Source: Pseudomonas fluorescens NCIMB 11764
Lineage (GTDB): Bacteria > Pseudomonadota > Gammaproteobacteria > Pseudomonadales > Pseudomonadaceae
Assembly: GCF_000293885.2 (NCBI RefSeq)
Contig: NZ_CP010945.1
Coordinates: forward strand, 868,001-932,000
Reading direction: 5' to 3'
Length of the DNA stretch: 64,000 nucleotides
Shown: positions 1 to 64,000 of the stretch, piece after piece
How the letters are laid out: the number at the start of each line of letters is the position of its first letter
Position numbering within the stretch: the stretch's first letter is position 1
Program-made: the position numbers and the translations under genes
Notes under the pieces: model-generated
Told to the model about the DNA's origin: nothing
Databases searched by the model: none
What the model saw: the letters and a program-made list of their open reading frames with translations, nothing else

Positions 1-81
1 AGCCCATCTTTTTTGCGGGCGATTTCACTCCTGGGGAGGGGGTACCGCCACGCAGTCATCAACGAAATGAAAGGCAGACCT

Positions 82-1290
82 ATGCAGCGGCTGTATCGGA
101 AACGCATCGTTCTGGGCGTCGGCGGCGGTATTGCCGCCTACAAGAGCGCTGACCTGGTTCGCCGCCTGATCGACCAGGGCGCCGAAGTGCGCGTGGTCAT
201 GACCCGTGGCGGCAGCGAGTTCATCACCCCGCTGACCATGCAGGCCCTGTCCGGCCACCCGGTTCATCTGGACCTGCTCGACCCGGCGGCCGAAGCCGCG
301 ATGGGTCATATCGAGCTCGCCAAGTGGGCCGACATGGTGCTGATCGCCCCCGCCACTGCGGACCTGATCGCCCGCCTGGCCCAGGGTATTGCCGACGATC
401 TGCTGACCACACTGGTGCTGGCCACCGACGCCGTGGTCGCCGTAGCCCCGGCGATGAACCAGGCCATGTGGCGCGACCCGGCCACCCAGGCCAACCTGCA
501 AACCCTCGAAAGCCGCGGCATCAAAGCCTTCGGCCCGGCCTCCGGTAGCCAGGCCTGTGGTGACGTCGGTCTGGGCCGCATGCTCGAAGCCGTCGAACTC
601 GCGCAATGCGCGGCGGACTGCTTCCAGCGCCAGGCGCTGACCGGCAAACACGTGCTGATCACTGCCGGCCCGACCCAGGAAAACATCGACCCGGTACGCT
701 ACATCACCAACCACAGCTCCGGCAAAATGGGCTTTGCCCTGGCCGAAGCGGCGGTTGAAGCCGGCGCCCGCGTGACCCTGATCACAGGCCCCGTGCACCT
801 GCCAACCCCGGATCGCGTCACGCGCATCGACGTGGTCAGTGCCCGCGACATGCTCGCCGCTTGCGAAGCCGCGATCCCTTGCGACCTGTTCATTGCCTCG
901 GCAGCGGTCGCGGACTACCGCCCCGAAGTCGTTGCCCCACAGAAACTCAAGAAAGACCCTACGAACGGCGACGGCTTGTTACTACAAATGGTGCGTAACC
1001 CAGACATCCTGGCCACCATTGCCACCCGCCCCGACCGTCCGTTCAGTGTCGGTTTTGCCGCCGAAACCGAACACCTGCTCGACTACGCTGCGCGCAAGTT
1101 GAAAGACAAAAACCTCGATTTGATCGTCGCCAACGACGTCGCCAACCCAAGCATTGGCTTCAACAGCGAAGAAAACGCCTGCAGCGTGATCGACCGGGAG
1201 CTACACGCCACACTTTTCGCCCAGACCAGCAAGAGCAAGATTGCTCGCCAGCTGATCACTTTTATCGCCGAACGTCTGAACCAGGTTTAA
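82..1290 (+). CDS. coaBC: Bifunctional phosphopantothenoylcysteine decarboxylase/synthetase
   Basis: This cytoplasmic enzyme joins cysteine to 4'-phosphopantothenate (CTP-dependent, C-terminal half) and decarboxylates the product (FMN-dependent, N-terminal half), two steps of coenzyme A synthesis. The 402 residues match the family length. The N-terminal half shows the flavin loop [10 protein letters not shown] (14-23), catalytic His76 in GHIEL, PAMN (123-126) and the active-site Cys159. The C-terminal half begins near residue 190 with ITAGPTQE and carries ADYRP (277-281) and the lysines of KLKK (288-291). I chose the ATG at 82 because homologues start just before the flavin loop; an in-frame ATG at 67 and a TTG at 13 also exist. 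The gene dut follows after 5 bases, so the two are probably cotranscribed. Confidence 0.96.
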
Positions 1291-1295
1291 TTTAC

Positions 1296-1751
1296 ATGCA
1301 CGCTTTGCAAGCCAAGATCCTCGACCCCCGCATCGGTACCGAATTTCCGCTGCCGCAGTACGCCACCCCAGGCTCCGCCGGCCTCGACCTGCGCGCCATG
1401 CTGGAAAAAGACACCGTGATCAAGCCGGGCGAAACCGTGCTGATTCCGACGGGCCTGTCCGTCTACATCGGCGATCCAGGTCTGGCCGCGCTGATTCTGC
1501 CGCGCTCCGGCCTGGGCCATAAGCACGGCATCGTGCTGGGCAATCTGGTCGGCTTGATCGACTCCGATTACCAGGGTCCACTGATGGTTTCGTGCTGGAA
1601 CCGTGGGCAGACCGACTTCAACATGGTGGTGGGCGAGCGTTTGGCACAGTTGGTTTTGGTGCCAGTGGTTCAAGCGCATTTCGAGATGGTCGAAGAGTTC
1701 GTTGAAACCCAGCGCGGTACGGGCGGTTTCGGGCATTCCGGCAGCCATTGA
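1296..1751 (+). CDS. dut: dUTP diphosphatase
   Basis: The enzyme hydrolyses dUTP to dUMP and pyrophosphate, keeping uracil out of DNA and supplying dTMP synthesis. At 151 residues it has the normal length of the trimeric family, and all the conserved motifs are visible: AGLDLRA (28-34), PRSGLGHK (69-76), the long motif [12 protein letters not shown] (83-94) with the catalytic Asp, RLAQL (115-119), and the glycine-rich C-terminal arm RGTGGFG (140-146) that closes over the substrate. It lies 5 bases behind coaBC, an arrangement conserved in pseudomonads. A REP palindrome follows the stop codon. Confidence 0.97.
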
Positions 1752-2071
1752 TCGGATAGACGGCGACCCTGTGGCGAGGGAGCTTGCTCCCGCTGGGTTG
1801 CGTAGCAACCCTTAAATACTGTGAGTGCTCCGCACTCAAGCGGGAGCAAGCTCCCTCGCCACAGGATGCTGAAATCGCACAGCCGTCATCTGCAAGGTTT
1901 ACTACTGAAAACCAAGGCATTGACCGGCCAGATGCTGACTGAAACCGGTGTCATGGCCTTTTCGCACCACGAACTCTCTGTGGAAAACGTCGTCATACCC
2001 TTCAGTTCGAACCCGCCAAAGCGTTCTTCGCGTGCAGGTCCAGCCACTTTCGAGATGGAGCATTCCTACAG
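1752..2071. other. Intergenic region between dut and algC
   Basis: This 320-base stretch has a REP palindrome in its first half and no convincing gene. The second half (1866-2071) is the expected place for the algC promoter. A short open frame at 1821-2075 runs through the REP arm and is not considered real. Confidence 0.6.
1768..1865. repeat. REP palindrome pair, GTGGCGAGGGAGC type
   Basis: The two arms 1768-1793 and 1839-1865 are inverted copies of each other (GTGGCGAGGGAGCTTGCTCC and its complement) separated by about 45 bases. The same arm sequences recur at 23136-23267 and 54339-54469, so this is a dispersed REP family arranged as a pair. It may also stabilise or end the coaBC-dut transcript. 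Confidence 0.9.
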
Positions 2072-3469
2072 ATGAACACCCCCGCCCAAGTCGCACCCAA
2101 GTTCCCTGACAGCATTTTCCGCGCCTACGACATTCGCGGCACCGTCCCGGAATTCCTGAACGCTGAGACCGCTTACTGGCTCGGTCGCGCCATCGGCGCC
2201 CAGAGCCTGGCCGAGGGCGAACCGAACGTTTCCGTTGGCCGTGACGGTCGCCTGTCCGGCCCGGAACTCGTCGAACAACTGATCAAAGGCCTGGCCGAGG
2301 CTGGTTGCCATGTCAGTGACGTGGGCCTGGTGCCAACGCCGGCGCTTTACTACGCCGCCAACGTACTGGCCGGCAAGTCGGGCGTGATGCTCACCGGTAG
2401 CCACAACCCGTCGAACTACAACGGTTTCAAGATCGTCATCGCTGGCGATACCTTGGCCAACGAACAAATCCAGGCCTTGCACGACCGCCTCAAGACCAAC
2501 AACCTGAGCAGCGGCAAGGGCAGCATCACCCAAGTCGAAATCCTCGACCGCTACAACACTGAAATCGTCGGGGACATCAAACTGGCTCGCCGCCTGAAAG
2601 TCGTGGTCGACTGCGGTAACGGTGCGGCCGGTGTGATCGCTCCGCAACTGATCGAAGCGCTGAACTGCGAAGTCATCCCGCTGTTTTGCGACGTCGACGG
2701 CAACTTCCCGAATCATCACCCGGACCCGGGCAAGCCTGAAAACCTTGTCGACCTGATCGCCAAGGTCAAGGAAACCAACGCCGACATCGGCCTGGCCTTC
2801 GACGGCGACGGCGACCGCGTTGGCGTGGTGACCAACACCGGCAGCATCGTCTACCCGGACCGCCTGCTGATGCTGTTCGCCCGCGACGTGGTGGCGCGCA
2901 ACCCGGACGCGGAAATCATCTTCGACGTCAAATGCACCCGCCGCCTGACGCCGCTGATCAAGGAATACGGCGGTCGTCCGCTCATGTGGAAGACTGGTCA
3001 CTCGTTGATCAAAAAGAAAATGAAACAGACCGGCGCCCTGTTGGCCGGCGAAATGAGCGGGCACATTTTCTTCAAGGAGCGCTGGTTCGGTTTCGACGAC
3101 GGCATTTACAGCGCCGCGCGGCTGCTGGAGATCCTGAGCAAGGAAAAATCCACGGCGGAAGAGCTGTTTGCGACCTTCCCGAACGATATTTCTACGCCGG
3201 AAATCAATATCCATGTGACCGAAGAGAGCAAATTCAGCATCATTGATGCATTGCACGACGCGAAGTGGGGCGAAGGCGCCGACCTGACCACCATCGACGG
3301 CGTGCGAGTCGACTATGCCAAAGGCTGGGGCCTGGTGCGCGCGTCCAACACCACACCGGTGCTGGTGCTGCGCTTCGAGGCCGATGACGAGGCTGAATTG
3401 CAGCGCATCAAGGACGTATTCAAAGTCCAGTTGAAGCGTGTTGCACCTGATCTCCAACTACCGTTCTGA
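2072..3469 (+). CDS. algC: Phosphomannomutase/phosphoglucomutase
   Basis: AlgC interconverts the 6- and 1-phosphates of mannose and glucose, feeding alginate, LPS core, rhamnolipid and exopolysaccharide synthesis in pseudomonads. It has 465 residues. The catalytic phosphoserine is Ser110 in TGSHNP, the metal-binding loop is DGDGD with Asp244, Asp246 and Asp248, the sugar-binding loop is GEMSGH, and the phosphate-binding loop near the C-terminus is RASNTTP. A purine-rich GATGGAG sits 11 bases ahead of the ATG. The gene follows coaBC-dut and precedes argB, as in other Pseudomonas genomes. The enzyme is cytoplasmic. Confidence 0.97.
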   Translation: MNTPAQVAPKFPDSIFRAYDIRGTVPEFLNAETAYWLGRAIGAQSLAEGEPNVSVGRDGRLSGPELVEQLIKGLAEAGCHVSDVGLVPTPALYYAANVLAGKSGVMLTGSHNPSNYNGFKIVIAGDTLANEQIQALHDRLKTNNLSSGKGSITQVEILDRYNTEIVGDIKLARRLKVVVDCGNGAAGVIAPQLIEALNCEVIPLFCDVDGNFPNHHPDPGKPENLVDLIAKVKETNADIGLAFDGDGDRVGVVTNTGSIVYPDRLLMLFARDVVARNPDAEIIFDVKCTRRLTPLIKEYGGRPLMWKTGHSLIKKKMKQTGALLAGEMSGHIFFKERWFGFDDGIYSAARLLEILSKEKSTAEELFATFPNDISTPEINIHVTEESKFSIIDALHDAKWGEGADLTTIDGVRVDYAKGWGLVRASNTTPVLVLRFEADDEAELQRIKDVFKVQLKRVAPDLQLPF

Positions 3470-3486
3470 TTCACCCGGAGCCCTGA

Positions 3487-4392
<906 letters not shown>

Positions 4393-4409
4393 TTCAAAAA
4401 CGTTAAAAG

Positions 4410-4482
4410 ATCGCAGCTTTTGGCAGCGCCTTCGGATGTAAGAAAATTCCGTAGGCTCTGAAGAAATCTGCGATTTTTTTTA
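4410..4482 (+). terminator. Probable terminator after argB
   Basis: ATCGCAG at 4410-4416 pairs with CTGCGAT at 4468-4474, which runs into an uninterrupted T tract. The loop is long (about 50 bases) and resembles the widespread pseudomonad GATCGCAG...TTCGG intergenic element, so it may be a decayed repeat serving as terminator. Confidence 0.5.
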
Positions 4483-4582
4483 TGGGCATAGGAAATGCCT
4501 GACCTGATTCAGCGAAACGCCTGACATCGCTCAGGAATCAATCTGCATAGGATCTTCCCTGTATCCACAGGAGGACTCCCTC

Positions 4583-4840
4583 ATGAAAAAAGATTACGTT
4601 CCTTACGGCAGCGATGTTTCCCCAGGTACTTACGAGTGTGTCGACTGCGGCCACCAATATTCGAATCAGGCCAAAACTTCGATGCCGCCGTGTCCACAGT
4701 TTCGTAAAACCGTGCATTCGCGCTATGGCTGGAAAATTCTCACCGGCCAAGGCGACGCAGTGAAGGATCCCTATCCGGAGAAATCGGAAAAACCTGGAAT
4801 CAAAAGCGCCGAGGTCATCAAACCCGCGAGCAAAAAATAA
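4583..4840 (+). CDS. Small zinc-ribbon-like protein
   Basis: The 85-residue product has an N-terminal rubredoxin-like knuckle, CVDC (18-21), and a second half-knuckle, MPPCPQF, followed by a lysine- and proline-rich tail. It matches the general look of conserved pseudomonad zinc-ribbon proteins of unknown function. The second knuckle has only one cysteine where CPxC is usual, so three Cys are available and a nearby His (23 or 45) may be the fourth ligand. A very strong GGAGGA ribosome site at 4570-4575 fixes the start. It stands alone between two terminators. Confidence 0.8.
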   Translation: MKKDYVPYGSDVSPGTYECVDCGHQYSNQAKTSMPPCPQFRKTVHSRYGWKILTGQGDAVKDPYPEKSEKPGIKSAEVIKPASKK

Positions 4841-4867
4841 CCTCGCGGACGCCCACGATCCAGAAAA

Positions 4868-4903
4868 AAACCCCGATCAGCCTGACTGAGCGGGGTCTTT
4901 TTT
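4868..4903. terminator. Bidirectional terminator between zinc-ribbon gene and pyrE
   Basis: ACCCCG (4870-4875) pairs with CGGGGT (4891-4896), with extra pairing TCAG/CTGA inside. An A tract precedes it and a T tract follows, so it can end transcription from the plus-strand zinc-ribbon gene and from minus-strand pyrE. Confidence 0.85.
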
Positions 4904-4930
4904 CGCCTGCGATCCCTGAGGGAGCTGCCG

Positions 4931-5575
4931 TTATACGCCGAATTGGGCGCGGTAAGCTTCTACAGCTGGCAGGTGCTGCTTGAGCTGCGGATCGTCAGCC
5001 AGGAATTCCAGCACCTGATTCAGCGAAACAATGCTGATCACCGGAATGCCGAAGTCACGCTCCACTTCCTGGATTGCCGACAACTCACCGTTGCCACGCT
5101 CCTGACGGTTGAGGGCGATCAGCACGCCCGCCGCCTTGGCGCCGTCCTGGGAAGCGATGATCTGCATCACTTCGCGGATCGCGGTGCCAGCGGTGATCAC
5201 GTCGTCGATGATCAGCACGTCACCGGTCAACGGTGCGCCAACCAGGCTGCCGCCTTCGCCGTGGGCCTTGGCCTCTTTACGGTTGAAGCACCATGGCAAA
5301 TCACGGTTGTGATGTTCAGCCAGGGCCACCGCAGTGGTCGCCGCCAACGGAATGCCCTTGTACGCCGGGCCAAACAGTACATCGAACGAAATACCGCTCT
5401 CGACAATGGCTGCCGCGTAGAAACGACCCAGCTGCGCAAGGGCGGAACCGGTGTTGAACAGGCCGGCATTGAAGAAGTAAGGACTGGTGCGCCCGGACTT
5501 CAGGGTGAACTCACCGAAGCGCAAAACGCCGCGATCGATGGCAAAACGAATGAAATCGCGCTGATACGCTTGCAT
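4931..5575 (-). CDS. pyrE: Orotate phosphoribosyltransferase
   Basis: PyrE transfers the phosphoribosyl group of PRPP to orotate, giving OMP in pyrimidine synthesis. It is 214 residues long. The PRPP-binding motif [13 protein letters not shown] is at 120-132, and the flexible catalytic loop is [11 protein letters not shown] (99-109), with Lys100, Lys103 and His105. The ATG at 5575 (MQAYQRDF) gives the family's normal N-terminus; an in-frame upstream start at 5596 would add seven residues with no family support. The gene is divergent from crc across an 82-base gap, an arrangement conserved in Pseudomonas. Confidence 0.96.
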
Positions 5576-5620
5576 GAAAAAAACCCCAAATACCACGGAT
5601 TTAGCTAATTAGGTTGACGC

Positions 5621-5635
5621 CGTGTATCATACACG
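5621..5635. promoter_or_regulatory. Perfect 7-1-7 palindrome in the pyrE/crc gap
   Basis: CGTGTAT-C-ATACACG is a perfect inverted repeat in the divergent intergenic region, 23 bases before the crc start and 46 before the pyrE start. TTGACG at 5614-5619 is adjacent and could be a -35 element. No hairpin-plus-T tract follows, so an operator fits better than a terminator. Confidence 0.4.
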
Positions 5636-5657
5636 CACGCGATTTTTGGGGCCATTT

Positions 5658-6437
5658 ATGCGGATCATCAGTGTGAACGTCAATGGTATTCAGGCTGCAG
5701 TGGAGCGAGGTTTGCTCAGTTGGCTGCAAGCACAGAATGCCGACGTCATCTGCCTGCAGGACACCCGCGCCTCCGCCTTTGAACTGGACGATCCAGCCTT
5801 CCAACTGGATGGCTACTTCCTTTATGCCTGCGAAGCAGAAGTTCCCGCCCAGGGTGGCGTGGCTTTGTATTCGCGGTTGCAACCGAAGGCAGTCATCAGC
5901 GGTCTCGGGTTCGAGACGGCCGACCGCTACGGGCGCTACCTGCAAGCCGATTTCGACAAGGTCAGCATCGCGACCTTACTGCTCCCTTCGGGGCAGAACG
6001 GCGATGAAGACTTGAACCAGAAGTTCAAGCTAATGGACGATTTCGCCCGTTATCTGGATAAACAGCGGCGCAAACGTCGCGAGTACATTTACTGTGGCTC
6101 GCTGTACGTGGCGCAACAGAAGCTGGATATCAAGAACTGGCGCGACAGCCAGCAATCCCCGGGCTTCCTGGCACCTGAACGTGCCTGGATGGACGAGATT
6201 GTCGGCAACATGGGTTATGTCGATGCCCTGCGCGAAGTCAGCCGGGAAGGTGACCAGTACAGCTGGTGGCCGGATAATGAGCAGGCAGAAATGCTCAACC
6301 TGGGCTGGCGCTTCGATTACCAGATACTGACCCCGGGCCTGCGCCGCTTTGTACGCAGTGCGCGCCTGCCACGTCAGCCACGGTTCTCGCAGCATGCTCC
6401 GCTGATCGTTGACTACGACTGGACACTGACTATCTAG
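5658..6437 (+). CDS. crc: Catabolite repression control protein
   Basis: Crc works with Hfq to block translation of target mRNAs carrying A-rich motifs, setting carbon-source preference in pseudomonads; small RNAs such as CrcZ relieve it. The 259 residues have an endonuclease/exonuclease/phosphatase fold, beginning MRIISVNVNGIQAA and ending with SQHAPLIVDYDW. Several catalytic positions of true exonuclease III relatives are altered, in keeping with the known lack of nuclease activity. The ATG at 5658 matches the characterised protein's N-terminus; an upstream in-frame start at 5622 would overlap the palindrome. A strong hairpin terminator follows. Confidence 0.97.
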   Translation: MRIISVNVNGIQAAVERGLLSWLQAQNADVICLQDTRASAFELDDPAFQLDGYFLYACEAEVPAQGGVALYSRLQPKAVISGLGFETADRYGRYLQADFDKVSIATLLLPSGQNGDEDLNQKFKLMDDFARYLDKQRRKRREYIYCGSLYVAQQKLDIKNWRDSQQSPGFLAPERAWMDEIVGNMGYVDALREVSREGDQYSWWPDNEQAEMLNLGWRFDYQILTPGLRRFVRSARLPRQPRFSQHAPLIVDYDWTLTI

Positions 6438-6473
6438 TTTTCGCTGACACGAAAACCTGCTGACCGGTGAACG

Positions 6474-6508
6474 AAAATGCCCGTATCGAAAGATACGGGC
6501 ATTTTTCT
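6474..6508. terminator. Bidirectional terminator between crc and gltS
   Basis: A 12-bp perfect stem (6476-6487 with 6492-6503) closed by a GAAA tetraloop runs into T5 on the plus strand; the A-rich left side gives a T tract on the minus strand. It separates the convergent crc and gltS. Confidence 0.92.
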
Positions 6509-6522
6509 TATGGGTTATCCCT

Positions 6523-7728
6523 TCACGCAGCAGCGAGGAATGGCAGCGCCAGATACAACTTGATCACGATCACATTAATGATGTCGATGAAGAAAGCACC
6601 CACCATTGGCACCACCAGAAACGCTATCTGCGAAGACCCATAACGCTGCGTCACCGCTTGCATGTTTGCGATGGCAGTTGGCGTTGCACCCAGTCCAAAA
6701 CCGCAATGCCCTGCCGCCAGAACGGCGGCATCGTAGTTACTGCCCATCATTCTGAATGTCACGAAAATCGCAAACAGCGCCATGACCAACGCTTGCGCAG
6801 CGAGGATGATAAAGATCGGCAAAGCCAGTGCGGCCAGATCCCACAGCTTGAGCGACATCAAGGCGATCGCCAGAAACAGCGATAAGCTGACATTCCCCAA
6901 CACGGAAACTTCACGCTCAAACACCTGATACAAGCCAAGCGCTGAAAGCCCGTTCCGTAAAATCACCCCCACGAACAAGACGCAAACGAACGTCGGCAGC
7001 TCAAATGCAGTTCCTTGGAGCTGACCATTCAGGAGAGAACCCACCAGCAAACTGACCGCGATCAGAGCGAGCGTCTCGACAAACGAAAATGGCGTGATCG
7101 AGCGCTCTTTGTTCGGTTGCTCAAACCCCCTTGGCAGCCGTGGCTTTTCTTGCGTAAGACCGGGCACCTGGACACGCTTGATGAGCAGGCGAGCGACCGG
7201 ACCACCAATCAAACCGCCCAACACCAGGCCGAACGTCGCAGAGGCCATCGCGAGCTCGGAGGCAGAAGCCAGACCGTACTTCTCACTGAACACCGTTCCC
7301 CACGCAGCGCCTGTACCGTGACCGCCCGCCAGGGTAATCGAGCCTGTCAGCAGGCCCATCAACGGATCGAGCCCCAACGTTTTTGCCAGCGCGAGGCCCA
7401 TGGCATTCTGGACCACCAAAAGCGTGGTGACCGCCAGTACAAAGATCCCCACTACGCGCCCGCCCTTCTTCAGGCTGGCGAAGTCTGCACTCAAGCCGAT
7501 GGTGGCAAAAAATGCCAGCATCAAGGGCGTTTGCAGTGAGGTGTCAAACCGGACGTCAATATCGAGCCCCCGCAAAGCCAGGAGAAGCAGAGCAACCACC
7601 AGGCCGCCTGCTACAGGCTCAGGGATATTGTAGTTACGTAAAAAACCGATTCGTGTGACCAGCCCGCGCCCCAGTAACAGTACTAAAGAGGCGGCCACAA
7701 GTGTTCCATAAAAATCGAGCTGAACCAT
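6523..7728 (-). CDS. gltS: Sodium/glutamate symporter
   Basis: GltS is an inner-membrane secondary transporter that imports glutamate with sodium. The 401 residues form about ten hydrophobic segments in two inverted halves. Family landmarks are the N-terminal LDFYGTLVAASLVLLLGR, the glycine-rich loop GGHGTGAAWG and the second-half AAGHCGFGLGATPTA. It sits alone, convergent with crc, and is not part of the usual crc neighbourhood in P. aeruginosa as I recall it, so it may be a lineage-specific insertion. The start ATG at 7728 fits the family. Confidence 0.94.
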   Translation of the reverse strand: MVQLDFYGTLVAASLVLLLGRGLVTRIGFLRNYNIPEPVAGGLVVALLLLALRGLDIDVRFDTSLQTPLMLAFFATIGLSADFASLKKGGRVVGIFVLAVTTLLVVQNAMGLALAKTLGLDPLMGLLTGSITLAGGHGTGAAWGTVFSEKYGLASASELAMASATFGLVLGGLIGGPVARLLIKRVQVPGLTQEKPRLPRGFEQPNKERSITPFSFVETLALIAVSLLVGSLLNGQLQGTAFELPTFVCVLFVGVILRNGLSALGLYQVFEREVSVLGNVSLSLFLAIALMSLKLWDLAALALPIFIILAAQALVMALFAIFVTFRMMGSNYDAAVLAAGHCGFGLGATPTAIANMQAVTQRYGSSQIAFLVVPMVGAFFIDIINVIVIKLYLALPFLAAA

Positions 7729-8230
7729 TGGGATTATTCTTTGATATATATTCAGGGGCGAACTTTTTACCTGGACACGCCTCTTGAACAGGTTGATTTA
7801 TCAACGCTGGTTAGTTTTGGATTCAAGGACCGTCAATGGTCAGAATATATCGAAATATTTCTTGATAAATATTACTTGGCGCAACTCTATCAACCGCCAA
7901 GTCAGATTGCCAAGCTCATACACGGCACTGAAGCTTTACAGTTGTGACTAAAAGTGTAGGGGAGAGAGTTATACAAGTGTAAATCTGGGCAGAGGCTTAG
8001 CCTGTCGGGCACGCATCTTTTACATCGGGAGAAAGTTTTAACTTTAAAAAAAGAAAAGTCCTACACGGCAGGGTAATTAATTTCAAGTTTCGGTGCACTG
8101 CGTTTTGCCGCTGAATTTTAAATGTGAAAGCGAGCTTGCTCGCGAAAGTGGTGTATCACTCAACTTAAGTGTTGAATGATAAGCCGCTTTCGCGAGCAAG
8201 CCCGCTCCCACATGAATTACGTGCTACTGG
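7729..8230. other. Gene-poor 500-base region with a REP pair
   Basis: No convincing gene is present. A frame at 7741-7947 (68 codons, TTG start, no clear ribosome site, no recognised relatives) is AT-rich and overlaps the gltS promoter region. The right part holds a REP pair. Positions 7948-8120 show nothing recognisable. Confidence 0.5.
8122..8214. repeat. REP palindrome pair, GTGGGAGCGGGCTTGC type
   Basis: The arms at about 8122-8148 and 8185-8214 are inverted copies; the left arm is slightly degenerate (GTGAAAGCGAGC). The same family recurs at 14952-15045 and 18275-18362, and a related form occurs at 23035-23098. Confidence 0.85.
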
Positions 8231-8599
8231 CTACTTGATCAACCGCCAAGTAAACGGATACCGGTACGGCACGCCCTCATTGGCTTTCACGCCAGCAATG
8301 ATCGTCAACACCAACGCACCAATCGCCACCAGCCCAAACAGGAAGAACCCGATGATCACCACCATCAGCAAGAAGCAGATGGCGGAGGCAATGGCGACGG
8401 TGATCTGGAAGTTCAGCGCCTCCTTGCCCTGCGCATCGACAAACGGGTCCATCTCGCGCTTCATCTGCCAGAGAATCAGCGGGCCGATCAACGTGCCGAA
8501 CGGAATCCAGATTCCCAGCAAGGCGGACAGATGACAAAACATTGCCCACTGCCGAACCTCTTTGCTCGGGGTGGGAAGCAGCTCTTGCTCGTCACTCAT
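8231..8599 (-). CDS. DUF4870 family membrane protein
   Basis: The 122-residue protein has a short cytoplasmic N-terminus, then hydrophobic segments at about 20-43, 65-85 and 86-108, as in DUF4870 proteins. The motif NFQ (LNFQITVAIAS, from about residue 62) is typical of the family. Function is unknown. AGGAGGAC lies just ahead of the ATG at 8599. It is a single gene 29 bases downstream of rph on the same strand, so it could be cotranscribed with rph, although no functional link is known. Confidence 0.88.
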   Translation of the reverse strand: MSDEQELLPTPSKEVRQWAMFCHLSALLGIWIPFGTLIGPLILWQMKREMDPFVDAQGKEALNFQITVAIASAICFLLMVVIIGFFLFGLVAIGALVLTIIAGVKANEGVPYRYPFTWRLIK

Positions 8600-8628
8600 G
8601 ATGTCCTCCTTGTCTGGAATGGTTCCGG

Positions 8629-9351
8629 TCAGTCAGCCAGTGCAGCCTTTTGCAATTCGAAGATTTCGGTCATGCCTTTCTTCGCCAGCTCCAGCATGGC
8701 ATTCAGCTCTTCAGGCTGGAACGGCGCACCTTCGGCGGTGCCCTGCACTTCGATGAAGCCACCGGTGCTGGTCATTACCACGTTCAAGTCCGTCTCGGCA
8801 GCCGAGTCTTCCAGGTAGTCGAGGTCGAGCACAGGCTCGCCCTGATACATGCCCACCGAAACGGCCGCGATCATTTGCTTGAGTGGGTCGCCGCCTTTCA
8901 GGCCGCCACGCTTCTTGATGACTTTCAAGGCATCGACCAGTGCAACCATGGCACCGGTAATGGACGCCGTGCGGGTGCCGCCGTCAGCCTGGATCACGTC
9001 GCAGTCGACGTACAGGGTAACGTCGCCCAGCTTGGACATGTCCAGCGAGGCGCGCAGGGAACGACCGATCAGGCGCTGGATCTCCAGGGTCCGGCCGCCT
9101 TGCTTGCCACGGCTCGCTTCACGCTGGTTACGCTCGCCGGTGGCGCGCGGCAGCATGCCGTATTCGGCGGTCAACCAGCCTTGGCCCTGGCCTTTGAGGA
9201 AACGCGGCACGCCGTTTTCAACGCTGACAGTGCAGATGACTTTGGTATCACCGAACTCGACCAGCACAGATCCCTCGGCGTGTTTGGTGTAGTTGCGGGT
9301 AATGCGGATCGAGCGGAGCTGATCGGCAGCGCGACCACTTGGACGTTTCAT
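8629..9351 (-). CDS. rph: Ribonuclease PH
   Basis: RNase PH is a phosphate-dependent 3'-5' exoribonuclease that trims tRNA 3' ends. The product has 240 residues, the normal length. It starts [13 protein letters not shown], and the phosphate-binding arginine region is seen in [19 protein letters not shown], with the conserved [16 protein letters not shown] later. The ATG at 9351 agrees with the family; an upstream in-frame codon at 9408 would add 19 residues unlike relatives. The gene is divergent from yicC, as in other Gammaproteobacteria. Confidence 0.97.
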
Positions 9352-9510
9352 AGGGAATACCTGTACGGAGGACGGAAAACTGCCGAGCATTATAGAGCCG
9401 CGCGCCAAGACTGGGCACTTCTAAAAAAGCCGCCCGACGATTGAAGGGCCTGGTTTGAGCTTAGAACAGCGCTTAACCGACGGCCTGCAGCCCTTTGTCA
9501 CACCGTGTGT

Positions 9511-9540
9511 TTGGGCGCATCCGCCCCACTGCGCTACAAT
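9511..9540 (+). promoter_or_regulatory. Possible sigma-70 promoter for yicC-gmk
   Basis: TTGGGC at 9511-9516 and TACAAT at 9535-9540 are separated by 18 bases, 93 bases ahead of the yicC start in the divergent rph/yicC gap. The -10 is good and the -35 moderate. Confidence 0.35.
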
Positions 9541-9632
9541 CCTGCGCCTTTGCTGCCTCTTGGCTTCAATTCACAGATAGCGGGTCCGCGAAACCTTTGG
9601 TAACGCATGGACCTGCATTGCGAGGTACCTCC

Positions 9633-10496
9633 ATGGTGCACAGCATGACCGCCTTCGCCCGCGTCGAAAAAGCCGGCGCCCAAGGCACCCTGAGCTGGGA
9701 ACTGCGCTCGGTCAACAGCCGCTACCTGGAACCCCACCTGCGCCTGCCCGAGTCGTTTCGCGACCTCGAAGGCGCGGTCCGCGAGACACTGCGTCAGGGC
9801 ATCTCCCGAGGCAAACTCGAGTGCACCCTGCGCTTCACCGAAGAAAACACTGACAAACCCCTGCAAGTGGACCGCGAGCGCGCCGCGCAACTGGTTGCGG
9901 CCGCCGAAACCATCGCAGGCCTGATCAAGAATCCGGCGGCGCTGAACCCGCTGGAAGTGCTGGCATGGCCCGGCGTTCTGGTCGGCGACGCCAGCGACCC
10001 GCAAGCCTTGAATGCCGAAGCGCTGGCACTGTTCAACGAAGGCCTGAAAGAACTCAAGGCTGGCCGCGAGCGCGAGGGCGCAGAGCTGGCACGGTTGATC
10101 AACGATCGCCTGACCTCCATTGAAGAAGACGTGGTGACCCTGCGAGAACTGGTCCCGCAGATGCTCGCCACCCAGCGCCAGAAAGTCCTCGACCGCTTCG
10201 CCGATATGAAAGCCGAGATGGACCCGCAGCGCCTGGAACAGGAAATGGTCATGCTCGCGCAAAAGAGCGACGTCGCCGAAGAACTGGATCGCCTGAGCAC
10301 TCACATCATTGAAGTTCGCCGGGTGCTCAAGTCCGGCGGTGCTGCCGGTCGGCGCCTGGACTTCCTGATGCAGGAACTCAACCGCGAAGCCAACACACTG
10401 GGCTCCAAAGCCTTCGACCCGCGCAGCACACAGGCAGCGGTCAACCTCAAAGTGTTGATCGAGCAGATGCGCGAACAAGTGCAGAATATTGAGTAA
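9633..10496 (+). CDS. yicC: YicC family endoribonuclease
   Basis: YicC proteins are recently recognised endoribonucleases; in E. coli the enzyme affects turnover of the small RNA RyhB. The 287-residue product starts MVHSMTAFARVE, as usual in the family, and ends with the conserved C-terminal DUF1732 region (DFLMQELNREANTLGSKA). A long charged helix region, 150-230, separates the two. The ATG at 9633 follows CGAGGT; the frame is open further upstream (from 9495), but that part has no family match. gmk follows 12 bases later, a linkage widely conserved in Proteobacteria. Confidence 0.93.
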   Translation: MVHSMTAFARVEKAGAQGTLSWELRSVNSRYLEPHLRLPESFRDLEGAVRETLRQGISRGKLECTLRFTEENTDKPLQVDRERAAQLVAAAETIAGLIKNPAALNPLEVLAWPGVLVGDASDPQALNAEALALFNEGLKELKAGREREGAELARLINDRLTSIEEDVVTLRELVPQMLATQRQKVLDRFADMKAEMDPQRLEQEMVMLAQKSDVAEELDRLSTHIIEVRRVLKSGGAAGRRLDFLMQELNREANTLGSKAFDPRSTQAAVNLKVLIEQMREQVQNIE

Positions 10497-11129
<633 letters not shown>

Positions 11130-11297
11130 AACAGCTCTTCCCAAAACCGCTGCAAGGGCTTTACATTGGCACTTGCAGCGCGTTGAAGGGCTTGGTCAAA
11201 AAATCAGCGCTTCCCTAATCGCTGGTGATTTTTTAAACTGTTGAGTCCGCTCGCCCAACCGGGCAGCGCGCATATTGCATTCGCTCCGAGGAATACC

Positions 11298-11561
11298 ATG
11301 GCCCGCGTAACCGTTGAAGACTGCCTAGAACACGTGGAAAACCGCTTTGAGCTGGTCATGCTCTCTACCAAGCGTGCCCGTCAACTGGCCACAGGCGGCA
11401 AAGAGCCACTGGTTCAGTGGGAAAACGACAAGCCTACCGTTGTAGCCCTGCGTGAAATCGCCGAAGGCCTGATGAGCTACGAGTTCATCGCCAACGCTGA
11501 AATCGTCGAAGACGAACCGCTGTTCGCAGCGTTCGAGGACGAGTCCAACGAGGCCGTCTAA
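11298..11561 (+). CDS. rpoZ: RNA polymerase omega subunit
   Basis: Omega binds the beta' subunit C-terminus, helps assemble RNA polymerase and forms one (p)ppGpp site. The 87-residue product has the conserved N-terminus [20 protein letters not shown] and the [10 protein letters not shown] motif, with an acidic tail. GAGGA precedes the ATG at 11298; an upstream in-frame TTG at 11241 is unlikely. spoT follows 57 bases downstream, and the pair is usually one operon. Confidence 0.97.
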
Positions 11562-11618
11562 GCCTATGCCTGGTCGACGTAGCACGGCGCGGGGTCACAA
11601 CGAACGGCAGGAGTCATC

Positions 11619-13724
11619 ATGCCGAGCATAGACGCCCTCGCCGATCGCTTATCGACCTACCTCGGCAAGGACCAGGTCAACCTGGTCCGCCGAGCGTACT
11701 TCTACGCCGAACAAGCCCACGACGGCCAACGCCGCCGCAGCGGTGAGGCGTATGTCACGCATCCTCTTGCCGTGGCCAATATTCTTGCCGACATGCACAT
11801 GGACCATCAGAGTTTGATGGCCGCGATGCTGCATGACGTGATCGAAGACACCGGTATTGCCAAGGAAGCGCTGCAAGCGCAGTTCGGTGAAACCGTGGCC
11901 GAACTGGTCGATGGCGTCAGCAAGCTGACCCAGATGAACTTCGAGACCAAGGCCGAAGCACAAGCCGAAAACTTCCAGAAGATGGCCATGGCCATGGCGC
12001 GCGACATTCGCGTGATCCTGGTCAAGCTCGCCGACCGCCTGCACAACATGCGCACGCTGGAAGTCCTGTCTGGCGAAAAACGCCGGCGGATCGCCAAGGA
12101 AACCCTGGAAATCTATGCACCCATCGCCAACCGGCTGGGCATGCACGCCATTCGCATAGAATTCGAAGACCTCGGCTTCAAGGCGATGCACCCGATGCGT
12201 TCCGCACGGATCAACCAGGCGGTCAAGCGCGCCCGGGGCAACCGCAAGGAAATCGTCAACAAGATCGAAGAGTCCCTCAGCCACTGCCTCGCCATCGACG
12301 GTATTCAGGGTGAGGTCAGCGGTCGTCAGAAACATCTCTACGGCATCTACAAGAAAATGCGCGGCAAGCGTCGGGCCTTCAACGAGATCATGGACGTCTA
12401 TGCGTTCCGTATCATCGTCGACAAGGTCGATACCTGCTACCGCGTGCTGGGTGCCGTGCATAATTTGTACAAACCGTTGCCGGGTCGCTTCAAGGATTAC
12501 ATCGCGATCCCCAAGGCCAACGGCTATCAATCGCTGCACACCACGCTGTTCGGCATGCACGGCGTACCGATCGAGATTCAGATCCGCACCCGTGAAATGG
12601 AAGAGATGGCCAACAATGGCATCGCCGCCCATTGGCTGTACAAATCCAGCGGCGACGAGCAGCCCAAAGGCACTCACGCCCGCGCCCGCCAGTGGGTCAA
12701 AGGCGTGCTGGAGATGCAGCAACGCGCCGGCAACTCGCTGGAATTCATCGAGAGTGTGAAGATCGACCTGTTTCCGGACGAGGTCTACGTGTTCACGCCC
12801 AAAGGCCGGATCATGGAGCTGCCCAAAGGCTCCACGGCAGTCGACTTCGCTTATGCGGTGCACACCGACGTCGGCAACAGCTGCATCGCCTGTCGGATCA
12901 ATCGTCGTCTCGCGCCGCTGTCCGAACCGCTGCAAAGCGGCTCCACGGTCGAGATCGTCAGCGCTCCCGGCGCACGGCCGAATCCGGCGTGGCTTAACTT
13001 CGTGGTCACCGGCAAGGCGCGGACGCATATCCGTCACGCACTCAAACTGCAACGCCGCTCCGAATCCATCAGCCTGGGCGAGCGCCTGCTGAACAAGGTG
13101 CTGAATGGCTTCGACAGCTCGCTGGAAAAAGTTGCGGCGGAGCGCGTCAAGGCGATGCTCACCGAGTACCGTCTCGAACTGATCGAAGACCTGCTCGAAG
13201 ACATCGGCCTGGGTAATCGCATGGCTTACGTGGTCGCCCGCCGCCTGTTGGGCGAAGGCGAACAGTTGCCAAGCCCGGAAGGCCCGCTTGCGATTCGCGG
13301 CACCGAAGGTCTGGTCCTCAGTTACGCCAAGTGCTGCACGCCGATCCCGGGCGACCCGATTGTCGGTCACCTGTCCGCAGGCAAAGGCATGGTCGTGCAC
13401 CTGGACAACTGCCGCAACATCAGCGAAATCCGCCACAACCCGGAAAAATGCATCCAGCTCTCGTGGGCCAAGGATGTCACCGGCGAATTCAACGTCGAGC
13501 TGCGCGTCGAGCTGGAACACCAGCGTGGCCTGATCGCACTGCTGGCCAGCAGCGTCAACGCGGCCGACGGCAATATCGAAAAAATCAGCATGGACGAGCG
13601 CGATGGTCGCATCAGCGTGGTTCAACTGGTGGTCAGCGTGCACGACCGCGTGCACCTGGCCCGCGTGATCAAGAAACTGCGCGCACTGACCGGGGTGATT
13701 CGCATCACCCGCATGCGCGCCTAA
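11619..13724 (+). CDS. spoT: Bifunctional (p)ppGpp synthetase/hydrolase
   Basis: SpoT makes and degrades the stringent-response alarmone (p)ppGpp. The 701 residues carry, in order, an HD hydrolase domain with HPLAVANIL and HDVIEDT (about residues 50-75), a synthetase domain with [13 protein letters not shown] and the [11 protein letters not shown] motif (about 230-315), a TGS domain starting [10 protein letters not shown] (about 390), a conserved helical/zinc-finger-like part with [12 protein letters not shown] (about 570), and a C-terminal ACT domain (about 625-700). Both catalytic centres look intact, which separates it from RelA. It sits in the usual rpoZ-spoT-ridA order. Confidence 0.97.
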
Positions 13725-13749
13725 GCCAACCTATTACAAGGAGTCATTC

Positions 13750-14130
13750 ATGACCAAGACTGTTATCACCAGCGACAAGGCCCCGGCCGCCATCGGCACT
13801 TACTCCCAGGCGATCAAGGCGGGTAACACCGTCTACATGTCGGGTCAGATTCCTCTGGACCCAAAAACCATGGAACTGGTTGAAGGCTTCGAAGCCCAGA
13901 CCGTCCAGGTGTTCGAAAACCTGAAAGCCGTGGCCGAAGCCGCTGGCGGCTCGTTCAAGGACATCGTCAAACTGAACATCTTCCTCACCGACCTGAGCCA
14001 CTTCGCCAAGGTCAACGAGATCATGGGCAAGTACTTTGACCAGCCATACCCTGCCCGCGCCGCCATTGGCGTAGCCGCCCTGCCAAAGGGTTCGCAGGTT
14101 GAAATGGATGCCATTCTGGTCATCGAGTAA
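13750..14130 (+). CDS. ridA: RidA family 2-iminobutanoate/2-iminopropanoate deaminase
   Basis: RidA hydrolyses reactive enamine/imine intermediates released by PLP enzymes such as threonine dehydratase. The 126 residues show the trimeric family's marks: [19 protein letters not shown] at the N-terminus, the active-site arginine in YPARAAIGV (Arg105 region) and the C-terminal [16 protein letters not shown] precedes the ATG. It follows spoT by 25 bases and probably shares its transcript. Confidence 0.95.
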
Positions 14131-14138
14131 TACGTCCG

Positions 14139-14170
14139 GCGCAGCCCCTGGGCTGCGTCGATTCTGTTTT
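14139..14170 (+). terminator. Weak hairpin after ridA
   Basis: GCAGCCC (14141-14147) pairs with GGGCTGC (14150-14156), followed after a few bases by a short T4 run. It may end the spoT-ridA transcript, but the T tract is poor. Confidence 0.4.
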
Positions 14171-14184
14171 GAAAGGATTCCACC

Positions 14185-14925
14185 ATGCGCCAAGCGCTAG
14201 CCCTCTCGCTGGTCGCCCTGTTCTTGGGCGGATGTGCCAGCAACCCTGCCGACCGTGACATCAGCGGCACCTGGATCAATCAGGTGGCGATCGACGCTGC
14301 GTCCAAAGGCGGCCCACTGCGTGAAGCGCTCCAGGCCTATGGCCCGAACCTGGAATGGGACGTCAACACCAAGGCCGGGCAGGCCCGCTACACCAACGGT
14401 TTTGAAAATGTCGACGGCAAGCTGCTGGGCGAGGAGTCCGGCGCCTGGAAAGTCGACTTCTATGGCAGTTCCGCCAGCGAGCTGAAGCGTGACGGCAAGC
14501 AACTGAGCCAGATCGCCAGCGACAACGAACCCGCACAGGTCTTTGACCGCGCCCTGATCCCCGTACCGGATGGCGCGCCGATGGGTGCGAGCTTCGAACG
14601 CGCGCTGTATTCAGCCTACATGGGGGGCAGCTGGAAAGTCGTCAGCGGCCCCGGTGAAGGTAGCACTGTGCAATTCCAGGCCGACGGCCAGGTGACCGGT
14701 CTGCCGGGCGCGGATCGCTATGCCCTGTGTCTGGCCGGCGATTGCGCGTCGATGAGTGGCGGCGACGACAACATGTGGCTGCAACTGAACGGCCAAGGCA
14801 ACACGTGGATCTTTGCGCGCAAGGGCAAGGAACTGGAGATCCTGCAGGCAGTGAACACCGCACAGGCGGATGAAATGCCTCAGTTCACGCCGGGTCAGCG
14901 CAAATGGTTGCTGGAAAAACAGTAA
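14185..14925 (+). CDS. Putative outer-membrane or periplasmic lipoprotein
   Basis: The 246-residue product has a clear lipoprotein signal: MRQALALSLVALFLGGC, with lipobox LGGC (Cys17). The mature part is soluble and repeats the pattern of a small beta-rich lipid-binding-like fold (ISGTWINQVA, GAWKVDFYG, GSWKVVSGPGEG). I do not recognise a family beyond conserved pseudomonad hypothetical lipoproteins found next to ridA. An AAAGGA site precedes the ATG. A REP pair follows the stop codon. Confidence 0.8.
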   Translation: MRQALALSLVALFLGGCASNPADRDISGTWINQVAIDAASKGGPLREALQAYGPNLEWDVNTKAGQARYTNGFENVDGKLLGEESGAWKVDFYGSSASELKRDGKQLSQIASDNEPAQVFDRALIPVPDGAPMGASFERALYSAYMGGSWKVVSGPGEGSTVQFQADGQVTGLPGADRYALCLAGDCASMSGGDDNMWLQLNGQGNTWIFARKGKELEILQAVNTAQADEMPQFTPGQRKWLLEKQ

Positions 14926-14951
14926 CCCGATCTTAAGACCACCAAAAAACT

Positions 14952-15045
14952 AATGTGGGGGCGGGCTTGCTCGCGAAAGCGGTGAAACAGTCAACGATGA
15001 TGTTGAATGTTATGGCGCCTTCGCGAGCAAGCCCGCCCCCACATT
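14952..15045. repeat. REP palindrome pair
   Basis: Arms 14952-14977 and 15020-15045 are near-perfect inverted copies (GTGGGGGCGGGCTTGCTCGC and complement). The element separates the convergent lipoprotein and epimerase genes. Confidence 0.92.
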
Positions 15046-15064
15046 TGGTTTGTGGTGACAGGGG

Positions 15065-15922
15065 TCAGCAGCGGCCTTCGAGAATGGCGGCGTAACCTTC
15101 ACGATAGCTTGGGTACTTTGGCGTCCAGCCCAAGGCCTTCGCCCGTGCATTACTGCACCGTTTGCTACCTGTGCGCCGCACGCTCGCATCCTCGGACCAT
15201 TCAGTCACGCCCAGATATTCACGCAACCAGTCCACCACTTCGGCCAGCGGTGCAGGCGCGTCGTCGACACCGATATAGATGTCATCCAGCGCAACACCAC
15301 GCCGATCCGCCTCAAGCAGAAACGCCATCAGCCCCGCCGCGTCATCCGCGTGAATGCGGTTGCCGTACAGCGGCGGATCGATCGCCACGCGATAGCCGCG
15401 ACGAACCTGAGTCAGCAGATATTCACGGCCCGGGCCATAAATACCGGTCAAACGCACGATGCTCGCCGGGATGCCACTGTTGAGCGCCACTTGCTCCGCC
15501 TCCAGCATCAGTCGACCTGAATAGCCGGCAGCGATGGTCGGCGATGTTTCGTCGACCCACTCGCCCTCCTGCTGGCCATAAACACTACTACTGGAAACGA
15601 ACAGCAAGCGATTGGGCACCTGCCCATAGTCGCCCAGCCACTCAAGCACGTGCTCCAAGCCCTCGACATAAGCGGCGCGGTAACCGGCTTCATCGTGATC
15701 GGTGGCGGCCGCGCAATACACCAGGTAGTCCACCGCACCAACCGGCCAGGTGTGCGGGCAGTCTTTGTTGAACAGGTCGCCGGCAACACCGATCACCCCA
15801 TTGGGCAGGCGCGAGACGTCACGTCGCAGGCCGTGAACCTCCCACCCTGCAGCCAGCAATTGTGTGGCCAGACGACTGCCGACGTCGCCGCAGCCGGCGA
15901 TCAAAACAGATGGCGCGGACAT
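15065..15922 (-). CDS. NAD(P)-dependent epimerase/dehydratase family protein
   Basis: The product is an extended short-chain dehydrogenase/reductase of 285 residues. The N-terminus SVLIAGCGDVGSRLA (5-19) is the nucleotide-binding GxGxxG variant, followed by the GDL segment of the Rossmann fold, a Ser-rich strand FVSSSSVYG and the catalytic-type SSVYG. YxxxK is not clearly canonical, so the activity is uncertain. The substrate is unknown. The ATG at 15922 is preceded by AGGAG; a TTG one codon upstream is less likely. The gene is conserved beside ridA and oxyR in pseudomonads. Confidence 0.82.
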   Translation of the reverse strand: MSAPSVLIAGCGDVGSRLATQLLAAGWEVHGLRRDVSRLPNGVIGVAGDLFNKDCPHTWPVGAVDYLVYCAAATDHDEAGYRAAYVEGLEHVLEWLGDYGQVPNRLLFVSSSSVYGQQEGEWVDETSPTIAAGYSGRLMLEAEQVALNSGIPASIVRLTGIYGPGREYLLTQVRRGYRVAIDPPLYGNRIHADDAAGLMAFLLEADRRGVALDDIYIGVDDAPAPLAEVVDWLREYLGVTEWSEDASVRRTGSKRCSNARAKALGWTPKYPSYREGYAAILEGRC

Positions 15923-16007
15923 CAAAAAACTCCTATCGGAAAGCCACAGACTAGCGCCGGCAATGGACGAGCGGCTAGCGATGAAGGAAAAAAAGATACT
16001 CTATTAC

Positions 16008-16036
16008 TTTTGTTAACAAGAATTACTTGCAATAAT
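16008..16036 (+). promoter_or_regulatory. AT-rich region ahead of exbB with short palindromes
   Basis: TTGTTAACAA at 16010-16019 is a perfect palindrome, followed by CAAG-AATTA-CTTG. Iron-regulated tonB operons normally carry a Fur box here. The sequence is Fur-like in AT content, but it does not match the 19-bp consensus well, so Fur control is only a guess. Confidence 0.3.
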
Positions 16037-16110
16037 GCCCACCACTTTTGTTCTCGGCCTTCGAGGCCTGGAAGAACATTTACCGTCTTTTTCTCTCAGG
16101 TCCGGCCAGC

Positions 16111-17079
16111 ATGACACGCAATCAATTCCTCGCTTCGCCAACCAAACGACCTCGCGCCTGGAGCGCGGTGGCCGCCCTGCTGCTCAGCCTGATGCTGGCG
16201 CCAACCGCCACATTTGCTGACGCACAAGCGCCGGCTACCCCAGCCACCCAGGCCGCGGCCGCGGCCGCACCTGCTCCAGCCGATCACGCCGCACCGGCGG
16301 CCACAGACCCGGCCCAGGCAGTAGACACCACTGCCGAAGACGCTCCTGAAGTCCTCGAAGCCGACAACTCCCTGGGCATGGCCCATGACCTGTCGCCGTG
16401 GGGCATGTATCAGAACGCCGACATCATCGTGAAAATCGTGATGATCGGCCTGGCTATCGCGTCGATCATCACCTGGACCATCTGGATCGCCAAGGGTTTC
16501 GAGCTGATGGGCGCCAAGCGTCGTCTGCGCACCGAAATCGTCCACCTGAAAAAGGCCACCACCCTCAAGGAAGCCAGCGCGTCTGCCACCAAGGCAGGCA
16601 CCCTCGCCAACTTGCTGGTGCATGACGCGCTGGAAGAAATGCGCCTGTCGACCAACAGCCGCGAGAAAGAAGGCATCAAGGAACGTGTCGCCTTCCGCCT
16701 CGAGCGTCTGGTCGCAGCCTGTGGTCGCAACATGAGCAGCGGCACCGGTGTACTCGCCACCATCGGCTCTACCGCGCCGTTCGTGGGTCTGTTCGGTACC
16801 GTATGGGGCATCATGAACAGCTTCATCGGCATCGCCAAAACCCAGACTACCAACCTTGCCGTCGTGGCCCCCGGCATTGCCGAAGCCCTGCTGGCGACGG
16901 CGCTGGGCCTGGTGGCCGCGATTCCAGCCGTTGTGATCTACAACGTCTTCGCCCGCTCCATCGCCGGCTACAAGGCGCAAGTGTCCGACGCCTCGGCAGA
17001 AGTCCTGTTGCTGGTCAGCCGCGACCTCGACCACCAGCCTGAGCGCAGCTCGCAACCGCACATGGTGAAAGTGGGGTAA
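16111..17079 (+). CDS. exbB: TonB-system proton channel protein ExbB
   Basis: ExbB forms the pentameric inner-membrane proton channel that, with ExbD, energises TonB for outer-membrane uptake of siderophores and other ligands. The 322 residues begin with a signal-like segment (about 20-38) and a long Ala/Pro-rich periplasmic part (40-100), as is usual for pseudomonad ExbB. A first membrane helix lies at about 112-135 (IIVKIVMIGLAIASIITW), and the conserved APFVGLFGTVWGIMNSF and GIAEALLATALGLVAAIP helices follow. The ATG at 16111 was chosen over a TTG at 16048. exbD starts 6 bases after the stop. Confidence 0.94.
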   Translation: MTRNQFLASPTKRPRAWSAVAALLLSLMLAPTATFADAQAPATPATQAAAAAAPAPADHAAPAATDPAQAVDTTAEDAPEVLEADNSLGMAHDLSPWGMYQNADIIVKIVMIGLAIASIITWTIWIAKGFELMGAKRRLRTEIVHLKKATTLKEASASATKAGTLANLLVHDALEEMRLSTNSREKEGIKERVAFRLERLVAACGRNMSSGTGVLATIGSTAPFVGLFGTVWGIMNSFIGIAKTQTTNLAVVAPGIAEALLATALGLVAAIPAVVIYNVFARSIAGYKAQVSDASAEVLLLVSRDLDHQPERSSQPHMVKVG

Positions 17080-17085
17080 TCGGCC

Positions 17086-17514
17086 ATGGGCCTGCATTTG
17101 AAAGAAGGCGCAGACGACGATCTGGCCGAGAACCACGAAATCAACGTCACGCCGTTCATCGACGTGATGCTGGTGCTGTTGATCATCTTCATGGTGGCCG
17201 CTCCGTTGGCCACCGTGGACATCAAGGTCGACCTGCCCGCCTCCAGCGCCAAACCGGCGCCACGGCCAGAGAAACCGGTGTTCCTCAGCGTCAAGGCTGA
17301 CCAGCGCCTGTTCCTCGGCGAAGAAGAAGTGAAGGCCGAAGCCCTCGGCGCCACCCTCGACGCCAGGACCCAAGGCAAGAAAGACACGACAATCTTCTTC
17401 CAGGCCGATAAAGGCGTGGACTACGGCGACCTGATGAGCGTGATGGATAACCTGCGTTCCGCGGGCTACCTGAAGGTGGGTCTGGTCGGGCTTGAGACGG
17501 CAGTCAAGAAATGA
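17086..17514 (+). CDS. exbD: TonB-system protein ExbD
   Basis: ExbD is the single-pass partner of ExbB. The 142-residue protein has a short cytoplasmic N-terminus with NEINVTPFIDVMLVLL-type motif (here HEINVTPFIDVMLV), carrying the essential membrane aspartate, and a periplasmic C-terminal domain (about 45-142). Its stop codon overlaps the tonB start by four bases (ATGA), so translation of the two is coupled. Confidence 0.95.
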   Translation: MGLHLKEGADDDLAENHEINVTPFIDVMLVLLIIFMVAAPLATVDIKVDLPASSAKPAPRPEKPVFLSVKADQRLFLGEEEVKAEALGATLDARTQGKKDTTIFFQADKGVDYGDLMSVMDNLRSAGYLKVGLVGLETAVKK

Positions 17515-18257
17515 TCACGACGCGCCATAAGCTGACGCGTTACAGCGGGAGCCTGGCCGTGGTGCTGGGCGTCCATGCAGTGGCCATTGCGCTGGCGATG
17601 AACTGGACCGCACAACCACCCATCGAGCTGCCACCGCAGGCGATGATGGTCGAGCTGGCGCCGGTTCCTGCCCCGCCACCACCGGCACCGCCAAAGGTGA
17701 TAACGCCGCCACAACCACCCGCGCCGGTGGAAGAACTGCCGATCCCGAAACTGGCCGAAGTGCCGAAGGCAGAAATTACCGTACCGAAACCGGTCAAACC
17801 CAAGCCGAAGCCTCAGCCGCCCAAGCCTGTGGAGAAAAAGCCGGAGCCGCCGAAGGAAAAACCGTCCGAGGAAAAACCGAGCGACACGCAACCGACCCAG
17901 GCACCGACGGAAAAATCCGCACAACCGGCACCGGGCCCATCGCCCGCACAGCAGGCCGCCAAGGCCAGCTGGCAAGGGACGCTGCTCGCTCACCTGGCCA
18001 AGTACAAAAAGTACCCGGCCAGTGCCCAGGCGCGGGGCAAGGAAGGCTTGAACCGTCTGCGTTTCGTGGTGGATGGCGAAGGTAACGTGCTGTCGTTCGA
18101 ACTGGTGGGCCGCTCCGGCAACGCCGATCTGGACCGGGCGACCCTGGAAATGATCAGACGTGCCCAACCGTTGCCCAAGCCACCGGCCGACATGCTGAAC
18201 AACGGTTCCATCGAAATCGTTGCACCGTTTGTTTATTCGCTCGAACGTCGCCGCTAA
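17511..18257 (+). CDS. tonB: Energy transducer TonB
   Basis: TonB links the ExbBD motor to outer-membrane receptors. The 248 residues consist of one N-terminal membrane helix (about 12-32), a long periplasmic Pro/Lys/Glu-rich spacer (about 35-150, with repeated PKP and PEP units) and a C-terminal domain from about 160, with YPASAQARGKEG and GRSGNADLDRATLEMI matching the TonB C-terminal fold. The spacer length is usual. The operon ends with a hairpin and a REP pair. Confidence 0.94.
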   Translation: MITTRHKLTRYSGSLAVVLGVHAVAIALAMNWTAQPPIELPPQAMMVELAPVPAPPPPAPPKVITPPQPPAPVEELPIPKLAEVPKAEITVPKPVKPKPKPQPPKPVEKKPEPPKEKPSEEKPSDTQPTQAPTEKSAQPAPGPSPAQQAAKASWQGTLLAHLAKYKKYPASAQARGKEGLNRLRFVVDGEGNVLSFELVGRSGNADLDRATLEMIRRAQPLPKPPADMLNNGSIEIVAPFVYSLERRR

Positions 18258-18274
18258 TCCAACGCTGAACCAGG

Positions 18275-18362
18275 GTGGGAGCGGGCTTGCTCGCAAAGGG
18301 GCCGTATCAGATGACATCAATGTTGGATGACACACCGCTATCGCGAGCAAACCCGCTCCCAC
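18275..18362. repeat. REP palindrome pair
   Basis: GTGGGAGCGGGCTTGCTCGC (18275-18294) is inverted at 18343-18362 with one change. It lies immediately after tonB. Confidence 0.9.
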
Positions 18363-18392
18363 AGGAGATCTTCAGCGAGCGAAATACCTGCA

Positions 18393-18415
18393 AAAGGCAC
18401 CCGAAAGGTGCCTTT
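18393..18415. terminator. Hairpin between tonB and oxyR
   Basis: AAAGGCACC (18393-18401) pairs perfectly with GGTGCCTTT (18407-18415) around a CGAAA loop. Only short T runs flank it on either strand, so termination may be partial. Confidence 0.55.
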
Positions 18416-18534
18416 CGCATATCCGCCAGCGGCAAACCCGCATTGCCCGGTGTCACCCGACACACTCTCTCTGATAACGTGCGTCTATCGATTGCAGCCG
18501 GTATGCTTGGCCCGCAACTTCATGGACGCTCGCT

Positions 18535-19464
18535 ATGACTCTTACAGAATTACGCTACATCGTTACCCTCGCCCAAGAGCAGCACTTCGGCCACGCGGCC
18601 GAGCGTTGCCACGTCAGTCAGCCGACCCTGTCGGTGGGCGTGAAAAAGCTTGAAGACGAACTCGGTGTGCTGATCTTCGAGCGCAGCAAGAGTGCCGTGC
18701 GCCTGACCCCGGTCGGCGAAGGCATCGTGGCCCAGGCACAGAAAGTCCTGGAACAGGCCCAGGGCATCCGTGAACTGGCCCAGGCCGGCAAGAACCAGCT
18801 GACCGCCCCGCTGAAAGTCGGCGCGATCTACACCGTCGGCCCGTACCTGTTTCCGCACCTGATCCCGCAACTGCACCGGGTCGCCCCGCAGATGCCGTTG
18901 TACATCGAAGAAAACTTCACCCACGTGCTGCGCGACAAACTGCGCAACGGCGAGCTCGACGCGATCATCATCGCCCTGCCGTTCAACGAAGCCGACGTGC
19001 TGACCTTGCAGCTCTACGACGAGCCGTTCTACGTCCTGATGCCGGCCCAGCACCCGTGGACGCAAAAAGAATCCATCGACGCCGCCCTGCTCAACGACAA
19101 GAGCCTGCTGCTGCTGGGCGAGGGCCACTGCTTCCGCGACCAAGTGCTGGAAGCCTGCCCGACGCTGACCAAAGGCAACGACGGCGCCAAGCACACCACG
19201 GTGGAATCCAGCTCGCTGGAAACCATTCGCCACATGGTCGCCTCGGGGCTCGGGATTTCGATCCTGCCGCTCTCGGCAGTCGACAGCCACCACTACGCCC
19301 CCGGCGTGATCGAAGTGCGGCCACTGACACCGCCGGTGCCGTTCCGCACCGTGGCCATCGCCTGGCGAGCGAGCTTCCCGCGGCCGAAGGCGATTGAAAT
19401 CCTCGCTGACTCCATTCGCCTGTGCTCGGTGGCCAAACCGCCCGCGCCAGTAGTTGCGGCTTAA
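18535..19464 (+). CDS. oxyR: Hydrogen peroxide sensor and LysR-type regulator OxyR
   Basis: OxyR senses peroxide by forming a disulfide and then activates catalase and alkyl hydroperoxide reductase genes. The 309-residue product has the LysR winged helix at 2-60 (helix-turn-helix HFGHAAERCHVSQPTLS) and a periplasmic-binding-like sensor domain from 90. The redox pair is present at exactly the classic positions: Cys199 (GEGHCF) and Cys208 (LEACP). recG begins 10 bases downstream, as in P. aeruginosa, where the two are cotranscribed. Confidence 0.97.
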   Translation: MTLTELRYIVTLAQEQHFGHAAERCHVSQPTLSVGVKKLEDELGVLIFERSKSAVRLTPVGEGIVAQAQKVLEQAQGIRELAQAGKNQLTAPLKVGAIYTVGPYLFPHLIPQLHRVAPQMPLYIEENFTHVLRDKLRNGELDAIIIALPFNEADVLTLQLYDEPFYVLMPAQHPWTQKESIDAALLNDKSLLLLGEGHCFRDQVLEACPTLTKGNDGAKHTTVESSSLETIRHMVASGLGISILPLSAVDSHHYAPGVIEVRPLTPPVPFRTVAIAWRASFPRPKAIEILADSIRLCSVAKPPAPVVAA

Positions 19465-19473
19465 GTCGCTGTC

Positions 19474-21549
19474 ATGACCGAGTTGTCGCAAGTGTCGGTA
19501 ACGGCACTCAAGGGTGTCGGCGAGGCCATGGCCGAGAAACTGGCCAAGGTCGGCCTGGAGAATCTTCAGGACGTGCTGTTCCACCTGCCGCTGCGCTATC
19601 AGGACCGCACTCGTGTGGTGCCGATCGGCCACTTGCGACCCGGACAGGACGCCGTGATCGAAGGCACCGTCAGCGGCGCCGACGTGGTCATGGGCCGTCG
19701 CCGCAGTCTGGTCGTGCGTTTGCAGGACGGCACTGGCGGGCTCAGCCTGCGCTTCTACCATTTCAGCAACGCCCAGAAAGAAGGCCTCAAACGCGGCACG
19801 CGGATTCGCTGCTACGGCGAAGCGCGGCCCGGTGCGTCGGGGCTGGAAATCTACCACCCGGAATACCGCGCCATCACCGGCGACGAGCCGCCGCCCGTGG
19901 ATGAAACCCTGACGCCGGTCTACCCGCTCACCGAAGGCCTGACTCAACAGCGTTTGCGCCAACTGTGCATGCAAACCCTGACGATGCTCGGCCCGACCAG
20001 CCTGCCCGACTGGCTGCCGACCGAACTGGCGCGGGACTATCAACTGGCGCCGCTGGCCGATGCGATCCGCTACCTGCATCACCCGCCGGCCGATGCCGAC
20101 GTCGACGAACTCGCCCTCGGTCATCACTGGGCCCAGCACCGTCTGGCCTTCGAAGAACTGCTGACCCATCAACTGTCGCAGCAACGTCTGCGCGAAAGCA
20201 TGCGCTCCCTGCGTGCGCCGGCGATGCCGAAAGCCACGACGCTTCCGGCCAAGTATCTGGCCAACCTGGGGTTCGCACCGACTGGCGCCCAACAGCGCGT
20301 CGGCAACGAAATCGCCTACGACCTCAGCCAGCACGAACCGATGCTGCGGCTGATTCAGGGCGACGTCGGCGCGGGCAAAACCGTGGTCGCCGCCCTCGCC
20401 GCGCTCCAGGCTTTGGAGGCGGGTTATCAAGTCGCGTTGATGGCCCCCACCGAAATCCTCGCCGAGCAGCACTTCATCACCTTCAAGCGCTGGCTCGAGC
20501 CGCTGGGCATTGAAGTCGCGTGGCTGGCCGGCAAGCTCAAAGGCAAGAACCGCGCGGCTGCGCTCGAGCAGATCGCCAGCGGCACACCGATGGTGGTCGG
20601 CACTCACGCGCTGTTTCAGGACGAAGTGAAGTTCAAGAACCTCGCCCTCGTGATCATCGACGAACAACACCGCTTCGGCGTGCAGCAACGCCTGGCATTG
20701 CGACAGAAAGGCGTCGGCGGGCGGATGTGCCCACATCAGCTGATCATGACCGCCACGCCGATTCCTCGAACGCTGGCCATGAGCGCCTACGCCGACCTCG
20801 ACACTTCGATCCTCGACGAACTGCCGCCCGGCCGAACGCCGGTGAACACGGTGCTGGTCACCGACACCCGGCGCGTCGAAGTCATCGAACGGGTGCGCGG
20901 CGCCTGTGCCGAAGGGCGTCAGGCCTATTGGGTGTGCACGCTGATCGAAGAGTCGGAAGAGCTGACCTGCCAAGCGGCGGAAACCACTTTTGAGGACCTC
21001 ACCGCCGCCCTCGGCGAGTTGAAGGTCGGACTGATCCACGGCCGCATGAAGCCCGTCGAAAAAGCTGCTGTGATGGCCGAGTTCAAGGCCGGCAACCTGC
21101 AACTGCTGGTCGCCACCACCGTGATCGAAGTCGGCGTGGACGTCCCGAACGCCAGCCTGATGATCATCGAAAACCCCGAACGCCTCGGCCTTGCGCAACT
21201 GCACCAATTGCGCGGCCGCGTCGGCCGAGGCAGCGCCGCCAGCCATTGCGTGCTGCTCTACCATCCGCCGCTGTCGCAGATTGGCCGTCAGCGTTTGGGC
21301 ATCATGCGCGAGACCAACGACGGGTTTGTCATCGCGGAAAAAGACCTCGAACTGCGCGGCCCCGGCGAAATGCTCGGCACGCGTCAGACCGGCCTGCTGC
21401 AATTCAAGGTCGCCGACCTGATGCGCGACGCCGATCTTCTTCCCGCCGTGCGCGACGCCGCCCAGGCATTGCTGGAGCGCTGGCCGGATCACGTCAGCCC
21501 GCTGCTCGACCGCTGGCTGCGCCATGGGCAGCAATACGGCCAAGTGTGA
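19474..21549 (+). CDS. recG: ATP-dependent DNA helicase RecG
   Basis: RecG remodels stalled replication forks and branched DNA. The 691-residue protein has an N-terminal wedge/OB domain (about 60-160; HLPLRYQDRT and GLSLRFYHF), then superfamily 2 helicase motifs: Walker A QGDVGAGKT (about 294-302), DEQH (about 396-399), MTATPIPRT, and the motif VI region RGRVGRGSAASHC. The C-terminal TRG-like part RETNDGFVIAEKDLELRGPGE is complete. It follows oxyR closely and is probably in its operon, linking oxidative stress to DNA repair. Confidence 0.97.
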   Translation: MTELSQVSVTALKGVGEAMAEKLAKVGLENLQDVLFHLPLRYQDRTRVVPIGHLRPGQDAVIEGTVSGADVVMGRRRSLVVRLQDGTGGLSLRFYHFSNAQKEGLKRGTRIRCYGEARPGASGLEIYHPEYRAITGDEPPPVDETLTPVYPLTEGLTQQRLRQLCMQTLTMLGPTSLPDWLPTELARDYQLAPLADAIRYLHHPPADADVDELALGHHWAQHRLAFEELLTHQLSQQRLRESMRSLRAPAMPKATTLPAKYLANLGFAPTGAQQRVGNEIAYDLSQHEPMLRLIQGDVGAGKTVVAALAALQALEAGYQVALMAPTEILAEQHFITFKRWLEPLGIEVAWLAGKLKGKNRAAALEQIASGTPMVVGTHALFQDEVKFKNLALVIIDEQHRFGVQQRLALRQKGVGGRMCPHQLIMTATPIPRTLAMSAYADLDTSILDELPPGRTPVNTVLVTDTRRVEVIERVRGACAEGRQAYWVCTLIEESEELTCQAAETTFEDLTAALGELKVGLIHGRMKPVEKAAVMAEFKAGNLQLLVATTVIEVGVDVPNASLMIIENPERLGLAQLHQLRGRVGRGSAASHCVLLYHPPLSQIGRQRLGIMRETNDGFVIAEKDLELRGPGEMLGTRQTGLLQFKVADLMRDADLLPAVRDAAQALLERWPDHVSPLLDRWLRHGQQYGQV

Positions 21550-21627
21550 GCACCGTCGCAGATTCTGGACGATGCCTTTAGACAAGCTGGTTATACTCCT
21601 GCAATTGTTTGAATACGGATACAGACC

Positions 21628-23028
21628 ATGACTGAAGCTGCCCTCGTCCCCGAAACCCCGCACGCTCCGTCTGTTATTCGGCTGCTGCTTGCCAAACTGG
21701 GCATCGCCTACGAAGAAGTCCTCGACCACCACGGCCTGAACGCCTCGCGCAAAGTGCAGGCGGTATTGCTCGACGACGCCGTCGGCGCGCTGATGGTGCT
21801 GTTTCCGCAGAGCCAGTTACTCGACCTCAATCGTCTCGCCGAACTGACCGGTCGCCGCCTCGCTGCCGTGTCGACCGAGCGCCTGGAAAAAATGCTCGGC
21901 AAACACAGCCTGAGCCTGCTGCCCGGCCTGCCGGCACTGACCAGCTCGCCGTGCCTGTACGAAGAAAGCCTGCTGCGCGAACCGAAGTTGCTGATCAACT
22001 CGGGCGAGCCGGGCGTATTGCTGGAAATCACCAGCGAAGCCTTCAAGACCATGCTGACCAAGGCCAGCGCCGCCAACTTCGGCGAAAACCTGACCAGCAT
22101 CCGCCCGAACCTCGACCGCCCCGACGATGACCGCGAGGAAATCACCCAGGCCGTCCAGGCGTTCACCGCTCGGCGCATCCAGCAACGCCTGGAAGCCACC
22201 ATCGAAATTCCGCCGCTGGCCGAGACCGCACAGAAAATCATCAAACTGCGCGTCGACCCCAACGCCACCATCGACGACATCACTGGCGTCGTCGAAACCG
22301 ACCCGGCCCTGGCCGCACAAGTGGTGAGCTGGGCGGCATCGCCGTACTACGCGTCGCCGGGCAAGATTCGTTCAGTAGAAGATGCGATCGTCCGCGTGCT
22401 GGGTTTCGACCTGGTGATCAACCTGGCGCTGGGACTGGCCCTGGGCAAAACCCTCAGCCTGCCCAAAGACCACCCGCAACACACCACGCCGTACTGGCAG
22501 CAATCGATCTACACCGCCGCCGTCATCGAAGGCCTGACCCGCGCCATGCCCCGTGCCCAGCGCCCGGAAGCCGGCCTGACCTACCTTGCCGGCCTGCTGC
22601 ACAACTTCGGCTACTTGCTGCTCGCGCACGTCTTCCCGCCGCACTTCTCGCTGATCTGCCGCCACCTGGAGGTCAACCCGCACCTGTGCCACAGCTTTGT
22701 GGAGCAACACCTGCTGGGCATTAGTCGTGAACAGATCGGCTCATGGCTGATGCGCTACTGGGACATGCCGGACGAACTGGCCACTGCGTTGCGCTTCCAG
22801 CACGATCCGAGCTACGACGGCGCCTACGCTGAATATCCGAACCTCGTGTGCCTGGCGGTGCGCTTGCTGCGTAGTCGCGGCATCGGCTCCGGCCCGGATG
22901 AAGACATCCCGGATGCCTTGCTTGAACGCGTAGGTTTGACCCGCGACAAAGCCAACGACGTCGTCAGCAAAGTCCTCGAAGCTGAAGTGCTGCTGCGTGA
23001 ACTCGCGTCGCAATTCACCCAAGCCTAA
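21628..23028 (+). CDS. YbaK-type aminoacyl-tRNA deacylase-like and HDOD fusion protein
   Basis: The 466-residue product joins two domains. Residues 10-155 look like the YbaK/prolyl-tRNA synthetase-associated editing fold (VIRLLLAKLGIAYEEV, then an insert). Residues about 195-400 form an HDOD domain (IPPLAETAQKIIKLRVDPNA at its start, SVEDAIVRVLG). In the HD-like site the sequence is LLHNFG, so the usual HD aspartate is replaced by Asn, which is normal for signalling HDOD proteins without phosphohydrolase activity. The role is unknown, probably regulatory. The gene stands alone; TATACT at 21592-21597 may be its -10. Confidence 0.85.
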   Translation: MTEAALVPETPHAPSVIRLLLAKLGIAYEEVLDHHGLNASRKVQAVLLDDAVGALMVLFPQSQLLDLNRLAELTGRRLAAVSTERLEKMLGKHSLSLLPGLPALTSSPCLYEESLLREPKLLINSGEPGVLLEITSEAFKTMLTKASAANFGENLTSIRPNLDRPDDDREEITQAVQAFTARRIQQRLEATIEIPPLAETAQKIIKLRVDPNATIDDITGVVETDPALAAQVVSWAASPYYASPGKIRSVEDAIVRVLGFDLVINLALGLALGKTLSLPKDHPQHTTPYWQQSIYTAAVIEGLTRAMPRAQRPEAGLTYLAGLLHNFGYLLLAHVFPPHFSLICRHLEVNPHLCHSFVEQHLLGISREQIGSWLMRYWDMPDELATALRFQHDPSYDGAYAEYPNLVCLAVRLLRSRGIGSGPDEDIPDALLERVGLTRDKANDVVSKVLEAEVLLRELASQFTQA

Positions 23029-23032
23029 AAAG

Positions 23033-23268
23033 CATCGCGAGCAAGCCTCGCTCCTACAGGATTTTGGTGATCCCTGTAGGAGCAAGGCTTGCCCGCGAAG
23101 AATCCCCCCAATCCAACTGAACCACCACACCCCCTGTGGCGAGGGAGCTTGCTCCCGCTCGACTGCGCAGCAGTCGCAACCCCAGCCAACGCGGTGTGCC
23201 AAATACAACCAAGGTCTCAGGCTTTAGGGCCGCTCCGCAGCCCAGCGGGAGCAAGCTCCCTCGCCACA
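23033..23268. repeat. Two adjacent REP pairs after the HDOD gene
   Basis: The first pair (23035-23060 and 23073-23098) has arms TCGCGAGCAAGCCTCGCTCC and complement with a 12-base loop. The second (23136-23159 and 23244-23267) is the GTGGCGAGGGAGC type also seen at 1768 and 54339. Two different REP families are thus placed side by side. The whole 23029-23300 gap holds nothing else. Confidence 0.9.
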
Positions 23269-23300
23269 AAAGCCCCCTCACCCAGTCTTGATCAAGGTTC

Positions 23301-23684
23301 TCAAGCCTTGGCCTTCGCCTTCCGCGGCTTCAAATACTTGGTCAACCCCTGAAACCAGATCACCAGCGCCGGATTCCCCTTGATCTGAATCGACTTGTCC
23401 TGAATCCCCGTCATAAACGCCAACTGCTTGTTCTTCGCCTGCATCGTGACAAAGCCATATGCTGCATCCTTGAACGCAATCGCAAACGCCGGTTCGGCAT
23501 ACACACCCGACTTGCTGGTAATGCGCTGATCCTTCACAAAGAAATGCCGCGCCACTTTCCCGTCCAGGGTCTGTAGCTGGAACACCAATTCCTTGTCACC
23601 CAACTGCTGCTGAAACGCAGGATTTGTCCGACTGGCCTTACCCATCAACAAACCCAGCATCCACAGAAGAAAACGAAATTTCAT
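23301..23684 (-). CDS. SCP2-like small protein
   Basis: The 127-residue protein starts with a hydrophobic stretch (MKFRFLLWMLGLLMGKASR), which could be a membrane anchor, then a region resembling an SCP2 sterol-carrier fold: ELVFQLQTLDGKVARHFFV, DPAF-like EPAFAIAFKDAAYGF and a KGNPALVIWFQGL tail typical of SCP2 ligand-pocket ends. The C-terminus is basic (KPRKAKAKA). Homologues are sometimes misnamed helicases. The ligand and role are unknown. It is convergent with the HDOD gene. Confidence 0.7.
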   Translation of the reverse strand: MKFRFLLWMLGLLMGKASRTNPAFQQQLGDKELVFQLQTLDGKVARHFFVKDQRITSKSGVYAEPAFAIAFKDAAYGFVTMQAKNKQLAFMTGIQDKSIQIKGNPALVIWFQGLTKYLKPRKAKAKA

Positions 23685-24016
23685 ACGTGCAGCCTCAAGA
23701 GAAAAATGAACGGCCGGCGCAGTGTAGCGGCTTCGAGCAGGAACGCCACTGTTGTGCAGTGTTAGAAGAAGATGCCGGTATTTTTGACGCTGATGACTAC
23801 CAAGTCATTGACTAAACGTCGATGTTTAAAAGCCGAGGACTTTTGATCTTTCTACGCTCGGTTCTATCGGACATTTCCTTCAACACGTGGCGCTGTTCAT
23901 GAACTAGGCATCTCTAATCTTCATCGATAACCTTTGCTCGTTGCCGCGAAATCGGCGACCGGATGTGCAAGTCCGAAACCGGAGAAAAATTTCATTAACT
24001 CCAAGGATTTACACCA
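23685..24016. other. Intergenic region
   Basis: The 332 bases between the divergent SCP2-like and DUF6124 genes should hold both promoters. I see no repeat, RNA or convincing gene; a 63-codon frame at 23624-23815 mostly overlaps the SCP2-like gene and is rejected. Confidence 0.5.
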
Positions 24017-24415
24017 ATGACCAATCCGACGCCCAATGTTCCCGAATACGAGACCACATCCCCCTACGAATCCTTCGATTCCAAAAAACTCCACGAAGCC
24101 GCCGAGCGCGCCCTCGACCATCACCTCGGAACACATCCTGATAAAAAATCCAAACGTCGCAATGGCGACCTCTTCAGCGTCTGCCCCGACATCAACACTG
24201 AAACCCTCCTCGCCAACGCCTCGGAAGACCTCTTGTCCATCAGCGCCATCGCCGCCGACCTGGCCGACGGCGTGGAAGGCTCACGCCGCTCCGTAGCCCT
24301 GGCGCTCAGCCGCATGGCCGACGGGGTGCATTTGCTGGTTGAGCGAGCGCTGGATCATCTGGATGAACCGGAAATGGCGGCGATTTTCGCCAAGCAACAA
24401 AGCCGAGTCAGCTGA
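24017..24415 (+). CDS. DUF6124 family protein
   Basis: The 132-residue soluble protein has a Pro-rich N-terminus (TNPTPN), a conserved FSVCPDINTETLLANASEDL segment and a helical C-terminal half with SRRSVALALSRMAD and LVERALDHL. This matches the Pseudomonas-restricted DUF6124 (DUF3077-like) family of unknown function, often found as several copies per genome. AAGGA precedes the ATG. No operon partner is seen; a single REP-like half palindrome follows. Confidence 0.75.
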   Translation: MTNPTPNVPEYETTSPYESFDSKKLHEAAERALDHHLGTHPDKKSKRRNGDLFSVCPDINTETLLANASEDLLSISAIAADLADGVEGSRRSVALALSRMADGVHLLVERALDHLDEPEMAAIFAKQQSRVS

Positions 24416-24416
24416 C

Positions 24417-24445
24417 CTGTAGGAGCCGGCTTGCTGGCGATGGCG
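24417..24445. repeat. Single REP half-element
   Basis: TGTAGGAGCCGGCTTGCTGG is one arm of the common pseudomonad GTAGGAGC REP; no partner arm is present. Confidence 0.6.
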
Positions 24446-24460
24446 GCGCATCAATCGACG

Positions 24461-24487
24461 TAAAAAAGGGGACTTGGCGTCCCCTTT
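24461..24487 (-). terminator. Terminator at the end of the immunity island
   Basis: AAAGGGGAC (24465-24473) pairs with GTCCCCTTT (24479-24487). Read on the minus strand the stem is followed by six T, so it ends minus-strand transcription from the LprI-type gene at 24547. Confidence 0.8.
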
Positions 24488-24546
24488 CTCGATAATCCCT
24501 AACTCGACAGCCTGTCTCGGGCAGCGAGTTCAAACCTGTCATTTTT

Positions 24547-25149
24547 TTAGCGGTTCATGGGTAACTGAAAACGCATTCGTACAGCGCAATAGGCGAGGTC
24601 TTCGCGCAACATGCGGAAACTCATGTCGCACTGCGCATCGGCGTATTGCTTCCAAACCGGATCGTCGAATTCAACTCCGCCTAGCAGGTTGATCGAGGCC
24701 TTTAGGCCGTTTTCTCGATCCGGCCCTGCCATCAGCGATGCAGCTTTGTAAAAGCCATCATTCGGCATCCCTGTCTGTAGATAAATGAGTTCGCCCAACC
24801 GGGCATTGGTTGCACGCGCCAAACACGCAAGCTTCTCGATTGGCGCCTCAGCTCCCGGTAAAGCGGACTGATAGATATCTTCGCAATACGTTTCTTTGAA
24901 ACGCACCCACTTTCTTTGCACGTCGGTCAGTTGCTTCTTGTCTGCGGGAGCCAAACTGGCCATTGCTTTCTTGTATTGCTCATTCAAGACGGCATCGACT
25001 TTCTCGAGGCTTTGCTGACCGCAAGTGATCAAATCGGGATTGGTGAAGCTGTCGTGGTTGCAGGTTTCCTGAGCATTCGCCGAGATCATCGACGCCGCTA
25101 AAACGAAGCCCGTCAACGCCATCGCAAGCCTCTTAAGTGTTGTGCTCAC
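24547..25149 (-). CDS. LprI-type (DUF1311) periplasmic protein, copy 2
   Basis: The 200-residue product has a signal peptide (SLAMALTGFVLAAS-like core, cut after SANA) and a DUF1311/LprI region: Cys pair CGQQSLEKVDAVLNEQY, QRKWVRFKETYC and AIEKLACL-like PIEKLACLARATNARL. LprI of Mycobacterium tuberculosis inhibits lysozyme. The C-terminal 60 residues (GFYKAAS, CDMSFRML, MRFQLP) are shared with the paralogue at 39497. The GTG at 25149 has an AGGGG site and gives a charged signal N-region; ATG at 25122 is possible. As the last gene of the island it is likely an immunity-type lysozyme inhibitor; this role is inferred. Confidence 0.8.
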   Translation of the reverse strand: MSTTLKRLAMALTGFVLAASMISANAQETCNHDSFTNPDLITCGQQSLEKVDAVLNEQYKKAMASLAPADKKQLTDVQRKWVRFKETYCEDIYQSALPGAEAPIEKLACLARATNARLGELIYLQTGMPNDGFYKAASLMAGPDRENGLKASINLLGGVEFDDPVWKQYADAQCDMSFRMLREDLAYCAVRMRFQLPMNR

Positions 25150-25168
25150 TGCTGGGCCCCTACGCTAC

Positions 25169-26192
25169 TGCCAAGCTCCAGTTTCTGATTCGCCACAGCC
25201 TGCTCGCCCATTACTCCACCGCTCCTTTACTGCGCTCAGCCACTCGATCAGGAATCTTCGACCCCTTGCCCGCGCTGGTCATCAACGAGGCATATTGCTT
25301 GTAAGCCTGCGCCGCCCGCACCTTATCTTTCACGCCCCAGTAACTATCCGCGAGATTCAGATAGGCAACTGTTCTGCCGGGGTTTCTGGCAATAACCGCG
25401 TTCAACAACTCAATGGATTCTTCGTAATAGCCGGACTCGCCCAATAGAAAACCGACGTCGTTAGACCAGCTTGGCGATTGAACGAAGTCATACTTTTGCG
25501 CGATGTAACTGTGCGGATAGCAGTGGCCTTCGCCCCCATCCATCAGAAAATTCGCCATCACCGTCGAAACGGCCTCTTTCTGCCCTTTTCGATACAGCAC
25601 CAGCGCTTGGTCGAGCTGGTACGCGATATCCGACATCATCAGTTTTTTGTAGCCCTCGGCGGGTCGCTTAACGTGCAGGTCATGCAACTGCTCAAACACC
25701 TTGCGCCCATCGAACGACGACAACGAGGTTTCGCCGATCATGCTTTTGGGTACTTCTTCAACACTGACTACCGAGCGATCACAGGACTCGTTGTTGGTTA
25801 CCTGCACTAGGCTACTCAGCTCAAACTGTTTTGAGTTTTTGTTGTAGCGGAACACCAGATTGAAGTTGTAAACGCCGTTATCTTCTTCGTTACTGACCAG
25901 CACAAGCGCGTCCCCTGCTTCAGCGGAAGACTGCTTGACTGACACGGGCTCCCCTTGCATATCGACAACCGTAAGCACACCTGCCGGACTGTTGATCACG
26001 TTGATACTGAAGCCTTCACTCATGGCCGCCGAGTATTGGCTTTTGATTAACGGTATCGCTTTGGATGTATCCAGCAGAATGTCGTCGCTGGCCCCAGGCT
26101 CAGGCGCGATCAGCAGTCGGTGATAAGCTTCATCGGTATCACCAGTCAGCACAAACACGTTTTGACGTGATGCATCACCCATTAAACTGACC
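25169..26192 (-). repeat. Direct duplication, copy A (about 1.02 kb)
   Basis: This segment matches 28831-29852 in the same orientation over about 1,020 bases with scattered mismatches. It covers the last ~330 codons of the TPR gene plus about 40 bases after its stop. Homology ends abruptly at both edges, inside coding sequence at the 5' side. Confidence 0.9.
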
Positions 26193-26308
26193 GGAATCTT
26201 CCTGATAACCTGCGGAGTAGCGAGCGCAGGCGAAAGCAGCAGAGTGACATAGCAGACTAACGCGCAAACAAAGCACAAAAAAAAGCGTTTCACTGTCTTC
26301 AATTCCAT
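25211..26308 (-). CDS. Secreted TPR-tail protein A
   Basis: The 365-residue product has a signal peptide (KRFFLCFVCALVCYVTLLL, cleaved about residue 31) and no lipobox. From residue 40 onward it is a near copy of the C-terminal part of the 578-residue protein encoded at 28874. The C-terminal 70 residues contain a TPR-like unit (TVAYLNLADSYWGVKDKVRA) and the ending SKIPDRVAERS, which is shared by three neighbouring genes. The function is unknown; location and context suggest a periplasmic immunity protein. The ATG at 26308 follows a purine-rich stretch. Confidence 0.8.
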   Translation of the reverse strand: MELKTVKRFFLCFVCALVCYVTLLLSPALATPQVIRKIPVSLMGDASRQNVFVLTGDTDEAYHRLLIAPEPGASDDILLDTSKAIPLIKSQYSAAMSEGFSINVINSPAGVLTVVDMQGEPVSVKQSSAEAGDALVLVSNEEDNGVYNFNLVFRYNKNSKQFELSSLVQVTNNESCDRSVVSVEEVPKSMIGETSLSSFDGRKVFEQLHDLHVKRPAEGYKKLMMSDIAYQLDQALVLYRKGQKEAVSTVMANFLMDGGEGHCYPHSYIAQKYDFVQSPSWSNDVGFLLGESGYYEESIELLNAVIARNPGRTVAYLNLADSYWGVKDKVRAAQAYKQYASLMTSAGKGSKIPDRVAERSKGAVE

Positions 26309-26384
26309 AATTCAATCAGTTGAAATTCCCGCGACAAAGGAACGCAGTCTCCCGAGAGACTGTATATAAATAACGCCACCCTTA

Positions 26385-27242
26385 CTAATTCAAACGTTCC
26401 TCAACTCTCTTAGGAACCTTACTTGCAACACCTTTCTTCCTCATCGCCTTTCGATATTCAGCATAGTACGGCTTCGCCTCATCATGCTTTCCAAGTACCC
26501 AGAGAGAATCAGCAACATTAAGTTTCAAGGGCACTCTATCCGCCGCAACAGCCAACAAACGATTATAAATTTGCATTGCCAAAAGGTGCTCGCCACCTTG
26601 GGCAAAGTAGAACGCAATGTCATTATATTCAGATATATTTTTTTCAGGTGGATAGCACGCCATATAGGAGGCAATTCCCATGAAAACAGAGTCTCTTAAT
26701 GCACTAGCGCGCGACTCATTCTCAGACACGCCAACCACATCAGAGATTAGTTGCTTCGGAGAAATTCCCCCATTAGAAAATTCGAAAACCCCTCCTTCCG
26801 CACTTTTCCATTTGTTGTCCAGCCATGCGCCGTCACATTGCTGAACTGAACCCACATTTTCGACACAGCCAGTTTCCAGCGAAACCATATCGCAGTATAC
26901 CGGAGAGGAAACTATTTCACTCCCTTCCCCATCGACTACTTCTCCGGTATTTGTTCGCTGCACTATCACATATTTTTTATCGCCAGAGACAAGACCTATC
27001 TCTGAGCTTGCAACGACTCCATTCTCATAACCCGCCAATTGAGTTGGGAGCGAGTATATGCTGAACCCATCTGTGGAGCCTTGATATTGCACATCATTCC
27101 ACCCCCCATACTTCTCTTCATAATATTTAAAGCTTAAAGAACCACCTTTAAAACCAACAATTTTCAACGGCGCTGTATTTCCATAACTCGTATCAGTGAG
27201 CAAAAACACCAAACATGTGATCACACAGCACTTATTAAACAT
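26385..27242 (-). CDS. Secreted TPR-tail protein B
   Basis: The 285-residue protein begins with a signal peptide (MFNKCCVITCLVFLLTDTSYG). The N-terminal 150 residues are unlike the other TPR-tail proteins and hold cysteines (VYCDMVSLETGCVE, CDGAW). The C-terminus has the common tail: LKLNVADSLWVLGKHDEAKP, then ASKVPKRVEERLN. It is strongly AT-rich compared with the core genes. I do not recognise the N-terminal domain. It is likely a periplasmic immunity-type protein by context. Confidence 0.75.
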   Translation of the reverse strand: MFNKCCVITCLVFLLTDTSYGNTAPLKIVGFKGGSLSFKYYEEKYGGWNDVQYQGSTDGFSIYSLPTQLAGYENGVVASSEIGLVSGDKKYVIVQRTNTGEVVDGEGSEIVSSPVYCDMVSLETGCVENVGSVQQCDGAWLDNKWKSAEGGVFEFSNGGISPKQLISDVVGVSENESRASALRDSVFMGIASYMACYPPEKNISEYNDIAFYFAQGGEHLLAMQIYNRLLAVAADRVPLKLNVADSLWVLGKHDEAKPYYAEYRKAMRKKGVASKVPKRVEERLN

Positions 27243-27262
27243 TTACTGCCACCTTTAAAAAT

Positions 27263-27312
27263 GTGGGACAGACTTATTTTATCCCCAACTACAAAACCAA
27301 ATTCACCCCTCC
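27263..27312. repeat. GGGACAGA repeat, degenerate copy
   Basis: GTGGGACAGACTTATTTTAT is followed 25 bases later by a weak inverted arm ending CACCCCTCC. It belongs to the family best seen at 39416-39483. Confidence 0.5.
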
Positions 27313-27321
27313 GACTAACTG

Positions 27322-27828
27322 TTATTTATCACCAGGTTCAACGTAATAAGTCTCAGCGTGCTTAAGCAACGACAGAAAGCTTCTCCTCAACTCATTAGTT
27401 TCCTTTTCCTCGCCACATGTCTCTATAAAAAAAACATTATTCCTGCCTGCCTCAAATGATGTGGTAAAACAAACGGAACCTAAAAAGTATACGCCCTCTA
27501 CTCCAGACCAATTGCTACCAGAGTAGAGGTTTGCTTTTGATAGCGGATGCGATCCATTCCCAACTTTCAATCCATCTTTCTCTTGCGCATAATCGCCAGC
27601 TATTGCGTCCGCCAGAGTCATATCTTCGCAGCCGACCTTAATATCCCGCACCCTACCGTCTTTATATTTGTATTTAACAATAGTCTCGCCCTCACTTGTT
27701 TTCCCAGATGAGAAACCAGCGAAATCTTTTACCTTCATCACACAACCATTGCTTTCAACAACAAGATTCTCTCCAGCGTTCGCCAGAAAAAACGAGGACA
27801 ATAAATACAAAGCGGCGACTTTAATCAC
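27322..27828 (-). CDS. Small secreted protein of unknown function
   Basis: The 168-residue product has a signal peptide (IKVAALYLLSSFFLANAG). The mature part contains four cysteines (NGCVMKV, VGCEDM, GSVCFTTS, ETCGEE), which could form two disulfides, and a central LYSGSNWSGVEGVYFLG stretch. No family recognised. The start is a GTG after AGAGGCAG. Flanked on both sides by copies of the GGGACAGA repeat, it looks like an individual cassette of the island. Confidence 0.7.
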   Translation of the reverse strand: MIKVAALYLLSSFFLANAGENLVVESNGCVMKVKDFAGFSSGKTSEGETIVKYKYKDGRVRDIKVGCEDMTLADAIAGDYAQEKDGLKVGNGSHPLSKANLYSGSNWSGVEGVYFLGSVCFTTSFEAGRNNVFFIETCGEEKETNELRRSFLSLLKHAETYYVEPGDK

Positions 27829-27855
27829 TGTCTCTGCCTCTTAATAAATGAAGAA

Positions 27856-27930
27856 AAATGGGACAGATTTATTTATCGGCGACCGCACCACAAAGTGCCG
27901 AGCGCAACTAAACAAATCCATTCCCTTTTC
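27856..27930. repeat. GGGACAGA repeat copy
   Basis: Left arm AAATGGGACAGATTTATTT, right arm AAACAAATCCATTCCCTTTT, separated by about 35 bases. Confidence 0.65.
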
Positions 27931-27939
27931 CCTTTTTCG

Positions 27940-28785
27940 TTAAAGACTAGAAGAAGCTTCAGAGCGCTCAAATACTCGCGATGGAATTTTCGACTTTTTG
28001 TTTACCGACAGCATGAGTTTTTTATATTCAGAATATTGTTTTACGGCATCATTTTTATTGCCAACCGCCCAGTTTGAATCCGCCAAATTCAACCAAGCAA
28101 CCGCTCTATTTGGCTGAGCAGTTACGATATCTTTTAGGAGCGGGATCGATTCCGCTGCTTGATTATTCTCCTGTAGAAAATAGGCATAATCATTTATCGC
28201 TGATACAACTACATCAGCCAATTCTTTGTCAGCCAGCCAAGCAGACTTATAATTTTCCGCATAAGCAGAAAGCCCGATGATCGCCTCCTCTTTTTTTCCT
28301 CTTTTAAACAACGACAGAGCATTGGCGTGAGCGAGACCAATCATTTCCGAATAAACAATTTTATGTTTCTTGTCATTGAGCAGAATCTTTCCATAGCGAT
28401 TAACCAGACTATTATCTAATGCACAAATACCCACATCATCCACATCAGTTATAACTATCGCCGCGGAATCACTCTCAACGTTTATTTTTTTCCCCTGCGC
28501 TTGTTCTTCACTATAACTGTTTATGCCCGTGCTGACTGGAAAGAGGTTACCTTTAAAGCCTCCTTCTACAGCTGTTAAACTTGCTGCGATTACGCAACTA
28601 CCTGACGTAGCCTGCCCATTATCGTTTCCCCCAGCAAGAACTAGCAACGAAGTACGTCCTTGCACCTCCGTTAAAGCTGCACTTCCTGAATCGGAAACGT
28701 AAAGCGCCAAACTGTTTTGAGCCATTGAAATACTGGCAAAAAGCACTGCAACAGCAAACATCAAAATATTAGTAGCCGCTTTCAT
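27940..28785 (-). CDS. Secreted TPR-tail protein C
   Basis: The 281-residue product has a signal peptide ending SISMAQ (cut near residue 22). The N-terminal 120 residues are specific to this gene and include two cysteines (GSCVIAAS and ICALDN). The second half is helical with TPR units (LADVVVSAINDYAYFLQE, AVAWLNLADSNWAVGNKND) and ends with the shared SKIPSRVFERSE. It sits between the small secreted gene and the second TPR-duplication gene. Immunity role inferred only from context. Confidence 0.75.
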   Translation of the reverse strand: MKAATNILMFAVAVLFASISMAQNSLALYVSDSGSAALTEVQGRTSLLVLAGGNDNGQATSGSCVIAASLTAVEGGFKGNLFPVSTGINSYSEEQAQGKKINVESDSAAIVITDVDDVGICALDNSLVNRYGKILLNDKKHKIVYSEMIGLAHANALSLFKRGKKEEAIIGLSAYAENYKSAWLADKELADVVVSAINDYAYFLQENNQAAESIPLLKDIVTAQPNRAVAWLNLADSNWAVGNKNDAVKQYSEYKKLMLSVNKKSKIPSRVFERSEASSSL

Positions 28786-28830
28786 CTTTCAACCGCCCCT
28801 GTGCTTTCGCCTTTTTTGAAACAAATCTAA

Positions 28831-29852
28831 TGCCAAGCTTCAGTTTTTTGATTCGCAACAGCCTGCTCGCTTACTACTCCACCGTTCCCTTACTGCGCTC
28901 AGCCACTCGATCAGGAATCTTCGACCTCTTGGCCGCGCTGGTCATCAGCAAGGCATACCGCTTGTAAGCCTGCGCCGCCCGCACTTTATCTTTCACGCCC
29001 CAGTAACTATCCGCGAGGTTCAGATAGGTCACTGTTCTGCCGGGGTTTCTGGCAATAACCGCGCTCAACAACACAATGGACTCATCGTAATAGCCGGACT
29101 CACCCAATAGAAAACCGACGTCGTTAGACCAGCCTGGCGATTGAGCGAAGTCATACTTTTGCGCGATGTAGCTGTGCGGATAACAGTGACCGCTGCCTCC
29201 ATCCATCAGGAAATTCGCCATCACCGTCGAAACGGCCTCGGTCTGCCCTTTTCGATACAGCGCCAACGCCTTGTCGAGCTGTTCCGCGACGTCAGTCATC
29301 ATCAGTTTTTTGTTGTCACCGGCAGATTTAATGCGCAAGCCAGAGAGCTGCTCAAACACCTTGCGCCCATCGAAAGATGCCAAAGACATTTCACCGATCA
29401 GGCTTTCGGGTACTTCTTCAACACTGACAACCGAGTGATCACAGGACTCGTTATTGACGACCTGTAATACATTTTTCAGCTCGAACTGCCTGGAACTTTT
29501 GTTGTAGCGAAACACCAGGTTGAAGTTATAAACGGCGTTATCTTCTTCGCTGCTGACCAGCACAAGGGCGTTTCCGGCTTCGGCAGAAGACTGCTTGACC
29601 GACACGGACTCGCCTTGCATATCGATGACCTTCAGCACGCCTGCCGGGTTGTTTATTACGCTGACGCTGAAGACATCGCTCATGGCCGTCGAGTATTGGC
29701 TCTCGATCAACGGCAATGCCTTGGAGGTATCCAGCAGGATGTCGTCACCGGTGCCGTGTTCAGGTGTGATCTGCAGACGGCGGAAGTCTGCCCCAGCATC
29801 ACCGGACAGCACAGACACGTTTTGACGGGACGCATCACCCAATAAACTGGCC
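28831..29852 (-). repeat. Direct duplication, copy B (about 1.02 kb)
   Basis: This is the partner of 25169-26192. Here the duplicated module is joined in frame to a different, 235-residue N-terminal region. The matching 3' flank extends past the stop codon to the CCAAGCT motif in both copies. Confidence 0.9.
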
Positions 29853-30610
29853 TGTTGCTGTTTGATCACCGTTGGCTGATGGGCGCTGGAACTCGGCTGC
29901 ACGACCTCACCCGTACTCAGCGAAACTGTTTCTTTCAAGGGAAGCGCGCAGCCGGAATCACACGCCATCTTCAGAAACTCAGGCTCGTCAGTCCCCTCGA
30001 ACACATAAGTTGACGCGCCATTGCGTTGCCCGTCGCTGTACACCGGGACACTGACCGCCAACGAACCGGTGGCCGAAGATGCAGGGGGTTGATCCGCAAC
30101 CGTTACCACGCTGGCTTCAACGTCCTTGCAAAGGGTGTTGATGGCGGAATCCAGAAGCCCCTGCCCCGCTCCAGCAACCAACTTCGCATTGGCCGGACGG
30201 CAGTCATAGCCATGCCAGTACGGGCCAATCTGTGTAGAGATATCCAAGGAAAAAATATAGATATGGTTCAGGACGATCTCTTTACCGTCATAGCTGAAAA
30301 CCACCCAACGGCGCGATTTGGCCGAAGAGTAATTCTCACTGTCCAGGATGTACTGTCTGCCGGATCGATACAGCGCGTTGGTAAACATCGCGCCAGTGTC
30401 TTCCGGGGCATCGAACAATCGCTTTCCTGAGTTGGCATCTAAAATATAGCCGTCTGCATTCAAAGCGACGGAACAACTGCCGGGCGTCTTGCCGTAAGGC
30501 TCACAGATCGTTGCGTGTGGAAGAACAAACTCAGCGGCGCCAGCGCCAAAACTCAACAGCGCCATCAGGTACATTGAAATCTTCAAGGTATGCAGCTTCA
30601 CCACTGACAC
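28874..30610 (-). CDS. Large secreted TPR-tail protein D
   Basis: The 578-residue protein has a signal peptide (LKISMYLMALLSFGAGA). Residues 25-240 form a unique N-terminal domain with several cysteines (ICEPYG, GSCSVAL, YDCRPAN, NTLCKDV, MACDSGCALP). Residues about 245-578 duplicate the 365-residue protein at 25211 and end SKIPDRVAERSKGTVE. It overlaps the upstream gene at 30598 by a few bases. The start is GTG; in-frame GTGs at 30604 and 30601 are equally possible. The N-terminal domain is not recognised. Confidence 0.78.
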   Translation of the reverse strand: MSVVKLHTLKISMYLMALLSFGAGAAEFVLPHATICEPYGKTPGSCSVALNADGYILDANSGKRLFDAPEDTGAMFTNALYRSGRQYILDSENYSSAKSRRWVVFSYDGKEIVLNHIYIFSLDISTQIGPYWHGYDCRPANAKLVAGAGQGLLDSAINTLCKDVEASVVTVADQPPASSATGSLAVSVPVYSDGQRNGASTYVFEGTDEPEFLKMACDSGCALPLKETVSLSTGEVVQPSSSAHQPTVIKQQQASLLGDASRQNVSVLSGDAGADFRRLQITPEHGTGDDILLDTSKALPLIESQYSTAMSDVFSVSVINNPAGVLKVIDMQGESVSVKQSSAEAGNALVLVSSEEDNAVYNFNLVFRYNKSSRQFELKNVLQVVNNESCDHSVVSVEEVPESLIGEMSLASFDGRKVFEQLSGLRIKSAGDNKKLMMTDVAEQLDKALALYRKGQTEAVSTVMANFLMDGGSGHCYPHSYIAQKYDFAQSPGWSNDVGFLLGESGYYDESIVLLSAVIARNPGRTVTYLNLADSYWGVKDKVRAAQAYKRYALLMTSAAKRSKIPDRVAERSKGTVE

Positions 30611-31029
30611 CCCTTCTCGGGAGAAAACTCAATCTGCGGGTGATGCTCAAACCCATAGTGTTTCTTGCTTTTGGCATTGGTGTACGCCATGCCGTAAATC
30701 AGCGCCCCTTGACGGACCATGACATATTCGCCCGTGACTGCGCCGCCAACGACCTCGACCCACGTGGTGGTAGTGGTGGATTGAAAAGGTCGGCCGTCGG
30801 ACATTTCTTCTTGCTCGGTACTTTTGTAAACCAGCGGGATCGACTCTTTGGACGTCGCATACTTGGCCCCCGCCCCGCTCCACTTGGCGGCATGATCACT
30901 GTAGGCCCTGAACTCCAACTTTATGTCCTTGCCCTCCTGGGATCGAAAACAGGAAATTTCCGTTTCCACTTCGCTGTGAGCGAATGCGGGGAAGGCCAAT
31001 AACATCAGCATCACTAACTTTTTTTTCAA
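30598..31029 (-). CDS. Small secreted protein, paralogue 1
   Basis: The 143-residue product has a signal peptide (KKKLVMLMLLAFPAFAHS). The mature protein has Cys near each end (ISCFRS and KGCQW) and the motif GEYVMVRQGALIYGMAYTN. It is clearly paralogous to the gene at 31560: both share KFELR/LEFRAYxD, IPLV, TWxEVxxGxVTGxYxMVxQGxxI and end EKGCQW. I chose the TTG at 31029, six bases after GGGAG, since it gives the better signal N-terminus; TTG at 31035 is also in frame. A stable beta-rich domain is likely; the function is unknown. Confidence 0.75.
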   Translation of the reverse strand: MKKKLVMLMLLAFPAFAHSEVETEISCFRSQEGKDIKLEFRAYSDHAAKWSGAGAKYATSKESIPLVYKSTEQEEMSDGRPFQSTTTTTWVEVVGGAVTGEYVMVRQGALIYGMAYTNAKSKKHYGFEHHPQIEFSPEKGCQW

Positions 31030-31053
31030 AGACAACTCCCTTTGCCAAATCGC

Positions 31054-31536
31054 TTATGAATCGGTGATTTTCAACAGCCGGAATTCGTTGTTCACAAACT
31101 CGTAATAGCGAGTTCGGTCGCGGTTCTTCAGCCGTTTACCCTTCATATCTTTTTCGGTATTGGCGGTGATGCCGGAGACGATGATCAAGTTGCTGTCGGG
31201 CTGGTAAGACAGCGTCAGCAAGTTGCCGTCGTAGGCATTGGGCAGACCCGTCGCGACCTCGCCGGTCTGCGCGTCCAGCACCTCGACACACATCGTGCTG
31301 CCACCACAGCCCACCCTGTGCAGAACGTAGTGCCCGGCGAAATTGACCTTGCCGGCGAGGGCTTGTGCTCGCGCTTGATCCATCCATTGGTTGCTGTTTT
31401 CCTGGGGCGCCAGGGCTTGGTTTGGACCAGCAAACACTTCGGTGACGGTGACGTCCGTGAAGGATGGATCGGCGGCGAAAGATAAAGAGGCTGCACCGGT
31501 CAGGATGCAACCCAATAAAATCGACAGTCCTTTCAT
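31054..31536 (-). CDS. Secreted protein with GHYVLHRVGCGG motif
   Basis: The 160-residue product has a signal peptide (KGLSILLGCILTGAASL, cleaved at SFA-AD). The core NFAGHYVLHRVGCGG...MCVEVLDAQTGEV looks like a small conserved beta fold seen in uncharacterised periplasmic proteins, with a probable disulfide between the two cysteines. AGGAG precedes the ATG at 31536; the frame extends upstream to 31569 without support. It lies between the two members of a paralogous pair, so that pair probably arose by duplication around it. Confidence 0.75.
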   Translation of the reverse strand: MKGLSILLGCILTGAASLSFAADPSFTDVTVTEVFAGPNQALAPQENSNQWMDQARAQALAGKVNFAGHYVLHRVGCGGSTMCVEVLDAQTGEVATGLPNAYDGNLLTLSYQPDSNLIIVSGITANTEKDMKGKRLKNRDRTRYYEFVNNEFRLLKITDS

Positions 31537-31559
31537 GTTGTAACTCCTGAGCAAACCGA

Positions 31560-31982
31560 TTATTCCCATTGGCAGCCTTTCTCCAAAGAGACTTCGGTGG
31601 CTGTATAAAAAAAACCGTATTCCTTTCCGCTCGACTTATTCGTGTAGCTCATCGAAACGATCATCCCCCCCTGACTCACCATTTCGTATGTACCCGTCAC
31701 CTTTCCCTCAAGCACTTCAGACCATGTTCTTGTGAGCTCCCCTGGCCTATCCGGGCTCACTTCTTCAGATTGGCTGTCGGTTAAAACCAGAGGTATCGGA
31801 ACACCGGATGACGCGTACTTAACAAAGCCACCCTCCAACTTGTTCGTAGTGTCGTAGTAGGTTCGAAGCTCGAATTTCACAGGGCTCCCGTCACCCATTT
31901 CAAAACACAGATTCTCCGACACAACCTCGCAGTGAGCCGTCAACGGCAACACGCCAATCACCAACAGCAGCAATCTTTTCAC
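31560..31982 (-). CDS. Small secreted protein, paralogue 2
   Basis: The 140-residue product has a signal peptide (KRLLLLVIGVLPLTAHC) and is the paralogue of the protein encoded at 30598 (roughly 40% alike by eye; shared features are two terminal cysteines and a VTGTYEMVSQGGMIVSMSYTN core). I chose the GTG at 31982, with AAGGGA seven bases upstream; an ATG at 32009 would add nine residues ahead of the lysine-arginine of the signal peptide. The Cys in AHC could be a lipobox only if LTAHC were accepted, which I doubt. Function unknown. Confidence 0.72.
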   Translation of the reverse strand: MKRLLLLVIGVLPLTAHCEVVSENLCFEMGDGSPVKFELRTYYDTTNKLEGGFVKYASSGVPIPLVLTDSQSEEVSPDRPGELTRTWSEVLEGKVTGTYEMVSQGGMIVSMSYTNKSSGKEYGFFYTATEVSLEKGCQWE

Positions 31983-31983
31983 T

Positions 31984-32604
31984 TCAAATCCCTTGAAATA
32001 ACCCGCCATTCAAATCGAGAAATCCTGCCGAGCATGTAGAGGGAATAGCTTTGCAGCGTGGCGCCGAATAGAGCGAGCCACCAGACTTGTTGCGCGCGGG
32101 GCGGTGGGTACGGCGTCGGCAACCCAGAGGGCTTTTCCGACCGTCACTAAAGCCGTCAATCCCGCTTAAGTACCTATTAGCCTGAATCAACTGATTGGGG
32201 ATCAACTTACCATTGCTATGTCGCGCATAGGCATAAACTTGATACAGCGTACCGTAGGCCCCCATGCCTCTATGGTTAATTTCCCAAGAAACCAAAACAA
32301 AGACATTCTTTACATCCTGAACCGGATAAAAAAATATCGACTCGACCTTAGGCGGCGAACCAGCAACATCATATTTATCAACCAACTGTCTAGCCGATAC
32401 TCCATCGTTATTTTTCACATCGAGGACTAGAGACACGGGATACTCTGCATCTCCCGTTTCCAAAACCAATAATTCCGCATTTTCGACAACAGTTGTTTTA
32501 TAGGGGCCATCTATTACCGCTCCCCGCAGATAGAGGCTATCATCCTGCGCCACGGAAACCCTACAGAAGATAAATACCAATAATACAAAACAAAATTTAC
32601 GCAT
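31984..32604 (-). CDS. Secreted protein with 3' end replaced by a repeat
   Basis: The 206-codon frame starts with a signal peptide (RKFCFVLLVFIFCRVSVAQ). Residues 20-150 look like a genuine secreted domain (YLRGAVIDGPYKTTVVENAE, VLVSWEINHRGMGAYGTLYQ). The last 55 residues, from about GFSDGRKSP, are Arg/Ser/Cys-rich and come from a G+C-rich intergenic repeat, so the natural C-terminus has been lost or never existed. The gene is probably damaged. A good AGGACG site and ATG at 32604 fix the start. Confidence 0.6.
   Translation of the reverse strand: MRKFCFVLLVFIFCRVSVAQDDSLYLRGAVIDGPYKTTVVENAELLVLETGDAEYPVSLVLDVKNNDGVSARQLVDKYDVAGSPPKVESIFFYPVQDVKNVFVLVSWEINHRGMGAYGTLYQVYAYARHSNGKLIPNQLIQANRYLSGIDGFSDGRKSPLGCRRRTHRPARNKSGGSLYSAPRCKAIPSTCSAGFLDLNGGLFQGI
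32013..32150. repeat. G+C-rich dispersed repeat fused to a gene end
   Basis: Composition changes sharply from AT-rich to G+C-rich at about 32150. On the minus strand, another frame reads WVADAVPTAPRATSLVARS, a string I remember as recurring in small hypothetical proteins of pseudomonads, which marks it as a dispersed intergenic repeat. This memory should be checked by a nucleotide search. Confidence 0.5.
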
Positions 32605-32634
32605 CGTCCTTTTTGCCTCTCCTCGTTGTAAAAA

Positions 32635-33246
32635 CTAATTTTTGCTAGGCGTAATGGCCTCAAATGACGCCTTTATATCAGATAACTTAGGATCACTTCT
32701 CAGGTTAGACCTAGGTATACATGCAGAAAATTTAACCGTGGTATCTTTCACACCCTTCAACCCATAGAAACAGTCGAACCACAGGCCTGTTTTGTCTAAC
32801 GAAAATCTATTCTTGGCAGCAGCGACGTCTCCATCAGAGTTCCAAATCATAAAAGGAGACATTATTACTCGGACGGCAGCAGAACCCGATGCAGAGGGAT
32901 GAACAAGATCTACCGAGCCCGTCTCAGACTCTTGATACAATACCTCGTCAACGGCATAGTTGTATATATACTTACCATGACTATCAAAACGTCCGGACAT
33001 ACTCAAACTCTTATCAAACTCAACCGGCTCTACAATAAAAACGTTCTCCTCAGTCAGTATATCCGGATTTAAATTAACGTTCGAGACCAAGTCCCCATAG
33101 CAAACCCCATTCTCAGCTCTCACGTTCAATTTAAAACCAGGAATCTCCGGAATTACAACTCCACACATATCCAGAGACTCGGTCTAAGCCACCGACGAAA
33201 GCGTAATGAAAGACAAGCCACCAAACAACATGAACAACACTTTCAT
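32635..33246 (-). pseudogene. Secreted protein gene with amber codon at the signal cleavage site
   Basis: An ATG at 33246 starts a normal signal peptide (MKVLFMLFGGLSFITLSSVA). Codon 21 is TAG (33184-33186), and the same frame then continues without a stop for 182 codons: TESLDMCGVVIPEIPG onward, ending TPSKN. The likely ancestral codon is CAG (Gln), giving SSVA-QTES, a good signal peptidase site. The downstream 177 codons from ATG 33168 alone would lack any export signal. The mature part has four cysteines (including WFDCFYG and SACIPRS). It was probably an immunity-type protein, now inactive unless the amber codon is read through. Confidence 0.8.
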
Positions 33247-33313
33247 TATAACGATCTCTTATGATAAGCGATCAAAGGAAAGAGACCAACTCTGATAGAG
33301 AAATAGCATGAAC

Positions 33314-33373
33314 AAATGGGGCAGATTTATTTATCAAAAGTCAAATTCATCTCACAAATAAATCCGTCCCCTT
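33314..33373. repeat. GGGACAGA repeat copy
   Basis: Left arm AAATGGGGCAGATTTATTT (33314-33332) and right arm CAAATAAATCCGTCCCC (33355-33371) form an imperfect palindrome between two cassettes. Confidence 0.8.
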
Positions 33374-33400
33374 CACACCCCTTTACGCCTGTTAAGCGCA

Positions 33401-33805
33401 TTAGTGCGTATCACAGCTCGGCCCACTGAGCGCTTCACCGTCAACATTAAACTTACATACCTCAGTAATGTCTGCGCCCTGTGTTAGAGACATAAGAGTT
33501 AGAGTGAATAAAAGTTCATTATTGGAAAACTCTCCTTTTTCCAGCACAACCTCCGAGAAATCAGTGTTGAAGCTTTTTCCAGAAATACTGCAAAAATCCA
33601 TTGAGTTACTGGCAGCACCTTTGCCGCCTGGCTTTAGGACCTGAATTTTTATGCAAGGACTGCCCAGCGACTGATAGTAGCGAACCAACTTACCAGAAAT
33701 GACAGCCGTATCGGCTTTATATATATTTACAACTGGATCTTTTTCATCCGCTGCCAAGGCGCAGCAGGAAAAAGCCAAACCTACCAACACCATTAAGTTT
33801 TTCAT
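33401..33805 (-). CDS. Small secreted protein of unknown function
   Basis: The 134-residue product has a clear signal peptide (KNLMVLVGLAFSCCALAA, cut before DEKD). The mature domain has four cysteines (SPCIKIQ, DFCSISG, EVCKFN, PSCDTH), likely two disulfides, and reads as an all-beta protein (YKADTAVISGKLVRYYQS). No family recognised. It is AT-rich and flanked by a GGGACAGA repeat downstream and the T6SS scar upstream. By location it is a probable periplasmic immunity protein. Confidence 0.75.
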   Translation of the reverse strand: MKNLMVLVGLAFSCCALAADEKDPVVNIYKADTAVISGKLVRYYQSLGSPCIKIQVLKPGGKGAASNSMDFCSISGKSFNTDFSEVVLEKGEFSNNELLFTLTLMSLTQGADITEVCKFNVDGEALSGPSCDTH

Positions 33806-33913
33806 TTCTCACCTTATAGATAATTTTTACGCCTAGTAAAGCGATCTAACGGAACATTTGACCAATTGTTTTGATTGGACATAACAGACTTCAATTCAGC
33901 CCTATTGTTTTGA

Positions 33914-34029
33914 ACGCAATTGGGCGGCGGTGATCGTTCGATCGGCCGCGTCGAATGCCAGCGCCGTTCGCAGGGCAATTTGTCGCGTGCCGAGCCACGC
34001 AAAGCGCCGTCGAACAGACGCTCCAGCGC
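33914..34029 (-). pseudogene. Scar: fused 3' fragments of T6SS stp and stk
   Basis: Positions 33914-33976 are an essentially exact copy of 44908-44970, inside the 3' end of the T6SS kinase gene. Positions 33976-34029 match 45891-45944, the 3' end of the T6SS phosphatase gene, with a few mismatches near the start of that block. In the intact locus these pieces lie about 920 bases apart, in the same order and strand. The simplest reading is that a second stp-stk copy once stood here and an internal deletion fused its ends. It encodes nothing useful now. Confidence 0.88.
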
Positions 34030-34110
34030 AATCCCATGCTGATGAAAACGCGTTGATCAGCAAGGGCGGAGGTCAGGGAAAATGGGCATCCGAGGAAGGT
34101 TAAGTAAGTG

Positions 34111-34130
34111 CCATTCAAATCTGTCCCCTT
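34111..34130. repeat. GGGACAGA repeat, half copy
   Basis: CCATTCAAATCTGTCCCCTT is a right arm without its partner. Confidence 0.45.
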
Positions 34131-34138
34131 TCGCTTTT

Positions 34139-34732
34139 CTAATTCGACAACTTCAAAAGCCGGTGTACCAACGTCGCGCCGGGACTCCAATCACGCAGAG
34201 TCGGCAACAACCCCTTGTTCCGGCTTTTTTCATAATCATCCGCGCCGTCCGGAACGACCAACTCATCCCACACGAAATAGACATTTGCAGCGACACCCGT
34301 CTTTACGTAGTACCTGGGCGATTCCCCCCGCGAATCCGTTTCGAAATAGGCAGGAAGCGGATTATCTGAAAACACCATCGCCGCGTTCACGTGAGTCACG
34401 GGTGAGTCTGGGCCAGCGAGAAACCTGACCTGAACAACCAAGGTAGGAGGGAATACCGACATCCAAAGGTCATCGACTTGCCCGAGGTCCACGACACCCG
34501 GCAAAACTGGAGCAAGCAGGGTGATATTCGTCAAATCCCATTCGTCTCCACCCGCACGTAGAGACATGACGGGTTCCTGATCAGAAAAATCGCGAATCTC
34601 CTGGGTTACCAGCGCAGCCGCTGCTTTGGAAGAGTCGATTGCCGTAATAACGCCTGTGCCGTTGTTATCGCTCCCCGTGTCCCCGCAGGCGCCGAGTAGA
34701 AGGAAAGTGAAGAACCAAAAGAAATACTTCAT
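34139..34732 (-). CDS. Lipoprotein, immunity-type
   Basis: The 197-residue product has a lipoprotein signal (KYFFWFFTFLLLGAC, lipobox LGAC, Cys16). The mature part has a Val-rich beta region (PPTLVVQVRFLAGPDSPV) and a C-terminal segment VWDELVVPDGADDYEKSRNK that reappears as a remnant at 37919-37975, beside the other effector-like gene. That shared tail of about 85 residues links this lipoprotein to the mosaic gene at 37976. An outer-membrane or inner-membrane immunity lipoprotein for a periplasmic effector is the best guess. Confidence 0.78.
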   Translation of the reverse strand: MKYFFWFFTFLLLGACGDTGSDNNGTGVITAIDSSKAAAALVTQEIRDFSDQEPVMSLRAGGDEWDLTNITLLAPVLPGVVDLGQVDDLWMSVFPPTLVVQVRFLAGPDSPVTHVNAAMVFSDNPLPAYFETDSRGESPRYYVKTGVAANVYFVWDELVVPDGADDYEKSRNKGLLPTLRDWSPGATLVHRLLKLSN

Positions 34733-34838
34733 AGTGAGTGCTACTTTTTCCTTAATTTTTATATAGAAATCCTGTAATGCCGACTCGATATCAGTGCCGC
34801 CGGCGATACAGTTAAGTCCGCACTCCCCTTGTAAGATT

Positions 34839-35717
34839 TTAATGGAGTGCTTTTATCGAAGGATCCTTATAACTTGAATTAACGTCGATACCCGCATCCC
34901 TCGCCTTTGTCTCAAGCTCATCTCGCTGTTTCTTATATTTTAAAAGCAGATCAGGTAACAAATCTGTCCAGCGCGTCTTATCGGATTCCTTACTAAACTC
35001 AGATACCCAATACTCACGTTCGCTCATGAATTTCAAAGAGATCAAATAGGTGCCTCGCTGCGTTGGATCCGAATCAGAGTTACGACGCCATGCCTTCAGG
35101 GTCAAATAATTGCCATCACTATAAAAATTCCAATCATAAAAATCGTCGACCTTTAACCATTGGTCTATATTCATCTTGTAGTCAGGATCAAGCCATGGAT
35201 GGCTTTTTACATAAACGCCAAGCACATCGCCGGGATTCACTATTTTTTCCGCCTGCGAGCCTGGGATGCGCGGATCGTATGGTGCAAAGTAATGTTTCCA
35301 ACCTGACGCTTTAATTTCTTTTATCAGGCTATATAAAAACGCCTGATTTTCTTCATGCTGACTATTGTCTGGAAGACCTCGAACCATCAATTCAAGATTT
35401 TCTATATCACCCCCAACATCACCATCAATCGACGTTTTCACATCTGTAACGTGTTCAATTTTTAACGATTTATTAACAATCACAGTAGGAAGGTCCGCAT
35501 CTGCAGCCGACTTGCTAATTTTGTACCAGCACATATTTACTTGCGGCATGCACTCTTTTCGAAATTCCACTGGGCTTTCGGACAATACTTTTGTCATCGC
35601 TTCTGACAATTTAATTTCGATTACAGCAGTCGTGCCGGCCATACTATTACTCCTGGTATCTTTTTCATCACCGCATGCGCTAAGCAGAAAAAATAATAAA
35701 ATAAAAAACATCTTCAT
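34839..35717 (-). CDS. Lipoprotein coupled to the split effector-like gene
   Basis: The 292-residue product starts MKMFFILLFFLLSAC, lipobox LSAC (Cys15), from the ATG at 35717, which overlaps the stop of the upstream effector-like gene in an ATGA tetrad. This four-base overlap is typical of effector-immunity pairs. The mature protein has a Trp-rich C-terminal half (HPWLDPDYKMNIDQWLK, YDWNFYSDGNYLTLKAW) and no recognised domain. I infer that it is the immunity partner of the split gene. A TTG at 35732 would add five residues. Confidence 0.8.
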   Translation of the reverse strand: MKMFFILLFFLLSACGDEKDTRSNSMAGTTAVIEIKLSEAMTKVLSESPVEFRKECMPQVNMCWYKISKSAADADLPTVIVNKSLKIEHVTDVKTSIDGDVGGDIENLELMVRGLPDNSQHEENQAFLYSLIKEIKASGWKHYFAPYDPRIPGSQAEKIVNPGDVLGVYVKSHPWLDPDYKMNIDQWLKVDDFYDWNFYSDGNYLTLKAWRRNSDSDPTQRGTYLISLKFMSEREYWVSEFSKESDKTRWTDLLPDLLLKYKKQRDELETKARDAGIDVNSSYKDPSIKALH

Positions 35718-36449
35718 TTTTGATTTTTCCAACTGGCGATTGTTTCAATCTCACCTTCCATATACGTTAATTTTTTATCCATCAGTTCGTGATACTGACC
35801 GGCAATAGCAGTAATAAATACCATTCGTTCGCGCTCATTGTATAAGTTGCCATCTTTCATCTGCACTCTCAGCTCCGGATCTTCAACGTCACACGCCGTA
35901 CTAAAGGCGGCGGCGCGGACTGGCACAAAAGGTGCCCATTCAAACGCGGCCTGGACCTTCAATGTCGTCTGGAAAAAATAGTCGTTATAGATTAATGGCT
36001 GCAGTATTCTGCGCTGCTCATGATCCGCAATAGCAAGCAATGATTTTAGTTGCACAGCCCTTCTAGCTGAGCCACTGGCTATGGTTTCAGATTCACGAAT
36101 ACGGTCAAATCCCTTCTTTACATCAGGCGTTAAAGAAAGATTTTTTAATACAGGCAGAGCCTCCTCTGCCCAAGGCAAACTGTCTATGTTCATCTGCACT
36201 TGTGCATCACAGCTTTTCGCATTGCGAACGGGCGCACAATCCTCAAATTGCTCTGGATACTTCTTGTAAAACCAATGCCACACAAAGATGTCCTGAAACA
36301 GCCAGAAATTGCCTTTCCCAAGCCCTTTCTTGCCAATTCTTAGTGGCGGTTGGCCAACAGGGGGTATTCCAATGGTCAGGTAAGGCTCGGCAGGAATGAA
36401 ATCCAATCCGCACTTAACCTGTTTACTGGCAAAGGCAGCCAGGCCCATC
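35714..36449 (-). pseudogene. Split effector-like gene, 3' part
   Basis: This is the downstream 245 codons of a gene cut by the IS3-family element. It begins at the 4-bp target duplication (36446-36449) and reads GLAAFASKQVKCGLDF, then GNFWLFQDIFVWHWFY, a Trp/His-rich motif, and ends SWKNQK. The style resembles DUF2515 proteins, but that assignment is from memory and uncertain. Rejoined to 37647-37922 it gives one 335-residue frame with no other lesion. No signal peptide is present in the full protein, as expected for a T6SS-delivered effector. Confidence 0.85.
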
Positions 36450-36519
36450 GGTAATCCCCCCTGAAATCAGTACTCGTCAGAAGTAGAATTTTCTCCTAAT
36501 CGGATCAAGGAAATTTTGC

Positions 36520-36786
36520 GTGAAGACATCGCGTTTTTCGGACAGCCAAATCATTGCCATCCTCAAGCAGGCCGAGGCCGGCAGCCCAGTCCCGGAGCTG
36601 TGCCGCGAGCACGGCATCAGCTCGGCGACCTTCTACAAGTGGCGCGCCAAGTTCGGCGGCATGGACGCCTCGCTGATGGCCCGGCTACGTGAGCTGGAGG
36701 AAGAAAACCGCCGCCTCAAAAAGATGTACGCCGAAGAGCGCCTGAAGGCCGAGATCATCCAGGAAGCCATGGCAAAAAAGTGGTGA
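36520..36786 (+). CDS. IS3-family transposase OrfA
   Basis: The 88-residue product has a helix-turn-helix ([20 protein letters not shown], then [20 protein letters not shown]) followed by a leucine-zipper-like helix ([20 protein letters not shown]). It binds the element's ends and is the N-terminal part of the OrfAB transposase. It starts at GTG. The A6G run at its 3' end permits the -1 shift into orfB. Confidence 0.93.
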
Positions 36787-37607
36787 AGCCATCTCAGCGG
36801 CGCGAGATGGCGCAGCAGGCCGTTCATTCTGGCCGGGTCAGTATCAAGCAGGCGTGCCTGGCCTTCGGGGTCAGCGTCACCTGCTATCGCTACCAGCGAC
36901 GGTTGTCCTCGGAAAATGCCGAGATTGCCGATCACCTGATCCGGCTTACGCACAACCAGCGTAATTGGGGATTCGGCCTGTGCTTCCTGTATCTGCGCAA
37001 CGTGAAAGGCTGCCGCTGGAATCACAAACGGGTGTACCGGATCTATCGAGAGTTGGAGCTGAACATGCGGATCAAACCGCGTAAACGCATCGTGCGGGAG
37101 AAACCCGAGCCGCTGGCGGTGCCAGAGGCGATCAATCACTGCTGGTCGATGGACTTCATGCACGATCAGTTGGCCGATGGCCGCAGCTTCCGTCTGTTCA
37201 ACCTGATCGACGACTTCAACCGCGAAGCCCTGGCCATGGATATCGACCTGTCACTGCCTGCGGAGCGTGTCGTGCGCGCACTGGATCAAGTCATCGAGTG
37301 GCGCGGTAAACCACAGGCCATCCGTAGTGACAACGGCCCAGAGTACATCAGCAGCAAGCTTGTGCTCTGGGCGGAAAAGCACGGCGTTCGCCTGGAGTAC
37401 ATCCAGCCAGGAAATCCACAGCAGAATGCCTACGTCGAACGCTACAACCGCACGGTGCGTTATGACTGGCTGGGGCATTATTTGTTCGAGTCGATCGCCG
37501 AGGTGCAGGAACATGCAACTCGCTGGATGTGGACATACAATCACGAACGACCAAACATGGCCCTGGGAGGCATCACCCCCAAACAGAAGTTGGCCCGCGC
37601 GGCCTGA
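36780..37607 (+). CDS. IS3-family transposase OrfB (DDE integrase core)
   Basis: The 275-residue frame carries the retroviral integrase-like catalytic domain: WSMDFMHD (first Asp), [10 protein letters not shown] (second Asp) and [12 protein letters not shown] (Glu), the DDE triad with the usual D-35-E spacing. It overlaps orfA by seven bases and is normally made as an OrfAB fusion by -1 frameshifting. The N-terminal HTH_21 part ([15 protein letters not shown]) and the C-terminal [12 protein letters not shown] are complete. Confidence 0.94.
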
Positions 37608-37646
37608 CCTCTACTTCTGGCGAGTGCTAAAAATGGGGGGATTACC

Positions 37647-37922
37647 CATCCAATAAAACCGACCGTTCAAATCCGGTTTCCCATCTTCGCCGCGCTCCAG
37701 GTAGAACTCGGCGTAAGCAGCTGCGATACGCGCAGCCCGAGCACCAAAATCTGAAACCAAAACCATTTTTGTCGATTTGGAGAAAAAGCTCTTCTCCGGC
37801 ACGCTTAATCGACTGATTGCTTCCTGCTGTCCCATTGTCCACAGCTTGTCGCACTTCAAGGCAACGTCTTGAACAGAGCAACTCTGATTATTGGTTTTAA
37901 ACGTAGCTACGGGTGCGCTCAT
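37647..37922 (-). pseudogene. Split effector-like gene, 5' part
   Basis: This is the first 92 codons of the interrupted gene, from ATG 37922 to the target duplication. It reads MSAPVATFKTNNQSCS and later ARAARIAAAYAEFYLE. The ATG overlaps a TGA (37919-37921) that ends a remnant immunity-tail frame. Residue 92 is the Met encoded within the CATC duplication, so removal of the IS and one CATC copy restores the frame exactly. No secretion signal is present. Confidence 0.85.
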
Positions 37923-37975
37923 TTATTCCTACTCGCTTCGTAATCATCAGAACCTGGCGGCACAATCAGTTCGTC

Positions 37976-38581
37976 CTACATCAGATGGATTTCTGCGGTC
38001 TCGGCAGTGTCCGTTTCGATACGAGGATGAAGGCCGTCTGCATTGCTTTTGGAAATTTTCGGAGCAACTGAGGAAGGGACAATAACTGCAGCCTTCACGG
38101 ATTTGATGGGTTTTCCAAGCCCTGTCAAAAAGCGGATCTGCTCGTCGAACTTCTCACTATTGGCAGTACCGGCTTTAAGCGTATTCCCCGCCCGAGCCTG
38201 ATCCGCAATCAACGGCAAGTCCGGTACCAAAATACCAATCCCCGTCCCACTCCCACTCCCCGCCGCCCCACCGGCATTAAAAACTTCACCGTCTTGGCCG
38301 ACCACAGAACCATAGATAGCCTGACTAACCAGCAACGTTTTCTTGTCAGGGCTTAGCCAGCCGTCATCTGTATCAACACCAACGTCGGCAACGTAGAGCG
38401 AAAAAGCTTTATCCTTCGCGGTAAACAAGGCCGTCGCCGACTCTGCAACGGGTCTGCTCCATGACTTTGTCTTCAGCGTCAATGTGTGCCCGTCGACTCC
38501 AATTATTTGGGTTTCCTTGGCAAAAGTACTGGCTACGGTACACAGGCTGACGATAATCAGCGCGCACTTACGGCTGGCCAT
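37976..38581 (-). CDS. Mosaic secreted protein with VgrG-tail segment and amber-cut tail
   Basis: The 201-codon frame from ATG 38581 has a signal peptide (SRKCALIIVSLCTVASTFA) and a domain of about 80 residues. Then comes NAGGAAGSGSGTGIGI with VPDLPLIADQARAG, which matches the C-terminal tail of the VgrG encoded at 42783 (NAGGSAGSGTGIGI, PVLPGAADKDKAG). The C-terminal part matches the lipoprotein at 34139. The frame stops at TAG (37976-37978) exactly where that relative has Trp, then continues open as DELIVPPGSDDYEASRNK to TGA at 37919. So the last 18 residues are lost by a TGG-to-TAG change. An upstream in-frame start at 38647 would spoil the signal peptide. Confidence 0.7.
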   Translation of the reverse strand: MASRKCALIIVSLCTVASTFAKETQIIGVDGHTLTLKTKSWSRPVAESATALFTAKDKAFSLYVADVGVDTDDGWLSPDKKTLLVSQAIYGSVVGQDGEVFNAGGAAGSGSGTGIGILVPDLPLIADQARAGNTLKAGTANSEKFDEQIRFLTGLGKPIKSVKAAVIVPSSVAPKISKSNADGLHPRIETDTAETAEIHLM

Positions 38582-38670
38582 ACCGTGGGGCTTTTTTCGT
38601 CCGGATGATTCGGGGTAGTGCGTTGTTGTATGCTCACTCGAAAGCAATGCTCATCAAAAAACGGAACTAA

Positions 38671-38736
38671 AAAGGAACAGATCTATTTACCGGCAGCTAG
38701 CCTACCCGCAATAAATCCGCCTCTATTTTACCCTTT
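38671..38736. repeat. GGGACAGA repeat copy, degenerate
   Basis: AAAGGAACAGATCTATTTAC and, 25 bases on, CAATAAATCCGCCTCTATTT form a weakened palindrome between two cassettes. Confidence 0.6.
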
Positions 38737-38747
38737 TTTTCACAAAC

Positions 38748-39350
38748 TTACCTGAGAACAAACCGACTTGCTGTCACCACCCGCCAATTAAGTCTCCCTA
38801 TCGAACCAAGCAATACTTTTAAATAAGATATATCAGCCTCATAAAATGCATTGCACTGCGAAACAACTACATAATTTGAATCTATCTGCTTCTCGAGAGT
38901 AGTGCAAACTACGCCTGCTCCTTCCTCTCCACCTTGCCCCTCATATACGACATCCTTCATATCCAACAACTTCCAACCTGTTTCCGCAAACTTCAGTTTC
39001 GCCGCAGCGGATGCATCATCATAGTGCAGAATTGCTTCTGGATAGGGCAATTCAATAAAGTTATTGTATCGCGACTGAGCTCCATCCCCCACAGCCTTCA
39101 ACACCAAACCAAAATCATCACCACTTACAATATACGTAGGTAAGTTTTCAAGATTCGTTTCATAAGAAGGTTGACCAGATGGCGTCAACTTCAATATATT
39201 CAGGCCGTCTTTCTGCGTACAGCTGACAAGCTTAAGTTTAAATCGTAAATCGTCAAATGCACAATTCCGCTCCTCAGCACATGCTGAAATCGAAAAAAGC
39301 ACGACACAGAACAAACCTAACGCAGAGATGTTAACTTTATACTTTGTCAC
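38748..39350 (-). CDS. Secreted protein or lipoprotein of unknown function
   Basis: The 200-residue product has a signal sequence (VNISALGLFCVVLFSISAC) whose end could be a lipobox (ISAC) or a normal cleavage site after SACA. The mature part has cysteines in RNCAFDD, VSCTQKD, VVCTTLE and SQCNAFY. No family recognised. The start is GTG. It lies between a degenerate GGGACAGA repeat and a well-formed one, directly downstream of the LprI-type immunity candidate, so it may be a second immunity cassette. Confidence 0.7.
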   Translation of the reverse strand: MTKYKVNISALGLFCVVLFSISACAEERNCAFDDLRFKLKLVSCTQKDGLNILKLTPSGQPSYETNLENLPTYIVSGDDFGLVLKAVGDGAQSRYNNFIELPYPEAILHYDDASAAAKLKFAETGWKLLDMKDVVYEGQGGEEGAGVVCTTLEKQIDSNYVVVSQCNAFYEADISYLKVLLGSIGRLNWRVVTASRFVLR

Positions 39351-39415
39351 TTAACACGCTCCACATAGACACAAGTGCATTTTGTCTTTCGACATCATGT
39401 TCTGGAGTACTATTG

Positions 39416-39483
39416 AAAAGTGGGGACAGATTTATTTATCGACAGCCAAATCTGCTTTACAAATAAATCTGCCCCTTTTCATT
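39416..39483. repeat. GGGACAGA repeat, best-formed copy
   Basis: GGGGACAGATTTATTT (39422-39437) pairs with AAATAAATCTGCCCC (39461-39475) around a 23-base loop. It is the clearest member of a family present in at least five gaps of the island. Confidence 0.88.
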
Positions 39484-39496
39484 TTTAGTGGCCAGA

Positions 39497-40093
39497 TCAA
39501 TAGATTGGCATCTGAAATCGCATTCTCGCCATACATCTCCCTGGCATTTCCCCATACAACTTCTGAGTCATGGCGCAATTTTTTTCCGCATACTCTTTCC
39601 ATGCAGGGCCAAAGTCTACATCCCCTGCAACGTAGTCAACTGCTTTGGCGTAATCCATGGCAGTAGCTTTTTCGTTGACAACTGAAACCGCCTTGTAAAA
39701 ACCATCTCCAATTACACCGGTACGGAGATATATGAGTTCACTCAAGCGAAAACTTGTCAGCTGTTTCATGCAGGAAAGCTTTTCTATCGGAGCTTCTTCA
39801 CCAGAAGCCCCGTCGCTTTCGTCATTGCAATATCCATCTTTCAACTTAATCCAGTTTTTTTGCGTGACCAGCAATTCAGACTTTAATGATCCATCTAACT
39901 CCGACGCTAATACCTTGTACTGTTCATTAAGAACTTTATCAACTTTTACAAACACTGCCTGCGAGCAGGTAACAATCTCCTGATTCGTTAAACTTTCAGA
40001 ATTACATTTTACATCCGCCACTGCAAAACCCATCGAAACGGATAAAATAGAGAGAACAGCAAACGACTTATGAATTATTTCCAGCAGTTGCAT
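39497..40093 (-). CDS. LprI-type (DUF1311) protein, candidate immunity to the lysozyme effector
   Basis: The 198-residue product has a signal peptide (FAVLSILSVSMGFAVA, cut before DVKC) and the DUF1311/LprI motif set: KVDKVLNEQYKVL, QKNWIKLKDGYC, APIEKLSCMKQLTSFRL, with paired cysteines. LprI proteins are known lysozyme inhibitors. The gene overlaps the 3' end of the upstream cell-wall effector gene by 19 bases and has an AGGAGG site inside that gene, so the two are translationally linked. The effector ends in a lysozyme-like domain. Together this makes a periplasmic immunity role very likely. The C-terminal 60 residues recur in the protein at 24547. Confidence 0.85.
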   Translation of the reverse strand: MQLLEIIHKSFAVLSILSVSMGFAVADVKCNSESLTNQEIVTCSQAVFVKVDKVLNEQYKVLASELDGSLKSELLVTQKNWIKLKDGYCNDESDGASGEEAPIEKLSCMKQLTSFRLSELIYLRTGVIGDGFYKAVSVVNEKATAMDYAKAVDYVAGDVDFGPAWKEYAEKNCAMTQKLYGEMPGRCMARMRFQMPIY

Positions 40094-42729
40094 TTTAGTG
40101 CCTCCTCAAAAAAAACCGCTTCTTTTTCGCGTCTTGTCACCAAGCCAGCAGTTTCAGGCGCATCCTCCCAAAGCCTTTTCATACTGCGAAGACGTGAAGG
40201 AATCAACTCTGGTTTATCGCTATCAAAATCTTCTTTTATTTGTTTCATTTCTAGACGTGCTAACGTTTTGGCAGGAGTGCTGCCGCTTAACGCATTACCT
40301 CTATTTACAACGAGGGAAAGCAACACACCCTGACAGTCTGGATGTAAATTTATCGCTTTAGGGTACACATTCACAACCTGCTGCGCATATCGTCTCTTCA
40401 TAATGACAGCAAGCTTAAGCGCGTTATCTTTATTTATCGATATAGAACTCACATTATGGACAAAGTCTCTTGCATCTTGGCCTTTTTTACCTAACGCCCC
40501 TTTCAAACTTTCGATTTCACTTTCTGTGTAGAGATCTGTAAGCTCAGCATCTACCGTAGCCGCAGTTTGCTGCCCAAGATCATACCCATAACCGATTGTC
40601 ACGCCACTACCATTATCGGCCAAAGCATACGGATGCTCTCTATACGCTTCCGTCGCCAAAAGAAACTCGAACAGCTTCTTGGAAACTACATAAGGTCCAA
40701 CCGTCGTTTCCAAAGTGTAGACTTCCGATTTACACTTTTCAGGACATCCAGACTGGAAACTCCCCAACAATCCAATGGGGTTAATATGTTGGACGCTCGC
40801 AGCGCTGGTGATACCGCTGACTCCTACTAGTTTATCCCACCAACTCAAACGTTCAATCCGCGCCTTTTCCTCAACCCACCCCTTATGCGGGTCTGAGTCG
40901 CTGTGCCCCATCAGTTCATCGAGGGCGTCCCACTTATCCCTTTTGAACTGCCACTCGCTCTCATAACGAGTAACCATCTGAGAGATTGGTTGAGAAAACC
41001 AAGGCTTACTTAATGCTTCTTTTATTTCCGATGGGTTAAGTTTTTTATCGCCATTCTTATCGAGAATTTTATACAATCGCTGTTTCGCAGGTCCGTCGTT
41101 AGCGGTCCCGACATTCGGTAGGTAAGTCGCGCGCTCTTCTTCACTTAAACTTTCCTGTGCATGCAGGAATGCAGCCAGATGATCTTCATTACTGACGGTT
41201 TCCTCGATAAAAGTGAAACCTTCCCACTCAAACGGCGAATGACGTGTCAACGTGATATCTGGCTCCGCAAACCAGCCGTTGATTTCGTTGCCCTCCGCAT
41301 CTCCGAGTAATCCATCCAGACGCCACCAAAGCGTGTAGGTCGTGGTCCCCGCCATAACAATAGGTACTTTGATTTTCTTCTCGGCAGGCAATGCTTCAAG
41401 GACTCCGACAGGAACCAAATAGTCAGAACCGACCTTTTTGTGTGCATCGGTCACTTTAGGTGGGTTCGTTGCGTTCATGCCTTGTACGTGAGTAATCAAT
41501 GGGCTGTCTTTTGGAATCTTAAGCAGTGTCTTTTCCTTTGCCGGCAAGCTAGCAGCCTTGGACTTGCTCAACTCTGTAAATGCCTTGACGTCCTCGCAGC
41601 TGAAAACTTCCAGGTGCAACAGGTTCTTGGAAGCAGGATCAGAGTGGTTCTGAAACTTCCCTACATGACCAATCAGGCTCCCAGCTTTTACAGGGAATGG
41701 GCGCTCCAGGACATGGACCGCATTTTTTTCTGCCGGCTCACTTTTTGTCTCAAGAAGCCCTTCCCAGATAAAACCAAGCACGCCGTTGGCTGCGGTCAAC
41801 GCAGGACGGGGATTTCCACTGACGATTTCCAATAGCTTCTGATATTTTCCGCTTGTTCCGTCATTGCCGATCTTCACTTGAGTTCCAATCGGCAAAATGG
41901 ATGTTGTAGCACTCGATTGGTTGGCCGCAGCATGCACGGCGAGGCCTTTTTGAGGCGGAGTCATCGCGTCTTTGGCAGCACTACCGATGACGTAACTATT
42001 GGGTGTAGTACCCGCTGTCATTTCTTTTTTGAAGACCCAACCGGTTCCCGACGGAAGGCTGGCATCAGCGGGTGTGACACTCACAACCTTGAGCCACCCA
42101 TGATCCTCTTCGCCTGTTTCTACAACGGTGCCTCGGGGCAATACGGCCAATACAGTGCCATAGCCAGGTTTACCCTTCTGCTCCTGACGAACCCTCAATC
42201 CAAGGATTTCGTCTTTCACTGTAGATTTAACCTGCCAAGTTCCACCGCTCCAGAAGGCCGGTCGGCCCAAGGCAGGGGTTTCGTTGTATGTCTTCCAATC
42301 TAACAAATGCATGTAAAGACTAAAAAAGGTGAGACTGGGCTGCGGGGCCGCTGCTGCTGGTTGCGCGCCAGCAGCAGGTGCTGGCGCAGGAGGGGCGGGA
42401 ACCTCGAGACGATGCTTAACCAACACAAAGCCAGTTGAAAATACCGAGTGCGAGGAGCCGAAATCAGATTTTGGATAGGTCTCATCAATCCGATAAGCCA
42501 CAACCTCACCATCAGCGATGCATCTGACTTCAGTCAGATCCTTCACCAATCCAGTGTCCTCATCAAAGTGAACACCGCCGTGCCAAAGGCCATTCGCCCC
42601 TAATGGGTAGTAACCATCTTTTGCCTTGGCTAGCGCCTTATAGAACTGCTGCGGATCCGTCGCTTCTGCGGTCCCTACTTTCAGCGGATACGCCCATTTC
42701 TCAACTTTGCTTGTTGTTGTCTCAGTCAT
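40075..42729 (-). CDS. TseP-like T6SS cell-wall effector with M23-like and lysozyme domains
   Basis: The 884-residue protein has no signal peptide. Residues 40-380 contain M23-peptidase-like motifs (WHGGVHFD at 49-56, YMHL at 139-142, HLEV at 372-375) interrupted by an SH3-like segment (about 178-235). An EF-hand loop DKNGDKKLNPSE is at 557-568. The C-terminal domain (about 675-884) is a GH24/pesticin-type lysozyme with Glu694, Asp705 and Thr711 spaced as in T4 lysozyme. This architecture recalls the dual amidase/lysozyme T6SS effector TseP. It follows vgrG by 53 bases and overlaps an LprI-type gene. The ATG at 42729 is preferred over TTG 42735. Confidence 0.85.
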   Translation of the reverse strand: MTETTTSKVEKWAYPLKVGTAEATDPQQFYKALAKAKDGYYPLGANGLWHGGVHFDEDTGLVKDLTEVRCIADGEVVAYRIDETYPKSDFGSSHSVFSTGFVLVKHRLEVPAPPAPAPAAGAQPAAAAPQPSLTFFSLYMHLLDWKTYNETPALGRPAFWSGGTWQVKSTVKDEILGLRVRQEQKGKPGYGTVLAVLPRGTVVETGEEDHGWLKVVSVTPADASLPSGTGWVFKKEMTAGTTPNSYVIGSAAKDAMTPPQKGLAVHAAANQSSATTSILPIGTQVKIGNDGTSGKYQKLLEIVSGNPRPALTAANGVLGFIWEGLLETKSEPAEKNAVHVLERPFPVKAGSLIGHVGKFQNHSDPASKNLLHLEVFSCEDVKAFTELSKSKAASLPAKEKTLLKIPKDSPLITHVQGMNATNPPKVTDAHKKVGSDYLVPVGVLEALPAEKKIKVPIVMAGTTTYTLWWRLDGLLGDAEGNEINGWFAEPDITLTRHSPFEWEGFTFIEETVSNEDHLAAFLHAQESLSEEERATYLPNVGTANDGPAKQRLYKILDKNGDKKLNPSEIKEALSKPWFSQPISQMVTRYESEWQFKRDKWDALDELMGHSDSDPHKGWVEEKARIERLSWWDKLVGVSGITSAASVQHINPIGLLGSFQSGCPEKCKSEVYTLETTVGPYVVSKKLFEFLLATEAYREHPYALADNGSGVTIGYGYDLGQQTAATVDAELTDLYTESEIESLKGALGKKGQDARDFVHNVSSISINKDNALKLAVIMKRRYAQQVVNVYPKAINLHPDCQGVLLSLVVNRGNALSGSTPAKTLARLEMKQIKEDFDSDKPELIPSRLRSMKRLWEDAPETAGLVTRREKEAVFFEEALKCNCWK

Positions 42730-42782
42730 TACCAATTACCTGAATTCTGATCCCTGGTGGCTTGGATTGCCGTCGGTGTCTA

Positions 42783-44825
42783 TTAGCCGGAAAAATTAAG
42801 CATTCGTTTTGGTTTGCGTTTGATCTGCTCCTCGGGCGCATTCCCCAACGCCTGATCCATCAAACTCCCCGCCTTATCCTTATCCGCAGCTCCCGGCAGC
42901 ACCGGCGGCTTGATCCCAATCCCTGTCCCCGAGCCCGCCGACCCACCCGCATTAATCTTCACCACCGGCCCAACAACCGTCACGCCACCGCCATCCAGCT
43001 TGATAAAGCTGCCACCACCCAAGATGGTCAGCTCCGACCCTGCCTCGATAACAATCTTCGCCCCAGCCTTCAGGTGAATCTCTTTCCCAACGCTGGTCAG
43101 TTGAGCGGTGCCGAGCTTCACATGCTGGTTCTGCCCAATCGTCAGGTGATCATCCACCCGCGTCTCAACCTTGCGATCAGCAATCGTGGTGCGGTGCTCT
43201 TCAGCCTTGAGCTCGGTGTAGGTGTTCTTCACCACCGTGTCGTGTCGTTCATTGCCGACGCGAATCTTTTGGTCGTGCTCGATGTTTTCATCCCAATCCC
43301 GCTGGGCATGAATAAAGATCTGCTCCGCACCCTTCTTGTCTTCAATCCGCAGTTCATTAAACCCGCCGCCCCCCGGTGAGCTGAGCGTTTTGAAGACGCT
43401 GCGGGTTTTGTTCGCCGGCAAATCGTACGGAACCTGGTTTTCCTTGTGGTACAGGCAACCGGTTACCAACGGCTGATCGGGGTCGCCTTCGAGGAAGGTG
43501 ACGAGGACTTCCATGCCGATGCGCGGGATGACGATGGCGCCGTAGCGGTCGCCGGCCCAGCTTGAGGAGACGCGCATCCAGCAGCTGGTTTTGTCGTCGG
43601 CCTGGCCTTCGCGGTCCCAGTGGAATTGCACTTTGATGCGGCCGTACTGGTCGCAGTGGATTTCTTCGCCGGCAGGGCCGGTGACTTTGGCGGTCTGGCT
43701 GCCGAGTACGCGGGGCTTTGGATGTTCCAGCGCCGGGCGGTAGAACACGTCCCACGGGGTGGCGAGGAAGCGGTTGCGGTAGCCCTGGTGGAAGTCGTCT
43801 TTGTTGTCGGTGGTGTCGCTGGTCACCGATTCTTCGAGGACTTGCGGCTGTTTGCCTTCGTGGACGATTTCGGTGAGCAGCCAGAGGTCGTTCCACTCGG
43901 TGCGCGGGTGGTCGGACATTTCCAGGAAGTGGCCGCTGATCAAGCGGGTCTGGTCGCCGTGGCCTTCGGCTTGCTGGTAGTCGGCGCGGTGGCGTTCGAG
44001 GGCGCGCTGGCTGAGGAATTTGCCGCGCGCGCGGTCGAGGAAGCGGCCGGGGTAGTCGTAGTCTTCGAGGTCGGGTTCGTCGCTCTGAACATCAGGTTTG
44101 TAGGCCGCTTCGAGTTGCAGGCGTGGTTTTTCAAAATCGTAGTCGCGGCGGGTGGTGCGACTGGTGCGGGTTTCCAGGCGCAGTTTGAAGCCTTTGATCA
44201 CCGGTTCGTCGGCGACCATGCCGCTGCCTTGCACATAGGCGGTGGGCTGGCCGAGTTTCGGGAACACGGTCTGGTCGTCGCCGAACACCAACAAGTGAGC
44301 TTTTGCGCTGTGCTGGAAGTGGTAGTGAATGCCTTCTTCTTCGCACAGGCGCTGGACGAAGTGCAGGTCGGTTTCGTCGTACTGCACGCAGTAGTCGCGG
44401 TCCGGGCACGGCTGGCTGAGCTGAAAGTTGTAGGCGTTGCCCTTGATGCCGTGTTCTTCGAGGATCAGCGCGATGATTTTCGGCGCGGACATCTGCTGGT
44501 AAATGCGCTGGTTGGTGCGGTGATGCAGGTATTGCAGCTGCGGCACCAGGGAGATTTTGTAGCGGGTCAGGCGTTTGCCGGCGTCACCTTGGGCGACTCG
44601 GTAGATCTGGCCGTGGATGCCGGAACCCTGCGGATCGAATGCGAGGAACGCCTGCTTGTGCAGGAGTTTTTCCAGGTCCAGATCGGGGTTTTCGCTGACC
44701 AGTTCAATGTCGAAGCGATACGGCTGGCTGATGCCTTCGGTGCCGGTGAACGACAGCACTTGCAGGTCGCCCACGTAGTCTTCGACAGTCAGGCTGAAGT
44801 GGGTTTCGTTAGCTGAGTTGAACAT
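42783..44825 (-). CDS. vgrG: T6SS spike protein VgrG
   Basis: VgrG trimers cap the Hcp tube and carry effectors. The 680 residues have the gp27-like N-terminal part (FSLTVEDYVGDLQVLSFTG; SYCVQYDETDLHFVQRLCEEEGIHY-type motif seen as DYCVQYDETDLHFVQRL), the gp5 OB part (GRIKVQFHWDREGQ, SSWAGDRYGAIVIPRIGMEV) and a beta-helical needle (VETRVDDHLTIGQ). The C-terminal extension after the needle (NAGGSAGSGTGIGI to the stop) is a short Gly/Pro-rich tail, not an enzyme domain. It is the last structural gene before the cargo. Start ATG at 44825. Confidence 0.95.
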   Translation of the reverse strand: MFNSANETHFSLTVEDYVGDLQVLSFTGTEGISQPYRFDIELVSENPDLDLEKLLHKQAFLAFDPQGSGIHGQIYRVAQGDAGKRLTRYKISLVPQLQYLHHRTNQRIYQQMSAPKIIALILEEHGIKGNAYNFQLSQPCPDRDYCVQYDETDLHFVQRLCEEEGIHYHFQHSAKAHLLVFGDDQTVFPKLGQPTAYVQGSGMVADEPVIKGFKLRLETRTSRTTRRDYDFEKPRLQLEAAYKPDVQSDEPDLEDYDYPGRFLDRARGKFLSQRALERHRADYQQAEGHGDQTRLISGHFLEMSDHPRTEWNDLWLLTEIVHEGKQPQVLEESVTSDTTDNKDDFHQGYRNRFLATPWDVFYRPALEHPKPRVLGSQTAKVTGPAGEEIHCDQYGRIKVQFHWDREGQADDKTSCWMRVSSSWAGDRYGAIVIPRIGMEVLVTFLEGDPDQPLVTGCLYHKENQVPYDLPANKTRSVFKTLSSPGGGGFNELRIEDKKGAEQIFIHAQRDWDENIEHDQKIRVGNERHDTVVKNTYTELKAEEHRTTIADRKVETRVDDHLTIGQNQHVKLGTAQLTSVGKEIHLKAGAKIVIEAGSELTILGGGSFIKLDGGGVTVVGPVVKINAGGSAGSGTGIGIKPPVLPGAADKDKAGSLMDQALGNAPEEQIKRKPKRMLNFSG

Positions 44826-44853
44826 TGCTTGCTCCCTGTTCGGTAGTCATCCG

Positions 44854-45870
44854 TTACGCCCGAAGTCGCAGACGTTGCAGCAAAGACGAAGTGGCGCCCA
44901 TGGCGTCACGCAATTGGGCGGCGGTGATCGTTCGATCGGCCGCGTCGAATGCCAGCGCCGTTCGCAGGGCTGGCCAGCAGTGTTTCGGTAGATTCCGAGG
45001 CGCGTGCAGTTCGCGGTCGAGGTGCGCGTCACGGGCCTCGGTCGAAGGCAAGCGCCGGAACGGGTGTTTGCCGCCCGCCAGTTCGTAGAGCACGCAGGCC
45101 ACACCGTAGACGTCGGCGCTGGCAGACAGCGGCTGGCCTTCGAGCAGTTCGGGGGCGGCGTAGCCCGGGGTCCAGGCGTTGAAGCGGTCGCGGCTCAGGT
45201 GTGGCAAGCCAGGGAGGATGCCCTCCTCGGCCTGGCCCAGGCCGAAGTCGAACAGGCGCACGCCCTCTTCGCTGAGCATCACGTTGCTCGGTTTCATGTC
45301 ACCGTGCAGCACGCCGCGAGCGTGGGCGTAGGCCAGGGCGTCGAGCAGCGGCAGCGCGATATCGCGCAGTTCGTTCCACGGCAAGCCAAGGGGCCGCTCG
45401 CAGAGCAGTTTGTCCAGGGTCAGCCCACGCATGAGTTCCATGGTGATGAAGGCGCGCTGGCAATCGGTGTCCACTTCAAAGGTGTGCGGTCGCAGCACGT
45501 TGTCGTGGCGCAGTCGTCGGGTCAGGGCGAACTCGCTGTAGAGCAAGGCGCTGGCGTCCGGCGATTCGGCAAATTCTTCGCTGAGGATTTTCAGCGCGAT
45601 GTAAGGGTCGGGATCGCCGAACTGTTCGCTCAGCAAGTCCCGTGCGCGGTAAACCGCGCCCATGCCGCCGGCACCGAGCAGGCGCTCGATGCGGTAACGG
45701 CCTGCGAGCACGTCGGGCATTTCGCCGACGCTGGCCTTGGTCGGCGCCAGCGCAGGTTCTGCCTTGTGCGGCTTTCCGTTTAGAGACGGGGCAAACGCAA
45801 AGTAAGTCAGGTTACTGTCTTGCTCTTCGCTCACCAGCAGGTCGTCGAGCGGCGGCATGAGTTGAGTCAT
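44854..45870 (-). CDS. stk1: T6SS Ser/Thr protein kinase (Stk1/PpkA type)
   Basis: The 338-residue kinase phosphorylates T6SS regulators such as the FHA protein in related systems. It has a Gly loop GAGGMGAVY (66-74), the ATP lysine Lys94 (ALKIL), catalytic loop HGDMKPSN (189-196) and DFG (208-210). The HRD arginine is Gly here, so it is a non-RD kinase. No membrane helix is evident, in contrast to PpkA of HSI-I. Its start overlaps the phosphatase stop in an ATGA tetrad. Part of its 3' end is duplicated at 33914-33976. Confidence 0.92.
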   Translation of the reverse strand: MTQLMPPLDDLLVSEEQDSNLTYFAFAPSLNGKPHKAEPALAPTKASVGEMPDVLAGRYRIERLLGAGGMGAVYRARDLLSEQFGDPDPYIALKILSEEFAESPDASALLYSEFALTRRLRHDNVLRPHTFEVDTDCQRAFITMELMRGLTLDKLLCERPLGLPWNELRDIALPLLDALAYAHARGVLHGDMKPSNVMLSEEGVRLFDFGLGQAEEGILPGLPHLSRDRFNAWTPGYAAPELLEGQPLSASADVYGVACVLYELAGGKHPFRRLPSTEARDAHLDRELHAPRNLPKHCWPALRTALAFDAADRTITAAQLRDAMGATSSLLQRLRLRA

Positions 45871-46595
45871 TGGCGGATCACCACGGCAGTCAGGTTGTCC
45901 CGGGCCGAGCCACGCAAAGCGCCGTCGAACAGACGCTCCAGCGCGACGTGTGGCGCGGTCAGGCTCAGGGCATTGCCCAAGGCATCAGTGCTCAGCCCGT
46001 TGTACAAACCATCGCTGCACAAGAGAAACGCATCGCCGGGATAGACCTCGAGTTCCAGCACGTCCAGCGTCAACTGCTCGGCCGCCCCGACCGCACGGGT
46101 CAAGGCGTGGGCGGAAGGATGCGCACGGGCGTCTTCGAGACTCATGTGTTGCTCGTCGATGAGTTGCTGTTGCAGTGAATGGTCCTTGGACAGCTGATAC
46201 AAACGCTGGCCGCGCCACAGGTAGCAACGGCTGTCGCCGGCCCAGATGCAGGCCGCGCGATTGCCGTCCACCAGCAGCGCCACCACGGTGCTGCCCATGA
46301 TGCTGTCGTGGCGCCCGGCGGTGACGGTCAACTCCTGACCCAGGCGGCGATTGAGCCAGTGCAGGCACTGGCGAATGCCTTTGAGTCGTTCGTCGAAGTC
46401 ATCCTGCGCCGGCAATTCCGCCAGGCTGGCGACGATCAACTGGCTGGCAACATCGCCACCCTGATGACCGCCCATGCCATCCGCGACCACCCACAGCCCC
46501 TGCTGTGGACAGTCGAGAAAAGCATCTTCGTTGCGCGCCCGAACCTTGCCGGCATCGGTACGCGCAGCGCTGCGCCAGGGACTGGCAACCAGCAT
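45867..46595 (-). CDS. stp1: T6SS PP2C-type phosphatase (Stp1/PppA type)
   Basis: The 242-residue phosphatase removes the phosphates added by the T6SS kinase. Conserved metal-site motifs are NEDAF (22-26), VVADGMGGHQGG (36-47), AGDSRCYL (about 118-125), LCSDGLYN (about 192-199) and a C-terminal SARDNLTAVVI. It overlaps tssM upstream by one base and stk1 downstream by four. The 3' end is partly duplicated in the scar at 33976-34029. Confidence 0.93.
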   Translation of the reverse strand: MLVASPWRSAARTDAGKVRARNEDAFLDCPQQGLWVVADGMGGHQGGDVASQLIVASLAELPAQDDFDERLKGIRQCLHWLNRRLGQELTVTAGRHDSIMGSTVVALLVDGNRAACIWAGDSRCYLWRGQRLYQLSKDHSLQQQLIDEQHMSLEDARAHPSAHALTRAVGAAEQLTLDVLELEVYPGDAFLLCSDGLYNGLSTDALGNALSLTAPHVALERLFDGALRGSARDNLTAVVIRQ

Positions 46596-49500
46596 CAGAG
46601 CTGCACCGGCATACGGAAGGTGCGCAGCACACCCATGTCGAACGGGTTTGGCGTGCGCTGGCTCGACAGCAAGTAGTTGGCGCGCAGGCCACCCACGTCA
46701 GCTTTCAGCACCAGCACATCACGACCGCTCAGGTACTCGGTCTGCATCAGGTCGAACAGGCGGAACAGCGACCACGGGCCGGTGTTCTTCTCGATGCCGA
46801 TCGGGCGGCCGGCCATTTTGTCGAGGACCAGGCTGGTGCGACCGTCTTCAGCATCGGTCGGCCATTTGAACGACACCGGCACGATCGGGCCGTGGCGGTA
46901 TTCGATGGTCTTGTCGCCGAACTTGAACTCGGAACGGCTGACCGCCGGGTCGAGGGTGTACGGCTCCAGTTTGAACTGCACTTGCGGCTCGGCCGGGTTG
47001 ATCGAGAAGAAGCTCTGGCGAATCACTTGTGCCGCGGCCATCTGGTCGAGGTAGAGCTTGGAGATCGGCATGCTGTGACCGTCGATGCTGCGCAGACGGT
47101 AGTTGCCTGGATCGCCGCTCACGAACGGACGCATGTAGGTATCAAAGAAGCGATCGGCAATGCCCTGCGCCTTGAAGAACTCGCGGAAGTCGCTGATCGC
47201 CACGTCGCTGGTGCTGTGGGCGCTGAACGGATAACGCTTGTTGATCGCCTTGCCGTAGAAGCTGTACAGCTCGCTCTGATAACGCTGGTTCAGGTACTGG
47301 TAGGAATCGTTGAGCACCAGACGCCAGGTGTCTTCGGCCAGCACGTTGAACCACACGCTGACCGGGCGCGGCAGACGGTTTGACGCATTGCGCAGGTTGC
47401 TCAGCGCATCACGCTGGCCGCTCATGCGGGTCTTGGCCATTTCGAATGCAGCCTGCTCCGGCGCACTGGCACGCGCCAGGCTCGCCAGTTGCATTTGCAG
47501 GTCGTTGAGCGCGTTCAGTGCCGGGGTCAAATCAGCGGCCGGGCCGTTGTTGTCATCCAGCAAACGGTGCAGCGGTTCGAAGCGGCGTTGCAGGGATTTC
47601 TTCGCCGTGTCCGGCAGGTTTTTGACCGCTGCCATGTCCGAGGCTTTGTCCGCTGCGGCAGACGCCAGTTTGCCCAGCTTGCCCAACTTGCCTTTCTGCT
47701 CGCCCAGTGCGGCGGCGGCATCAGCCGCTTGATCGACCGCCTCGGCTTCCACCGGGAACCGGGTGTTCTCACGCACTTCCACCAGCAGTTGCAGCACCGG
47801 CGAGTTGGCCGACGTCAGGCCAGCCAGTTGCTCGGCGCCCTCGCTGAAGTCGCTGATCGCGGGCAGTGCAACCTGGCCCACGGCTTCGCTCCAGAAGTTG
47901 GCGTAGTCGCGGAAGTACAGTTGCTCCAGTTCGACCATCAGGCGACGCAAGTCCATGCCGCTGATGCCCGAGCCTTCGCCCAGCACCCAGTTGTCACGCA
48001 GGATGTCGGTGACCAGCGCCGAGCCCTGGACCGAGAAATACTGCTGATAACCCTGTTGGGTGTAGAAGCCCGGGATCACGTATTCGGTGCCGACAAACAG
48101 CGCACCCTGCGGGCCCAGGTGTTGGCTCAAACGGTATTCCGGCAGGTTGCGGGCCTGCTCGCGCAGCATCCGGTAAACCACGTTGGCCAGCGATTCGCTG
48201 CGCAAGACCTGACGCGCCTGCGCCACCAGTTGATCGTTCAGCGGGTAGATAAACGGCTGCTTCAGCAAACGCTCGAAGTGGGTGTTCAGACCGTTCTGCA
48301 CCGCGGTGTTCCCGGCGTAACGCTGGGACCATTCGGTGGCGACCCAATCCTTGAGCCACGGGCTGTCACGACGGTCTTCCATGTTCAGCATCAGGTACGC
48401 ACGCAGGCTGTTGAGCAGGCGTTCGCGGTCCTTCATGTTGGCGCGGATCTGCCCTTCCAGCAGGGTCGCGACCTTCGGCAGCAACTGCGTTTCGAGCTCG
48501 CGCTCGTAAGCTGCCTTGACCACCGGATTGACGTCTTCGCCCTGATACAGACCGCCGCGTTCGTGGTACGACACGTCGCCCTTTTTCGGGAAAACCTGAG
48601 TCGCCGCGTAGCTGGTGTCGAGGGGCTTCAGTACGGCCATGGAATCATCACGCGCGGTCAGCGCCGAGCGTTGTTGCGTCCAGGTTTGCGCCAGGTTGCG
48701 CAGGTTTTCCAGACGCTCATAGTTCGCCGAGAAACCGCCTGCCCACAGCAGACCAAACAGGCCCAACGCCGCCAAAGCACCGACGTACAACGCACGCTGG
48801 CCCCAATGGATGCGACTGCGTTCGCGCTTGTCCAGACCGGCCAGATCGGCCTCGGGGAAGATCACCCGGCTGAGCAAGTGATGAATGAACCGCGAGCGGC
48901 CACTGCGCAGGGTTGGCAACACGCCGGAGTTGATCCCCAGATTCGCGCCGATGCCGGCGGTGGTCTGGTCCATTTCCTGGGTCAGGTGCGGTGCGCTGGT
49001 CAGGTAGAAACCGCGCAACTGGCTGACACGCTGATAGCGGTTGCCAGTGAACGCCATGTCGACGAACAGGCACAGGCGCTCGCCGATCTGCCCCAGTTGA
49101 TGCGGGAAATCGAGGATGCGGCCACGGCGCTGGGTGTCGCGCTCCTGGTGCATGCGCATGATCACCTGACTGTTCAGGCGACGCAGCAGCTCTTCGAACT
49201 CGGCGCGCAGGACGGTGACGTCGGTGCCGCTCTGCTCTTTGCGGAAGCTGGTGCCGAGCACCTGATCGCTTTCTTCGCGGGTCAACTGATCGAAGAACTC
49301 GTCGAAACCGAGCAACTGGTCAGCCTTGCTCAGCACCAGATAAATCGGCACATCGACGTGCAGTTTCTGATGCACGTCTTGCAGGCGCGCACGCACTTGG
49401 CGAGCCAAGGTGTCCAGATCCTGCTCGGTGTCGCCCAGCAGCATTTCCACCGGAATGGTCACCAGCACGCCGTTCAACGGACGGTTGCGGCGACGCTTGC

Positions 49501-50134
49501 GCAGCAGGTCGAGCAAGGTGCTCCAGGCGCTGCCGTCGACTTCGGCATCCGGCTGGGTCAGGTAACGCCCGGCGGTGTCGATCAGCACACCGTGGTCGGC
49601 GAAATACCAGTCGCAATGACGGGTGCCGAGGGTGTCGCGGGTCAGTTTGCGGTCGATCTTGTTGATCGGGAATTCAAGGCCCGAGAAGTCCAGCAGGCTG
49701 GTCTTGCCGCTGCCCTGCGGGCCGATCAGCAAGTACCACGGCAAATCACTGCGCCAGCGTTCGCTGCGGCCGCGATACAGGCTCGAGGTCTTCAGGGTTT
49801 TCAGGGCGTCCTTGAAACGCTCCTTCAACTCCTTCTGCTCTTCGTCGATCTTCTCTTCGCGGCGGATACGGTCCTGACCGTCTTCAGTGTCTTCGACCGC
49901 TTTCTTGCGCACACCGGCGCGCCAGCTGACGAAGACCATGGTCAGGCCCCAGATCAGGAACAACACACTGATGGTCAGCAGGCGGGAGGTCGAGCCTTCC
50001 CAGAACTTGTAGTCATTGACCGCCAGCAGCGGCCCGACGAACCACACCAGCAGCGCGACGAACAGCACCAGCAGCAAGGTCCAGACCCAGGTCTGACGCA
50101 CGAAGGCGCCGACTTTCTTGAAAAACTTTTTCAT
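46595..50134 (-). CDS. tssM: T6SS membrane complex protein TssM (IcmF)
   Basis: TssM spans the inner membrane and periplasm and, with TssJ and TssL, forms the T6SS baseplate-anchoring channel. The 1,179 residues have two N-terminal membrane helices (about 16-36 and 50-70), an ATPase-like domain with Walker A GPQGSGKT (138-145), a third helix near 440-460 (ALYVGALAALGLFGLLW) and a long periplasmic part with the C-terminal VPVSFKWP region that contacts TssJ. I chose ATG 50134; GTG at 50137 adds one codon. Confidence 0.95.
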   Translation of the reverse strand: MKKFFKKVGAFVRQTWVWTLLLVLFVALLVWFVGPLLAVNDYKFWEGSTSRLLTISVLFLIWGLTMVFVSWRAGVRKKAVEDTEDGQDRIRREEKIDEEQKELKERFKDALKTLKTSSLYRGRSERWRSDLPWYLLIGPQGSGKTSLLDFSGLEFPINKIDRKLTRDTLGTRHCDWYFADHGVLIDTAGRYLTQPDAEVDGSAWSTLLDLLRKRRRNRPLNGVLVTIPVEMLLGDTEQDLDTLARQVRARLQDVHQKLHVDVPIYLVLSKADQLLGFDEFFDQLTREESDQVLGTSFRKEQSGTDVTVLRAEFEELLRRLNSQVIMRMHQERDTQRRGRILDFPHQLGQIGERLCLFVDMAFTGNRYQRVSQLRGFYLTSAPHLTQEMDQTTAGIGANLGINSGVLPTLRSGRSRFIHHLLSRVIFPEADLAGLDKRERSRIHWGQRALYVGALAALGLFGLLWAGGFSANYERLENLRNLAQTWTQQRSALTARDDSMAVLKPLDTSYAATQVFPKKGDVSYHERGGLYQGEDVNPVVKAAYERELETQLLPKVATLLEGQIRANMKDRERLLNSLRAYLMLNMEDRRDSPWLKDWVATEWSQRYAGNTAVQNGLNTHFERLLKQPFIYPLNDQLVAQARQVLRSESLANVVYRMLREQARNLPEYRLSQHLGPQGALFVGTEYVIPGFYTQQGYQQYFSVQGSALVTDILRDNWVLGEGSGISGMDLRRLMVELEQLYFRDYANFWSEAVGQVALPAISDFSEGAEQLAGLTSANSPVLQLLVEVRENTRFPVEAEAVDQAADAAAALGEQKGKLGKLGKLASAAADKASDMAAVKNLPDTAKKSLQRRFEPLHRLLDDNNGPAADLTPALNALNDLQMQLASLARASAPEQAAFEMAKTRMSGQRDALSNLRNASNRLPRPVSVWFNVLAEDTWRLVLNDSYQYLNQRYQSELYSFYGKAINKRYPFSAHSTSDVAISDFREFFKAQGIADRFFDTYMRPFVSGDPGNYRLRSIDGHSMPISKLYLDQMAAAQVIRQSFFSINPAEPQVQFKLEPYTLDPAVSRSEFKFGDKTIEYRHGPIVPVSFKWPTDAEDGRTSLVLDKMAGRPIGIEKNTGPWSLFRLFDLMQTEYLSGRDVLVLKADVGGLRANYLLSSQRTPNPFDMGVLRTFRMPVQL

Positions 50135-50147
50135 CACACGTCCCTGT

Positions 50148-51023
50148 TTACGGCTGCGACTGCGGCTGGACCGCGGCGGAATCCAGCGGCTGATAAGGTT
50201 GCAGAACGGTGTCGCGCTGCTCGCCCAAGACCCAGGCGAAACCCGAATACATCACCACCAGGCAGACCACGGTGAACAACACCACCATCCACGCCGGCAC
50301 GATGCGCACCAGGCTGCGGCGCTGATCGTTCAAGCCTTCCCAATGCGGCGACAGTTCGCGAGGCACGTCGCCGCGCAGCTGACGAATCTGCCGATACAAG
50401 GCATCGCGGATGCCTTCGAGTTCGAGCATGCCGCGCGCCTGCACGCGGTACTTGCCTTCGAAACCGAGGGACAGGCACAGGTACATCAGCTCCAGCATCG
50501 GCAGGTGCTTGACCGGGTTTTTCGACAAGCGATCCAGCAACTGGAAGAACTTCTCGCCACCGAAGGTTTCGTTGTGGAAGCTGCTGAGCAGGCTCATCTG
50601 CGACCACTCGCTTTCGTTGCCCCACGGCGTGGTCACGACGGCTTCGTCGACCACGGTGCAGAGCACGTAACGGGCGGCCATCACCTGGCTGCTTTCGGCG
50701 CCGTTGTGCAGTGCGCGCACTTCAAACAGTTTCAACCCGGCAGTCAGGCGCTCATTGAGCGCGTACATGTCTTCGCGGGTGTCGCTGTGTTTGAGGCGCA
50801 CCACTTCCGACAACAGGTCGGAACCGGCGGCCACCAGCGAATTGAGGCTGATGTTGAAGGACTCCGCCGGACGCAGGCGTGCGGCGTAGATCATCCGTTC
50901 TTCGAGCTGTTCGAAACGCGGCGGTGCAGCGAAGTCAGTCAGCGGACTTTGCGCCGGGCCGTGGCCCTGGCGGTCGAGCAAGACGGTTTTATCGTCCTGA
51001 TGGTGTTCCATGTCCTTGATCAT
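50148..51023 (-). CDS. tssL: T6SS membrane complex protein TssL (DotU)
   Basis: TssL is a cytoplasmic hook with one C-terminal membrane helix. The 291 residues show the DotU core (ARYVLCTVVDEAVVTTPWG, FHNETFGGEKFFQLLDRL, LELMYLCLSLGFEGKYR) and a membrane segment at about 243-263 (IVPAWMVVLFTVVCLVVMYS), with only a short C-terminal tail and no peptidoglycan-binding extension. It lies 13 bases upstream of tssM in the transcript. An ATG four codons in is an alternative start. Confidence 0.95.
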   Translation of the reverse strand: MIKDMEHHQDDKTVLLDRQGHGPAQSPLTDFAAPPRFEQLEERMIYAARLRPAESFNISLNSLVAAGSDLLSEVVRLKHSDTREDMYALNERLTAGLKLFEVRALHNGAESSQVMAARYVLCTVVDEAVVTTPWGNESEWSQMSLLSSFHNETFGGEKFFQLLDRLSKNPVKHLPMLELMYLCLSLGFEGKYRVQARGMLELEGIRDALYRQIRQLRGDVPRELSPHWEGLNDQRRSLVRIVPAWMVVLFTVVCLVVMYSGFAWVLGEQRDTVLQPYQPLDSAAVQPQSQP

Positions 51024-51028
51024 GTCGG

Positions 51029-52360
51029 TCAGTTCCTGATGGCCCAGAATTTCAGTTCAAGCTCGGCGAATTCGCCGGACACGTGGAACGCGAAGCCGCC
51101 GGAGCGCTCGAGTTGTGCCAGGTCTTCGGAACTGAGTTCGAGGATGAAATAGGTTTTGTTGGAGTGGAACGCGATCTGCCGCGGGGCCACCGGCAACGGT
51201 TTGACCTTGATGCCCGGCAGATGCAGGTTGACCAGTTGGCGGATCCGCTCCACCGGGCCGACCTTGAGGTGCGCCGGCAAACGATGGCGCAGTTCTTCGG
51301 AATCGCAGTTGGCACTGGCCGCGAGCACGAACGACGCCGAGCCCAGCAGTTTGTGGTCGTGCAACGGCGAGACGATGATCCCGTACTGACGCGCTTGCAG
51401 GACCAGCTCGATGGCGTGCTGTTCGAGCACCATCGACAGCACCTGACGAATCGCTTCCATCAGTTTGCGGAAGCTCGCGCCCTGGTCGCTGTGCTGGTAA
51501 CGGCTGTCCAGGCGCGGACGTTTGCTGTCGCTGGAGAAGGTCGCCAGATCGCCGAGCATGGTCAGCAGCGTGCGGTACAACTCTTCCGGGTGAACCTGCT
51601 CCAGGCCGAGGTAGTGACGCAGCAGCAGCTCGGTGCGGTTGATCAGTTGCAGCATCATGAAGTCGCCGACTTCCGCGCCACCGACCTTGCCGTTGGAGCG
51701 GATGCGCTCGGCAATGGTGTCGCCCCGGTGACCGAGCATGCTGATCACTTCTTTCAGGCACGACAGCAGGTAGCTGGAGGAATGCGCCTGAATGTAGGTC
51801 GGCACGAAATCCGGATCGAGGCTGATCACGCCGTCGGGCGTGGTATCCAGCACGTCGCAGATCTTCAGCTTCACATAGGCCTGATCGCTCTGCTGCTCGC
51901 CGAGCAACAGTTTGAAGTCCGGGCGGCCACAGCTGACCTGGCTGGCGGAATCGTCGCCGGCGTTGGAGTCGGCGACTTCGGCTTCGTACGCGGTGTAGCG
52001 CGCCAGCACGTCGGATTGCTCCGGACGGCGGGACTCGATGTGGTTACCGGTCACCAGTGGCAACGCGAGGTAGATCGGTGTGTTGCCGGTGTTCGGCGGC
52101 ACGTCCAGCGCCAGCGGCTCGGTGTTGCCGCCCAGTTCGAACAGGCTGCCGTCCGGCAGGATCCCCGAGGCCTGGCTGATCACCAGTTTGCCCATGTTGA
52201 GGAACTGCAAATCGATGTCGAGATTCAGGAAGCCCCAAGTGTAGCTGCCCAGCAACTGGGTGCGGGTCTTCATCTGGTGGTCGTAGTAGCGATCGTTGTG
52301 CTGGAAGTGCTGCGGGCGCAGCAGCATGCCTTCCTGCCAAATGACTTTATGGGAATTCAT
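51029..52360 (-). CDS. tssK: T6SS baseplate protein TssK
   Basis: TssK trimers link the baseplate to the membrane complex. The 443-residue protein starts with the family signature VIWQEGMLLRPQHFQ (5-19) and ends with the conserved SGEFAELELKFWAIRN. It is soluble, has no enzyme motif, and overlaps no neighbour but is tightly packed between tssJ (2 bases) and tssL (5 bases), which implies one transcript. Confidence 0.96.
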   Translation of the reverse strand: MNSHKVIWQEGMLLRPQHFQHNDRYYDHQMKTRTQLLGSYTWGFLNLDIDLQFLNMGKLVISQASGILPDGSLFELGGNTEPLALDVPPNTGNTPIYLALPLVTGNHIESRRPEQSDVLARYTAYEAEVADSNAGDDSASQVSCGRPDFKLLLGEQQSDQAYVKLKICDVLDTTPDGVISLDPDFVPTYIQAHSSSYLLSCLKEVISMLGHRGDTIAERIRSNGKVGGAEVGDFMMLQLINRTELLLRHYLGLEQVHPEELYRTLLTMLGDLATFSSDSKRPRLDSRYQHSDQGASFRKLMEAIRQVLSMVLEQHAIELVLQARQYGIIVSPLHDHKLLGSASFVLAASANCDSEELRHRLPAHLKVGPVERIRQLVNLHLPGIKVKPLPVAPRQIAFHSNKTYFILELSSEDLAQLERSGGFAFHVSGEFAELELKFWAIRN

Positions 52361-52362
52361 GA

Positions 52363-52872
52363 TCAGTCATCCGCCTTGGCGAGCGTTTCGTTGCTGTTGC
52401 GAATACCGGCCTGATCGAGGGTCAGGTCAGCCTCGGTGACTTCCACCGGCGTGACTTGCACCGTGTAGCGCCATTTGGTTTCCGGCAGGTCGCGGTAGGC
52501 CGCGAGGATCCCGACGTAACGGCTGCCCTCTTCCACGCTGAGCTTGAGTTCGATGGTTTCACCCGGACGCAGTTCGAGTTCTTCGCTGGCCACCAGGTCC
52601 GGGGCCAGGGATTCCTTGGCGCGCTCGTACAGGCTGAAGAAATCGGCGTTTTCAAAGGTCACCGGGTGCTTGAGCTCGAACAGACGCACGACGATTGGCG
52701 AGGGACGCCCGTTGAGGTCCGGGTTCAGCTGATCGCTGCCGGTGAGCTTCAGGTTGACTTTGGTCACTTTGGAATACGGCGACAGCGACGAGCAGCCGGC
52801 CAGCAGCACCACGGCCATGAGCACGGTCAGCATCTTGAAAAAAGCGGTCGAGCAGCGAGACATGCGCATCAT
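52363..52872 (-). CDS. tssJ: T6SS outer-membrane lipoprotein TssJ
   Basis: TssJ anchors TssM at the outer membrane. The 169-residue lipoprotein has lipobox LAGC (VLMAVVLLAGC, Cys27). The mature domain has the TssJ beta-sandwich features LNGRPSPIVVRLFELK and FENADFFSLYERAK. Its start overlaps the stop of the FHA gene in an ATGA tetrad; ATGs one and three codons further are possible. Confidence 0.94.
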   Translation of the reverse strand: MMRMSRCSTAFFKMLTVLMAVVLLAGCSSLSPYSKVTKVNLKLTGSDQLNPDLNGRPSPIVVRLFELKHPVTFENADFFSLYERAKESLAPDLVASEELELRPGETIELKLSVEEGSRYVGILAAYRDLPETKWRYTVQVTPVEVTEADLTLDQAGIRNSNETLAKADD

Positions 52873-54065
52873 CCTTGGTGGTCGGTGTGAAGGGTGGAAA
52901 TCAGGCGGATCTGTTCTTCGTACGCCTGAGCGAAGTCGCGGGCCAGCAGACGCTCGCTCCAGTCATCGTCCTGACGCAGAGCCTGGTGATAACGACCGTA
53001 GGCTCTCCAGCGACTGCCGGACGTGGCCAGCAACGGCTTGTTGTCGCGCTCGAACCGCAGGGTCAATTGCTGCGGCGAGAAATGCTCCAGCGTGCCGCGA
53101 ACGGCGGCGCGGCTGGCGGTCAGCAGCGCAACCTGGTGCGCCTGCAAATCGCGGAACGCGCGAGAAATCGACTGCTCCGCCGGCAACTGGCCGGGCTTGT
53201 TCGGCTGTAACAGAATTCCCAGCGCTTCACCGGCATCGACGGCGAACTTCAGCGGGTTTTTGTGGGTGCCCTGCACGGTGGTCTGGGCCAGACGCAGTTC
53301 GTTTTTCAGTTCGCTGCGGGTGCGCAGGCTCTGCTGCAAACCGCCGACGCTCTGCTTGAGCAAGCGCGCAGCGTTCAGCGCCAAGGCTTCGCGGGCGTCG
53401 TGGTCGAGGCCTTTGAGGTCCACGCCCAGCGCGGCGCCGAAGTGCTCCCAGAAATCTTCGCTCTGACGCTCACGCGCTTTCGGCACCGGGGCGGGCGCAG
53501 GTTCGGCCGGGGCGTCGATCAGCTCGGGCACCATCAGGCTTTCCATGTCGATGCGCGCATAGTCGGCGCGTTGACGGGTGTCCTCGATGGCGTTGCTCGG
53601 GGAGATCAGCTCGTCGATTTCCGAGTACACGCGCTCTTGCTGATCAAGGGCGTTCAACGGGTCGAGGTCGAGGAACGCGTCGTCCGGAATGATGCTGCCC
53701 GCGGCTTGCGGGCGGCCGACTTCCACGTCGAACGTCGCCGGGTCGCGCACCAGCCGTGCACGGATCTCGAAATCACCCAGCACGTAGGTGCTGCCATGCT
53801 CGATGCGCATCGGTTCGCCCTTGCGCAGGCGCGCGCCGCTTTCGCCATCCTGGACACCGTTGCTGCTGGTGTCAGTCAGGAAGAACGTCCCTTCGCGAAA
53901 GCTGATGTCCACATGGTGATTGGACAGATGACGCTTGCGATCCGGGATGATCCAGTCGCAATCCTCGCCCCGGCCAATCACGCCACCGGCCTGCTTGAAG
54001 GTCTTCTGGCACAGTTCCGTGGGCACGAACTGCTTGGTGTTGAGCATTTCGAAAACCAGTTCCAT
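52869..54065 (-). CDS. fha: T6SS FHA-domain protein (Fha/TagH)
   Basis: The 398-residue protein has an N-terminal FHA domain (about 25-105) with GRGEDCDWIIPD, KRHLSNHH and DTSSNG, which binds phosphothreonine of a T6SS regulator or of itself after phosphorylation by the Stk1-type kinase. The C-terminal TagH domain (about 215-398) has SRAFRDLQAHQVALLTASRA. The ATG at 54065, with AAGGAG upstream, is chosen over an in-frame start at 54086. It lies 17 bases after the 46-residue lipoprotein gene. Confidence 0.93.
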   Translation of the reverse strand: MELVFEMLNTKQFVPTELCQKTFKQAGGVIGRGEDCDWIIPDRKRHLSNHHVDISFREGTFFLTDTSSNGVQDGESGARLRKGEPMRIEHGSTYVLGDFEIRARLVRDPATFDVEVGRPQAAGSIIPDDAFLDLDPLNALDQQERVYSEIDELISPSNAIEDTRQRADYARIDMESLMVPELIDAPAEPAPAPVPKARERQSEDFWEHFGAALGVDLKGLDHDAREALALNAARLLKQSVGGLQQSLRTRSELKNELRLAQTTVQGTHKNPLKFAVDAGEALGILLQPNKPGQLPAEQSISRAFRDLQAHQVALLTASRAAVRGTLEHFSPQQLTLRFERDNKPLLATSGSRWRAYGRYHQALRQDDDWSERLLARDFAQAYEEQIRLISTLHTDHQG

Positions 54066-54082
54066 GGTGATACTCCTTGCGG

Positions 54083-54223
54083 TCACTTGCCGCGATTGAC
54101 CGCCTGCGGATCACCCAATGGGCGATAGGTGTTGTCGTTGAATTTGTAATTGCCGCTACAGCCGCCGAGGCCGCATAGAACGACGAGGGTCAGCAGGACG
54201 GCTTGCCAGTGACGAACAGACAT
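54083..54223 (-). CDS. 46-residue T6SS-associated lipoprotein (orfX position)
   Basis: This short gene encodes MSVRHWQAVLLTLVVLCGLG followed by GC at residues 21-22: lipobox LGGC (19-22; Cys22). The mature peptide has only 25 residues (SGNYKFNDNTYRPLGDPQAV and NRGK). GGAGAC precedes the ATG at 54223. It occupies the slot called orfX between sfa2 and fha2 in P. aeruginosa HSI-II. The family appears restricted to this type of T6SS cluster. Function unknown; a periplasmic or outer-membrane assembly factor is conceivable. Confidence 0.8.
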   Translation of the reverse strand: MSVRHWQAVLLTLVVLCGLGGCSGNYKFNDNTYRPLGDPQAVNRGK

Positions 54224-54529
54224 CAGAGGGTCTCCAGGGGTAGACAAAGCACAAAGCGCCGGCCCGGTTGGGCGGCGCTATCGAAAGCAAATGAAATGGG
54301 TTGTGGGGCTCTAATACGGTGGTTAGAGCCGATCCCCCGTGGCGAGGGAGCTTGCTCCCGCTCGGCTGCGCAGCTGTCGTAAATCAACGAATGCGGTTTG
54401 ACTGAGGCACCGCGGCGCATGGTTTTGGGGCTGCTGCGCAGCCCAGCGGGAGCAAGCTCCCTCGCCACTTGGAATGTGCTGGCCTCAGCAAGCATTCCAG
54501 CCAGAGTTGTTGGTGGGTAGAAAATGGGC
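54224..54529. other. Gap between the sigma-54 activator and the fha operon
   Basis: This 306-base gap is mostly a REP pair. The 130 bases between the REP and the orfX-like gene (54224-54335) may hold a second promoter, so that fha through vgrG could be expressed separately from clpV and the activator. No clear -24/-12 element was found by eye. Confidence 0.5.
54339..54469. repeat. REP palindrome pair inside the T6SS cluster
   Basis: The arms 54339-54362 and 54446-54469 are exact inverted copies of GTGGCGAGGGAGCTTGCTCC and share both arms with 23136-23267 and 1768-1865. Confidence 0.92.
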
Positions 54530-56047
54530 TCAGCCATCGAAATCACCCAAATTGATATTCAGGCGCCCGAGGCGGTACAGCAGCGTGCGGCGTGGCAGGC
54601 CGAGTTCGCGGGCGGCGAGGGTCTGGTTGCCGTCGTTTTTGCGCAGGCAATCGAGCAGCAGGCTGCGTTCGACCTGCTCCAGGCGTTCGCGCAGGTTCAA
54701 GCTGTTGTCTTCCGGCATGGCTTCCATGCGCAGGGAAAAATGCTCGGCCAGCAATTCACCGCCCTCACACAGCAAAACGGCGCGTTCGACCAGGCCTTTG
54801 AGTTCGCGCACATTGCCGGGGAAGGCATAACCGGACAGGTGATCCAGCGCCGCATCGGACCAACGCACCGCGTCGCGCTGCAAAAACGCACACGCCTTGT
54901 CGGCGAAATGCCGGGCCAGATCGAGGATGTCGCCTTCACGCTGACGCAGGGCCGGCAGTTCGATCGGAAATTGCGCGAGACGGTAATACAAGTCCTCGCG
55001 GAATTTGCCTTCACTCACCAGCACCGACAAATCCCGGTGCGTCGCGGCGATGATGCGCACGTCGATCTTGTGGGTGTCGTTGGAACCCAGCGGGCGGATC
55101 TCGCCTTCCTGCAACACGCGCAACAACTTGGCTTGCAGCGACAACGGCATGTCGCCGATTTCATCGAGCAACAAGGTGCCGCCATTGGCCGCGTCGAACA
55201 GCCCGGCGCGGTCGCGATCAGCACCGGTGAACGCGCCCTTGCGGTAGCCGAACAGCTCGCTTTCCAGCAGGTTCTCGGGGAACGCCGCGCAGTTCTGCAC
55301 AATGAACGCCTGGGACCGACGCGGGCCGCAGTCGTGGATGGCGCGGGCGACCACTTCCTTGCCGGTGCCGGTTTCGCCGCGCAACAGCACGGTGTAAGGG
55401 CTGTGCAGGACTTTGCTGATCAGCGAATAGGTCTCGCGCATGGCCTTGCTCTTGCCGATCAGGCCGTAACCACTGGCACTCGGGACGCTGGCCTTGAGCG
55501 GTCGTGCATCACCGGTCGGCTGACGCAGACGGTGCAGCAAATGCAGTTGGCCGAGCACAAACGAACCCAGTTGACCGAGGGAATCGGCAAAGCCTTGCAG
55601 GTCGATGTGCCGGCGGCTGGCGCACAGCAGCAAACCTTCGACCGCCTTCTGCTGATTGACCAGCGGCACGCACAGCAGCGACTGCCACGGCGTGGCCTGC
55701 GGCGGCAGGAAGCTGGTTTCGTGCAGGCTGCCGCTCAGTTCACCGAGGCTCACCACACGGTTCTGGCACAAGGCGAATTGCAGCAGTTGTTCACCGTTGT
55801 AATCCGCCGGAAGGCTCGCCGATTCGCGTGGTTGCAGGATGCCGTTCAGGCACTCGGCGTTCATCCCCAGGCAGGTGTGGGTCGCGTCCAGCAAGTACAG
55901 CTGCGTCAACTCGCACCCGCTCAGCTCCGCCACCCCGCGCACGAAGTCACCCAGCAGCGCAGCGCCGTCCGCCGCCCGCGACAGGCTGGCGAACTGCGCC
56001 AGCAAGGCTTCGGCATACACCAGCGGCTGCGGCACTTGAGTGAACAT
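54530..56047 (-). CDS. sfa: Sigma-54-dependent T6SS activator (Sfa type)
   Basis: The 505-residue regulator has an N-terminal GAF-like sensor (about 10-170), an AAA+ domain with Walker A GETGTGKE (224-231) and the sigma-54 contact loop GAFTGA (271-276), and a C-terminal Fis-type helix-turn-helix (LAARELGLPRRTLLYRL, about 478-494). It is expected to activate RpoN promoters, for example of hcp or vgrG genes. In HSI-II the same slot holds sfa2. The ATG at 56047 lies 11 bases after the clpV stop; a GTG at 56056 is possible but less likely. Confidence 0.92.
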   Translation of the reverse strand: MFTQVPQPLVYAEALLAQFASLSRAADGAALLGDFVRGVAELSGCELTQLYLLDATHTCLGMNAECLNGILQPRESASLPADYNGEQLLQFALCQNRVVSLGELSGSLHETSFLPPQATPWQSLLCVPLVNQQKAVEGLLLCASRRHIDLQGFADSLGQLGSFVLGQLHLLHRLRQPTGDARPLKASVPSASGYGLIGKSKAMRETYSLISKVLHSPYTVLLRGETGTGKEVVARAIHDCGPRRSQAFIVQNCAAFPENLLESELFGYRKGAFTGADRDRAGLFDAANGGTLLLDEIGDMPLSLQAKLLRVLQEGEIRPLGSNDTHKIDVRIIAATHRDLSVLVSEGKFREDLYYRLAQFPIELPALRQREGDILDLARHFADKACAFLQRDAVRWSDAALDHLSGYAFPGNVRELKGLVERAVLLCEGGELLAEHFSLRMEAMPEDNSLNLRERLEQVERSLLLDCLRKNDGNQTLAARELGLPRRTLLYRLGRLNINLGDFDG

Positions 56048-56057
56048 CACACCCACC

Positions 56058-58706
56058 TCAGGCGAACTCGCAGGTCACGCTGGCGCCGCCGTCGAGCGTC
56101 GCATGGACACGCTTGAGGCTTTCCCCGGTGGCCATCGCATCGAGCAAGCGGTCGGCCACCAGCGGCAGCACGTGCAGGTCCAGCAAGTGATCGATCAGGC
56201 GTGCGCCGCTGTCGCTTTGGGTGCACCGCTCCGCCAGGTGATCGACGAGGTCTTGCGAGTAAGTGAAATCCAGCTGACGACGGTTCAGGCGCTCGCCCAA
56301 ACGACCGAGTTTGATTTCGATCAGCTCGCGCAACACCGGACCGCCGACCGGGTAGTACGGCACGACGCGCATACGCGCCAGCAGCGCCGGTTTGAAGTGT
56401 TTGCTGAGCACCGGGCGAATGGTTTCTTCGAGCACTTCGGCGGTGGGTCGTGCGCCGTTTTCGCAGAGCTCGCTGATGCGGTCGCTGCCCAGGTTCGAAG
56501 TCATCAGGATCAGCGTGTTGCGGAAGTCGATCTCGCGCCCTTCGCCGTCGTTGGCCACGCCCTTGTCGAAGATTTGGTAGAACAGGTTCAGTACGTCCGG
56601 GTCGGCCTTTTCGACCTCATCGAGCAGCACAACGGAGTACGGCTTCTGACGCACGGCTTCGGTGAGCATGCCGCCCTCGCCGTAACCGACATAGCCCGGT
56701 GGCGCACCGATCAGGCGCGAGACGGTGTGTTTCTCCTGGAACTCGGACATGTTGATGGTGGTGATGAAACGATCACCGCCGTACAGCAAGTCGGCAAGGG
56801 CCAGCGCGGTTTCGGTCTTGCCGACGCCGCTCGGGCCGACCAGCAGGAACACGCCGACCGGTGCATCGGGTTTGTTCATGCCGGCAGCGGTGGCGCGCAT
56901 CGAGCGGTCCAGTGCGTGAACAGCTTGTTCCTGACCACGGATGCGGGTGCGCAGGTCGGTGGCGAAGCTCGCGACCTTGGCGTTGTGCTCACGGGCCAGT
57001 TGCGCCAGCGGTACGCCGGTCCAGGCGCTGATCACTTCGGCGACCAGGCGCGGGCACACTTCGAAGCTCACCAGACGTTCTTTGACCTGCAGCTCAGTCA
57101 AGGCTTTGTGAGTTTCGTTGAGCGCGGTTTCCAGAGTTTCGACGCTTTGCGCTGCGTCCACCGGCAGTGTTTCGATGACGGTGCCTTCGGCATCTTCTTC
57201 AACCGTGACAGCAGGCTCGACGGCTGCGGTTTCGCGGGCCTTGGCCAGTTGCTGGCGCAGATCCAGCAAACGCTCGGCCAGTTCTTTCTGTTCGGTCCAC
57301 AGCGTTTCGAGGGCGACCATTTCGTCTTCGGCCTCGGCCAGGCGATCTTCCAGAGCGCCCAACGCTTCGTGATCGATCAGCAGACCGGCTTCGGCATCAC
57401 GACGCAGCGCCTGACGTTGACGCCCCCCTTCAGCCAGTTCGCCGCGCAGGCGCTCAAGGCTTTCCGGCGCAGCGGCGAGGCTGATGCGTACGCGGGCGCA
57501 CGCGGTGTCGAGCACGTCGACAGCCTTGTCCGGCAGCTGCCGACCGGCGAGGTAACGGGCGGACAATTCGGCCGCCGCCACCACCGCGTCATCGCGCAGG
57601 TAAATGCCGTGGCTCTTCTCGTAAACCTGAGCCAGGCCACGGAGGATGGTCACCGCTTCGCTGACGGTCGGTTCGTGCAGTTGCACCGGTTGGAAACGAC
57701 GGGCCAGGGCCGGGTCTTTTTCGAAGTACTTCTTGTACTCCGCCCACGTGGTGGCAGCGATGGTGCGCAACTCGCCACGGGCCAAGGCTGGCTTGAGCAG
57801 GTTGGCCGCGTCGGAACCGCCGGCATTGCCGCCCGCGCCGATCAGCGTGTGGGCTTCGTCGATGAACAGGATGATCGGTTTCGGCGACGCTTTGACTTCA
57901 TCGATGACGCCTTTGAGGCGACGTTCGAATTCGCCTTTGACGCTGGCGCCGGCCTGCAACAGGCCCATGTCCAGCGACAGCAACTCCACGCCTTTCAACA
58001 CTTGCGGCACTTCACCAGCGGCGATGCGCGAAGCCAGGCCTTCGACGATCGCGGTTTTACCGACGCCGGCTTCACCGACCACAATCGGGTTGTTCTTGCG
58101 GCGACGGGCGAGGATGTCGACCATCTGCCGAATCGCGCCATCGCGGCACAACACCGGGTCGAGTTTGCCGTCGCGGGCTTGCTGGGTCAGGTTGTGGGTG
58201 AAGCGCTGCAGCAGCGATTCGCCGGGTACAGCGGGTTTGCCCGTCGCCGGTTGTTCTTTCTGCGACAGGGCGAATTCTTTCAGGCGCTCGATGTTCAGTT
58301 TGGACAGCAACGACTGGTAGCGGCTGCCGGCGTAGCGCATCGGGTTGCGCAACAGCGCGAGGATCAACGCGGCTTGCTCGACCTGGCTTTGGCCCAGTTC
58401 AAGGTTGGCCACCAGCAACGCATCCTGCAGCCACTGCACCAGTTCCGGGGCGAACACCGGGTTGCGCGAGGCGCTGTGCTCGACCCGCGATTGCAGGGCG
58501 GCGCTCAGCTCACCGGCATCCACTTCGGCGTCTTGCAGCGCGCGTGCGAGCAAGCCTTGCGGGCGCTCCAGCAGGCCCAGCAGCAAGTCTTCGACGAGGA
58601 TCTTGCTGCCGCCACGGGCGACGCAACGCTCGGCAGAACTTTCCAGATCACGACGGGTTTCGGCGTCCAGCGCCTGGATAAGTTGTTGCAGGTCTACGTT
58701 GATCAT
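56058..58706 (-). CDS. clpV: T6SS sheath disassembly ATPase ClpV (TssH)
   Basis: ClpV disassembles the contracted TssBC sheath. The 882 residues have an N-terminal Clp domain (about 10-150), two AAA+ modules with Walker A GEAGVGKT (211-218) and GPSGVGKT (about 621-628), a middle coiled coil (about 400-540) and the C-terminal subdomain. It is much closer in layout to the T6SS ClpV type than to ClpB (a shorter middle domain and an Ile/Val-rich N-domain). It starts 14 bases after tssG. Confidence 0.95.
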   Translation of the reverse strand: MINVDLQQLIQALDAETRRDLESSAERCVARGGSKILVEDLLLGLLERPQGLLARALQDAEVDAGELSAALQSRVEHSASRNPVFAPELVQWLQDALLVANLELGQSQVEQAALILALLRNPMRYAGSRYQSLLSKLNIERLKEFALSQKEQPATGKPAVPGESLLQRFTHNLTQQARDGKLDPVLCRDGAIRQMVDILARRRKNNPIVVGEAGVGKTAIVEGLASRIAAGEVPQVLKGVELLSLDMGLLQAGASVKGEFERRLKGVIDEVKASPKPIILFIDEAHTLIGAGGNAGGSDAANLLKPALARGELRTIAATTWAEYKKYFEKDPALARRFQPVQLHEPTVSEAVTILRGLAQVYEKSHGIYLRDDAVVAAAELSARYLAGRQLPDKAVDVLDTACARVRISLAAAPESLERLRGELAEGGRQRQALRRDAEAGLLIDHEALGALEDRLAEAEDEMVALETLWTEQKELAERLLDLRQQLAKARETAAVEPAVTVEEDAEGTVIETLPVDAAQSVETLETALNETHKALTELQVKERLVSFEVCPRLVAEVISAWTGVPLAQLAREHNAKVASFATDLRTRIRGQEQAVHALDRSMRATAAGMNKPDAPVGVFLLVGPSGVGKTETALALADLLYGGDRFITTINMSEFQEKHTVSRLIGAPPGYVGYGEGGMLTEAVRQKPYSVVLLDEVEKADPDVLNLFYQIFDKGVANDGEGREIDFRNTLILMTSNLGSDRISELCENGARPTAEVLEETIRPVLSKHFKPALLARMRVVPYYPVGGPVLRELIEIKLGRLGERLNRRQLDFTYSQDLVDHLAERCTQSDSGARLIDHLLDLHVLPLVADRLLDAMATGESLKRVHATLDGGASVTCEFA

Positions 58707-58719
58707 TGGTCATCTGTCC

Positions 58720-59727
58720 TTAATGAATTTTGCTGCCCAGGGTCACCACGCCGTCCGCTTTTTCGCGGCCCAGCCAACTGGTCCATCCCAGGCGACAGGC
58801 GTTCTGCTCACCGATGCGCAGTTCGCGGATTTCTTCCTGGCGCAACACCAGGCGAATGTCGTAATCGAGCGGGTCACGCAGGGTGAACCGCACCAGCGCG
58901 CACAGCGGCTGGTAGCCGAAACCGATCGGCAGGAATTCGTGAAAGCGCTGCCAGTCGAGCTCGCGGATGTGGATACGGAATTTGCCGCTGCGGTCGCGTA
59001 CGTGTTCGCCCAGCACCAGGTCTTCGCCGAGCAGGCTGTTGGCGCGGCCCAGCCGATTGCGCTGCTCGTCGAGAATTTCCACACGACGCTCGATGCACTG
59101 CTCGATGGTCAGTTCGGCGTGCTTGAAGTAGTAACGCAGCACCGCTTCGATCAGCGCCGCCGAGTGCGCCCGCAAACTGAGCAGACCGAGGTACGGCAGC
59201 AGGCGTTTCCAGTTGAGTTCCTGGGCCTTGCGGATCTCTTCGCCGCCGAGGCCGATCAAGGCAAACAGCTGCGCCGAAAATGGATCGAGCGCGCCGCTCT
59301 GGAAGCTGGCGCGGTAGCGGTACTTGCGCCAGATCGGCAGCATCAGCCGTTGCAGGCGATGGTGAAACAGGTCGAGGAAGTGGCGGGTCGGGTTGCCGTC
59401 TTCGCTGTCGCCTAACGCCTGCTCGCCGTAGAACGCCGGCAGCGGCGAACCGGAGCCGACCAGGCCGATCAGGTTGAAGCGCAGGCGCGCGCGCATCTGC
59501 CCCTGCTCGTGGAAAAACTCCACACGATCGACGTCGCTGCCGGGGAAACCCAGGCTCGGGTTGGCCTGGAATTCCAGCTGGTCGTACAGGTCGTCTTCGC
59601 TCAGGTGCGGGTGGGCCTCGCGCAGCCGGTCAACCACCAGCAGCACGGCCTGAAACAGCGAGTACTCGCGTATTCCTCGGGTCAGTCCGCTTAAAGAAGC
59701 GGCTGAAGGCCCATACGTGGTGTCCAT
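58720..59727 (-). CDS. tssG: T6SS baseplate protein TssG
   Basis: TssG and TssF form the wedge of the T6SS baseplate. The 335-residue protein carries the TssG family features LVVDRLREAHPHL, LPAFYGEQAL, HHRLQRLMLPIWRKYRY and the C-terminal DIRLVLRQEEIREL. The gene overlaps the 3' end of tssF by 37 bases, which suggests coupled translation in a fixed ratio. Cytoplasmic, no enzyme motifs. Confidence 0.95.
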   Translation of the reverse strand: MDTTYGPSAASLSGLTRGIREYSLFQAVLLVVDRLREAHPHLSEDDLYDQLEFQANPSLGFPGSDVDRVEFFHEQGQMRARLRFNLIGLVGSGSPLPAFYGEQALGDSEDGNPTRHFLDLFHHRLQRLMLPIWRKYRYRASFQSGALDPFSAQLFALIGLGGEEIRKAQELNWKRLLPYLGLLSLRAHSAALIEAVLRYYFKHAELTIEQCIERRVEILDEQRNRLGRANSLLGEDLVLGEHVRDRSGKFRIHIRELDWQRFHEFLPIGFGYQPLCALVRFTLRDPLDYDIRLVLRQEEIRELRIGEQNACRLGWTSWLGREKADGVVTLGSKIH

Positions 59728-61478
59728 TGGTACACCTCTCCTTGTGTACTTTTTACCCGCAGCTCGTGGTACGAATTGAGACTGGCGTAAAGCGCGAAAA
59801 ACTCGTTGAGAACCGAAGCGAACACGAACAGGTCGCCCTCGCCGATATACCCTTCCGGATCGATGGTCAGCTCGGTGCGCAACCCGCGAACCGGCAACCC
59901 TCGGTGCAGTCGATCGACATGCTGGTGCTTGATCGACTTGAGCCCGCCGAGCAGGCGTTTGCTGACTTTCTCCGCGTGCTGGTCGTAATAGCGCGGCAGG
60001 TCGTAGGTTTCGAGAATCACCTTCAACGCATTGACGTCGGCCAGCGACAGATAGTTAAGCGACATGTTGCTGATCAGCTTCCAGAGGAAGTCGCGGTTCA
60101 GCGGCGGCGCGAAGCTCGACGTGGCCGGGGTGATGTTGCGGAAGCTCAGGAACTCCGGCGTGTCCTCGCATGCCATGCTGATGTCACCGAGCTTGAGCTT
60201 TTTGGGCAGATTCTGGTTGGTGCACATCAGCTCGATCGACAGGGTTTCGTGGGCTTCGGTGTGACGGATGCCGAAGCTCAGGTAAGTGTCGAGGCCGTCG
60301 TGCAACGAGGACGAACGCTGGCGAATGCTGTAATGCGGGCGGCTGTTGGGCACGTCGAAACTCGGGTCGTGCTCGAAGGACTCGAACGGCACGTACTCCT
60401 GATAACCGAGGCCGCCGGGTTTCCAGCCGGTCACGGTTTCCACCGAGAACACGCCGCAGTTTTGCAAATCGAATTCGGCCGGCAGCAGCAGGTATTCGTC
60501 CTGCTTGCCGTCGAGGCGGATCGGCAGTGCGTCGTGCTTGAACAGGTTGACGATGGGCGTGCAGTAGAGCTTCACGTTGTCCAGGGTCGGACGCATCCGC
60601 ATGATGCCGCTCTTGCGAATGTCAAAGCGCAATTCGAGGCCACGCATTTGCTTGAGCGTGTCTTCCGGCAAGGCTTTGAGCAGGTCCAGACCGTTGATAT
60701 CAACGAAGAGAAATTTGTCCTGGAAGGCGAAGTATTCCTGCAAGTAGCGATAGCCGCGGAAGGTGTTCAGCGGATACGGGATCAACGCTTCTTCTTCGGC
60801 AAACCCCACCGGCTGCACGCGGTCGCCGGGCATTTTGAACGCCATTGGCGTGCCGTTGACGCCGTTGATGGGCTTGCCGGCGCCGTCGAGCGGGATCAGT
60901 TCGATGCCTTCCAGGTTACGCAGCAGGCTCAGGTAAAGCATCTGGCTGATGTAGCGCTCGCCGGCGAAGTGCAGACGCAGACGACTCAGCTCCAGCTCGC
61001 CCAAGTGACCATCTGCGCTCATCTCCAGGCGCAGGCTCAACAGCGAACCGTCGCCCTTCACCGAGTAATTCAGCGCGGCCAGATCCAGCGGCAAGACCTC
61101 GGTCGGGTAGCAGGTGCGGAAGCGGCAACGCACGTCATCGATCGGCACGCTCTCGACTGGCGTGTCGCGCTCGACCATCAACGCAGGCCCGGAACGCTTC
61201 AACGGATCGAACTGCAAAATGCTGAACGCCGGCAGCGGCCGCATGTAGTTGGGCCACAGCAGGTGCATCAGGGAGTGGCTGAGCTCCGGCAGTTCATCGT
61301 CGAGCTTCTGGCGCAGGCGACCGGTCAGGAATGCAAAACCTTCCAGCAACCGCTCCACGTCCGGATCCCGCCCGGCCTGACCCAGGAAAGGCGCCAACGC
61401 CGGGCTACGCTCGGCGAATCGACGACCTAACTGGCGAAGTGCGGTGAGTTCGCTTTGGTAGTAGTGGTTAAAGGACAC
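59691..61478 (-). CDS. tssF: T6SS baseplate protein TssF
   Basis: TssF is the larger wedge protein. The 595-residue product begins with YYQSELTALRQLGRRFAERSPALA and has LMHLLWPNYMRPLPAFSILQFDP, both hallmarks of the family, and ends with EVYQWTPRMGLQPLL. The start is a GTG at 61478. It is separated from tssE, normally adjacent, by an inserted cargo module of about 2.1 kb (61604-63718). Confidence 0.95.
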   Translation of the reverse strand: MSFNHYYQSELTALRQLGRRFAERSPALAPFLGQAGRDPDVERLLEGFAFLTGRLRQKLDDELPELSHSLMHLLWPNYMRPLPAFSILQFDPLKRSGPALMVERDTPVESVPIDDVRCRFRTCYPTEVLPLDLAALNYSVKGDGSLLSLRLEMSADGHLGELELSRLRLHFAGERYISQMLYLSLLRNLEGIELIPLDGAGKPINGVNGTPMAFKMPGDRVQPVGFAEEEALIPYPLNTFRGYRYLQEYFAFQDKFLFVDINGLDLLKALPEDTLKQMRGLELRFDIRKSGIMRMRPTLDNVKLYCTPIVNLFKHDALPIRLDGKQDEYLLLPAEFDLQNCGVFSVETVTGWKPGGLGYQEYVPFESFEHDPSFDVPNSRPHYSIRQRSSSLHDGLDTYLSFGIRHTEAHETLSIELMCTNQNLPKKLKLGDISMACEDTPEFLSFRNITPATSSFAPPLNRDFLWKLISNMSLNYLSLADVNALKVILETYDLPRYYDQHAEKVSKRLLGGLKSIKHQHVDRLHRGLPVRGLRTELTIDPEGYIGEGDLFVFASVLNEFFALYASLNSYHELRVKSTQGEVYQWTPRMGLQPLL

Positions 61479-61603
61479 GGGGTACCTGCCTGGTAGTGGA
61501 ACTCATTAAAAAACTGTCCTTTGGATTACGCTCGATATCCGACTTGACCGCTGCATGGCACCTGCAGGTTGGCTTGGGCCAGCGCAATGGCTCATGCGGG
61601 GGG

Positions 61604-62044
61604 TCAGTTTTCAATGTGTACATAAGGGGTGTTGCTGATAAACATATTCAGCCAATGCGATTCCCACTGGGGCATGGCGATGTCGAACGTTTTTTTGTCT
61701 CTATTGAAATAGATCCAGGCAATGCCGACAGTTTCGTCATCTTCGGTCACCCTCATATCCAGTGATTGAGTGTCGTACAGAGGTGTACGGTAAACCTCTT
61801 GTGGGTTTTGCCTATCAATCACTCTCAAATAAGCCATTCCACCAAGCGTGAGGATCCTCCCAACCCTAACGTTCTCCAAAATATACCGGCCAGAAGGACT
61901 GACTACTGTCGAACTGGCTGGATAGTTTTTCATCGTACTGACAACAGAAAACAGCAGCACAGAAAGAGCTACGAGCAACACAACTGCTCGGCGAATACCT
62001 TTTCGATGCTTACCAACAAATAAACTGCTGAACCCAGGCATCAT
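61604..62044 (-). CDS. Single-pass membrane protein, immunity candidate 2 of the PAAR module
   Basis: The 146-residue protein from ATG 62044 has one membrane helix (about 21-43, VVLLVALSVLLFSVVSTM) and a beta-rich periplasmic domain (SPSGRYILENVRVGRI, AMPQWESHW). No family recognised. Next to an effector candidate it could be an immunity protein facing the periplasm. Upstream start 62065 lacks a ribosome site. Two other small genes separate it from the PAAR gene. Confidence 0.6.
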   Translation of the reverse strand: MMPGFSSLFVGKHRKGIRRAVVLLVALSVLLFSVVSTMKNYPASSTVVSPSGRYILENVRVGRILTLGGMAYLRVIDRQNPQEVYRTPLYDTQSLDMRVTEDDETVGIAWIYFNRDKKTFDIAMPQWESHWLNMFISNTPYVHIEN

Positions 62045-62066
62045 TCCCCACTCTCGCTTAACCAAA

Positions 62067-62090
62067 ACAATGGGGACAGCCCCCTTTTTT
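62067..62090 (-). repeat. Partial GGGACAG repeat arm
   Basis: TGGGGACAGCCCCCTTTTTT resembles the left arm of the GGGACAGA repeats of the island but lacks a second arm. Confidence 0.4.
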
Positions 62091-62129
62091 GCGTTGAGTT
62101 AAAAACCCGCACCAGATCAATAATTGCCT

Positions 62130-62345
62130 CTAAGCCGGAGGCAAATTAGCGTAGTAACTACCGATCAATTCGATTACCGGAATCGACATCAGACATACGA
62201 ATGTCAAGAACCTGTGAATCCAGTTATTGCGAATTTTTGATGAGATTCCACTGACAGCCAAGAGCAAACAAAGCAATGCCAAACAACCGAAAAAAAGACT
62301 GTCTGCAACAACCCCAAGGTAAACGTCAAAATCCATCTCACCCAT
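62130..62345 (-). CDS. Small two-helix membrane protein, immunity candidate 1 of the PAAR module
   Basis: The 71-residue product has two hydrophobic segments (about 14-34 and 45-65) with a short basic loop (SKIRNNWIHRF). The ATG at 62345 has a weak purine-rich region upstream; a second ATG is four codons downstream. By size and topology it is like known inner-membrane T6SS immunity proteins. The partner effector would be the upstream protein at 62370. Confidence 0.6.
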   Translation of the reverse strand: MGEMDFDVYLGVVADSLFFGCLALLCLLLAVSGISSKIRNNWIHRFLTFVCLMSIPVIELIGSYYANLPPA

Positions 62346-62369
62346 CCTTTATTGTGAAATCCATCCGAC

Positions 62370-63209
62370 TTACGCCGGCTTCCCGCACATACCGTTAAAC
62401 TCGAAAAAATTCCAACGAAACAAGTCGAAGTTTTTCAGGTAATCATTTTTAAATGAATTGGCCGACAGATTGTGATAATCCCAACCCACTACAACCTTCT
62501 CAAAGTAACCAGACTCAATCGGCATTCCCGCATAACCCTCATTTTGAGGGTCTGCCATGTTTTTTCCCATGACATTTCGGACAGCGGTCCATGGCTGAGT
62601 ACTCCATCCACCGGTATTTCCCTGCCTGATATCAACTCTAGTGGCGGCCACCTTGAAAGCCATCTGAATGTGGTGCGCCCGGGTTTTCATGGGAATATCG
62701 CGAATGAGCGCGAGAATATCGCCAGGTTTCAATACGCCGACTTCTGCAACGGCCACGGTATTCTCGTCAACTCGCTGCATGTCTGGCGCACCATATGTCA
62801 ACATCACCATTTCCGAAAAACCGTACATGGTCGAACTGTATTTATCATGTTGCTCCGGGTTATAGACTTCCATGTTCTTGTATGTCCTGACACCCGTCTT
62901 CAACACAACTGGAAGCCCTCGCTTGCTCGCAAACTCACAGAGCACTCTGAGCGCAAAGTCCTCACAAGTGAATTTGTTATTACTTACCGCACCCTCTCTG
63001 TTCCAGTACTGTTCTACCATCAAGCGCTCGATAATGTTCGGAGCCTGCTCGTGGTACTCGGCAATATCTGAATCAGACCAAAATGCAGTTGTCTTCCAAA
63101 AAACTTTTAGAACAACTGTCGCGCCCGTTTTTTCCGCTTTCGGGGTCAGATTGACACCGGTAAACTCGATGCCTTTGCTCATAGCCTGCGGTGTAATGAC
63201 TACGCTCAA
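62370..63209 (-). CDS. Putative T6SS effector, papain-like cysteine peptidase/amidase fold
   Basis: The 279-residue protein has no signal peptide. FTCEDFALRVLCEFASKRGL (Cys82) and PGDIL (162-166), then AHHIQM (His179/180) form a Cys...His arrangement typical of NlpC/P60-related enzymes. Peptidoglycan amidase activity is inferred from fold and context, not shown. Its TTG start overlaps the stop of the PAAR gene (TTGA), with GGGGTGA upstream. ATG at 63182 is an alternative start. It is followed by two small membrane proteins as immunity candidates. Confidence 0.65.
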   Translation of the reverse strand: MSVVITPQAMSKGIEFTGVNLTPKAEKTGATVVLKVFWKTTAFWSDSDIAEYHEQAPNIIERLMVEQYWNREGAVSNNKFTCEDFALRVLCEFASKRGLPVVLKTGVRTYKNMEVYNPEQHDKYSSTMYGFSEMVMLTYGAPDMQRVDENTVAVAEVGVLKPGDILALIRDIPMKTRAHHIQMAFKVAATRVDIRQGNTGGWSTQPWTAVRNVMGKNMADPQNEGYAGMPIESGYFEKVVVGWDYHNLSANSFKNDYLKNFDLFRWNFFEFNGMCGKPA

Positions 63210-63718
63210 CTCATCACCCCTTTAATGGCTGCGAAGAAATCGAACTTTTCACCCTCTTTGCCACCGACTAGTTGAGTTCGGCCCATCGCATCAGTGCTAC
63301 CTGAGATCATTTCACCTTTCGCGTTTCTAATTTGATAGGGAATATCCTGAAGAGGGTTTCCGTCCTGATCTTTCATCACGACATGTTGAGTATGAGAAAA
63401 CAGCATCAACGGAACCGGCGGAACAAACGGCACCGCCGAATGCGAATTCCCGATAATCACCGTCCCGGACCCAGCCGTAACCTTGTTGCCATGAGTGCCA
63501 ACAGAACCCACGGTGGCCGCCGGTTTCCCATTAATCAAAACCGTTGTCGCAAGATCGCCAACCATCGCACCACCACACGCCGAGGCATCGCCTTGGCGGG
63601 CGGCCGCGAGGCCGTCGAAGAAGACGTCGCCGGAACCGGCGGCGATCGGGTTGGTGCCGTGGCCGGGGAGCGGGCAAGCGGTGGGGTCGGATACGCGGGC
63701 TGCGGGTTTGCCGGACAT
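63206..63718 (-). CDS. PAAR-domain spike tip with C-terminal extension
   Basis: The 170-residue protein has a full PAAR domain (1-95: SGKPAARVSDPTACPLPGHG, GDVFFDGLAAARQGDAS, INGKPAATVGSVGTHGN) that sharpens the VgrG spike, with zinc-binding His and Cys residues. The C-terminal 75 residues (VVMKDQDGNPLQDIPYQIRN) form a transthyretin-like or Ig-like domain that in other systems recruits effectors. It is translationally coupled to the effector gene at 62370. The ATG at 63718 has AAGGAG upstream; an in-frame start at 63874 was discarded. Confidence 0.9.
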   Translation of the reverse strand: MSGKPAARVSDPTACPLPGHGTNPIAAGSGDVFFDGLAAARQGDASACGGAMVGDLATTVLINGKPAATVGSVGTHGNKVTAGSGTVIIGNSHSAVPFVPPVPLMLFSHTQHVVMKDQDGNPLQDIPYQIRNAKGEMISGSTDAMGRTQLVGGKEGEKFDFFAAIKGVMS

Positions 63719-63728
63719 ACGAATCTCC

Positions 63729-64000
63729 TTAGTTGACCTTGACTTGACCGCTGCCATCCAGGCGCGCGGCGAAACTGACCTGACGCTTGAAACCATCAAC
63801 TTCCAGCAGGCCTTCGATGCTGAAGGACAGGCGAAGCTGATCGTGATCACGCGGCAGGGAGATGACACGCACATTGCTCAGGCGTGGCTCGTAGGCTTCG
63901 ATGAAATTTTCGATGGCCAGACGGGCCTGACTCAGGGAGTCGTGCAGGCTCAGACGCATGTCATTGAGATCGGGTAGCCCGTAATCGGACAGCGTTTGCA
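63729..64000 (-). CDS. tssE: T6SS baseplate protein TssE, 5' end beyond the window
   Basis: The frame is open to the window edge and reads SDYGLPDLNDMRLSLHDSLS, then AIENFIEAYEPRLSNVRV and GFKRQVSFAARL before the stop. This matches the gp25-like TssE family, which starts the baseplate wedge and contacts VgrG. At least the first 40 or so residues are missing. It is 10 bases upstream of the PAAR gene. Confidence 0.9.
   Translation of the reverse strand, partial: QTLSDYGLPDLNDMRLSLHDSLSQARLAIENFIEAYEPRLSNVRVISLPRDHDQLRLSFSIEGLLEVDGFKRQVSFAARLDGSGQVKVN

What the first reader, a model, noticed from the sequence alone, without database searches (positions are those of the whole stretch)
24547..40093. 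A 15-kb island of secreted, immunity-like genes behind the T6SS cargo
About nineteen consecutive minus-strand genes nearly all carry signal peptides or lipoboxes, are AT-rich relative to the core genes, and have few recognisable domains. Lesions, repeats, a scar of T6SS genes and an IS sit among them. This looks like an orphan-immunity island protecting the periplasm against many neighbours' effectors, an arrangement seldom documented at this size for periplasmic targets.
Basis: partly seen in the sequence, partly recalled or inferred. Interest (0 to 1): 0.85.

Follow-up and report, generated by a model that had tools for sequence, protein, structure and literature searches.

The report
Layered archive of toxin-immunity genes
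Behind its cell-wall-cutting toxin gene, this Pseudomonas carries a long row of exported proteins whose relatives in other species sit directly behind different toxins of the same kind, so the row looks like an archive of antidotes left over from replaced toxins.

Summary
Behind stk1-VgrG-effector lie 19 minus-strand ORFs at GC 0.484 (core 0.623), 15 with signal-peptide-like starts. The orphan-immunity reading is supported.

In 54 loci with an assigned effector, homologues of 12 of 16 antidote-like genes stand directly behind the effector, 3 more stand one place back, and 1 does neither. g14 is 280/281 identical to the gene behind a different effector in P. migulae.

Most of these effectors share a delivery half (WHxxxH motif in 49 of 54) and differ at the C-terminus. 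Pairs with similar C-termini have similar next genes in 55 of 124 cases, pairs without in 36 of 759.

The island keeps scars of replaced toxins: 59 bp of the P. migulae-type effector end before g14; an stk1 fragment next to another effector end before g8; a VgrG tail and an IS3-broken DUF2515 gene before g6-g7. Of six toxin types searched in this genome, three have no C-terminal match. Computable dN/dS is below 1.

Sequential displacement (V. cholerae) and polyimmunity loci are known. New here: setting, toxin-end scars, and candidate bivalent periplasmic fusion proteins. Neutralisation is untested.

The parts
44854..45870 (-). stk1-like Ser/Thr kinase, last T6SS core gene before the cargo region; anchor used to find the locus in relatives
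   Evidence: NCBIfam kinase hits; 117 of 199 genus genomes match at E 1e-60 or better
42783..44825 (-). VgrG spike
   Evidence: TIGR03361 688.9 bits
40075..42735 (-). Current effector: WHxxxH delivery region (about residues 1-640) plus pesticin/lysozyme-like C-terminus
   Evidence: PF16754 over its cut-off; A1 alignment shows conserved N-half and variable C-end; WHxxxH
39497..40093 (-). g1, LprI-family candidate antidote of the current effector
   Evidence: PF07007; same pair in L043, L044, L085 at 62-66%
38748..39350 (-). g2, candidate orphan antidote
   Evidence: homologue directly behind the effector in L006, 37.5%
37976..38647 (-). g3, chimera: front part of a g16-like gene (38284-38582) run into a VgrG 3' tail (38185-38290)
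   Evidence: blastn matches
37611..37922 (-). 5' part of the displaced DUF2515 toxin gene
   Evidence: 82-84% DNA identity to intact DUF2515 genes behind VgrG in L024 and L028
36520..37607 (+). IS3-family transposase ORFs inside the DUF2515 gene
   Evidence: NF033516
35714..36448 (-). 3' part of the displaced DUF2515 toxin gene
   Evidence: PF10720 172.4 bits
34839..35732 (-). g6, lipoprotein, candidate antidote of the DUF2515 toxin
   Evidence: directly behind intact DUF2515 gene in L024, L028, L014 at 89, 59 and 37%
34139..34732 (-). g7, lipoprotein, second gene of the DUF2515 cassette
   Evidence: second place behind the DUF2515 gene in L024, L028
33914..33976 (-). Scar: 63-bp fragment of stk1, 100% identical to this genome's stk1
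33817..33918 (-). Scar: last codons of an L034/L005-type effector, next to g8
   Evidence: residues 972-1005 of the L034 effector, 59%, E 1e-5 in a search of the whole genome; blastn
33401..33805 (-). g8, candidate orphan antidote; predicted eight-strand beta fold
   Evidence: directly behind effectors in L005, L034, L055 (42-63%) and L030 (25%); model pLDDT 83
32635..33168 (-). g9, candidate antidote with an in-frame stop in its signal-peptide region (probable pseudogene)
   Evidence: against L026; second behind the effector in L082, 75%
31984..32604 (-). g10, candidate orphan antidote, 3' end replaced by an epimerase-gene fragment (32029-32128)
   Evidence: directly behind effectors in L027, L041, L047; second place in L045, L061; fragment
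31560..32009 (-). g11, candidate orphan antidote
   Evidence: directly behind the effector in L036, 56%
31054..31569 (-). g12, candidate orphan antidote
   Evidence: directly behind effectors in L072, L074, L076, L077 at 34-44%
30598..31035 (-). g11b, paralogue of g11 (45%)
   Evidence: never the best match at +1 or +2
28874..30610 (-). g13, candidate bivalent fusion: g13N antidote domain plus a g17-like domain
   Evidence: g13N homologues directly behind effectors in L035, L051, 36-37%
28769..28827 (-). Scar: last 59 bp of the P. migulae-type effector gene with its stop, overlapping the start of g14
   Evidence: 95% identity to the L059 effector gene end
27940..28785 (-). g14, candidate orphan antidote with C-terminal TPR module
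   Evidence: 280 of 281 residues identical to the gene directly behind the effector in L059, P. migulae NBRC 103157
27322..27828 (-). g15, candidate orphan antidote
   Evidence: directly behind the effector in L082, 49%; second in L059, 93%
26385..27242 (-). g16, candidate orphan antidote with TPR module
   Evidence: directly behind effectors in L032 (60%) and L025 (34%)
25211..26308 (-). g17, candidate orphan antidote with TPR module
   Evidence: directly behind effectors in L033, L039, L062, L086 at 37-45%
24547..25149 (-). g18, LprI-family orphan, paralogue of g1 (42-44%)
   Evidence: PF07007
24017..24415 (+). DUF6124-like gene (name recalled), distal border
   Evidence: a homologue is in 22 of 40 fetched stretches
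23301..23684 (-). Conserved 127-aa gene, distal anchor
   Evidence: next to stk1, or one gene away, where the locus is empty

Best explanation
The island is an array of orphan antidotes built by repeated replacement of the cargo behind one VgrG. A new effector with its antidote enters next to VgrG. The older effector is lost, and its exported antidote gene stays and is pushed away from VgrG. Most effectors share a delivery half and carry exchangeable C-terminal domains aimed at the wall, and a few cargoes are of other kinds (DUF2515, PLD), so each antidote is exported to the periplasm, where it would bind the matching domain. The cell should thereby survive attack by relatives that still use the older toxins. 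Shown by sequence: position, co-segregation, scars, polarity, absence of some of the toxins, and signs of purifying selection. Inferred: binding, protection, expression of the array.
For: Position: 12 of 16 island genes have a homologue directly behind an effector and 3 more at second place, among 54 loci; of six other families in the query set (stk1, VgrG, D6124, YbaK-like, cb3, d127) only d127 appears, once, at second place. Co-segregation: among 45 loci, 55 of 124 pairs with C-termini alike over 150 or more residues have similar next genes, against 36 of 759 pairs without C-terminal similarity; 0 of 10,000 shuffles reach 55, maximum 30. Scars. Snapshots: L059; L080, where a broken g16-type cassette lies in front of a 135-residue remnant of an older effector; L045, L061, L049, L073 with an island family one place back. 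Polarity: the first gene is shared by 14 of 182 ordered locus pairs, the last three by 40, 42 and 46 of 182; 0 of 2000 shuffles. No C-terminal toxin match in this genome for the g14, g17 and g12 toxins. dN/dS 0.04-0.51 in the 21 of 25 comparisons that could be computed, two of the 21 being of the DUF2515 toxin half.
Against: Neutralisation was not tested. g9 and g10 are damaged and g3 is a chimera, so the archive partly decays. g11b was never found at +1 or +2, and g18 at second place only inside fusion proteins or as weak partial LprI matches. 69 of 124 pairs with similar C-termini, and all 107 pairs with shorter C-terminal similarity, do not have detectably similar next genes. Twelve of 54 next genes share a TPR module, which makes some matches domain-level only (L029, L050, L052, L058, L073). 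The g8 toxin is partly like the present effector; the g10 toxin has two matches of 38 and 35% over about 110 residues in this genome; two other DUF2515 proteins are present, so g6, g7, g8 and g10 may not be strict orphans. Toxins for g2, g9, g11, g13, g15, g16 were not searched genome-wide. Loci in the shuffle test are related to one another. dN/dS mixes orphan and cognate histories.
Confidence: 0.87

Rival explanations
1. Graveyard: the genes are passive debris of past cassette swaps and are no longer made or used.
For: Lesions in g9, g10, g3 and the DUF2515 gene; low GC.
Against: 14 of the 16 antidote-like ORFs are uninterrupted and close in length to homologues. dN/dS between copies that are displaced in both arrays is low: g12/L032 0.25, g13/L032 0.24, g14/L062 0.18, g10/L026 0.17. 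The g13 fusion is kept in two genomes.
Confidence: 0.12
2. A conserved envelope or wall-repair operon with a housekeeping role.
For: Nearly all products look exported; LprI and TPR proteins occur in general envelope roles (recalled).
Against: Patchy occurrence: g9 and g15 in 5 of 298, g12 in 31 of 298 genomes; empty site in 4 of 40; gene content and order change from strain to strain.
Confidence: 0.03
3. Broad-range lysozyme inhibitors against predator, phage or host muramidases, gathered here for general wall protection rather than against T6SS rivals.
Against: Next genes tend to follow the effector C-terminal type; scars of effector ends directly before g8 and g14; for g14, g8 and g12 few or narrow relatives were found (19, 13 and 109 proteins), and the named ones shown are Pseudomonas.
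Confidence: 0.07

Closest known systems
Orphan immunity arrays made by sequential displacement of T6SS effectors in Vibrio cholerae (Kirchberger 2017, PMC5361080; passages with part of the abstract seen)
   Same: Array 3' of the T6SS cluster; genes resemble those of effector-immunity pairs elsewhere; new pairs displace effectors and keep old immunity genes; simpler stages seen in other strains.
   Different: Other genus and other effector class; here leftover toxin ends, an stk1 piece and a VgrG tail lie in the array, and there are fusion proteins. Whether the V. cholerae arrays hold such scars or fusions was not checked beyond the passages ('scar' does not occur in the text).
WHIX polymorphic T6SS effectors (PMC12135965; passages and sections 6 and 12 read)
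   Same: WHxxxH delivery region, exchangeable wall-cutting C-termini (GH19, chitinase-like, pesticin), exported product of the next gene, LprI among those; forms with an N-terminal NlpC domain and an exported product upstream.
   Different: That paper treats effectors and adjacent immunity; the parts read do not describe arrays. The second WHIX region was not tested here.
Polyimmunity loci and polyimmunity proteins (Zhang 2012, PMC3482391; passages read)
   Same: Many unrelated immunity families in one orientation; two immunity domains in one protein (g13). A 19-gene locus is described in Bacteroides.
   Different: There, loci are said never to be interrupted by toxin genes; here a broken toxin gene and scars interrupt. 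Here the products look exported.
Putative T6SS immunity islet of Salmonella Typhi (PMC7400221; search listing only)
   Same: By its title, a cluster of T6SS immunity genes.
   Different: Not compared.

Membership tests
T6SS orphan immunity array by sequential displacement | Array lies 3' of vgrG and effector | tested here: met
T6SS orphan immunity array by sequential displacement | Array genes resemble genes adjacent to effectors in other strains | tested here: met
   12 of 16 at first place, 3 more at second, 1 at neither
T6SS orphan immunity array by sequential displacement | Old effector lost, antidote kept; intermediate states exist | tested here: met
   scars; L059, L080, L024
T6SS orphan immunity array by sequential displacement | Orphan proteins protect against the matching effector | not testable with these tools
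   needs binding or competition assay
WHIX effector | WHxxxH motif in region 1 | tested here: met
   present effector, and 49 of 54 loci by a pattern search
WHIX effector | Second conserved WHIX region | not tested
   no profile was at hand
WHIX effector | C-terminal peptidoglycan-targeting domain | tested here: met
   Pesticin PF16754, 37.4 bits against cut-off 25.8, in the present effector
WHIX effector | T6SS-dependent secretion | not testable with these tools
   experiment
Polyimmunity locus (Zhang 2012) | Tandem immunity genes in one orientation | tested here: met
Polyimmunity locus (Zhang 2012) | Not interrupted by toxin genes | tested here: not met
   broken DUF2515 toxin gene lies inside
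Polyimmunity protein | Two immunity domains in one polypeptide | tested here: met
   g13 = g13N + g17-like; homologues of each part stand alone behind effectors elsewhere; that each part is an antidote is inferred
LprI (PF07007) | Profile score above the curated cut-off | tested here: met
   57.7 and 52.4 bits against 22
LprI (PF07007) | Inhibits lysozyme | not testable with these tools
   experiment
PliI lysozyme inhibitor (for g8) | PliI-like fold | tested here: inconclusive

The most novel reading that the evidence does not exclude
The VgrG-anchored island is an age-ordered, still selected memory of past periplasmic attacks: displaced cassettes leave their antidote and, in at least three cases here, a piece of their toxin or of its T6SS neighbours, so the order of past cargoes can be read from the DNA. 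Some stored antidotes have fused into bivalent proteins (g13N with g17, or g13N with LprI) that each block two different wall-cutting toxins in the periplasm.
Probability: 0.4. Interest if true: 0.75.

Novelty: new variant of a known kind. Interest (0 to 1): 0.6.

Why it matters
It pairs orphan genes with the very toxins that they should block, in named species, so the guess that orphan immunity genes protect against rivals can be tested directly: g14 here is nearly identical to the gene behind the P. migulae effector. It gives DNA scars that order cargo replacement, and candidate bivalent periplasmic antidotes, which could show how one protein blocks two wall hydrolases. It also puts a set of 'hypothetical' exported Pseudomonas proteins into a working frame.

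Tried and rejected

Choice and dropped rows: of 116 relatives with an stk1 match I took 40, from the best 42 (two left out). Of these 40, 29 had an assigned effector and 11 did not. Four named loci were dropped as the same contigs as unnamed ones (L048, L060, L053, L057) and L079 as the same as L052. L056 was left out because the script did not find its effector, and was put back. L072-L086 were fetched because their genomes hold g12 or g9. L075, L078, L080, L081, L083, L084 are not among the 54 (no effector in the stretch, broken effector, or none assigned). L026 and L014 were mapped twice but counted once. Pfam was run on 14 of the 54 effectors.
Full report
What is there. The window is bases 868001-932000 of a 6,998,154-base single-contig genome that carries the Pseudomonas sRNA P10. 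From right to left on the minus strand come the T6SS core, stk1, VgrG, an 886-residue effector, then 19 ORFs down to 24547, then a gene on the plus strand (DUF6124-like; name recalled) and a conserved 127-residue gene. GC falls from 0.623 in the core to 0.484 in the island. Fifteen of 19 ORFs pass a rough signal-peptide heuristic, against 6 of 21 flanking genes. I number the ORFs g1 (next to the effector) to g18, with g11b a paralogue of g11. g3, g4 and g5 are not whole genes, which leaves 16 antidote-like genes.

The effector. Its C-terminus matches Pesticin, a lysozyme-like domain, above the curated cut-off. Eight effectors from this place (this one and seven relatives) keep residues 1 to about 640 and differ beyond. 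WHxxxH, the motif that names the WHIX delivery domain (PMC12135965, section 6 read), is in 49 of 54 effectors. The five without it are three DUF2515 cargoes (L014, L024, L028), a PLD cargo (L026) and L007. Pfam was run on 14 of the 54: among the relatives the GH19 matches (L027, L035, L042) and the Pesticin match (L034) stay below the curated cut-offs, while M23 (L029), NlpC (L034), PLD (L026) and DUF2515 (L024) pass theirs. Nine loci have a 342-361-residue gene between VgrG and effector; the one looked at begins with a signal-peptide-like stretch (L023). This fits the double-blade form of that paper, in which an upstream gene protects against the N-terminal domain.

The locus in relatives. 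stk1 was found in 117 of 199 genus genomes, this one included. Forty neighbourhoods were taken and 20 named loci were added through the effector alignment. In 4 of 40 the site is empty (L031, L013, L016, L022). Elsewhere its content changes from genome to genome. In L024, L028 and L014 VgrG is followed by an intact DUF2515 gene and a g6 homologue, with g7 next in L024 and L028. So the broken DUF2515 gene with g6 and g7 here is best read as a displaced cassette.

The position test. In 54 loci with an assigned effector, best matches at the first place behind the effector were found for g1 (L043, L044, L085 besides this genome), g2 (L006), g6 (L014, L024, L028), g8 (L005, L030, L034, L055), g10 (L027, L041, L047), g11 (L036), g12 (L072, L074, L076, L077), g13N (L035, L051), g14 (L059), g15 (L082), g16 (L025, L032) and g17 (L033, L039, L062, L086). 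Found at second place only: g7 (L024, L028), g9 (L082), and g18 (within fusion proteins in L030 and L050, and as weak partial LprI matches in L003, L005, L029). g11b was not found. L029, L050, L052, L058 and L073 match at the first place only through a shared C-terminal TPR module, which 12 of 54 next genes carry, and are not counted as support. Choice of loci matters: L072-L086 were fetched because their genomes hold g12 or g9, and many other g12 copies lie deep in arrays. As a control, of six other families in the query set (stk1, VgrG, D6124, YbaK-like, cb3, d127) one hit appeared, d127 at second place in L023, where the array is short. D6124 and YbaK-like mostly lie on the other strand, so they are weak controls.

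Co-segregation. Among 45 loci there are 990 pairs. C-termini (last 230 residues) are similar in 231; in 124 of these the similarity spans 150 or more residues. Similar next genes occur in 55 of the 124, in none of the other 107, and in 36 of the 759 pairs without C-terminal similarity. No shuffle of 10,000 reached 55; the maximum was 30. Of 56 pairs with similar C-termini but unlike N-termini 16 have similar next genes, L025 with L032 and L033 with L039 being among those 56 pairs (their next genes are both g16-like and both g17-like). Loci are related, so the shuffle is not a strict probability, and 69 of 124 pairs do not follow the rule at this sensitivity.

Scars. Directly before g14 stand the last 59 bp, with stop, of the L059-type effector gene, 95% identical. 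Before g8 stand a 63-bp piece of stk1, identical to this genome's own, and the end of an L034/L005-type effector, 74-77% identical. The latter was found again by a whole-genome protein search (residues 972-1005, E 1e-5). Before the DUF2515 halves lies a VgrG tail joined to the front of a g16-like gene. At least three older cassettes therefore left traces. L059 (P. migulae NBRC 103157) shows an earlier-looking state: VgrG 98%, another effector, then g14 (280 of 281 identical), g15, g16, a further ORF, g17 (split there) and g18, then the border gene. L080 shows a g16-type cassette, itself broken, in front of a 135-residue remnant of an older effector and that effector's next gene, also broken; the intact older pair is seen in L079.

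Order. In 14 complete arrays of six or more genes the first gene has a 50%-identical counterpart in 14 of 182 ordered pairs, the second in 28, the third in 29, and the last three in 40, 42 and 46 of 182; the middle is uneven (0.14 to 0.28). No within-array shuffle of 2000 gave such a difference between ends. This is what entry at the VgrG end predicts. This island and L014, with 18 ORFs each, are the longest of the 14.

Orphan state. Six toxin types were searched in this genome. Three have no C-terminal match: those of g14, g17 and g12. For the g8 toxin there are the scar and the pesticin-related part of the present effector. For the g10 toxin there are two matches of 38 and 35% over about 110 residues, to ORFs of 215 and 266 residues. 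For DUF2515 there are two other full copies, so g6 and g7 may serve them. The toxins for g2, g9, g11, g13, g15 and g16 were not searched genome-wide; nine stretches around other VgrG genes hold no match to the C-termini of the 45 effectors, a set that lacks the L072-L086 types.

Selection. dN/dS could be computed in 21 of 25 comparisons (dS saturated in four) and lies between 0.04 and 0.51; three of these have dS above 2 and are unreliable, and two are of the DUF2515 toxin half. Copies displaced in both arrays give 0.17-0.25: g10/L026, g12/L032, g13/L032, g14/L062. This speaks for use, though history as cognate genes contributes.

Fusions. g13 joins g13N with a g17-like domain; L032 has the same fusion. 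L030, L050 and L062 join g13N to an LprI domain that starts at residue 27 or 28 of g18, about where its signal peptide should end. g13N, g17 and LprI homologues each stand alone behind effectors elsewhere. These are candidate bivalent periplasmic antidotes; polyimmunity proteins are known in general (PMC3482391, passages).

Known or new. Displacement arrays are known from V. cholerae (PMC5361080, passages with part of the abstract), polyimmunity loci from Zhang 2012, WHIX effectors from 2025. This is a new variant: a WHIX-cargo locus in Pseudomonas with many unrelated exported families, toxin-end scars and candidate bivalent fusions. The searches listed no paper that I recognised as describing it; most subscription papers and bioRxiv preprints are not held.

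Noticed in passing
L023:15892-16935 (-) and similarly placed genes in L005, L009, L025, L030, L034, L037, L039, L040: A 342-361-residue gene (exported-looking in L023) sits between VgrG and effector in nine loci; by analogy with WHIX double-blade effectors it may be the antidote of the N-terminal domain.
   Followed up: partly
window 37611-37922 and 35714-36448; L024:3267-4271; G000:C1:1645167-1646093 and 1901481-1902404: DUF2515 appears as a VgrG-linked cargo in three relatives, and two further full DUF2515 genes lie elsewhere in this genome; of 14 control genomes only B. subtilis has the family.
   Followed up: partly
L003:8678-10087 and 6218-8665 (-); remnant at window 32029-32128: An epimerase gene and an 816-residue abhydrolase/PPDK-like gene are embedded in the array of many relatives; only a fragment of the first is seen here.
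   Followed up: partly
window 33309-33373 and 39414-39478: Two 65-nt repeats, 74% alike, in the gaps behind g8 and g1; origin unknown.
   Followed up: no
L069:6568-6960 (own genome, just past the window): A second copy of the DUF6124-like border gene (77%) lies near another VgrG, which is part of an 1140-residue frame.
   Followed up: no
window 33914-33976: The stk1 fragment is identical to this genome's stk1 although the relatives' stk1 differs from it by 5-17% where matched, which suggests a recent event or gene conversion.
   Followed up: no
L059:16069-17160: In P. migulae the g17 gene is split into two frames, so archive genes seem to decay independently in different species.
   Followed up: no
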